From: Candidatus Cloacimonadota bacterium
GTDB lineage: Bacteria > Cloacimonadota > Cloacimonadia > Cloacimonadales > JAFGVF01
NCBI GenBank assembly: GCA_016838885.1
Contig: JAEKNW010000276.1
Coordinates: 1 to 38,373 of the forward strand
Length of the DNA: 38,373 nt
Direction of reading: 5' to 3'
How positions within the stretch are numbered: position 1 is the first letter of the stretch; each line of letters begins with the position of its first letter. The translations under genes were made by a program, and so were the position numbers. Positions 1 to 38,373 of the stretch are shown piece after piece. Below the pieces are notes generated by a model, which had not been told where the DNA came from, did not search any database, and saw only the letters and a program-made list of their open reading frames with translations.

Positions 1-105
1 CATAATTTTCAGGAATATATATATTATATGCCTTCAAATTCTGTAACTTATTTTGCTAAAAGAATCTAGCACTCTTCATCAAAGTTCTACTGCACCATTT
101 GGGTT
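1..105. repeat. Dispersed palindromic repeat, copy 1 (AT-rich centre plus one arm, truncated by window start)
   Basis: cataattttcaggaatatatatattatatgccttcaaa...tactgcaccatttgggtt; its reverse complement recurs at 38209-38312 with few mismatches and one 1-nt indel. Confidence 0.9.
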
Positions 106-251
106 TAAAGACACTGTAACAGTTAAGAACAAACGGCTCTCTCTCAAGTAGTCTGGGAACTTAATAAAAATACCTTAGTTATTTTTTGAAATATAATTTA
201 CAATAATGATATCATAGTCCTTAGTCTTCTCCTAGGGAAACCTTAGTCATT

Positions 252-301
252 CCTTTGAGTATCTCGATGAAATCCCGATGATTCATCGAGATACTCAAAG
301 G
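252..301. repeat. Perfect 20-bp inverted repeat with 10-nt loop
   Basis: cctttgagtatctcgatgaa (252-271) / ttcatcgagatactcaaagg (282-301), exact reverse complements. Confidence 0.95.
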
Positions 302-487
302 CATCACTAGGCAAACCCTTTTGACAAGCCTATTTGTGGCACTTTGGAAAATGTGAATTTCAGTCTGCTTTCAGATAAAGAGCAAAGATAATTTTTGATA
401 ACTTCTTTTATATTAATGTTTACAATATAGATTCTTTTTCTTAGATCCTCCAATTTTCTTACCACTCTAATTGAGAGAACCCTATTT

Positions 488-553
488 ATCCCCCTTGGGG
501 GATTTATGATTGGCCAAGCTGGAAGCTTGGTTGTGGAAGCAGGGGTGCTTCCA
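488..553. repeat. Cluster of three consecutive short hairpins
   Basis: atccccc-tt-gggggat (488-503); ccaagct-gga-agcttgg (514-530); tggaagca-gggg-tgcttcca (534-553). Confidence 0.85.
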
Positions 554-574
554 CTCCATGCCACTAGTTGTCAG

Positions 575-634
575 GTATTCAGTGTTTTCGGTAGCTAATC
601 TTTTTTTTGTGTTCTTTGTGCCTTTGTGGTAAAA
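575..634. repeat. Direct repeat unit 1
   Basis: gtattcagtgttttcggtagctaatc-poly(T)-gtgttctttgtgcctttgtggtaaaa; near-identical to 724-793. Confidence 0.9.
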
Positions 635-668
635 TATTCTCCCTTTCTCTGTTCACCTTGTTCAGAGT

Positions 669-686
669 GCGGGCAAGGGTGCCCGC
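669..686. repeat. GC-rich hairpin between the two direct repeats
   Basis: gcgggca-aggg-tgcccgc, 7-bp perfect arms in an AT-rich context. Confidence 0.8.
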
Positions 687-723
687 GGTCCGGCAGAAGA
701 GGTCTTCTCCCTAAATTTTAGGT

Positions 724-793
724 GTATTCAGTGTTTTCGGTGGCTAATCCTTTTTTTTCTTTTTTTTGTGTTCTTTGTGCCTTTGTGGTGAAA
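724..793. repeat. Direct repeat unit 2
   Basis: gtattcagtgttttcggtggctaatcc-poly(T/C)-tgtgttctttgtgcctttgtggtgaaa. Confidence 0.9.
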
Positions 794-827
794 AAATTCC
801 ACCTCCCTCTCCTAGTCTTTTTTACCA

Positions 828-1901
828 TCAGCGATATAAGTTCTTTTTTAGTATTTCCGCACCGATAATAAGATCCTCTTCAGGGAGTGCATAAGAGATT
901 CTAATCCAGTTGGTAAGTCTTTGTGAGAAAGCAAGGCCAGGAATCACAATAACTTTATAATCTAGCATTTTTTTAGCAAACTCGAATCCATCTTGGAGGA
1001 TATTAATAAATATATAGGGGGCAGAATCTGATCTATTGATAGCAATATTGGACATGATATCGTGGAAAAGCCGATAATTAAGTCTTAGTTTAGCTCTAAG
1101 TTCTCTTTGATATTGAGTAGCTTGGTCATTAAAGGCATATTGACAGAGTCTTTGTCCCAAGTAATTAGCGCAAGTGGTTAAGTATTGATGAGTAACATTA
1201 ATTTGCTGAGCCAGATCTAGTGGAGCTAGAGCCCAACCTATTCTCCAACCTGTCATACAGTGCGATTTGGAAAGTCCTGAGATAATAATAGTCTTATCAT
1301 AGAAATCATAAGCGGTAGGTGGTGATTTTTCGAGGTAGAGTGCTTGATATATTTCATCAGAAATCAGAAAGAGGTTATTTAAACGACAACAATTCGCAAT
1401 GGTATTGAGTTCATTTGCTGATAGAGCAGTACCGCTTGGGTTTCCTGGAGTATTAATCAGAATCGCTTTAGTTTTAGGCGTAACTTGTGAGAAAAGAGAA
1501 TCGTTATCCAGGGCAAAGTTACGTCTTTCGTCTAGAAGATAGAATTTTGGAAGAGCACCCAGCATTTTTACTATTGAGGCATAAGCGGAAAAACCCGGGT
1601 CTGGTAAGAGAATCTCGTCTCCAGGATTTAGGATGGTTTTAAGAGTAGCATAAAGAGCTTCTTGAGCACCATTGGTGATAATAACTTGGTTTGGACTTGC
1701 ATTTTTATAGTTTGTGGCAATTGCTTGTCTGGAGTTGATTAATCCGGCATTGGGAGTATAGCGAATATCTTCATCAAAGAGAATTTTCACAGCATGACTA
1801 TGAAGATATTCCGGCATAGGGAATTGAAGTTCACCTAAGCCTAAGTTCACTGAGTTAGGTTGGGCAGAATCAAAGATTTGTCTTATGACTGATTTTTCCA
1901 T
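828..1901 (-). CDS. Class I/II PLP-dependent aminotransferase (candidate DapC-like, adjacent to dapD)
   Basis: GAQEALYATLKTIL, NTPGNPSGTA, SDEIYQALY, SGLSKSHCMTGWRIGW typical of the aspartate aminotransferase family. Confidence 0.85.
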   Translation of the reverse strand: MEKSVIRQIFDSAQPNSVNLGLGELQFPMPEYLHSHAVKILFDEDIRYTPNAGLINSRQAIATNYKNASPNQVIITNGAQEALYATLKTILNPGDEILLPDPGFSAYASIVKMLGALPKFYLLDERRNFALDNDSLFSQVTPKTKAILINTPGNPSGTALSANELNTIANCCRLNNLFLISDEIYQALYLEKSPPTAYDFYDKTIIISGLSKSHCMTGWRIGWALAPLDLAQQINVTHQYLTTCANYLGQRLCQYAFNDQATQYQRELRAKLRLNYRLFHDIMSNIAINRSDSAPYIFINILQDGFEFAKKMLDYKVIVIPGLAFSQRLTNWIRISYALPEEDLIIGAEILKKNLYR

Positions 1902-1917
1902 AGTAGTCTCTCTTTTT

Positions 1918-2724
1918 TTATCTTAGTAAAGATTCCAATTCCACAGATGCAGAGCTTTTATCATCGCGATATTTCACAATGATTGGACAGTACAAGTGAA
2001 AATCAGGGTTTGATTTGAGGGGTCTACTGCCGGGTACGACAACTGCATTTTCCGGGATTATTGGCGAACTTTCAAAGTCTAAATACTTATTATTAACAGC
2101 ATCGAAAACAGGTGTTCCTTTAGTAATAATAGTTCCCGGAGCTATAATAGCTCTTTCTTTAATTAGGACCCCTTCGTAGATACCACTATTACCCCCGATG
2201 AAGGCATCATCTTCTACAATAACAGGTCTTGCATTAATTGGTTCTAAGACTCCTCCGATCATAGCTCCTGCTGAGAGATGCACTCTCTTTCCAATTTGGG
2301 CACAGGAACCTACCAAGGCATGAGAATCTATCATAGAACCATTGGCTACATAAGCACCAACATTGACGTAAGCAGGGGGCATCATAGTAACTCCTTGAGC
2401 AATATAAGCACCAGTTCTCACTGAGGAACCACCAGGGACTATGCGAATCCCACTTGAAGCTATAATTACTTTTTCGGGATAGGTACTTTTATCAGTAAAA
2501 TTCTTATTATCTGAATAAGGCATGTTTATAATTTCACCTAAACGGAAACCAGCTAAAATCCCCTTTTTAACCCATTCATTGACGACCCAGCTCTCCCCTA
2601 TCTTCTCAGCAGCTCTGATTTCTCCTAAGTTTAAAAGGTTAAGGAATTCAGAAAAAATGGCAAGTGCCTGGTCTCTATTATATTCGGGATTAGCATAAAG
2701 AGCGATTATTTTATCTTTTAACAT
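1918..2724 (-). CDS. dapD: 2,3,4,5-tetrahydropyridine-2,6-dicarboxylate N-succinyltransferase
   Basis: Hexapeptide-repeat protein with SSGIRIVPGGSSVRTGAYIAQGVTMMPPAYVNVGAYV and MIDSHALVGSCAQIG, typical of DapD. Confidence 0.9.
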   Translation of the reverse strand: MLKDKIIALYANPEYNRDQALAIFSEFLNLLNLGEIRAAEKIGESWVVNEWVKKGILAGFRLGEIINMPYSDNKNFTDKSTYPEKVIIASSGIRIVPGGSSVRTGAYIAQGVTMMPPAYVNVGAYVANGSMIDSHALVGSCAQIGKRVHLSAGAMIGGVLEPINARPVIVEDDAFIGGNSGIYEGVLIKERAIIAPGTIITKGTPVFDAVNNKYLDFESSPIIPENAVVVPGSRPLKSNPDFHLYCPIIVKYRDDKSSASVELESLLR

Positions 2725-2728
2725 AAGG

Positions 2729-3892
2729 CTAAAGCTCCTTTAAAGCTTGCGCGAGATTATCCATAGCTTGAACTAAGATTGAGCGAGGGCAAGCGAAATT
2801 AAGTCTCATAAATCCTGATCCTTTGCTTCCAAAGGAAACACCGGCATTAAGAGCAAGATTAGCTTTGTTGATACAGAAATCAGCAAGTTCTTGATCATTA
2901 AGTTTTGTTTCTCTAAAATCTAACCAAGCAAGATAAGTAGCTTGGGCTTTGACCATCTTGACAGCAGATATCTCTGATATTCTATCATAAATATAATCCC
3001 GATTTCCTTGCAGATAGATAAGTAAGTCTTCTAACCACTCTTGACCATATTGATAGGCAGCTTGAAAGGCGATAGTACCTAAAGCATTAGAGCCATAAAC
3101 ATGAATATCAAAGAGATATTTTCTGATTTTATCGAATAAAACAGGATTAGGAGCAATTATCACAGAAGCCTGGAGTCCGGCTATATTATATGTTTTAGCA
3201 GGAGACATCATGGTAATCGTAAAATCAGAGAAATCTTCTAATGAGGCTAAGGAGATATGTTTTGCACCAGGATAAACTAAATCATTATGAATTTCATCAG
3301 AAAAGACTAAAACCTTATGTTTCTTACATAACCTGCCAATTTCTAACAACTCTGTTTTGGTCCAGACTCTGCCCACAGGATTATGAGGTGAGCAGAAGAT
3401 GAATATCTTACTTTTAGCAAGTTTCCTATCCAAATCAGCAAAATCAATGGTATATTGGCCATTTTCCTCAAGGAGATTATTAACTAAAAGACCTCTTTTA
3501 TGGGCAAGAACGGCTTCTTTGAAAGGAGCGTAAACAGGTTGTTGAATAGTGATTTTATCACCAAGCTCTGTGAAGATTTTAACCATGAAGTTAATTGCGG
3601 GAACAATTCCGGGACTCATCTGTAGCCAACTCGAATCTAAGTCCCAATCATGTCTTTTAGCTATATAGGTCTTGAAACTAGCAAAGTGATCATCTTTTTT
3701 GAAATTATAACCAAAGATAGGATGATTTAGTCTTGTTTGAATCTGCTCCATAATCCTAGGAGCAACTGCAAAATCCATATCTGCTACCCAGAGAGCTAAT
3801 AAATCATCTCTACCATACATAATCTTCATAGCATCATACTTGAAGCAACCTGAACCTTTTCTATCATATATTTTATCAAAATCATATTTCAT
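2729..3892 (-). CDS. MalY/PatB-type PLP-dependent C-S lyase / aminotransferase
   Basis: MKYDFDKIYDRKGSGCFKYDAMK...LLALWVADMDFAVAPRI and SDEIHNDLVYPG, MalY/PatB family pattern. Confidence 0.85.
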   Translation of the reverse strand: MKYDFDKIYDRKGSGCFKYDAMKIMYGRDDLLALWVADMDFAVAPRIMEQIQTRLNHPIFGYNFKKDDHFASFKTYIAKRHDWDLDSSWLQMSPGIVPAINFMVKIFTELGDKITIQQPVYAPFKEAVLAHKRGLLVNNLLEENGQYTIDFADLDRKLAKSKIFIFCSPHNPVGRVWTKTELLEIGRLCKKHKVLVFSDEIHNDLVYPGAKHISLASLEDFSDFTITMMSPAKTYNIAGLQASVIIAPNPVLFDKIRKYLFDIHVYGSNALGTIAFQAAYQYGQEWLEDLLIYLQGNRDYIYDRISEISAVKMVKAQATYLAWLDFRETKLNDQELADFCINKANLALNAGVSFGSKGSGFMRLNFACPRSILVQAMDNLAQALKEL

Positions 3893-5867
3893 TATTATTA
3901 CTCCTTTTCTCTAACAAATAGCCTAATTCTAATCCCCAGGGATTTACTACTAAAGTTTTTGTGTTTAAAATATTATTAAAAGCTTGGAGAATTCCTAAAG
4001 ATATATAGAATATTGTTTCATCTAATTTCTTACCGTTATAATCATGATAATTATACTTGGATTTATGATTAATTAGGATATGCAAGGAAAACATAAAATC
4101 CTGAAGATCATAAGATTTGAGCTGAGAGAACTGCTCATAATTTATTTTCCCTTCATAAATACAGGCTAGATTCTGGAAAACTTTACCAATACCATAAAGC
4201 AGGTTACTCTCTTTCTCCGGGAAATTAGTCTCCATTAAAGTAATTTCGATATCTTGTTGGATTAGCTCAGATATCTGTTCAAAATTTAACCTGGTATTCT
4301 TAAATCTCTGATAATAGGTCAGAATACCCAAGTTTAGGCTAATAAAAGTATGTATTTCATTATTTTTTATTAAGGAAATCTCTGTGCTAGAACCACCAAT
4401 ATCAACATTATAAAAATCACTTTTGGTAGTATTACCTAACAAAGATGATTTAACCCCTAGCTTAGCCTCTCTCTCAGCTGAAATAATCTCCCACTCTACC
4501 CGATAAACATGATTAATGCTTTCCTGAAAATGATTAAAATTGGAAGAGATACGTCCGATATTAGTTACTAAGATATGAGGAGTGATACCCAAGTTTGCAC
4601 ATAGGTTTAGCTGAATGGAGAGTTCATGCTTTGCTTTATCAGCAGAATGTTTGTGAATAAGACCTGCTTCAAGATTAAGTCCAATTCCGGTTATCCTCAA
4701 ATCATAAAAGGCAATCTTGTATCTATCACCTTTTAATGAGTAAATTAACATTGTTGAGTTGTTAGTCCCAAAATCAATAACAGCACCCAAGTTATCATAA
4801 TTATCACTAATATAAGAAGATAACATAGATAGGGCAATCTCATTATTTTTCAGCTTAAACCTTTCAGAATGATATTTACCTATCTCACCTTCAGGTAACG
4901 TGATATCTATACTATTATCTAATAATCTAAAGTGTTGACTATGAGGATAGTGGTCAAGTTCTTCCACTAAAGGTTCATCTTCAGGGAAGTTATCTCGCGT
5001 GGCGTAACATAGATAGGTCCCAGAAGCACAGGTTTCTGCTAAAGTAGAGTATCCTACCTTAGTAATCACCACATCACAGGAAGAAATTAAAAGGGAGTAA
5101 TCACAATCGCGAGGGAGTAAAATGATATTATCAGCATCCCCAATCGGAGAATTAGTTAAAAACACATAATCCTTGTTATCTGTCAGATTCTTAAAATAAG
5201 AAATATCAGACATAATCCCACCAAAAGTTATAAGGGCTAACTTCTTACTCTCATCGATGTTATATTTACTGCAGATAGCCTTCTTGTTGGGCTTAGAATA
5301 TTTTGCTAAATTGCCACAGATAATTTGATTTGGTAGGGCTTGTACACTCTTAGTGTTTGAAAATGGCAAGATAAAAGATTTATCACAAAGTTGATAAATA
5401 TCTTTTATTTGCGAAATAATACTTACTATTTCAGGTGATGTTTTACTATCGACAAGTCCCAGATAATTAAAATACCAATCAAAATTGGTTATTGCATATA
5501 CTGAAAGTTGCAGATTCTTAGCTGAGATTATCGGTAAAAAGGCAATATCCGTAATTACTAACTCAATATTCTTATCTCTTAGAAATGCCTCTTCCTCTTT
5601 AACTATTAGGGTTCTGTTAGCCCATAATCTTCGCAACTCAGAAAAAGTATCCTCGACTGAAGGGGCATTCCAACTAGTCTGCATCATCCCTGTATCAGTC
5701 TGACGCTCAATTATATGGCAATAGGATCCTTCATGAGGAAAGAGAAACTTAGGTCTATCAGTAATGATATAACAATCACAACCAAACTTAATAAACTCGG
5801 TAACTAAGGCAGTTACCCTGCTGGCATGGCCAAACCCATGTGAAGTTACATAAAAAGCTACTTTCAT
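3882..5867 (-). CDS. Fusion: N-terminal MurG/L-arabinokinase-N-terminus-like glycosyltransferase + C-terminal Ppx/GppA phosphatase-like domain
   Basis: N-term MKVAFYVTSHGFGHASRV...VITDIAFLP...LITFGG...DVVITKVGYSTLAETCASGTYLCYATRDNFPEDEPL; C-term AVIDFGTNNSTMLIYSL...EWEIISAEREAKLGVKSSL...NVDIGGSSTEISLI. Confidence 0.8.
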   Translation of the reverse strand: MKVAFYVTSHGFGHASRVTALVTEFIKFGCDCYIITDRPKFLFPHEGSYCHIIERQTDTGMMQTSWNAPSVEDTFSELRRLWANRTLIVKEEEAFLRDKNIELVITDIAFLPIISAKNLQLSVYAITNFDWYFNYLGLVDSKTSPEIVSIISQIKDIYQLCDKSFILPFSNTKSVQALPNQIICGNLAKYSKPNKKAICSKYNIDESKKLALITFGGIMSDISYFKNLTDNKDYVFLTNSPIGDADNIILLPRDCDYSLLISSCDVVITKVGYSTLAETCASGTYLCYATRDNFPEDEPLVEELDHYPHSQHFRLLDNSIDITLPEGEIGKYHSERFKLKNNEIALSMLSSYISDNYDNLGAVIDFGTNNSTMLIYSLKGDRYKIAFYDLRITGIGLNLEAGLIHKHSADKAKHELSIQLNLCANLGITPHILVTNIGRISSNFNHFQESINHVYRVEWEIISAEREAKLGVKSSLLGNTTKSDFYNVDIGGSSTEISLIKNNEIHTFISLNLGILTYYQRFKNTRLNFEQISELIQQDIEITLMETNFPEKESNLLYGIGKVFQNLACIYEGKINYEQFSQLKSYDLQDFMFSLHILINHKSKYNYHDYNGKKLDETIFYISLGILQAFNNILNTKTLVVNPWGLELGYLLEKRSNNNEI

Positions 5868-6787
5868 ATCAATTTTAACTCTCTTGCTATTTTACAGGCT
5901 AATAAGACATTGTTCTTAACTAATTCTATGTTTGTTGCTAAAGATTCTCCATCTGTAAGTTCATACAATCTTTGTAATAAAAATGGGGTTATCCCTTTTC
6001 CACTGATATTAAGTTCTTGAAGTTCCTTTAAGGCAACTTGGATCTGTTTTTCAATAAGCTCAGCAGGTATCTCAAACTCTCTGGGGATAGGATTAGCAAT
6101 GAGAAGTCCACTTTTAAGCTGGAGTTCCTCTTGCTTCTTCCATATTTGGGCAATCTCAGCAGGTGAGTTAACTTGCCTTATTTCATTACCACTTGTGGAA
6201 CTATAGAAGGCAGGAAAATCATTGGTTTTATAACCTAAGACAGGCACTGAATAGCTATCTAAGATTTCTAAAGTTTTGGGTATATCTAAAATGGCTTTAG
6301 CTCCTGCAGATACTACAATAACAGGATTGTCTTTAAGGGATTGTAAGTCTGCTGAAATATCCCAGCTGTTTGCAACACCTCGATGAACACCACCTATACC
6401 ACCGGTTGCAAAAACTTCTAATCCAACTAAACTTGCTAAAAAGGAAGTCGCAGCAACTGTTGTTCCTCCACTTTTACCCTGAGCTAAGCAATAACTGATA
6501 TCACGGATAGAAACTTTCTCAACACCTGAGGTTAGATTACTTAACTCCTGTAATTTATCCTCATCTAAGCCTATTTGGATTTTACCTTTTACGATTGCTA
6601 TAGTAGCAGGCGTTACTCCATTACTTCTACAAATATCTTCTAACATTCTAGCAGTCTGATAATTCTCAGGAAATGGCATCCCGTGAGTAATTATTGTAGA
6701 TTCTAACACTAAAATAGCTTTATTACTTGCAAGTGCATCACTAACTTCTAAAGAAAATTCTATATTTTGATAATTATCTGTCTGCAT
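5864..6787 (-). CDS. psuG: Pseudouridine-5'-phosphate glycosidase
   Basis: VLESTIITHGMPFPENYQTA, FATGGIGGVHRG, DISADLQSL, GYKTNDFPAFY: PsuG motifs. Confidence 0.93.
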   Translation of the reverse strand: MQTDNYQNIEFSLEVSDALASNKAILVLESTIITHGMPFPENYQTARMLEDICRSNGVTPATIAIVKGKIQIGLDEDKLQELSNLTSGVEKVSIRDISYCLAQGKSGGTTVAATSFLASLVGLEVFATGGIGGVHRGVANSWDISADLQSLKDNPVIVVSAGAKAILDIPKTLEILDSYSVPVLGYKTNDFPAFYSSTSGNEIRQVNSPAEIAQIWKKQEELQLKSGLLIANPIPREFEIPAELIEKQIQVALKELQELNISGKGITPFLLQRLYELTDGESLATNIELVKNNVLLACKIARELKLI

Positions 6788-9645
6788 TAATCCCTTCCTT
6801 GCAAGAAAACTTTTGTTGGAAATAGAACTTCATCTATCAAATTTCCCTTATCAACTTCATTATATGTTTTTCCCTCAAATTCAAAAATCACCCAAGATGG
6901 ACTGGTATAATTAAATATCTCTTGGATATTATTGAGTTCTTTATCACTATTCCACAACCACATAGATACAGATTTATCAGAGTTGAAAGGATTCTGAGTA
7001 TTTATTAATATAGAATACTTACTTTGATCATATACAAGACCTTCATAAGTAAACTGATTTTTTCCAAAAATGAAGGATGGCGGAAGATAGGGTTGAAATA
7101 GATCAAATAAGGGATTATTATTGTATTCACCAATATAAATTATTGACTTCTCTTTCCATTTAGTAGCATCAAAGCTGGAGAGTGGCATCCTATCAATGGA
7201 GACTCCATTTGAGTGGAGAATATTGCCGATATTATAAATATCAGGGAATTGCTCACTAGCTTGATCTACTACAAAAAGGGGATTTTCTAAAAAGGTTCTT
7301 TTTAGATTATATATATGTTCCCGATTATCAAGATAACGATAGAGTTTATACTCAGGATCAATCTCCACTATAGTAGCATCAAAATCAAACTCCAGGGTAG
7401 TCTCTTCCTTGTCAATGTGATAGCTTGTTTGTATAAAATTATCTTTGTTTGATAACTTTATATCTAAGTCAAAATTACTATCTGCTCCTTTTGAACTGAA
7501 AATCTTAACTTGAGTTTTAGCTGTTTTCGTCTCAACATCATGGAGATAAACTCTGACCGGATATTTTTGTTCTATAAAGTCAGCTAACTCACTTACTCCA
7601 GTTATCTCTTGAAGTTGCTTGAAAAAATCAAAACCAGAAAGAGTTTGATTGTTTTTTAAGATATTTCTAATAGCCCTGAAGAAATTTGCTTCTCCGACTT
7701 TATTGTAGGTGTAATAGAGAATCATCCCACCAATTTTGAAGCCATTTACTGCACTATATTTATCTAAAGGGAAGGTAAATTGGTGCAAGGAGTTTATGTT
7801 AGTTCTAGGAATTGCACTAATATCTTCAAGAGCATCTTTGCGCCATAAATAGGCTTCTTTAGGTTTGTTAGCTTCTAACCATATATAATTAGCTACGAAG
7901 TTGGCTAAGATTTCTTGCCAGTTAGCACCATCTTCATTCCATAAGCATTGAGAGTTAATCCATATTTTTGCTAAATCATGCCCCAAAACAGCCGGAGTTA
8001 TAAAGATATCCTGAGTCTTAAATACATCCATGCTTACCAAGAGCATATTATCAAATGACTTATAGTTATTATCAGCAGATTGAATGACAGAGAAGTTTTC
8101 AAATCCCAGATCTCCAAAATAGTGCTTATAGACATTAAAATATTGCTCAGTGAAGTAGAGATAATCGTCTAGTAAGTCATATTCACTGTCAAAACTATAA
8201 TATGTTATAAAAATATCATCTACTTCAATACTTTTAGTGAAATAGATATCACCTATTACAGAAAAACCATATTCTTTATCAAAACTTTTCCAGGCATAAT
8301 AGATAGCATCCTTTTTCTGAGGAGTGATTGTTACTTCTGCCGGGGCAATAAATTTCATCTTATTGGGACCAAGCGCATTTACCTCATAGTGAGATTTCTC
8401 ACCCAAAGAAACAACAGGATGCCACATATATTCCTGAAGATTGAAGTGATAAGGTCTTTCAGCATTTTTTGGATAATCGTAAATATAGACAAAGTTTAGT
8501 TCTGTAGCTGATGTATTTAGAGTTAGTTGATTAAACTTCTCCTTAAAATCTATCTTAGTAAACTTTACTTCTTCTTTTCCATTGTAGATTTTCAGTTCTT
8601 TGATGTCTTTACTAACTAGAATTTTATTATTTTTAAAGTTTTGATTAAAGGTAACCTTATCTGAAACAGTTAGAATTCTAGCACTAGGCTCAAAAATAAA
8701 AGAGATGTTATGTTTATCAATTGCTAGAAACTCGGAACTATCAGCTTTATCATTTATAGGCAGAGATGGCTCATCACGATGATACATGATAACATATTCA
8801 CTTAAGCCATAGTTTCTATAATCCCACACAAGGGGTTGGTTGGTGGGATGATATACAGGGGAAATGGAGGCAAGCTTTAAGTTAGGATTTAAGAGTTCTA
8901 ACTTCTGAAAAATCCCATAATGATTAACAGAGTGAAAATTTCCGTTAATATGAAAAATCTTAGCTTCATGGTGATCTTCTAAATACTCAAAGATTGTTTC
9001 AGCCATGGTATCATCTTTTAAAGAATGAGCTAGATATAATCTCTCTAAAATCAGTGGGTCAACTTGTTCAGAACCTCCACTCGTTATATCTCTCATTTGC
9101 TCAAAAAACATCTGTTTGTATCTATTATCAAAAGGTTTAAACTCTCTAGCATAAAAGTCTCTCTCATTATCAGCTAACTTATCAAGAGCTGAATAACCCT
9201 TACGTGCTACTAATCCTGAAATATCAATAGGAACATTAGTAGCCAACACTTTAATGCTGTCTCTTTTAGCTAGTTCAATAAGACCGGCATAAGCTTCTTG
9301 ATAATTAGACCAAAGATTAGAGTGAGCATCTAATTGCTCATAAGAGTATTCATCACTTAGAAATTTATTCAAGGCAGATTGATCTTTGCGACTAAAAGAC
9401 TCCATGCCTAAAACAAAATTAGGATCCACCCGAGTTAGTTCCTTAAGAAGCTCTTTTTCTATGTGATGAAGTAGTGAATCATCGTGAAGTTCACCAAAAA
9501 AGACTACATCCTTTGTGGCAAGTTCCTGAACTAACTGGGAAAAACTTATTTCGCTTCCAGTTTCTGATTTAATAATTTTATAATCTAAAGAATAGCCTAG
9601 GACAATCATAACAAGTAAGATCAGGGTTATAAGTATTTTTTTCAT
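6787..9645 (-). CDS. Secreted/anchored fusion of ChaN-like (DUF399/Tiki) domain with M1-metallopeptidase-like region, degenerate zinc motif
   Basis: N-terminal signal sequence; DVVFFGELHDDSLLHHIE...HINGNFHSVNHYG; C-terminal part resembles an M1 scaffold with GHDLAKIW where HEXXH would be. Confidence 0.65.
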   Translation of the reverse strand: MKKILITLILLVMIVLGYSLDYKIIKSETGSEISFSQLVQELATKDVVFFGELHDDSLLHHIEKELLKELTRVDPNFVLGMESFSRKDQSALNKFLSDEYSYEQLDAHSNLWSNYQEAYAGLIELAKRDSIKVLATNVPIDISGLVARKGYSALDKLADNERDFYAREFKPFDNRYKQMFFEQMRDITSGGSEQVDPLILERLYLAHSLKDDTMAETIFEYLEDHHEAKIFHINGNFHSVNHYGIFQKLELLNPNLKLASISPVYHPTNQPLVWDYRNYGLSEYVIMYHRDEPSLPINDKADSSEFLAIDKHNISFIFEPSARILTVSDKVTFNQNFKNNKILVSKDIKELKIYNGKEEVKFTKIDFKEKFNQLTLNTSATELNFVYIYDYPKNAERPYHFNLQEYMWHPVVSLGEKSHYEVNALGPNKMKFIAPAEVTITPQKKDAIYYAWKSFDKEYGFSVIGDIYFTKSIEVDDIFITYYSFDSEYDLLDDYLYFTEQYFNVYKHYFGDLGFENFSVIQSADNNYKSFDNMLLVSMDVFKTQDIFITPAVLGHDLAKIWINSQCLWNEDGANWQEILANFVANYIWLEANKPKEAYLWRKDALEDISAIPRTNINSLHQFTFPLDKYSAVNGFKIGGMILYYTYNKVGEANFFRAIRNILKNNQTLSGFDFFKQLQEITGVSELADFIEQKYPVRVYLHDVETKTAKTQVKIFSSKGADSNFDLDIKLSNKDNFIQTSYHIDKEETTLEFDFDATIVEIDPEYKLYRYLDNREHIYNLKRTFLENPLFVVDQASEQFPDIYNIGNILHSNGVSIDRMPLSSFDATKWKEKSIIYIGEYNNNPLFDLFQPYLPPSFIFGKNQFTYEGLVYDQSKYSILINTQNPFNSDKSVSMWLWNSDKELNNIQEIFNYTSPSWVIFEFEGKTYNEVDKGNLIDEVLFPTKVFLQGRD

Positions 9646-9662
9646 TTATAATTAAATCCTTA

Positions 9663-10550
9663 TTATTGCTTTCTTTGCATGAGAATCAAATAATCCCCGG
9701 CATCAGTGTATTCTGGATTCCACTCTATTTCCTGGGTCTCTGTAAAAATAACAGGAGCAATAACTGCGATTTTTAAGTCCTTGTTTAACAAGGCTAATTT
9801 TTGGGCTGTTCCTAAAAAGTAGCGACTATGAAAATCTCCATTAATATGCAATACTTTTCGCTTAGGATTGTTGTTAAGGTAGTGATAAATAGATTCAGCC
9901 ATAGTGTCATCTTTCAAACATTGAGCCTTATAAATATTCAAAATTCTATCTTCACTTGATTTATTTGGCATTCCGTGGTCAAACATGCCTTTCATGGTAG
10001 CATAGAATTCAGTCTTGTATCTATCATCTAAGACCACTAATTTTTCAGCAATGTACTTCTTTTCACCAGCATCGATTTTATCTAAGGCTTCTTCCCCACC
10101 TTTTGCTAACATAGAAGCATATCGTCTAGGAACATTGGCAGCAATTACATCTCTTTGATACTTTTTAGCAAGCTGAAGCAAAGGTTCATAGTCTGTCTCA
10201 TGATTAGGCCATAACCTGGCTTGCTCTGAAAACTCTTGATAACTTAACTCACCTCTAACATATTTTGTCAGCTCATTTTGATTATCACGTTCAAACATCT
10301 CCATGGATAGGACTAGGTCTTCGTCATTAGTTACTAATTTTTGAAAAAGCTCTGCCTCTAAATGATGAAGCAGAGAGTCGTCGTGTAACTCACCAAAAAA
10401 TATAACATCATAGTTGAGTAGCTCTTCAGTTAGATTTTCCAGATTAAAAGGTTTTCCACTTTCTGATTCAACAATTTTATACTCTTGAGCATTTGTAGCT
10501 GTTAAAGTGAATAGCATAACTGCAATAATTATCAAGTTAAGATAAGTCAT
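9663..10550 (-). CDS. ChaN-like (DUF399/Tiki superfamily) lipoprotein/secreted protein
   Basis: Signal peptide; DVIFFGELHDDSLLHHLEAELFQKL, LHINGDFHSRYFLG; paralogous to the N-terminus of the 6787-9645 protein. Confidence 0.85.
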   Translation of the reverse strand: MTYLNLIIIAVMLFTLTATNAQEYKIVESESGKPFNLENLTEELLNYDVIFFGELHDDSLLHHLEAELFQKLVTNDEDLVLSMEMFERDNQNELTKYVRGELSYQEFSEQARLWPNHETDYEPLLQLAKKYQRDVIAANVPRRYASMLAKGGEEALDKIDAGEKKYIAEKLVVLDDRYKTEFYATMKGMFDHGMPNKSSEDRILNIYKAQCLKDDTMAESIYHYLNNNPKRKVLHINGDFHSRYFLGTAQKLALLNKDLKIAVIAPVIFTETQEIEWNPEYTDAGDYLILMQRKQ

Positions 10551-11179
10551 TTTTCCTCTTTTTTATATTTAATTTTATTATTCGCACCTAAATCTTCTAA
10601 TAACTCAGAAAATTCAGCTATATATTCTTCTTTAATCTTTATTTTTAAATGGACATCAATTCCAAAATTGGTCTCACTAATTTCTAAATCAAGCTGTTTT
10701 AGCTTATGAGTTAGGATGTTGTGATAATCATAAGTTGTATATATAGAATAATAATGGTAATCTACTAGTTCTTCAACCTGATTAAGTTCAATAGCTCTTT
10801 CAGTAACTCCGCCATAAGCATCAATCAGCCCCCTAATCCCTAACTTAACTCCACCAAAATAGCGGGTTACTACAAGAACAATATTTGTTAAATCACTCTT
10901 ATTAATAGCATTCAGAATTGGTTTTCCGGCAGTACCTGAAGGCTCACCATTATCAGAACTATGAGCATAATCTCCATTCTTACCTATAACATAAGCCCAA
11001 CAATTATGATTCGCAGTCTTGTGGTCCTTACTGATCTTACTTATAAACTCTTTAGCATCATCTACATGCTCTATATACTTTAAGTTAACTATAAATCTAC
11101 TTCTTTCTATCTTCTCTTCATAACTATCTTCATTGATTATTCTCTGCACATTTTCCTCTATTAAATTATTCCTAATCAC
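10547..11179 (-). CDS. YigZ/IMPACT family protein (UPF0029)
   Basis: SRFIVNLKYIEHVDDAKEFI...HNCWAYVIG...SDNGEPSGTAGKPIL...VVTRYFGGVKLG. Confidence 0.92.
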   Translation of the reverse strand: MIRNNLIEENVQRIINEDSYEEKIERSRFIVNLKYIEHVDDAKEFISKISKDHKTANHNCWAYVIGKNGDYAHSSDNGEPSGTAGKPILNAINKSDLTNIVLVVTRYFGGVKLGIRGLIDAYGGVTERAIELNQVEELVDYHYYSIYTTYDYHNILTHKLKQLDLEISETNFGIDVHLKIKIKEEYIAEFSELLEDLGANNKIKYKKEEK

Positions 11180-11208
11180 AATAATTTATGATAAGAAATA
11201 AGTCAACT

Positions 11209-11763
11209 CTAATGTGTCTCGCTATCTGAAATAATAATCGTAGCAAAAGTATAGACCTTACACTCATCATCTTCCCAAGTAAAAGATGGTAAACCTGCTT
11301 TATGGCAAGCTTCATTTAAGAAGATTATTTTATCATAATCTCGATCAACTGCCTCTTTGGGGAATATCAAGCCTTCTCCCTCAGGATGAGCAACATATAA
11401 TCCATGCTTTCCAATCTCAATCTCCTTCTCTCCATAAACTTGATGTAAGGCAGAAAATATATCTATTTGAATGGTGAGATATGGTAGTTCATATTTTTCT
11501 AACTTAGGATAAGTATCACTTCCAGCACATAAAGCTTTTGCTAATTCTGTAACGCTCTCCATTACACATTGTTCTGAATCAACATATCCTAAACTACCTC
11601 GAAGTATTTCGTCTACAAATATGGTTAGAAAAATCCCATGCTTCTTACCTAAGATTGTTGTAGTTGGAATCACATAATTATATTCAGTACCATTTAAATA
11701 ATTCTCGATGACCTCTCGGGCGTGTTTTAATAATTTATCCTTAATTTGCTTAGTAACTCTCAT
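11209..11763 (-). CDS. AMMECR1 domain protein
   Basis: GIFLTIFVDEILRGSLGYVDS...LTIQIDIFSAL...HGLYVAHPEGEGLIFPKEAVDRDYD...FTWEDDECKVYTF. Confidence 0.88.
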   Translation of the reverse strand: MRVTKQIKDKLLKHAREVIENYLNGTEYNYVIPTTTILGKKHGIFLTIFVDEILRGSLGYVDSEQCVMESVTELAKALCAGSDTYPKLEKYELPYLTIQIDIFSALHQVYGEKEIEIGKHGLYVAHPEGEGLIFPKEAVDRDYDKIIFLNEACHKAGLPSFTWEDDECKVYTFATIIISDSETH

Positions 11764-11791
11764 AAAAGAAATCCTTTGCTTTGAACTGTTA

Positions 11792-11875
11792 AACCCAAAT
11801 AATGCAGTAGACTTTTGTGAATAGCACTATATTCTTCTGCACTCTTCCCTAAAATTCTATTACATCATTCAGGGT
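11792..11875. repeat. Dispersed palindromic repeat, compact internal copy (two inverted arms, no AT-rich centre)
   Basis: aacccaaataatgcagtaga...agcactatattctt + ctgcactcttccctaaaattctattacatcattcagggt; arms match those at 38209-38373 and 60-105. Confidence 0.85.
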
Positions 11876-11923
11876 AAATACCAATATCTCATACAAATTA
11901 TAATAGCTTTATAATAGAATAAT

Positions 11924-11950
11924 GAGTGCAACAAGAACTTTGTTACACTC
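11924..11950 (-). terminator. Hairpin downstream of PFK, possible terminator
   Basis: gagtgcaacaa-gaact-ttgttacactc, 11-bp arms with one wobble, just after the stop of the 11962-13173 gene; no strong U-tract. Confidence 0.5.
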
Positions 11951-11961
11951 AATATTTTATA

Positions 11962-13173
11962 CTACAAAATCTTATCAGCTCTTGGCACACGTAAGCGATG
12001 AGCTTGCTTGAACCCTGAACCGACTAAAGGACGACAATAGAAGAGAAAATCTTGAGTAACATTATTTCCTTCCGGAGTAATGAAAGTGTCTGGCATTACT
12101 CTAGTCTTCCCAGCAACATCTTCTAACTTCTCCAAAGAGTAATTTACTGAATAAGAACCAGTTCTTTTTATACTTATAGAGCCGTCTAAGTTATGCCATA
12201 TAGCAAAATGAGCTGCCTTCTCACCTACTTCGCGGGCTTCTTGTTGATCGACATCAGAGACACAATCCAAAAATGATCTTTGAAGATAACCAAAAGTATC
12301 TGATCTAACTCGCTTTATTTTCAGCTTATTGCGAATCTCATCTGCTAACAAATCTCCTAAAGCACCTGTCCCTGAGAGTTGAACGTTTCCATGTGCATCC
12401 CTCTCTTCGTGCTTAGACAGCTTAGTTATAATGGGAATTCCATTCTCATCCGAAATACCTTCTGAAACAGCGATTACACAACGTCCGTACTTAGCATAAG
12501 TATTCTTAACATCTTCTAAAAACTTACTAATCATGAATTTTCTTTCAGGAAGATAGATTAAGTGGGGACCGTCATCAGGATATTTCTTGGCAAGGGCTGA
12601 AGCAGCAGTTAAAAAACCTGCATGCCTTCCCATTACAACACCGATATAGACACCAGGTAAAGCTCTGTTATCTAAATTGGCTCCGGCGAAAGCTGTAGCA
12701 ACAAACCTAGCAGCTGATCCATAACCAGGGGTATGATCATTCAAAACTAAGTCATTATCAATAGTTTTAGGAATATGGATTGCCCTGAATTCATAAGATG
12801 CTTTCTCAGCTTCATTATTAACTATTCTTACTGTATCAGAGGAGTCATTACCTCCGATATAGAAGAAATATCTAACATCGTGAGCTTTTAAGACTTTAAA
12901 CATCTCTTGGCAATACTTTATGTCAGGTTTAACTCTTGTTGAGAGTAAAGCTGACGAGGGAGTTTGAGCTACTTTTTCTAAGTTATTTGTGGTTTCTTGA
13001 CTAAGATCAAAAAAGTTCTCGTTAAGAATCCCATCTACACCATGCTCAGCTCCGTAAACTCGTGTTACTTGTTGAAATTTACGTGACTCTAATACGACTC
13101 CTACCAGTGATTGATTTATCACTGCTGTAGGTCCTCCGCCTTGAGCCACCACAACTTTTCCTTCTAATTTCAT
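11962..13173 (-). CDS. 6-phosphofructokinase family, PPi-dependent type
   Basis: AQGGGPTAVINQSLVG, YIGGNDSSDT, HIPKTIDNDL, GVVMGRHAGF; GGND and PKTIDND are typical of PPi-dependent PFKs. Confidence 0.85.
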   Translation of the reverse strand: MKLEGKVVVAQGGGPTAVINQSLVGVVLESRKFQQVTRVYGAEHGVDGILNENFFDLSQETTNNLEKVAQTPSSALLSTRVKPDIKYCQEMFKVLKAHDVRYFFYIGGNDSSDTVRIVNNEAEKASYEFRAIHIPKTIDNDLVLNDHTPGYGSAARFVATAFAGANLDNRALPGVYIGVVMGRHAGFLTAASALAKKYPDDGPHLIYLPERKFMISKFLEDVKNTYAKYGRCVIAVSEGISDENGIPIITKLSKHEERDAHGNVQLSGTGALGDLLADEIRNKLKIKRVRSDTFGYLQRSFLDCVSDVDQQEAREVGEKAAHFAIWHNLDGSISIKRTGSYSVNYSLEKLEDVAGKTRVMPDTFITPEGNNVTQDFLFYCRPLVGSGFKQAHRLRVPRADKIL

Positions 13174-13214
13174 TAATCCTCCGTGATTAATTTATCTTAT
13201 TTTTTTTCTTATAT

Positions 13215-14144
13215 TTACTTACCTTGATTTAAGTCAAGAATTAACGGCATTCCTGAAGCAGTAGCACTGGTAGGTGCAATTACAAAAGTAGTGTTATTGC
13301 TGTTAGCTAACTCTTTATAGGCTTGTACGGCTTCATATTGAATATAGAGAGGGGTAAGCTTATCCTGGATAATCGCTTGAGCATCAGCAATACCTTGGGC
13401 TGTTACAGTTCTGATTTCAGCATCTTTTGCTGCCTTATCTAACTCTAATGCTTTTGTTTCTAAATTCTGTTCTTGCACTAACTTGTTTTCAATAGAGTTC
13501 TTAACTGATTGAGGAGGATCAACTTTTCTTATCAAAACTCTGTCAGTAGTAATACCCTTTGTGTCAATAATTTCTTTAAGTTCAAACTCCATCTCTTGAG
13601 AAAATTGTTCTCTCTTTTCAATAGTCTCTTTAAAAGAGTATTTTGTTGCCACATTGCGTGTAACATTTCTCACTGAAGGCCTAATAATCTTTGCTTTTAA
13701 ATCAATATTATTCTTGGCAATGTTCTTATAAATATCCGTTACTAAATCTGCGTTAATCGTGTACCACACAGAGAGATCAATAGTAAGCTCTAAATTATCT
13801 CGAGTAATAACTTTGATAGCATCATCTCCAATAACATCACCTTCGTTAGGAATAGATGATAAAGTATATTCTTGCAACCTTACTTCAAAAGTAACTATTT
13901 CAATAAAAGGGTTCTTAAGATTAAATCCATCCCTGAGAGTAGTGTCAAGAACTCTTCCGAAGAATACTTGAACTCCAACCTCGCCTGGGTTAATAATGAC
14001 AAAACTCTGGGATAAAATAGCTATAATACCTATTAAAGTAATTATATTCCCAGCCATTTTTGTCTCTTTTTTCATTTGAGATCTACCAACAAAAAACGTG
14101 ATTATTCCAATAATAATCCCACTAATTCCTAATACAGCAATCAT
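13215..14144 (-). CDS. SPFH/prohibitin (band 7) membrane protein
   Basis: N-terminal TM segments, VIINPGEVGVQVFFGRV...GFNLKNPFIE...DAIKVITRDNLELTIDLSVWYTI. Confidence 0.88.
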   Translation of the reverse strand: MIAVLGISGIIIGIITFFVGRSQMKKETKMAGNIITLIGIIAILSQSFVIINPGEVGVQVFFGRVLDTTLRDGFNLKNPFIEIVTFEVRLQEYTLSSIPNEGDVIGDDAIKVITRDNLELTIDLSVWYTINADLVTDIYKNIAKNNIDLKAKIIRPSVRNVTRNVATKYSFKETIEKREQFSQEMEFELKEIIDTKGITTDRVLIRKVDPPQSVKNSIENKLVQEQNLETKALELDKAAKDAEIRTVTAQGIADAQAIIQDKLTPLYIQYEAVQAYKELANSNNTTFVIAPTSATASGMPLILDLNQGK

Positions 14145-14156
14145 TCTAACTCCTTT

Positions 14157-14732
14157 TTAAAACTTAACAATTATCCCACCTTGGGGAATATAGGTTATAA
14201 TTTTCATTTTTGACGATATTGAAAGAGGTAATTCAACAATTAATGATATATATTTACTCAACTGAAAATCTAGACCTATACCAGGTCCAAAATAATAACT
14301 ATTATCATTTCTTATCTTTTTTACAGGTGAACCAACTTGCCCACCAGCTGCATATTCCTGAGTATATTTTTTTGTATAATCAATTTCATAACTTGCTCCT
14401 ACAAAATAATAAAACTTAGTGAATTCACTCTCTCTTAAAGTTTTCAAATACATAAAACTCAACCAGCCATCGACATCCCAACCATTTTTAGTCAAGAAAT
14501 CACCATAATAATCTGCTGGAAACTTGGGAACATTATCAGCATTAGACAAAAGTCCAAGGGTAAATTGAACCCCCTGATCGTCAAAATAGTGCCGGTAAGT
14601 TGCTCCAATTCCTGAGATAGTACCTGCTGTAAAACCTAGCCCCCTATTAAACTCCTCAGCACTAAGCCCCAACGTTGATAAACACATAACAATGATTAAA
14701 ATTAATCCACTAACCTTCATAGAATTTCTCAT
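14157..14732 (-). CDS. Hypothetical outer-membrane-type protein with signal peptide
   Basis: Hydrophobic N-terminal signal; alternating aromatic beta-strand-like sequence, C-terminal phenylalanine. Confidence 0.6.
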   Translation of the reverse strand: MRNSMKVSGLILIIVMCLSTLGLSAEEFNRGLGFTAGTISGIGATYRHYFDDQGVQFTLGLLSNADNVPKFPADYYGDFLTKNGWDVDGWLSFMYLKTLRESEFTKFYYFVGASYEIDYTKKYTQEYAAGGQVGSPVKKIRNDNSYYFGPGIGLDFQLSKYISLIVELPLSISSKMKIITYIPQGGIIVKF

Positions 14733-14774
14733 TTTTTTCTCCTTTACTTTTAAGTTTTTTTTTATAAATCTAAA

Positions 14775-17700
14775 TCATATAAACTCTTTTCTAATAAACT
14801 TGGATAAAATCATCTCAATATCTATAATTTTTATTGGTTTTGGTAAGAAAGCTACCATTCCTGAATCAATGCATTTCTCTTTATCTTCAGGTAATACATT
14901 TGCAGTTAAGGCTACAATTATAGGAGCTCGATCTAATAATGACTCTTTAATCATTTCTGTAGCCTGAAGTCCATCTAAGCGTGGCATTTGAATATCCATA
15001 AATATAATATCATATCTATTGGCAATTGCCATGTCTAAGGCTTCCTGACCGTCTTTGGCTAAGTCTATTGTTATACCAATTTTGTGGAATAAGCGTTGCA
15101 TCAATTTTTGATTAATGATATTATCTTCAGCTACGAGTATTTTTATATTTCCCAAAATTTCTGTAGGTATTTCAGCATCAATCTGTTCAGATTTGTGATT
15201 AGCTAAGCCGGTAACAATCTCGATTTTCTCAATTAATTTATACTTATGGATTGGGTAATTTACAAAGTCAGTATTACCTCCAAAATCTTCAACTGAACAA
15301 TAATTATCCTTGATGTTTTTCAAGAAGATAATAGCTAAGTTCTTATTGTTGATACCCTTGATGAATTTTGTTAAGTATTCAATAAATGATTCATATATGT
15401 AGTAGTCAATAATCAAGACATCCCATCTTTCGTAAAAAGTAGCAATTGATTGAAGTGAATCGCAATCTGCAATGTACTCAAGTTGATTAACTTTTGGAGT
15501 TAAAATAGTTTTTATATTATCGAATTCTTCTTGATTAGCAATTACGCCTATTTTAGTATTTGCAAGTAGACCAGTAGGTTTCTTGTCTTGGCTTATTATA
15601 ACTCTAGATTCTGTTTTAATAGTGAAGTGAACCTTAGAACCAACATTGAGTTTAGATTCAACCCAGATTTTGCCTTGAAAATGTGTAACTATAGCCTTGG
15701 ATATAGCTAATCCTAACCCTGTTCCAGTATAGGATCTTGATGATGATGAATCAACTTGAGAAAAAGAATCAAAGATTGTATTTAGTTTATCTGTAGGTAT
15801 GCCAATTCCTGTATCAGAAATTTCAAACAATAAAGTGTAGATACCACTTTGAAAATCAATTTTTCTAACATTTACTCTTATCATACCATTACTTGTAAAT
15901 TTATATGAATTATTTAAAAGATTTATTAGAACTTGCTTCAATCTGTCGAAATCAGAATTTATATAAATAGGGACATCTTCCTCTATTGAATAAGAGACTT
16001 TTACTCCTTTTTCTTGTACTTTTAAAGCTATCACATCAAGTGATTTTTCAATACATGATGATAACTCAAAATCAGTGTAATTAAAATTATACTTACCCGA
16101 TTCCAACTTAGAAAAGTCAAGTATATCATTTATTACTCTAAGTAAGCTTTCCCCGGATGCTTTTATAGTTTCAACATAATCATTCTGTTCATCACTTAAC
16201 TTAGTCTTGGTTAAAAGTTCAGTCATACCAATTACACCATTCATAGGGGTTCTAATCTCATGACTCATATTAGCTAAGAATTGGGACTTGGTTTTAGCTG
16301 ATTCTAGGGCATTCTCCGATGCTATTTTTAAGGCTATATCATGCTCAATAATCTCTGTTTTATCTTGGTAAATGGCAAAAACCGCTTCCACTTGTCCCTG
16401 AAACATTACAGGCACACCTGAGACAAACATGTTCATGACCTTAGCACTTTTTGCACTCCTTTTTGCATAAAATATAGCTGTTTTGCCCGAAGCAACCATT
16501 TGTGTTTGGATTCTAGCGTCTGTTATCTCCTTAGAATCACATAACAATTCATCAATATTTTTATTCCTACACTCTTCAATGTTGTATCCAAAAACTTTTG
16601 TGAAGGCAGGATTAATCTTTAATATATTGCTATCCTTATCAACTAAGGCGATAGCTTCGGGATTTTCAATCATTAATTGATCAACATATACTTTGTCTTT
16701 AATTAATCTGTCCGATATCTCTTTTTTAGCTATTAACATCTGATTTACAGAGTTAGCAATATTGATAAACTCATCATATTTGAGCTTATCTTTATTCATT
16801 AGTTGGTCAGTTTTTATTGAATCTTTGAAGAAGGATTCAAGAGTTTCAAAAAGATTATTCAATATTCTCATAACCCTTTTGTTAAGAATTAAAAAGATTA
16901 AAATTAAAAGGATGATTAGTGTTAAGATTATAATAATATTAGCAAATACTTTATTGATGAACAACTTCCTATCGCTTTCAAAATAGCTGTCTATCTGACT
17001 CTTATAAACTCCTGCTCCCATTAACCAGTTCAACTCAGGAATTTTGACAATATGAACGTAAGAAGCCTCAGCTTCGGCTTCTTTGCTATCTGAATAATGA
17101 AAATCTATAAATCCTTGACCCTGTTTCTGGGTAACCTTAATAGATTCTTCCAGAATTTTATCATCAATTTTATCTTCTGTCTCTCTGATACTTGTATGGT
17201 TTAAGGTTATCTCGTTATCTTGGACAATAAACTTATTTGAAGATAAATCAATTATATAAAAGAAACCATAATCTTTATTTCTTAAGGTCATAATACTCTG
17301 TAAGAGAGTATTTTTATACTCTTCAATAAAATCGAAATAATACTCTCCAGTGCCTAAATACCAATCTGTTTTATCAATTCGAGCCAGATAACTCCATTTC
17401 AAGAATGCAGCTTGGTCAGGATACCCGGGCTTTCTCATATTTCCTTTAAATATCCCTTCATCACCCTCTTGCATAACTTTCTTAGCATCTAGGATATATT
17501 CATCTTCAATTAACATAGTGTTCTCTAGATCTGTGAACACTGAATTAAAAATCATTTTCCCATCTTTCGCCATAATGAAATAGTAGCCTCGACCATTAAA
17601 AAACTTGGCTACTCTAAGAGCATTTTCAATATGTTCAAGTTTTTCAGCAGGCGATCTATTCTCATATTTAAAGAGGATATTTTCAACCACAGTTTTACCT

Positions 17701-17966
17701 TGATGGGTCTGATCCTTGATTAATTCAACAATCATTTCATCAATATTTTCATAAGATTTTTGGGTAAATCTCATAATTCTGTTATTAATATTTCTAAGGT
17801 TTTGTTTTGTATCAGTTATTCTTTTTTCGGATAAGAAGTCCATATTAGAGGAGTAAAAATAAAAATCTATTAATATAGATACAGTAGCAATCAAGATCAA
17901 ACTACTAAATATCATATAAAAGTTAAGTTTATTAATTCGTTTTAAGATTTTCTTTTGTTTTTTCAT
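14775..17966 (-). CDS. Hybrid sensor histidine kinase: tandem Cache-type sensor, PAS, HisKA, HATPase, degenerate REC, canonical REC
   Basis: Two TM segments flanking [17 protein letters not shown]...[10 protein letters not shown]...[14 protein letters not shown]...[68 protein letters not shown]...[14 protein letters not shown]...ALTANV...FLPKPI. Confidence 0.93.
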   Translation of the reverse strand: [1063 protein letters not shown]

Positions 17967-18057
17967 AATTTCCTCTTAATCTAAAATATCTAAAAGCAAA
18001 ATTAATGTCAATGAATTTAATATTTTTTCTGATTTATCTTGATATTTATCCTAATTA

Positions 18058-18816
18058 TCAGTTTCTTTTGTTGATTAACTCTCCGGCTATACTAATTGCA
18101 ATTTCATAAGGAGTATGTGATTTAATAGGCATCCCGATGGGACAACTTATCATATTAATCATCTCCAAAGAATTACTTTTACTTAGATGATTTTTTAATT
18201 CAATAGCTTTACTTTTACTTCCCATTATTCCCAAATATTTCCAGTTTAAACTAATTAATTGTTCTGTTACTATATTATCAAATTCATGACCATAAGTCAT
18301 AACTATAAGGTAATCTTCTGCAGTTATCTCAATATTTTTAGTAATATGATTAAAATCAGCATTGATAAATTTTGTATTTGCTGGATAATAGTCAGGATTA
18401 AGCCATTTATCTCTATCATCATAGATAAGCATATCGAAGTTCAAATTTGTAAGAATAGATGCCAATGCTTGAGCACAGTGTCCGGCTCCAAAGATAATAA
18501 CTCTCTCCCTGATATTTATCGGTTCAACAACCATTTCAATATCTCCACCGCATACCATACCAAGTTCTTCTTGCTGAGACAGAGTATAAGATAAATTAAG
18601 GAACTTCTTAGGTTGTTGATTTCTTATTGTATTGATTATCTGATATTCTAAGTTACCACCTCCAACTGTTCCGGATATTTCCTCATTATCTTTTTCAATA
18701 AGCATTTTCTGACCCAAGCTACCTGGAGATGAGCCTAATACTTTTGTAACTGTAACACTCCATCCACTTTTGTTATTTGCCAGTAAATCTGACAAATGTC
18801 TATAATAGTTTTTCAT
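18058..18816 (-). CDS. XdhC/CoxI-family molybdenum hydroxylase maturation protein
   Basis: VTVTKVLGSSPGSLGQKMLIE...GTVGGGNLEY...VIIFGAGHCAQALA...IMGSKSKAIELK...CPIGMPIKSHTPYEIAISIAGELI. Confidence 0.9.
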   Translation of the reverse strand: MKNYYRHLSDLLANNKSGWSVTVTKVLGSSPGSLGQKMLIEKDNEEISGTVGGGNLEYQIINTIRNQQPKKFLNLSYTLSQQEELGMVCGGDIEMVVEPINIRERVIIFGAGHCAQALASILTNLNFDMLIYDDRDKWLNPDYYPANTKFINADFNHITKNIEITAEDYLIVMTYGHEFDNIVTEQLISLNWKYLGIMGSKSKAIELKNHLSKSNSLEMINMISCPIGMPIKSHTPYEIAISIAGELINKRN

Positions 18817-19360
18817 TTTGGGGTAAATCTTCCTTTTTATTAATATTTGTTAGAATCCCTTCATCATTTACATTAACAATGCCCCTTCCCCACGCTTTAG
18901 TAAGTTCTTTTAAAGTATGATATTTATCAATGCTAGATGAAGCAGATTTAGGAAATAGAATAGGATGACCTAAGCGACCAGAGTGGGAAGGGACAATAAA
19001 CTTTTCATTTTTGCTGTGGTTTAGGAGTTGTTTTAGAGTCTCCACTTTAATAAAGGGATGATCAACAGGCCAGATAAGTAATTGTGAAAACTCTCCTATC
19101 ACTTTGATTCCTGTCAAGATTGAGTGGTACATCTCTTGAGAACTATCTCCGATAATCGTAGTATAATCACGATTCATGGGGATTAAATCATTAACTTGAG
19201 CATTCAGAACAGCATAGATATCTAAATTTAAGGAGAGACACTTAGAGACTATTAAGTCTAAAAAGGTCTCTCCCTGATAAGTAGCTAAAGCTTTGGACAT
19301 GCCAAATCTTTTACCGGATCCACCTGATAGGATAAGGACTTTTGGTCTATTTGAGTGCAT
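18800..19360 (-). CDS. MocA-like nucleotidyltransferase (molybdenum cofactor cytidylyltransferase family)
   Basis: KVLILSGGSGKRFGMSKALATYQGETFLD...WPVDHPFIK...PSHSGRLGHPILFPK. Start trimmed from ORF 19462 to Met at 19360, since the extra 34 aa overlap the upstream gene. Confidence 0.82.
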   Translation of the reverse strand: MHSNRPKVLILSGGSGKRFGMSKALATYQGETFLDLIVSKCLSLNLDIYAVLNAQVNDLIPMNRDYTTIIGDSSQEMYHSILTGIKVIGEFSQLLIWPVDHPFIKVETLKQLLNHSKNEKFIVPSHSGRLGHPILFPKSASSSIDKYHTLKELTKAWGRGIVNVNDEGILTNINKKEDLPQNEKLL

Positions 19361-20825
19361 CCAATAGCCCTGTTCGAGCATTAAATTCTTTAATATATTC
19401 ATCCCATTGATTAACTTGTGAATATTGGGAAGTCCAATAATCTTTTTGATACCATTGAGCATTTAACTCTTCAACAGTTTTACCTTGTTGTTCAATCCAG
19501 GTAAAGTATTTTAGGTTATGCATTCTTCTCTTGTCATAATAGGTCATTTCGATGATATTATCGGTTTTAACTCCCATAATATTCTTTTCAAAATGAATAT
19601 TTGCCATAACATTGTTGTAAGCACCTTGTTTTTCGCGATATTCAATCACTCTTGATTGATACATCTCCATTGAATCAGTAGCGACTGTGAAGAGATAATC
19701 ATTTTCGTCGTATTCATAATACTTAGCCATTTTGATGCAACCTAATAAATTTGCAATAGAGGATACACCTAGAAGATGGAGTTGATTTATTAGTTCTTCA
19801 TCAATGCCTTTTGCTTTGAGGAGTTGATGTCCTTCTTCTTCATTGAACAATCTCATTACATTAATAACATCATTGTCATCAACTGCAATAGCCATGTCCA
19901 TGTTTTTAATATTATGAATCCAAGGAACATGTTTATCGCCTATACCTTCGATTCTATGACCACCATAACCATTATATAACAAGGTAGGACATTGAGTTGC
20001 TTCACCGGCAGCTATTTTTAGATGAGGATATTGTTCTTTGAGATAATCTCCGCAACCTAGAGTACCGGCTGAACCTTGGGTTAAAAATAGACCTGACAGA
20101 GTCGCATTTTCACCTTTCATATTTTCAAATACTTCTTGCATAGCAGGACCTGTAACAGCATAGTGCCAGAGAGGATTACCAATCTCTGCAAATTGATTTA
20201 AATTAACAATCGTATCCCCTCTTTCGTGAAGAAGTTCTTTTGCTTTATCATATATTTCTTTAACATTAGATTCACAACCAGGAGTAGCAAAAACCTCAGC
20301 CCCAATCTCTTTCAACCAATTGAACCTTTCTGCAGACATCTCTTCAGGGAGAACAGCTATGGCATCACATCCTAATAAGGTAGAGTTGTAAGCACCGCCA
20401 CGACAATAATTACCTGTTGATGGCCACAGTGCTTTCTGAGTAGTTGGGTCAAAACGACCGGTAACCAATTTCTCTACTAATGGACCAAATGTTGCACCGA
20501 CCTTATGAGCTCCAGTTGGAAAGTATTTGCCAATAAGAATAACAATTGGACTTTTAACACCACTTAATTCAGGGGGAATTACGATATGATTAACACCTTG
20601 GAATCCTCCCCCAAATTTTGTAGGTTCGTTTTTCCAAGTTATTCTGAATAAGTTTAGGGGATTCAAATCCCATAGTCCTACATTCTTAAGTTTTTCTACT
20701 ATTTTCTCTGGAATAAGCTCTGGATTCCTCATTTGTTCATAAGTTGGGATAATGATATTTTTCTCTTTACAGCGTTGGATAGTATTTTCCAGTACTTTAT
20801 TTTCTTTTGGGGTTAAGTTCTTCAT
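19347..20825 (-). CDS. Fold-type-II PLP enzyme, TrpB-like active-site lysine motif; not an obvious YgeX
   Basis: GKYFPTGAHKVGATFGP (candidate PLP Lys), STGNYCRGGAYNSTLLGCDAIAVLPEEMS, TQGSAGTLGCGDYL. Confidence 0.7.
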   Translation of the reverse strand: MKNLTPKENKVLENTIQRCKEKNIIIPTYEQMRNPELIPEKIVEKLKNVGLWDLNPLNLFRITWKNEPTKFGGGFQGVNHIVIPPELSGVKSPIVILIGKYFPTGAHKVGATFGPLVEKLVTGRFDPTTQKALWPSTGNYCRGGAYNSTLLGCDAIAVLPEEMSAERFNWLKEIGAEVFATPGCESNVKEIYDKAKELLHERGDTIVNLNQFAEIGNPLWHYAVTGPAMQEVFENMKGENATLSGLFLTQGSAGTLGCGDYLKEQYPHLKIAAGEATQCPTLLYNGYGGHRIEGIGDKHVPWIHNIKNMDMAIAVDDNDVINVMRLFNEEEGHQLLKAKGIDEELINQLHLLGVSSIANLLGCIKMAKYYEYDENDYLFTVATDSMEMYQSRVIEYREKQGAYNNVMANIHFEKNIMGVKTDNIIEMTYYDKRRMHNLKYFTWIEQQGKTVEELNAQWYQKDYWTSQYSQVNQWDEYIKEFNARTGLLDALK

Positions 20826-20833
20826 TAAGTCTC

Positions 20834-22021
20834 CTAAAAACGATAATTTAAGTTATTTTGAATTTTGCTGATTATTTGTCCCGGTGAATCAAATCTTGTC
20901 AGAATCCCCATAGCAGCAATTATGAATGGTTTAAAACTTGCTTGGTGATAAGTTTCTCTTCTATACTCTTCAAAAACTTCTTTTGACACTTCTCCCTGTG
21001 AACAGCTAACATCTGTAATATCAGCAGGTAAGCAATGCATATATAAAGCTTTTTTATCTTTTGTTAAGTTCATTTTATCTCTATCACATTCCCAGTTAAC
21101 ATACTTTTTATTGTTAGCTAGACAGCTTTTCTCTAATTCATCAAGTCCAACTTTATCTTTAGCCATAAGAAGTTCTGTTCTCTCTTGCATTACTTGCATT
21201 GGAGCCCATGATTTAGGATAAACAATATCTGCACCTCTAAAGGCTTCTTCCATAGAATTCGTTATAGTGAACTTACTATTTGATTCTGATGCTACTTTTT
21301 GGGCGTATTCAATTTCTGAATCAAGTAGGTTATAGCCTTGAGGATGAGCTAAGGTAACATCCATACCCAAGCGTGGTAAGAGAGTAATGATGCCTTGAGG
21401 AACTGAAAGAGGCTTACCATAACTAGGAGAATAGGCCCAGGTCATAGCTACTTTTTTACCTTTAAGGTTGTCGAAACCTCCGAAGTAATCTCGTAATTTA
21501 CACAAATCAGCCATAGATTGAGTTGGGTGGTCGATATCACACTGAAGATTTATCAAACCTGGACGTTGGTGTAAAACACCTTCTTCATATCCTAAATCAA
21601 GAGCATCAGATACTTCTTGCATATAGGTATGTCCTTCACCAAGATACATATCATCTCGAATACCAATCATTTCAGCAAGGAAAGAGATCATATTTGCTGT
21701 TTCTCTAACTGTCTCACCATGAGCAATTTGAGATTTTACTTCATCTAAATCTTGGACACCTAAGCCTAGGGCATGAGCTGCAGAAGAGTAGCTAAATCTT
21801 GTCCTAGTAGAGTTATCTCTGAAAATGGAAATAGCTAAACCATTATCAAAAACTCTAAATGATTTATGGTTTTGGTGAATAAGTTTAAGCCAATTTGCCA
21901 GTAAAATTGTTACTTGAATATGATCAAAACTCTTATCTTTAGTGAGAAGAAAGTTTCTTCCATAATTATCAAATTTAAAATCCATTATTTTTTCAAATAA
22001 TTTAGTCATGTTTTCTCTCAT
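20834..22021 (-). CDS. ygeW: Knotted carbamoyltransferase YgeW family
   Basis: SIFRDNSTRTRFSYSSAAHALGLGVQDLDEVKSQIAHGETVRETANMISFLAEMIGIRDDMYLGEGHTYMQEV; DIDHPTQSMADL; MHCLPADI. Confidence 0.93.
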   Translation of the reverse strand: MRENMTKLFEKIMDFKFDNYGRNFLLTKDKSFDHIQVTILLANWLKLIHQNHKSFRVFDNGLAISIFRDNSTRTRFSYSSAAHALGLGVQDLDEVKSQIAHGETVRETANMISFLAEMIGIRDDMYLGEGHTYMQEVSDALDLGYEEGVLHQRPGLINLQCDIDHPTQSMADLCKLRDYFGGFDNLKGKKVAMTWAYSPSYGKPLSVPQGIITLLPRLGMDVTLAHPQGYNLLDSEIEYAQKVASESNSKFTITNSMEEAFRGADIVYPKSWAPMQVMQERTELLMAKDKVGLDELEKSCLANNKKYVNWECDRDKMNLTKDKKALYMHCLPADITDVSCSQGEVSKEVFEEYRRETYHQASFKPFIIAAMGILTRFDSPGQIISKIQNNLNYRF

Positions 22022-22029
22022 AAATACTC

Positions 22030-22488
22030 CTATTTATAAAATCTTTTAGCTGAAATAATAGAATCTACTATTTGCTGATAACCTGTACATCGGCAAAGGT
22101 TTATCTTTATGGCATCTCTCACTTCAGCTTCAGTGGGGTTATTATTCTTTAGTAATAATGCATGGGCTGTTAGCACCATACCCGGTGTACAGAAACCACA
22201 TTGAACAGCATCGTGATCTAGAAATGATTTCTGTAAGGGGTGAAGATCATTATTTTCTGACATGCCTTCTATTGTCAATAATTCTTTATCAATAATATCT
22301 GATACCTTCAATTTACATGACCGTTGAGGTTCATTATTGATTAAAACGGTGCAAGCTCCACATACCCCTATATTACAACCATTCTTGGTTCCGGTAAGGT
22401 TTAAATCCTCTCTGATAAAAGTTAGGAGTTGCTTATCTAAATCACATTTTTTTATTTTTATTTCTTTTCGGTTAATTATTGCTTGCAT
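22030..22488 (-). CDS. Molybdenum hydroxylase [2Fe-2S] subunit
   Basis: NGCNIGVCGACTVLINNEPQRSCK; QCGFCTPGMVLTAHALL; CRCTGYQQIVDSI. Confidence 0.95.
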   Translation of the reverse strand: MQAIINRKEIKIKKCDLDKQLLTFIREDLNLTGTKNGCNIGVCGACTVLINNEPQRSCKLKVSDIIDKELLTIEGMSENNDLHPLQKSFLDHDAVQCGFCTPGMVLTAHALLLKNNNPTEAEVRDAIKINLCRCTGYQQIVDSIISAKRFYK

Positions 22489-24716
22489 ATATCCTCCATC
22501 AACATAGGAAGTTTTTTCATTCTTCTTCCTGTAGCTCTATAAATTGCATTGGCTATAGCAGGTGATATTATTTCTAAAGCCGGTTCTCCGATACCCTTGG
22601 CTCCTGATGGAGTATTAGGATCAGGATTCTCAATAACAAAGTCATGAATCCTAGGTAATTCGTTTGCTCGATAAATTCTATACTTATGAAAGTTATCAGT
22701 AACAATATGACCATCTTCAATGATTAAATTCTCTTTAAGTGCCATACCTAAACCTTGAACGACACCTCCGTAAATTTGTCCGGACAAAAGACCTTTATTA
22801 ATAGCTTTACCAATATCATGAACAGCATAGATATCTAGAACTTTAAGTTTTTTAGTTTTCATATCAATCTCAATTTCTGCAACTTGAGCACTATAGACAT
22901 AGGTGAAATAAGCTTTTCCGGCTCCGCACTCTTCATCCCAAGTAACCGGTGGTGCTTCAAAGCTTCCAAAAGCATAGGGGTATGTGCAGTTTTGATACAT
23001 AATACTCATGGCTTCTTCCCAAGTTACACTTTTCTCGGAAGGAGAGATGAGTAAGTTATTTTGATAAATAATCTCATTAGGCTTACAAGAAAGTTTAGGG
23101 GCAATCACCTTATTAATTATGAGTTTTAACTTAGCAATAGCGTCCATTAAAGCTCCTCCCCCCATTAAAGTTCCGCGCGAAGCAACGGTTGTTCCACCAT
23201 CTGGGATTGAAGAAGTTGAAGAACGACGATACCTGATTTTTGAGAAAGGGAGACCTAGCTCTTTAGCTAATATATTTATCATAGCAGTTTCAGAGCCTTG
23301 ACCATTTTCATGAATGGAAACTTCTAACAAGATTGAACCATCAAACTGAACATTGATTATTGCTGATGTAAAGTCCTTACCTTCAGCACCTAGACTACAT
23401 CCGCGATAGGACATAGCTAAACCTATGCCATAGAGTTTGGAGTCATCACTCTTGCCATAAGAACACTTAGTTAACTTATCTGAATAATTACTTTCTTTGA
23501 TAACTTTATCCAAGACTTGATCTAAGGAGACAATGTGATTATCTAACTTTTGCTGAGATACAGTAATCGAATCTTGCCTAAGCATATTATTCTTTCTAAA
23601 AGTAATAGGGTCAAGACCTATTTTCTCCGCCAGAACTTCAACAATCTGTTCAATAGCAAAGTTAACTTGAGGTGAACCGAATCCCCTAAAAGCACCGGTA
23701 TAAACATTATTAGTATAGAAGGCTTTTACGTCAGTATAAACATGAGGAATAATATATGGACCACCACATTGAACTGTTGATCTCCAAGTAACCCAAGGTG
23801 AAACAGAAGTATAGGCACCTCCATCAGCAACAATATTAGCTTCCAAAGCGTGAATCTTGCCCTTTTTAAGTCCAATCTTGTAGTTCATCTTATAAGGATG
23901 TCTCTTATAACTCTCCTTTATGGACCATTCTCTGGTATAAGTCATTTTAACTGGTTTATTACAGAGCCAGGCAGCTAGGGCTGTACGAGCACAAACTATG
24001 GCAGCAGTATCATCTTTACCACCAAAGCCACCTCCCATAGGAATAGTAATTACTTCTATTTCAGAGAGTTTCTTACCTAAAAGAGCTGCTGTGAATCTTC
24101 TGCTACTGAAAGGATGTTGCATGGAGCCATAAACTTCAATAACTCCATCATCTCGAACTTGACATACTGCTGATTCAGGTTCTAAATAGCCATGTTCAAC
24201 AAAGTTAGTCTCATAAAAATCTTCTAGGATTATATCGCATTCAGCGAATCCTTTAACAATATCACCTTTGCGAACTTTATGGTGATTTATTAAATTTGAA
24301 TCATAAACATCATGTATCAAAATCTTATCTTTACTTGCTTCCTCAGTAGTTAATACAGAGGGTAACTTTTTATATTTTGCTGACACTTTTGCTACTGCTT
24401 GGAGAGCATTTTCGAGAGTATCAGCCACTATTAAAGCTATTACATCTCCCTCATATCTTATCTTATCATCAGCTAGAAGGGCGTAATCTTTTCTGATTTG
24501 TCCAAACTTCTTAACCCCTGGAATATCCTTTGCAGTAATTACTTTAACAACACCTGAACTCTTTTGGGCTGAATCTGTATTTATTTCAACAATCTCAGCA
24601 TGAATTTGATTTGAATAGACTGGCACACAATGAAGCATGTCAAATAATTTAATGTCATCAGCATACTTAGCCTTTCCTGTTACTTTGGCTACTCCATCAT
24701 TACGCCAGTTCATCAT
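22476..24716 (-). CDS. Molybdopterin-binding subunit of xanthine dehydrogenase-family enzyme (non-canonical active site)
   Basis: GKAKYADDI; VEHGYLEPESAV; MGGGFGGKDDTAA; TGAFRGFGSPQ; HENGQGSETAMINI; GAKGIGEPALEIISPAIANAI. Confidence 0.92.
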   Translation of the reverse strand: MMNWRNDGVAKVTGKAKYADDIKLFDMLHCVPVYSNQIHAEIVEINTDSAQKSSGVVKVITAKDIPGVKKFGQIRKDYALLADDKIRYEGDVIALIVADTLENALQAVAKVSAKYKKLPSVLTTEEASKDKILIHDVYDSNLINHHKVRKGDIVKGFAECDIILEDFYETNFVEHGYLEPESAVCQVRDDGVIEVYGSMQHPFSSRRFTAALLGKKLSEIEVITIPMGGGFGGKDDTAAIVCARTALAAWLCNKPVKMTYTREWSIKESYKRHPYKMNYKIGLKKGKIHALEANIVADGGAYTSVSPWVTWRSTVQCGGPYIIPHVYTDVKAFYTNNVYTGAFRGFGSPQVNFAIEQIVEVLAEKIGLDPITFRKNNMLRQDSITVSQQKLDNHIVSLDQVLDKVIKESNYSDKLTKCSYGKSDDSKLYGIGLAMSYRGCSLGAEGKDFTSAIINVQFDGSILLEVSIHENGQGSETAMINILAKELGLPFSKIRYRRSSTSSIPDGGTTVASRGTLMGGGALMDAIAKLKLIINKVIAPKLSCKPNEIIYQNNLLISPSEKSVTWEEAMSIMYQNCTYPYAFGSFEAPPVTWDEECGAGKAYFTYVYSAQVAEIEIDMKTKKLKVLDIYAVHDIGKAINKGLLSGQIYGGVVQGLGMALKENLIIEDGHIVTDNFHKYRIYRANELPRIHDFVIENPDPNTPSGAKGIGEPALEIISPAIANAIYRATGRRMKKLPMLMEDICKQ

Positions 24717-26038
24717 AGGGCATTTCCTTTGGGATTATTAATTAATATCTCGCCATCACTAACCACAAATTCACCACCCTTCATAACTTTGGATATATTT
24801 AATTTTGTAGTTATCTCTGAGTAAGGATTATAGATGCCTTCTCTGCCAGCTAGCGAATGTTCATTATCAAAATCAACTACTACTAAATCAGCTATTGAAT
24901 TTACCATAATAGCCCCTTTGTCGGGGTATAAGCCTGTTAAATGGGCGGGCTCTGCTGACAGTTTCTGTTGTAAAAACTTTGCTTTTTCAAAATCTCTTTC
25001 AAACAGATTGCTTGTTAGGTAGGGGATAAAGTCTAAACCACTTAAGCCACTGGGAGCTTTATCATAGAATCTTCGACCAATCATTTTTTGACTCTGGGTA
25101 AAAGGACAGTGATCAGAGGCAATAATATTGAAGTAGTTTAATTTGAAACCCTCTATTAATTTTGCATTGTTCTCTTTATCTCTTAATGGTGGAGTACAAA
25201 TGTATTGTTCACCATTTAGTTTTGAGTAATTTGTATTGTCTAAAAATAGATATTGAGGACATGTTTCACAGGTAACAAAGTTATTGTATTTAAGTTTGTT
25301 AATAACTTTCATTGCTTCAGCTGTAGAGACATGAACAATATGGAAATGAGCCCCTGTACGACGAGCTATCCTTAATATTTTATTAACAGCTGTAAGTTCA
25401 ACAGTTTTTGATCTAACTCTTACAAAATTGCTTAAACTGGTATCATTAGTCTTTATTGCTTTAGACCTTATCAAGTCATCGTCTTCGCAATGAACTAATA
25501 TCAAGATTTGTTGGTTAACATATTTTTTAGCAAATTCTTCTATCTCGTGATAGGAGCTATATATTCCTGCTTTTTTATAGGTTGTATAGAGTTTAAAGGT
25601 ACTAAAGCCTTCATCTATAAGTTCAGAGATTATTTTATGACTTTCATCATCAAATGTAGTGGGAGTAAGATGCCAACCAACATCACACCACAGATTCCCC
25701 TTGGCCTTTTCATGAGTTCTATTTACAGCATCTCTAAGAGTTTCTCCCTTACGTTGAGTTATGAAACTAAAGAGGGTTGTGATTCCACTTTTTAAAGCAA
25801 CACGAGTTCCTGAGTCATAATTATCTGCAATGGGAACTCCATTAATTTCATCATCCAGATGAACATGAAAATCTATAAAACCCGGAAGTACAAACTTGTA
25901 ATCAATGTCTATTTCTTCCCAACCAGTCTGTTTCTTAATTTTCTCAGCTATTTCCACTATGGTATCTTCATCAATTAAAATATCTCGATTAATGATTTGA
26001 TTATCACTAATCAAACTACAATTCTTTAATAATTTCAT
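24713..26038 (-). CDS. Dihydropyrimidinase/hydantoinase-family amidohydrolase (HyuA-like)
   Basis: VLPGFIDFHVHLDDEINGVPIADNYDSGTRVALKSGITT; STFKLYTTYKKAG; ILVHCEDDDLI; HIVHVSTAEAM; CETCPQYLFLD; IASDHCPFT. Confidence 0.9.
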   Translation of the reverse strand: MKLLKNCSLISDNQIINRDILIDEDTIVEIAEKIKKQTGWEEIDIDYKFVLPGFIDFHVHLDDEINGVPIADNYDSGTRVALKSGITTLFSFITQRKGETLRDAVNRTHEKAKGNLWCDVGWHLTPTTFDDESHKIISELIDEGFSTFKLYTTYKKAGIYSSYHEIEEFAKKYVNQQILILVHCEDDDLIRSKAIKTNDTSLSNFVRVRSKTVELTAVNKILRIARRTGAHFHIVHVSTAEAMKVINKLKYNNFVTCETCPQYLFLDNTNYSKLNGEQYICTPPLRDKENNAKLIEGFKLNYFNIIASDHCPFTQSQKMIGRRFYDKAPSGLSGLDFIPYLTSNLFERDFEKAKFLQQKLSAEPAHLTGLYPDKGAIMVNSIADLVVVDFDNEHSLAGREGIYNPYSEITTKLNISKVMKGGEFVVSDGEILINNPKGNAL

Positions 26039-26048
26039 CTCTCTCCAC

Positions 26049-27185
26049 CTAGTAATTTAAGATTGAATTCACATCTTTTAATCCATGTCCGGTCAACAAT
26101 AAAACTATTTGTTGATCCTTGTTAAGCATATATTTCTCTTCAAAAATCCCGGCAACAACTGCAGAAGATGGCTCACAAAATATCCCACTATTCCGGGCTA
26201 TTTCAAATTGAAAACCAACAATCAATGAATCATCTACTTCTATCATAAATCCATGACTCTCCCTGATTGCTCGTACTGCTAAATCAGCACAAGCCGGACT
26301 CTTAACAGAAATAGAATCAGCTATTGTATCAGCATGTTCCAGTGATTTATATTCTCCATTCTTCCAATAATTATAGATAGCATTTGATTTATTACTTTGT
26401 ACTCCGATTAATTTTGGTATTGAATTGGTTATTCCTAACTCTAAGAGGTCTTTAAAACCCTTATAAACTCCCGATAAAATTACTCCATCTCCAACAGGTA
26501 TAACAATATAAGCAGGTATTTTGTTATTGTTTTGTTGATAAATTTCTAGAGCTACACTCTTCTTCCCTTCAATCGTAATCGGGTTATAACCTGTATTACG
26601 ATTTAATGATTTACCATCAGCTGAGTAATCAATCGATAGTGCATAAGCATCATCATAGGATCCTTCAACTAAATCTAAATCAGCTCCATAAGCTATATTT
26701 TGAGCTCTTTTCCCTAAAGGTGCCTTAGCTGGGATAAAGATTTTTGCTTTAATATCAGTAGCTGCACTTATTCCTGCGAGTGAGCTTCCTGCATTCCCGG
26801 TAGATGCACAGACTATTTTATTTATATTGTGATGTTTTGCTTGAGCAAGAACCCAATAAGAAGCTCTATCTTTATAGGAACCTGTTGGATTTACTGTATC
26901 ATTCTTGATCCAGAGATTGAGATTATGTTTATTGCTTAATTTTTCAGCTTTAAAAAATGGTGTATTTCCAACTGGTATATTTGGTAAATCAGCTTTATCA
27001 TAGGGAAAGAAATTATTAATTAAGAGTTCTTTTTGAATGTTTTCCTTATCGGCTTGGTCATAGCAAATTTCTAAGACACCACTTAACTTATTGCCGGGAA
27101 CCCAATCTCTCCCACATTCATCGCATAAATAGTGGATATGTTCAATACTAAAATCTTTACCACATTCAGTGCATTTATATTTCAT
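26049..27185 (-). CDS. Threonine synthase-like fold-type-II PLP enzyme with N-terminal Cys4 zinc-ribbon-like motif
   Basis: MKYKCTECGKDFSIEHIHYLCDECGRDW; NPTGSYKDRASYWVLAQA; ASTGNAGSSLAGISAA; IPVGDGVILSGVYKGF. Confidence 0.82.
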   Translation of the reverse strand: MKYKCTECGKDFSIEHIHYLCDECGRDWVPGNKLSGVLEICYDQADKENIQKELLINNFFPYDKADLPNIPVGNTPFFKAEKLSNKHNLNLWIKNDTVNPTGSYKDRASYWVLAQAKHHNINKIVCASTGNAGSSLAGISAATDIKAKIFIPAKAPLGKRAQNIAYGADLDLVEGSYDDAYALSIDYSADGKSLNRNTGYNPITIEGKKSVALEIYQQNNNKIPAYIVIPVGDGVILSGVYKGFKDLLELGITNSIPKLIGVQSNKSNAIYNYWKNGEYKSLEHADTIADSISVKSPACADLAVRAIRESHGFMIEVDDSLIVGFQFEIARNSGIFCEPSSAVVAGIFEEKYMLNKDQQIVLLLTGHGLKDVNSILNY

Positions 27186-27218
27186 GTTACCTTCACTGCC
27201 TAGATATTTATTCTTAAT

Positions 27219-27252
27219 AAAAAAAAGATTGAGGACTAATCTAAGTCCTCAA
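27219..27252 (-). terminator. Rho-independent terminator inside the catabolic island
   Basis: On minus strand: ttgaggact-tagatt-agtcctcaa-tc-tttttttt; 9-bp perfect stem followed by U-tract, just downstream of the 27289-28149 gene. Confidence 0.9.
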
Positions 27253-27288
27253 CCAAATCTATATTAGTCTAAATACTTGTCAATGAAT

Positions 27289-28149
27289 TTAGAATAATTT
27301 ATAGGTAATTGATAATCCAGAGGTTTGCTTGAACCTGCCGGTGTAATCAATTTCTTTATCATAAAGAAGTTGGGTATAAACGTTAAATGATAGGTATTTA
27401 TAGAGTTGAATACTTAGTTCATTAGTCCATTCAATATCCAATTGCTTCCAGTCATCGATTTTTTCACCATTTACATCAACTAAATCATCTTCTTCGGAAT
27501 TAAAGAAAGCTTGGAAGAGGAAGAGATTAGAGGTAAATTTGGTTTTGTCAAAAGGACATACCCACATGAATTCAGTTACTGATTCAGCACCACCATCAAT
27601 CATAGGAGAAACACCATATATGTAGTTTTCTCTCATAAGCAGACCGGCACGAGTATTTAAACCCAATCTAGGTTCCTCAAAGATAATTTTGGAAGCACCA
27701 ATACCTTGAGAGAATCGTGCTGGGTCAAAGGCTCTTTTATTTGTTCCTTCAAAGACTGTTTCTAGTCTTAAAGATACATAAGGGTCTACCCAACCGTCTA
27801 GGGTTATTAAACCTAATGATAAAAGATCAATTTCATCATCAGATTTTCTTGGTTCTTGCCAGCCTGGAAGTTGTGCATCTGTAACAGGGTCTTTTTCTGT
27901 ATCATAGATTTGACCAAACTTCATTTTTAAGGTATTCATTGATCTAAACCAATCCAGTAATTGCTTATTAGCTGTCATGTTACCCTGAATTAACCAGTTT
28001 ATATTAGATTCTTCTTCGCCATCCCAGTTATCAGTGTAAAAGCTCTGTGAAAGAGTTCCCTTAACATCAAATGAGTATTCCCATTTCTCTTGTGCTACAA
28101 GAGTTCCTAACAACACAGTAACTAATGCAATAAATAGAATTTTCTTCAT
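27289..28149 (-). CDS. DUF3078-like outer-membrane beta-barrel protein with signal peptide
   Basis: MKKILFIALVTVLLGTLVAQEKWEYSFDVKGTLSQSFYTDNWDGEEESNINWLIQGNMTANKQ; C-terminal YKLF. Start trimmed to MKKIL at 28149; the preceding 21 aa overlap the upstream gene. Confidence 0.65.
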   Translation of the reverse strand: MKKILFIALVTVLLGTLVAQEKWEYSFDVKGTLSQSFYTDNWDGEEESNINWLIQGNMTANKQLLDWFRSMNTLKMKFGQIYDTEKDPVTDAQLPGWQEPRKSDDEIDLLSLGLITLDGWVDPYVSLRLETVFEGTNKRAFDPARFSQGIGASKIIFEEPRLGLNTRAGLLMRENYIYGVSPMIDGGAESVTEFMWVCPFDKTKFTSNLFLFQAFFNSEEDDLVDVNGEKIDDWKQLDIEWTNELSIQLYKYLSFNVYTQLLYDKEIDYTGRFKQTSGLSITYKLF

Positions 28150-28153
28150 TTTT

Positions 28154-29356
28154 TTACTCCTTAAGTGTTTTAATATATGAAGTATAAAAAGCTGTTGCTT
28201 TCCATAAATCATCTCTCTTCACCTTTTCATTAGGTGCATGTGCTTGATCTTCATCACCGGGACCAAATCCTAAACATTTAATTTCAGGATGTTTACCCAT
28301 AATGAAAACACAATTAGTACTAAAGGTCCACTTGTCAATCAGTGGCTCTTTATTAAATATAGAAGAAAATCCTTTTTTCGCAACTTTTAAATATTTAGAA
28401 TCAGGCTCTAGAACCCAGGTTGGGTAATATTTTTCTACTGGATATACTTTTCCTGTGTAAGCTTTCTCTTTATATTCCAATACTTTCACTGAGGCTTCTG
28501 GATAGCCTGCCATACGGCAACATTCTTTTAATTCATTTACAGCAATTTCTTTGGTTTCACCGGCAGTTAATCTCCTATCGCATTGAAGATAGACATAATC
28601 AGAGACAGCACATTGGGATGGAGAATCTGATTGCATTACAGAAACAGTAATGGTTCCTTTTCCTAAGAAGTCATCATATTTTAATCTGTCATTAAGTTTT
28701 TCTATTTCAAGAGCAATCCGCGACATCTTATAGATAGCATTATCTCCTCTTTCTGGAGCTGAGCCATGACAGGAAATACCTTTAACTTCGATAGAAATCT
28801 CCATTCTTCCACGATGACCTCTGTAGATATTACAGCTGGTAGGTTCAGTACTGATTACCAACTCAGGTTTAACTCCGTCTTCTAAGATTAAGTGTTCCCA
28901 TGCGATACCATCACAATCTTCTTCCATAACAGTGCCTGTAATCAGAACAGTGAAATCTTCAAGGAGGTCAAACTCTTTCATGAGCCAACCGGCATAAACC
29001 ATGGAAGCAAGTCCGGACTTTTGGTCAGAAGTTCCTCTTCCATATACATAGTTATCATCTATGAGACCACTATAAGGCTCTTTATCCCAGTTATCAAGGT
29101 TTCCTTCATAAACAGTATCGATGTGGGCATCAATGGCGATAACTCTTGGGCCTGAGCCTATTCTACCTATGATAGAACCTAGAGCGTCTATTCTTATCTC
29201 ATCATAGTTCAATTTTTCCATTTCTGATTTTATAAGTTGGACAACATCTCCTTCAGTTCCGGAGTGTGATCTGCATTTAATCAATCTACTTAAAAAGTCT
29301 GCGATTTGAGTTTCAATCTCTTTTGATTTATTTAAAATTGTTTCGTAACTTACCAT
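28154..29356 (-). CDS. ygeY: YgeY-family M20-type hydrolase
   Basis: IDAHIDTVYEGNLDNWDKEPYSGLIDDNYVYGRGTSDQKSGLASMVYAG; EEDCDGIAWEHLI; STEPTSCNIYRGHRGRMEI; KGISCHGSAPERGDNAIYKM. Confidence 0.9.
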   Translation of the reverse strand: MVSYETILNKSKEIETQIADFLSRLIKCRSHSGTEGDVVQLIKSEMEKLNYDEIRIDALGSIIGRIGSGPRVIAIDAHIDTVYEGNLDNWDKEPYSGLIDDNYVYGRGTSDQKSGLASMVYAGWLMKEFDLLEDFTVLITGTVMEEDCDGIAWEHLILEDGVKPELVISTEPTSCNIYRGHRGRMEISIEVKGISCHGSAPERGDNAIYKMSRIALEIEKLNDRLKYDDFLGKGTITVSVMQSDSPSQCAVSDYVYLQCDRRLTAGETKEIAVNELKECCRMAGYPEASVKVLEYKEKAYTGKVYPVEKYYPTWVLEPDSKYLKVAKKGFSSIFNKEPLIDKWTFSTNCVFIMGKHPEIKCLGFGPGDEDQAHAPNEKVKRDDLWKATAFYTSYIKTLKE

Positions 29357-29357
29357 T

Positions 29358-30674
29358 TTACATTCTCTCCCATAATTTTTTTGCTAATTCACGTGAATGT
29401 TTATTTATTTGATGTTGATCAATAAAGTCTTCAAATTGATAATTATGCCATAGGATTTTGCCATTAGATATTGTGGTCTCAACGTTAGCTTCAGCAAGAC
29501 CAAAGACAATATGTCCCAGTACATTATCTTCATTTAGTGGGGTAATTGGATCGTAATCTAAGATGATTAAATCTGCATAACTACCCTCCTTGAGGATACC
29601 AAATTTATCGGTTTTCCAGAGTCTGTTAGCAATTTTGGCATTATTTTCTAAGAGGAGTGAAGATATTTCCATGAAACCACAGCTTGGGTTTTCCTGTTTA
29701 ATATGCTGAAGCCATAGAGCTATTCTCATCTCATTGCCCATTTTATTTGTCATAGCATCAGTTCCTAAACCAACTAGAATACCTTCTTTGATTTGACTTA
29801 AGACATCACTAATCCCCACTGCATTGTTAAGATTTGATTCAGGGTTATGAACAATAATCCCATCATTTTCTTTGATAATTTGTCTGTCTCTATCTGAAAT
29901 ATTAACACAATGGGCAAGAATTGAATCTTTATTAACAATCCCGAATTTTGCTAATCTTTCCACTACTGAAGTCTTATATTTTTCTTGAGCATCGACTTCA
30001 TCACCTTTATCTTCTGAAACATGAATATGATAACCATAGTTATTGACATTCTTAGCTACTATTTCTTTTAAAGTGGCATCTGATAGAGTAAAAGATGCAT
30101 GAAGTCCAATTAAAGCTACAATATCAGGATTTTTATTATCTTCAATAAAGGAGAAGTTTTCTAAGATACCCGCATCCTTGATATCAGCACCATCTCGGTC
30201 TGAAATCTCATAGCAGAGAGAAGCCTTAACTCCCATTCTCTCAACAGCTTTAGCGATTTCCGGTAAGGAGTTAGTGATGGCATAAGGGCTGGCATGGTGG
30301 TCGATAAAAGTGGTAACTCCATTTTTAATCCCATCCATGATAGCAGTTAAGGCACTATAATAGGTATCTTCTAGAAGTAACTGCTTGTCCAACCTCCACC
30401 ACATATTATTTAAAACTTCTACAAAGTTCTTAGAGGGATCAATACCTCCTATACCTTTAGCGAAGCTAGAATAGAAATGAGTATGAGCATTGATATAACC
30501 CGGCATTACAACTTTATTCTTGCCATCGATAACCCGGTCATATTCTGAATCAGCCAACACCTCATTACCTAGATAAGATATATATTTGTCTTCTATAACT
30601 ATATTACTGTTTGTCAATAACATATTACTATTATTTAAAGTAATTATTGTAGTATTTTTTATTAGAATTTTCAT
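29358..30674 (-). CDS. ssnA: SsnA-family amidohydrolase
   Basis: KVVMPGYINAHTHFYSSFAKGIG; FVEVLNNMWWRLDKQLLLEDTYYSALTAIMDGIKNGVTTFIDHHASP; HIHVSEDKGDEVDAQEKY; GLGTDAMTNKM. Confidence 0.9.
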   Translation of the reverse strand: MKILIKNTTIITLNNSNMLLTNSNIVIEDKYISYLGNEVLADSEYDRVIDGKNKVVMPGYINAHTHFYSSFAKGIGGIDPSKNFVEVLNNMWWRLDKQLLLEDTYYSALTAIMDGIKNGVTTFIDHHASPYAITNSLPEIAKAVERMGVKASLCYEISDRDGADIKDAGILENFSFIEDNKNPDIVALIGLHASFTLSDATLKEIVAKNVNNYGYHIHVSEDKGDEVDAQEKYKTSVVERLAKFGIVNKDSILAHCVNISDRDRQIIKENDGIIVHNPESNLNNAVGISDVLSQIKEGILVGLGTDAMTNKMGNEMRIALWLQHIKQENPSCGFMEISSLLLENNAKIANRLWKTDKFGILKEGSYADLIILDYDPITPLNEDNVLGHIVFGLAEANVETTISNGKILWHNYQFEDFIDQHQINKHSRELAKKLWERM

Positions 30675-33136
30675 TAGTTTCTAGCCTCCTCTTTAGTTCT
30701 TTCTCTCATAAACAAAGCTCCACTAAAACATTTCTGTACGCAGATAGAGCAACCGATACATTTTGTCGCATCTGTTTCCGGTATTTTATCATCATTGAGA
30801 CTTATAGCTAAGTATGGACATCTTGTGCAATTACCACAATGTTCACATAAATCAGAGTCAACATCAGATATTCTCTTAACCGGTGAAATATCCATAAAGT
30901 CTAAAATTGGTTCTGGTAAGGCTACTCCTATTAAATCATTGATAGTCTTCATCTTTCTTTCTATCATTAGATAGGCTATGCCATCTTCTAAATCTTGAAT
31001 AACTTTCACTCCGTCTTTCATTACAGCAGTGCAGAATTGAACTGTTTTACAGCCTAAAGCTAAGAAATCAGCTGCATCTTTGTAGTTCATAGTCCCACCA
31101 TTACCGGAGATAGTCAGTCCTACTGACCAAGCTTTTGATAAGGTAAGATTTGAGATATATTTAACGGCATCACCGGACATACCGACCATGATACCATCTT
31201 CCCACTCTTTCTTGGTATCTTTCCTAAAGGCAACACTTGGGAAGGAGTTAGCTAGAGTTATCCCTGCTTTCTTGTTTGGATATTTATTAAAGGTATCTTT
31301 GATAGCTTCCAAGATAGGGACTATAGAAGTTACAGCACCGGTTAGTTTGAAGAGTTTAGGAATATCAGGATCTGATACTTCTAAAACCCAATCGATTACT
31401 TTTGCTGTTAATTCAGCATTTTGGGAAACTATATCACCTTCAGTTCCATCTCCCCCTTGCGGACAAGATAGACTATACTCAACTCCATGAACTTTAGCAT
31501 GATCGATAAGTTTGGTATTGGCTTGCCAAACAGCCTTATCTTCTTCATCATGACCAGTTACAGGTCCTCCGGTTGAGACAATAGTTAATCTGTCCGGAAA
31601 CTCTCTGATAATATTATGGGCGTTTTCCAGGACTTTTCTTAAAGGGACTTCTGACACATTATCACAATTTGCATAAGTCTCATCATTGAATTCAAACATA
31701 TAATCATGAGGAATATGGATATCTAAATCATCGAAGGCTGTTTTCATAACAGCACCTGCCCAGCCTGCTTCATAAGCTTTTTTAACTTGTTCATAGCCAT
31801 CTGATGGTGGGGCAGCTGATAGGATAAAGGGAGATCTCATCTCTCTACCAAAGAAGTCTGCTTTGATAGAAACTTGGTCTTTGTAGATATCTCTTAAAGC
31901 AATTTTGGATTTGGTGTGTTTATCAAACTTTTCACTCTTACTTTCTATCCCGAACTTTTCCATAATTTCAACAGCACAATTTCTACCACTAGCCACAGCT
32001 TCAACAACTGTAGTAGCTGAATTCTTCATATCCCCACAGGTAAAGATCTTCTCATTAGTGAAATTGTTATCAAGGCTGACCTTACTTCCCACTGCGAATA
32101 CAATATAATCATAGAAATCTGAATGAAACTCAGTATTAGGAATCTTTTCTATTTTTGCTAAATCAAACTCTCGTCCTTTTAGTCTAACTCTCTGACAATG
32201 AAGCTTTAAACCATCATCATCTGATTCTATCTCTTTGACTATAGTCCGGAAGTAATTTCCAAAGTTATTATTAAGAAGTTCTTTTTGTTCTTTAGCATCA
32301 AGTCGCATTTCTGAAAGATTCTCTAAGGTGAAGAAGTCAACAGTTTGAGCATCACTACTAATTGCTTTCATACCACAATCCATAGCAACTGCTCCTCCCC
32401 CAATGATAGCACATTTTGCGTCAGGCTCTAAATTATCTAGGCTTAAAAAGGATTTCCAGTCGTGGGCCAACTCTTTACCATGGATATTTAGTTTAACAGC
32501 TTGATCTTGTCCGCTGGAGATTACTACTGCATCATACATTTTGGCAAATTTATCTAAATCAACTATATTTGTTTTGTTATAAACTCTAATATTTTCATGA
32601 TGCAAAGCAGTCTCTAAATCACTATTAAGCACGTCTTTGGCCAGTCTATATTCAGGAATAAATCTACACATACCCCCCAGGTTATCTTCTCTTTCAAAGA
32701 TATCAACAGTAAATCCGTAATGAGCTAGGATATTAGCACAACCAACTCCGGCAGGTCCTCCACCAATAATCCCTACTTTTTTCTTCTGACTTTCATATTG
32801 TTCAAATTGAGCTTTAAAGCCCAATTCTTTACTCTTTTGAATAATTTTAGCTTGTACGTCAGGGATTTTAATAGGGTTATCAAAAGTCTCTCTGGAGCAG
32901 GCTGCCATACAATGAAAATCAGGACAGACGGATCCGCAGATTCCACCTAAGATATTCTTTGAGAGAATAATAGTAGCTGATCTTTTGATATCACTATCCA
33001 ATCCGTTTTTAACAGCTTTAATAAACTCTGCCGGTGAACAGGAAACTGGGCAGGCATCCATACAAGGCATTTCTTCACAAAACAAACATCTATCAACTTC
33101 AGTTTGAAATTGAGCGTCAGTTAAAAATTTATACAT
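30674..33136 (-). CDS. Fused FeS/FAD/NADPH + PreA-like FMN TIM barrel + 2x[4Fe-4S] oxidoreductase (DPYD/PreT-PreA architecture)
   Basis: N-term RCLFCEEMPCMDACPVSCSPAEFI...GGICGSVCPDFHCMAAC; GIIGGGPAGVGCANIL; TIM barrel SPFILSAAPPSDGYEQVKKAYEAGWAGAVMKT, SLSCPQGGDGTEGD; C-term CEHCGNCTRCPYLAI and CIGCSICVQKC. Confidence 0.88.
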   Translation of the reverse strand: MYKFLTDAQFQTEVDRCLFCEEMPCMDACPVSCSPAEFIKAVKNGLDSDIKRSATIILSKNILGGICGSVCPDFHCMAACSRETFDNPIKIPDVQAKIIQKSKELGFKAQFEQYESQKKKVGIIGGGPAGVGCANILAHYGFTVDIFEREDNLGGMCRFIPEYRLAKDVLNSDLETALHHENIRVYNKTNIVDLDKFAKMYDAVVISSGQDQAVKLNIHGKELAHDWKSFLSLDNLEPDAKCAIIGGGAVAMDCGMKAISSDAQTVDFFTLENLSEMRLDAKEQKELLNNNFGNYFRTIVKEIESDDDGLKLHCQRVRLKGREFDLAKIEKIPNTEFHSDFYDYIVFAVGSKVSLDNNFTNEKIFTCGDMKNSATTVVEAVASGRNCAVEIMEKFGIESKSEKFDKHTKSKIALRDIYKDQVSIKADFFGREMRSPFILSAAPPSDGYEQVKKAYEAGWAGAVMKTAFDDLDIHIPHDYMFEFNDETYANCDNVSEVPLRKVLENAHNIIREFPDRLTIVSTGGPVTGHDEEDKAVWQANTKLIDHAKVHGVEYSLSCPQGGDGTEGDIVSQNAELTAKVIDWVLEVSDPDIPKLFKLTGAVTSIVPILEAIKDTFNKYPNKKAGITLANSFPSVAFRKDTKKEWEDGIMVGMSGDAVKYISNLTLSKAWSVGLTISGNGGTMNYKDAADFLALGCKTVQFCTAVMKDGVKVIQDLEDGIAYLMIERKMKTINDLIGVALPEPILDFMDISPVKRISDVDSDLCEHCGNCTRCPYLAISLNDDKIPETDATKCIGCSICVQKCFSGALFMRERTKEEARN

Positions 33137-35438
33137 ATAAACCTCTCTTTTTTATTTCTTCGATAGCCAACAAGACAGCTTCAGGTGTTGCCGGCATTTT
33201 TAAGTTTATTGATTCTGGTGATTTAGTTACATAACTAATGGCATTCATAATTGAGAACCATCCTGCTAAGCCATAGAGGAAAGGAGGTTCTCCCACAGCT
33301 TTTGAGCCTAAGACACTAGCTTGAGATCTCTCTTTATTGACTTGTTTAACAAGGAAATTTGAACAAACATCACTCATTGCAGGTATTTTATAAGTTGATG
33401 GGGTATTTGCCATACTTTCACCTTTTTCATTATATTTTACCTCTTCCATGGTACAATATCCTAAACCCTGAACTGTGGCTCCATATATTTGACCTTTATC
33501 AATTTCAGCATTTAGGGGAATCCCATTATCATGAACTACATAAATTGAATCTATTTTATAAGAACCTGTCAAGATATCAACTTCAGAAACCATAAGAGAT
33601 GCCCCATAAACGAAATAATAGAAAGGCCTTCCCTTGTTTGTGGTTTTATCAAAATCTATCAGAGGTGTCTTGTAAAAACTATGTTCTCCTAAATCAACTC
33701 TGTTCATATAGGCATAATGAGCCAGCTCTTTGAAGGTTAACGCCTTCTCGATATAACGTTTGGAGAATATTAAGTTGTTATCAAAGAGAACATCATCTAA
33801 ATCTACATTAATATCATACTTTTCTTTAAAGAGTTTTAAGGAAATCTCTGCCAAGCGGGCTTTTAAGTTTTCACTGGCTTGTCGCGCCGCATTACCGTTC
33901 AAGTCCGAACCTGAAGAGGCTGCAGTAGGTGAAGAATTTCCCACTCTTTTAGTATTAGTGCTTTCACTTCTCACATTATCCATGGTAATTCCTAAGCTTT
34001 CACAGACTACGGTTGCTACCTTGGTATAGAGTTGCTGTCCCATCTCTATGCCACCATGACTAAGGGAGATGGAACCATCCGAGTAAATCCAGATTAATGC
34101 TGAACCTTGATTAAGGAAAGTTGCTGTGAAGGAAATACCAAATTTACCGGTAACTATGCCTATTCCTCTTTTTCTATATTTATGATTATTATTAAAATCT
34201 GCTATCTCTGCTTTTAATTCTTGATAGTTAGATATTTCTTCTAAATCCTCTAACATCTCCAATCCTAATGCTTCTTGAACTTCCATCCCATACTGAGTAG
34301 TTTGGCCTAGCTGATAAACATTCTTTTTTCTGATATCCAATAAATCCATCTTTAGAGAGTAAGCAACTCTCTCCAAAGCAAGCTCAGTAGTTAAAATAGA
34401 TTGAGGAGCACCAAATCCTCTAAATGCTGTATTGGGAGGAAGATTAGTTCTATAGGCAGTACCTGTAATATTCATTTCCGGGATATAATAACCACTATCA
34501 GAATGAAGTAATGCTCTCTCTAAAATAGCAAAAGATAAATCAATATAAGCACCACCGTTAGCCTTAAGATCCAACTCATAACTTAGTAATTTACCCTCTG
34601 AATTATATTTTATCTTATAGCTGTTAACAAACTCATGACGTTTGCCTGTCCAGCTAATATCATCCTTTCTCTCTAAAGCTAGATAGACAGGTTTTTGGCA
34701 TATATAGCTGGCAATAGTTGCGATTCCTGCCCACAGGGTTGCTTGGGCTTCTTTCCCACCAAAAGCCCCACCTAATCTTCGGACATCAACAGTAATGTAA
34801 TTTGATGAGACTCCTAACAAGCGGGCACAGACTTCCTGCACTTCTGATACTGCTTGAGTTGAACTATAAACAGTGAAATATCCATTCTCCTCATTAGCCA
34901 CAAAACATCTCTGGGTCTCGAAATAGAAGTGTTCTTGAGCTCCAATAGTAAGATTACCTTGGAGTTCTCTTATATCATCCTTGGAGCAGGAGTCTATTCT
35001 TTGAAATAATCTTCTAGGACCATACTCACTCTTTGCCTGAACAGCATCATTTACTGTCAAGATAGGGATTTCTTCTTCATACTCAACTTTTATTTTTCTT
35101 GAAATGGCTATGGCATCTTCAAGAGTAGTAGCGACCACTATGGCAATTGGTTGGCCTACATAATTAACATCTTTGACTGCTAATAGAGGCTGGTTATCCC
35201 CATTACCATGGGCAATGTTATTTTCTCCTGGAATATCTTCATAAGTAATTAAGTGTTTAAAGTTGGGATTACTCTTGCTAGCTTCAGAATCAAGCTTTAT
35301 TATTTTTGCTTTAGCTTTGGAACTGACTACCGGGTAGGCGTAGAGACAATCTTTTGCTTGAAGAGCTATGTTTTCTACAAATGTAGATTTGCCTGTTAGG
35401 TGTAACTTCCCGGAAAGATGTTTAGAATTAACCTTCAT
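33129..35438 (-). CDS. Xanthine dehydrogenase, molybdopterin-binding subunit (canonical type)
   Basis: GAQEHFYFETQRCF; RLGGAFGGKEAQATLWAG; PPNTAFRGFGAPQ; GGIEMGQQLYTKVA; GSKAVGEPPFLYGLA; strong resemblance to bovine/Rhodobacter XDH active-site motifs. Confidence 0.93.
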   Translation of the reverse strand: MKVNSKHLSGKLHLTGKSTFVENIALQAKDCLYAYPVVSSKAKAKIIKLDSEASKSNPNFKHLITYEDIPGENNIAHGNGDNQPLLAVKDVNYVGQPIAIVVATTLEDAIAISRKIKVEYEEEIPILTVNDAVQAKSEYGPRRLFQRIDSCSKDDIRELQGNLTIGAQEHFYFETQRCFVANEENGYFTVYSSTQAVSEVQEVCARLLGVSSNYITVDVRRLGGAFGGKEAQATLWAGIATIASYICQKPVYLALERKDDISWTGKRHEFVNSYKIKYNSEGKLLSYELDLKANGGAYIDLSFAILERALLHSDSGYYIPEMNITGTAYRTNLPPNTAFRGFGAPQSILTTELALERVAYSLKMDLLDIRKKNVYQLGQTTQYGMEVQEALGLEMLEDLEEISNYQELKAEIADFNNNHKYRKRGIGIVTGKFGISFTATFLNQGSALIWIYSDGSISLSHGGIEMGQQLYTKVATVVCESLGITMDNVRSESTNTKRVGNSSPTAASSGSDLNGNAARQASENLKARLAEISLKLFKEKYDINVDLDDVLFDNNLIFSKRYIEKALTFKELAHYAYMNRVDLGEHSFYKTPLIDFDKTTNKGRPFYYFVYGASLMVSEVDILTGSYKIDSIYVVHDNGIPLNAEIDKGQIYGATVQGLGYCTMEEVKYNEKGESMANTPSTYKIPAMSDVCSNFLVKQVNKERSQASVLGSKAVGEPPFLYGLAGWFSIMNAISYVTKSPESINLKMPATPEAVLLAIEEIKKRGLYV

Positions 35439-36903
35439 TCATGGCCTCCTCTTTGAATTTCTCAAGATGCTTAATGACATGATTCCTGATTAAAATATGC
35501 CTATATTCTGAGCTTCCTCTTATATCACTTAGAGGAGTAAACTCTTGGGAAACCTTTTCTCCCAAATATTCTATATCTAACTCTTCTAGAGACTTTCCTC
35601 TTAATTCTAAAGCAATACTTAAAGCTAATTTCGGATATGGAGCCACTCCTCCAAAAGCAAATCTGGAGATATTCATCTTCCCCTTATCATATTCAATATA
35701 ACAGAAAGAACAAACAGAAGAGATATCTAAAGTCTTACGTTTGGCACTCTTTTCAAAACTATAAAAGCACTTATCTTGAAGGGGGATAATAATCTCTTTG
35801 ATAAACTCGTGATGCTTGAGTACAGTCTCCTTGTATCCTTTATAAAATTGGTCAATCGAGACTTCTCTCTCCCCATCTTCTCCAAAGAGAATTAATCTGG
35901 CATTTAAACCTATCAAGGAAGTAGCACAATCTCCTACCGGTGAAGCATTTCCAACATTCCCCCCGATAGAAGCTATGTTTCTAATTTGCTTAGAAGCCAT
36001 CTGAGAAACTACTTCTGCCAAAATGGGTAACTTGTCGCTTATTAATCTATTAGTTCTTATTGTTTCTAAGGTAACTGATGCCCCAATTGTTATATACTTA
36101 TCATCAGCTTTGACAGTTGTTAATTCCGGGATATAAGTAATATCCAAATAGTTCTTGAAGTAGCTTCTTCTCAAGTTGCCTACCACATATAAATCAGTGG
36201 CACCGGCAACTACTTTTATAGTCCCACTCCCCTTAAGTTTCTTTATTATCTCTTGATATTTAGCTAAAGACTTGATTAAATAATATCCTTCAACCCCTCT
36301 CCCACCTTGACTTTTCTCAGCAAAATTTAAGTTAAATGTTTTGTTCAAATCCGCTAATTTCTTATTACCTTCAAGAAGCTTCTTAGGTAAGATTTTATCT
36401 TGATGTTCACTAAAATAATTTATTATCTCCAGAGCTCCTTGGATAATATGGACATAACCTGTACAACGACAGAGATTACCATTTAAGGCTTCTCTTAACT
36501 CCTCTTCATTATACTCACTGTTCTCAGCCAGATAAGCAAAAATAGACATCACTATCCCCGGAGTACAAAATCCACACTGAGTACTATAATTATTATAGAG
36601 AATTTCTTGAATAGGGTGTAATTCAGAGTCTTTGCAGGTTAACCCCTCCACTGTAATTACATGCTTGTTCATTATCTTCTCAGCAGGATACAAACAGGAG
36701 TTTATGGCCTTGAATAACGGCTTATCCTCCTGATACTCTACAAGAGTTACTGTGCAGGCACCACAATCCCCTTCATTGCAGACACTTTTTGTGCCGTTTA
36801 AGTGATAGCTATCTCTTATAATCTCTAAAAGAGTAGTCCCAGGACTTATCTCTAAACTTTTCAATTCACCATTCAAAACAAATTTAATAATACTTGTCTG
36901 CAT
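35428..36903 (-). CDS. Xanthine dehydrogenase FeS + FAD subunit
   Basis: NEGDCGACTVTLVEYQ; TQCGFCTPGIVMSIFAYL; LNGNLCRCTGYVHIIQGAL; VVAGATDLYV; QIRNIASIGGNVGNASPVGDCATSLIGL. Confidence 0.94.
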   Translation of the reverse strand: MQTSIIKFVLNGELKSLEISPGTTLLEIIRDSYHLNGTKSVCNEGDCGACTVTLVEYQEDKPLFKAINSCLYPAEKIMNKHVITVEGLTCKDSELHPIQEILYNNYSTQCGFCTPGIVMSIFAYLAENSEYNEEELREALNGNLCRCTGYVHIIQGALEIINYFSEHQDKILPKKLLEGNKKLADLNKTFNLNFAEKSQGGRGVEGYYLIKSLAKYQEIIKKLKGSGTIKVVAGATDLYVVGNLRRSYFKNYLDITYIPELTTVKADDKYITIGASVTLETIRTNRLISDKLPILAEVVSQMASKQIRNIASIGGNVGNASPVGDCATSLIGLNARLILFGEDGEREVSIDQFYKGYKETVLKHHEFIKEIIIPLQDKCFYSFEKSAKRKTLDISSVCSFCYIEYDKGKMNISRFAFGGVAPYPKLALSIALELRGKSLEELDIEYLGEKVSQEFTPLSDIRGSSEYRHILIRNHVIKHLEKFKEEAMNEG

Positions 36904-36921
36904 AAATTCTCTCTTTCTGTC

Positions 36922-38142
36922 TTATATTGTTACTTTCTTACCACTTATATAAACTTCCTCTACAGCATCCTTGCCTCTGACAAAGATCAGCTCAGACAAA
37001 AGCTCTTGAATCGTCTGTTGCGGATTTATATTCAAGACTAATAAATCAGCCTCTTTCCCAATTTCTATATTTCCAATAATATCATCTTTTGAAAGCACTT
37101 TAGCATTGCCCAAGGTAGCCAAATAGAATAACTCTTCAACTTCTATAGAATAGTCCAATTGCATATAGTTAGCCATTCTCATCTGATAAAACATATCTAA
37201 TGATGTTCCACCTGCTACATCTGAGCCTAATCCGAGAGTGAGATTATTGTCAATAAGTTTTTTATAGGGGAATCTGCCAGATTTCAAAAAGAAGTTTGAA
37301 TCCGGACAATGAGCTATCTTGGTATTACTATTTTTCATTAGCTCTAACTCCTTATCATCTAAGTGAATTACATGAGCCATTATGGTTTTTGGTCCTAAAA
37401 GATTGGCCCGGTAATAGACATCTGTATATGATTTAGCTTCAGGAAAAAGTTTTTTTACCAAGGCAATTTCATTATGATTCTCAGATAAATGGGTCTGAAT
37501 ATATTTATCATTCTCTTGTGCATAATTTCCAATCTTACTCATCAAGTTACTGCTACAAACAGGAGCAAAACGGGGAGTGAAAACATAATTTAAGAGACCC
37601 TTCTTATCCCACTGTTGACATAATTCAACAGATTCATTAAATGATTTATCTGTATTTTCTATTAAGCCTGGAGGAGTATTTTGATCCATACAAACCTTGC
37701 CGATCAAGGCTCTTATCGAAATTTTGTCAGCTTCTTCAAAAGCGATATTAGTTGCTTTTTGAGAACTTGTTACATAGATAGATGCAGTAGTAGTACCAAC
37801 TTGAATTAAATTCTTAAAAAAGTCCTGAGCAACATTTTGAGCATAATCAGGATTATTTAACTTCTCTTCTTCAGGAAAGGTATAAGTGTTAAGCCAATCC
37901 AGTAAATCACTCTTGTATCTCCCCCTAATTCTCCACTGGGATAAATGAACATGAGTGTCTATTAAACCGGGGATTATCACCTTATCACTCTTATCAATAA
38001 TTTCTATCTTAGTGCTGTTAAATTCCTGAGATGAAACAATATCCTTAATAATATTATTATCTATTGTAATTATAACATCCTTGAGATATTCACATTTTTT
38101 CTCTGATACAGGATTCAAGATGTTACACTTTATATATTTCAT
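36922..38142 (-). CDS. guaD: Guanine deaminase-like amidohydrolase
   Basis: VIIPGLIDTHVHLSQWRIRGRYKSDLLDWLNTYTFPEEEKL; VGTTTASIYV; GKVCMDQNTP; FTPRFAPVCS; QTHLSENHNEI; AHCPDSNFFLKSGRFP. Confidence 0.88.
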   Translation of the reverse strand: MKYIKCNILNPVSEKKCEYLKDVIITIDNNIIKDIVSSQEFNSTKIEIIDKSDKVIIPGLIDTHVHLSQWRIRGRYKSDLLDWLNTYTFPEEEKLNNPDYAQNVAQDFFKNLIQVGTTTASIYVTSSQKATNIAFEEADKISIRALIGKVCMDQNTPPGLIENTDKSFNESVELCQQWDKKGLLNYVFTPRFAPVCSSNLMSKIGNYAQENDKYIQTHLSENHNEIALVKKLFPEAKSYTDVYYRANLLGPKTIMAHVIHLDDKELELMKNSNTKIAHCPDSNFFLKSGRFPYKKLIDNNLTLGLGSDVAGGTSLDMFYQMRMANYMQLDYSIEVEELFYLATLGNAKVLSKDDIIGNIEIGKEADLLVLNINPQQTIQELLSELIFVRGKDAVEEVYISGKKVTI

Positions 38143-38170
38143 AATTTCCGTCCTTTAGTTAAGTAGTCCA

Positions 38171-38198
38171 TTTTTAGTTTAATTAATTTTTGTGTAAA
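38171..38198 (-). promoter_or_regulatory. Weak candidate sigma70-like promoter upstream of guaD
   Basis: Minus strand TTTACA-N16-TAAAAA, about 30 nt upstream of the guaD start; AT-rich background makes this weak. Confidence 0.25.
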
Positions 38199-38208
38199 GT
38201 TTTTTTTT

Positions 38209-38373
38209 AACCCGAATGGTGCAGTAAAGCTTTAGAGAAGAGTGCAGATTCTTTTAGCAAAATAACTTACAGATTTTGAAGGCATATAATATATATATTC
38301 CTGAAAATTATGGAAGTTACTTTTGCAAAAGAATATAGTGCTATTCTCAAAGATCTACTGCATTATTTGGGTT
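38209..38373. repeat. Dispersed palindromic repeat, copy 3 (both arms plus AT-rich centre)
   Basis: Arm aacccgaatggtgcagtaaagc...ttttagcaaaataactt, centre gattttgaaggcatataatatatatattcctgaaaattatgg, opposite arm ttttgcaaaagaatatagtgctattctcaaagatctactgcattatttgggtt. Confidence 0.9.

Follow-up and report, generated by a model that had tools for sequence, protein, structure and literature searches.

The reductive route of uric-acid degradation was described in 2025, with published biochemistry for the gene set considered here, including the replacement of YgfK by a DHO_dh enzyme (PMC12507026). In E. coli, the pathway consists of xdhD-ygfM, ygfK, ssnA, hyuA, ygeW, yqeA, ygeY and ygeX. In the UacX/UacY variant of C. 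difficile, YgfK is replaced by the DHO_dh-type enzyme UacX, the Mo enzyme has no FAD partner and YgeX is used (PMC12507026). This new pathway is medically relevant (gout, hyperuricaemia), and its reach has so far been judged by Pfam domains. Because any PF00291 protein was counted as YgeX in the published neighbourhood survey, that survey is blind to the threonine-synthase-like family (ThrCl) discussed below.

The operon studied here occupies positions 18058-38142 of the window, i.e. the whole stretch of 38,373 nucleotides analysed, from an uncultured Cloacimonadota bacterium. Most likely it encodes a modified form of the reductive urate route known from E. coli and C. difficile (PMC12507026) rather than a new pathway. 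With a probability of roughly two in three, it serves an O2-independent degradation of guanine, xanthine and urate, with a dihydropyrimidine dehydrogenase (DPD)-type reductase, ThrCl as the final lyase and a CysK/CBS-like enzyme (TrpBl) as a pathway partner.

Gene content and order of the operon

The operon contains 15 ORFs, all on the minus strand and separated by short gaps or overlaps, as the initial annotation had described. Gene identities are read directly from profile HMM scores against curated cut-offs; apart from the four proteins named next and xanthine dehydrogenase, they are assigned at superfamily level. Four proteins score over their cut-off: the guanine deaminase GuaD (36922..38142; TIGR02967, 409 bits against 375; 41% identity to E. 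coli GuaD), SsnA (29358..30674; NF005540, 516 against 444), the M20 ureido hydrolase YgeY (28154..29356; NF009555, 531 against 321; 50% to E. coli YgeY) and the knotted carbamoyltransferase YgeW (20834..22021; NF005538, 611 against 453; 59% to E. coli YgeW). With these, the proposal of a divergent anaerobic purine/urate cluster holds. Like the E. coli pathway, the operon also encodes a pair of Mo hydroxylases, proteins for Mo maturation and a hydantoinase-like enzyme. It differs in having a DPD-type enzyme at the YgfK position, a second Mo enzyme without an adjoining FAD subunit, and a ThrC-like and a CysK-like enzyme with no ygeX; ygeX and a carbamate kinase gene are found elsewhere in the genome.

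Equivalog cut-offs are not reached by either Mo enzyme, nor by the HyuA-like hydantoinase (24713..26038; 27% to E. coli HyuA; TIGR02033, 278 bits against 393). The small subunit of xanthine dehydrogenase (XDH; 35428..36903) is a 2Fe-2S and FAD fusion (Pfam Fer2, Fer2_2, FAD_binding_5 and CO_deh_flav_C; TIGR02963, 389 bits, below 467). Its Mo subunit (33129..35438; TIGR02965, 778 bits, slightly below 849) retains the canonical active-site triad GGKE, FRGFG and GEPP. The Mo subunit of the second hydroxylase (22476..24716) is PucD/XdhA-like, remains below all cut-offs and has GGKD in place of GGKE; it is a candidate urate-to-yanthine dehydroxylase in the role of XdhD. It is accompanied by a 2Fe-2S subunit (22030..22488; Pfam Fer2_2), and no gene for a FAD subunit adjoins it in the operon, as in C. 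difficile. Nothing in this enzyme corresponds to Glu606, the residue named for XdhD of E. coli; the region does not align and is hence uninformative as a marker. The XdhD of C. difficile is divergent as well.

Two maturation genes encode a MocA-like molybdopterin cytidylyltransferase (18800..19462; PF12804; TIGR03310, 68 bits, below cut-off), whose true start is probably some 100 bases further into the ORF than listed, and an XdhC-like maturation factor (18058..18816; PF13478; NF045664, 196 bits against 350). A further product is an outer-membrane beta-barrel-like protein (27289..28149) with a weak DUF3078 match (PF11276, 24.4 bits against a cut-off of 25). The first ATG of its ORF overlaps ygeY; judging by MKKILFIALVTVLLG, which resembles a signal peptide, translation may instead begin near 28149.

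The order xdhS-xdhL-DPD-ssnA-ygeY-ThrCl-hyuA-Mo2-FeS-ygeW-TrpBl-mocA-xdhC is found again in relative G029, where the compared stretch ends inside xdhS, leaving guaD outside the range. Relatives G001 and G013 have the identical order as far as their short contigs extend, and the cluster is therefore not a chance arrangement. The outer-membrane protein gene is missing from the syntenic operons of all three relatives and is therefore probably an insertion specific to the window. Upstream of guaD the contig has only 231 more bases, so the operon may be incomplete at its 5' end. No riboswitch or other known RNA was found in the window. Both the recurrence of the gene set in relatives and the conservation of the PLP enzyme pair across many phyla are observations beyond the view of a single sequence.

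By analogy with the published E. coli and C. difficile biochemistry, from which every substrate and reaction is inferred, guanine would be deaminated by GuaD and xanthine oxidized to urate by XDH (33129-36903). The second Mo enzyme (22030-24716) would then convert urate to yanthine by reduction, and the DPD-type enzyme (30674-33136) would reduce the yanthine ring with NAD(P)H. SsnA is predicted to open the pyrimidine ring of the reduced yanthine and the hydantoinase the imidazole ring, after which the two ureido groups would be lost, through a transfer of the carbamoyl group to phosphate by YgeW and a hydrolysis by YgeY. ATP might be recovered via the carbamate kinase encoded elsewhere in the genome (locus C2; 48% to E. 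coli YqeA). Finally, 2,3-diaminopropionate would be converted to pyruvate and ammonia by ThrCl, with a genuine YgeX also encoded elsewhere in this genome.

The candidate ring-reducing enzyme in the YgfK position

The YgfK slot is occupied by an 820-aa DPD-type enzyme (30674..33136), the candidate yanthine reductase. Its domains (Pfam Fer4_20, Pyr_redox_2, DHO_dh and a C-terminal 4Fe-4S) follow the order Fer4_20, FAD/NAD(P)H, FMN barrel, 4Fe-4S of mammalian DPD and bacterial PreT-PreA, and the Ser-Cys-Pro active-site motif is kept as well. Among solved structures, the closest match is pig DPD (E=2e-42); close homologues of the operon enzyme are 28% identical to PreA. Unlike these enzymes, it is located in an ssnA operon and differs at substrate-contact positions: E611, N668 and T737 of pig DPD, which are taken here to be pyrimidine-contact positions, are D, S and S.

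A profile search of the genome yielded no genuine YgfK (best match 324 bits against a cut-off of 835). The FMN part is 61-67% identical to homologues in G029 and an Anaerolineae MAG, against 26-29% to clostridial DHO_dh proteins, termed UacX-like from their position beside ssnA and not by a named C. difficile sequence. The candidate yanthine reductase is thus neither a YgfK over cut-off nor close to the UacX-like proteins, and orthology with clostridial UacX is unsupported. Compared with the C. difficile variant, the operon enzyme also has the FAD domain that UacX lacks, and the operon keeps YgeW and is without UacY.

The two PLP enzymes and their relation to YgeX

ThrCl (26049..27185; Pfam PALP) shares with threonine synthase (ThrC) its fold, as judged by the best PDB matches, and the PLP lysine motif. 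It scores below all ThrC cut-offs (156 bits against 167 for the curated TIGR00260, the remaining models being lower still relative to their cut-off). Throughout the ThrCl set, other residues stand at all three phosphate-ligand positions of ThrC (Asn154, Ser155 and Arg160, numbered as in T. thermophilus) and in place of the GNAGN loop, a directly observed loss of substrate residues. Instead, the motifs RNT[AG]xNP..EGKK and PVGDG are carried uniformly among cluster members, which form a separate clade. Motif, cut-off and clade together rule out an ordinary threonine synthase. YgeX belongs, like ThrCl, to the fold-type II PLP family, but ThrCl is about 23% identical to it over a short stretch, has STGN in place of the TDGNHG motif and reaches 42 bits against the DAPAL cut-off of 276.

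The 492-aa TrpBl (19347..20825) has cysK models as its best matches (E=2e-31), and its predicted fold is closest to CysK/CBS, with N- and C-terminal additions. Among the GTDB contigs, 578 relatives were confirmed, and TrpBl accompanies ThrCl or YgeX in many phyla. OrtB (2-amino-4-ketopentanoate thiolase), a fold-type II PLP enzyme of about 475 aa, is similar in length. However, the TrpBl profile had no match at E<=1e-3 in five OraS loci, so that an OrtB identity is ruled out; of the two enzymes, ThrCl alone is weakly similar to OrtB. TrpBl is a conserved pathway partner that probably acts on diaminopropionate or a beta-N-substituted alanine.

Several claims of the initial annotation need adjustment in this light. 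Its statement that another enzyme holds the YgfK slot stands, given the absence of a genuine YgfK. Of the two genes whose presence elsewhere in the genome it took as evidence against its reading, ygfK is absent and ygeX is present, so that half of this check counts against the reading. Its 'TrpB-like' label has to be abandoned, as no TrpB model is among the HMM matches and both the cysK-type models and the predicted fold are those of a CysK/cystathionine-synthase-like protein. Neither slot is filled by a different fold, as had been suggested: the enzyme in the YgfK slot is assembled from domains like those of YgfK (Fer4_20, FAD/NAD domain and FMN barrel), and YgeX, ThrCl and TrpBl are all fold-type II PLP enzymes. 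Because the replacement enzymes keep the same folds, a ring reduction followed by beta-elimination of diaminopropionate has more likely been retained than replaced by rewired chemistry.

The operon is without YgeX, yet a genuine one lies outside it, at locus C43 of the same genome (524 bits, well over the cut-off of 276; 47% identity to the E. coli protein), ruling out absence from the genome. Among 59 relatives, YgeX is found in 4, compared with 38 for ThrCl and 37 for TrpBl, and 36 of the 38 relatives with ThrCl have no YgeX. Genomes that contain pathway genes and TrpBl but no ThrCl all carry YgeX (4/4), against 3 of 69 ThrCl-positive genomes. Within the bacterium's own order, both genomes with TrpBl and no ThrCl are among the YgeX carriers (Fisher p=0.0045), and the pattern is repeated among 37 other genomes (p=0.026), the tested genomes being related MAGs, for which these p values overstate independence. 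At the locus level, YgfK-TrpBl-YgeX (L119) can be set against YgfK-TrpBl-ThrCl in a Bacteroidales locus (L118). ThrCl and YgeX occur together in this genome and a few others, and one Bacillota locus (L277) unites ThrCl, TrpBl and YgeX. As observed directly, YgeX alternates with ThrCl, beside TrpBl, and not with TrpBl. These sequence comparisons make ThrCl the leading candidate for an additional diaminopropionate lyase.

Members of the ThrCl clade also lie on haloarchaeal plasmids, beside a putative urate cluster. Their neighbours are SsnA-like and HyuA-like amidohydrolases, an LLM oxidoreductase, a D-aminoacylase, a Zn-dependent hydrolase and a 2Fe-2S/Mo hydroxylase. Neither YgeX nor TrpBl occurs in the haloarchaeal stretches compared.

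Alternative readings and reach of the pathway

Given the genuine YgeX at C43, the pathway might be an ordinary one ending with that enzyme, ThrCl and TrpBl being biosynthetic passengers, namely the bacterium's own threonine and cysteine synthases. With only three PALP-family proteins in the genome, no other threonine or cysteine synthase of this family is visible. This reading is nevertheless improbable, since the ThrC phosphate ligands and GNAGN loop are gone, most ThrCl-positive relatives have no YgeX, and the pair recurs in purine loci across many phyla, with ThrCl in the haloarchaeal clusters too. A little less probable again is that TrpBl is the lyase ending the pathway and ThrCl does something else. 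The CysK/CBS-type family does eliminate beta-substituents of alanine, and TrpBl is in nearly all these clusters; however, it persists beside YgeX in two loci without ThrCl (L119 and L100), is lacking from the haloarchaeal stretches, and is not the alternate of YgeX.

The operon could also apply the same logic to a different N-heterocycle (a pyrimidine-, hydantoin- or nicotinate-type compound), with urate being incidental. The ring-reducing enzyme and hydantoinase resemble the reductive pyrimidine pathway, and the substrates of the second Mo enzyme are not readable from sequence. Purines are indicated, however, by GuaD, by the intact canonical triad of XDH and by the scores of SsnA, YgeW and YgeY, all above cut-off, and the FMN domain departs from pig DPD at the presumed pyrimidine contacts, which makes this the most unlikely of the three. 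The reading with ThrCl as the final lyase is preferred. The broader proposal, that ThrCl founds an undescribed diaminopropionate lyase family ending reductive urate degradation in many phyla and haloarchaea while TrpBl performs a further PLP step, stands at even odds.

Among the papers searched, none pairs 'diaminopropionate ammonia-lyase' with 'threonine synthase', and an earlier mention of ThrCl or TrpBl may exist; neither threonine synthase nor cysteine synthase is mentioned in PMC12507026. If ThrCl is a second lyase, genomes scored as having YgeX or as missing the last step should be re-read, and the pathway would extend to Cloacimonadota, Bacteroidota, Neomarinimicrobiota, Chloroflexota and probably haloarchaea. 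Two PLP protein families thereby gain a testable function. The haloarchaeal plasmid clusters, of which the one in Haloarcula additionally carries an NCS2 nucleobase symporter, suggest that the urate pathway is not solely a gut adaptation.

A probable variant of the reductive urate pathway

The assembly containing the window is 3.34 Mb in size and 99.3% complete, with the window being the whole of contig C276. The initial annotation's island of fifteen same-strand genes is confirmed, with all genes on the minus strand at 18058-38142. An HMM search of the 15 operon proteins showed GuaD, SsnA, YgeY and YgeW to exceed curated cut-offs; the remaining proteins could be assigned at superfamily level. 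The gene list was right except for the ‘TrpB-like’ protein, which is CysK/CBS-like. The interpretation holds in part, as regards a variant cluster with a replaced YgfK position, but the pathway itself had already been characterised. According to the 2025 study that elucidated it (PMC12507026; commentary in PMC12990295), XdhD reduces urate to yanthine, YgfK carries out the ring reduction and SsnA and HyuA the ring openings, the ureido groups are taken off by YgeW and YgeY, and YgeX converts diaminopropionate to pyruvate by elimination; C. difficile has UacX instead of YgfK and UacY instead of YgeW.

Judged from sequence, each of these steps has a counterpart or candidate in the window. GuaD and the xanthine dehydrogenase, the latter with all three canonical active-site motifs, would act upstream and supply the pathway. 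Since xanthine oxidation would yield two electrons and urate reduction would consume two, the conversion of xanthine to yanthine is possibly redox-neutral. Contig C2 encodes a carbamate kinase (48% identity to E. coli YqeA). Downstream of the operon, after a gap of 92 bases and on the same strand, the gene at 14775-17966 encodes a hybrid histidine kinase whose sensor domain is of the dCache type; this kinase might respond to purines or end products.

The reductase in the YgfK position

As proposed initially, the YgfK slot is filled by another enzyme: a genome search revealed no YgfK, and an 820-aa dihydropyrimidine dehydrogenase (DPD)-type protein (30674-33136) is found there. Its domain order is that of mammalian dihydropyrimidine dehydrogenase and the Ser-Cys-Pro motif is retained, but the substrate-contacting positions of pig DPD are changed. 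Close homologues occur in three relatives (G029, G001, G013) and an Anaerolineae MAG (L134), whereas clostridial DHO_dh proteins beside ssnA share a mere 26-29% identity with it. By sequence, it is a third type besides YgfK and UacX, i.e. a replacement of the published kind, but a separate type. It is not a phylum-wide rule, since many other Cloacimonadota clusters read encode YgfK-type proteins (44-47% identity to E. coli YgfK). In a Bacillota locus (L281), separate PreA-like and GltD-like genes beside ssnA form a two-gene counterpart of the fused enzyme.

The threonine-synthase-like protein and YgeX

Instead of YgeX (diaminopropionate ammonia-lyase), the operon carries the threonine-synthase-like PLP protein ThrCl (26049-27185) and the ‘TrpB-like’ protein TrpBl (19347-20825), as had been noted; however, the claimed replacement is not strictly true, as a PALP (PF00291) search of the genome identified these two operon members and a genuine YgeX on C43 (47% to E. 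coli; 524 bits versus a cut-off of 276). The claim of differing folds and chemistry is unsupported. The C43 ygeX has a Septu-like PtuA/PtuB defence pair next to it (locus L144:6012-9657) and copies of a dispersed repeat around it, which points to separate acquisition. This repeat, about 170-190 bases long, is located at 1-109, 11789-11900 and 38184-38373 of the window (both contig ends and interior) and recurs in several copies on two further contigs of this genome (L143, L144). It is the probable cause of the contig breaks and might be MITE-like.

Aligned with four ThrC enzymes of known structure, the ThrCl proteins of TrpBl loci have RNT[AG]xNPx, with small variations, in place of VNSVNPxR and GDG in place of the GNAGN loop. 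The VNSVNPxR motif contains the substrate-phosphate ligands of T. thermophilus ThrC. ThrCl forms a single clade apart from ThrC, YgeX and OrtB (support 97/94 without and 96/96 with haloarchaeal rows), and structure prediction gives it the ThrC fold (pLDDT 91). An identity as threonine synthase was rejected on the replaced phosphate ligands and GNAGN loop and the separate clade; ThrCl is probably a new lyase family.

Among 59 related genomes, TrpBl is present in 37 and ThrCl in 38, with YgeX over its cut-off in only four (one of them interrupted). ThrCl occurs in 35 of the 37 TrpBl-bearing relatives, and the two without it (G034, G040) have YgeX (p=0.0045, Fisher); in a second set of 37 genomes reached via named loci, mostly from other phyla, ThrCl occurs in 34, two of which have YgeX, and the pathway-bearing L119 (Bacteroidetes) and L135 (Aminicenantes) lack ThrCl and have YgeX (p=0.026), both p-values being indicative owing to the relatedness of the genomes and the possible presence of a few in both sets. 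The third ThrCl-less genome (L125) has neither. The locus order is YgfK-TrpBl-YgeX in L119 versus YgfK-TrpBl-ThrCl in L118. Exceptions to this alternation are the genomes with both YgeX and ThrCl, and L277, a Bacillota locus where ThrCl, TrpBl and YgeX all occur.

Proteins annotated as ‘threonine synthase’ on Natrinema, Haloarcula and Haloterrigena plasmids (L312, L313, L314) also fall in the ThrCl clade and carry its signature (Natrinema sequence read directly). They are surrounded by SsnA-like and HyuA-like amidohydrolases, an LLM-class flavin-dependent oxidoreductase, a D-aminoacylase, a Zn-dependent hydrolase and a 2Fe-2S/Mo hydroxylase, with an additional NCS2 symporter and BMP-type ABC transporters in Haloarcula. 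ThrCl is the sole candidate PLP lyase in the stretches read, and the loci look like a complete reductive urate cluster of the F420/UacY form. To our knowledge, this pathway has not been reported in haloarchaea. Archaea are not mentioned in PMC12507026, which reports a luciferase-family reductase for Chloroflexota.

TrpBl and its neighbourhoods

TrpBl, a 492-aa CysK/CBS-like protein with N- and C-terminal additions, is a conserved putative enzyme of the variant pathway. At least 578 relatives could be confirmed in GTDB contigs, both in purine loci of several phyla and alone. TrpBl adjoins carbamoyltransferase and carbamate kinase genes in L109 and an amidinotransferase-like gene (judged by eye) in L101 and L102. 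Homologues with 42-43% identity lie near a TauE-type exporter gene on legume-symbiont plasmids (L141 Rhizobium, L142 Bosea), in Bosea also near RidA and broken copies of ygeX and M20 genes, a hint of the breakdown of plant diaminopropionate-type amino acids. These neighbourhoods suggest that TrpBl may act on diaminopropionate or a beta-N-substituted alanine. An identity as OrtB was rejected, with no similarity to OrtB in five OraS loci. In the Cloacimonadota clusters L042, L043, L048 and L078, TrpBl is accompanied by a carbamate kinase and by two or three distinct carbamoyltransferase paralogues.

Elsewhere in the window, two adjacent ChaN/Tiki-like genes (6787-10550), one with a long C-terminal extension, look like a tandem duplication.
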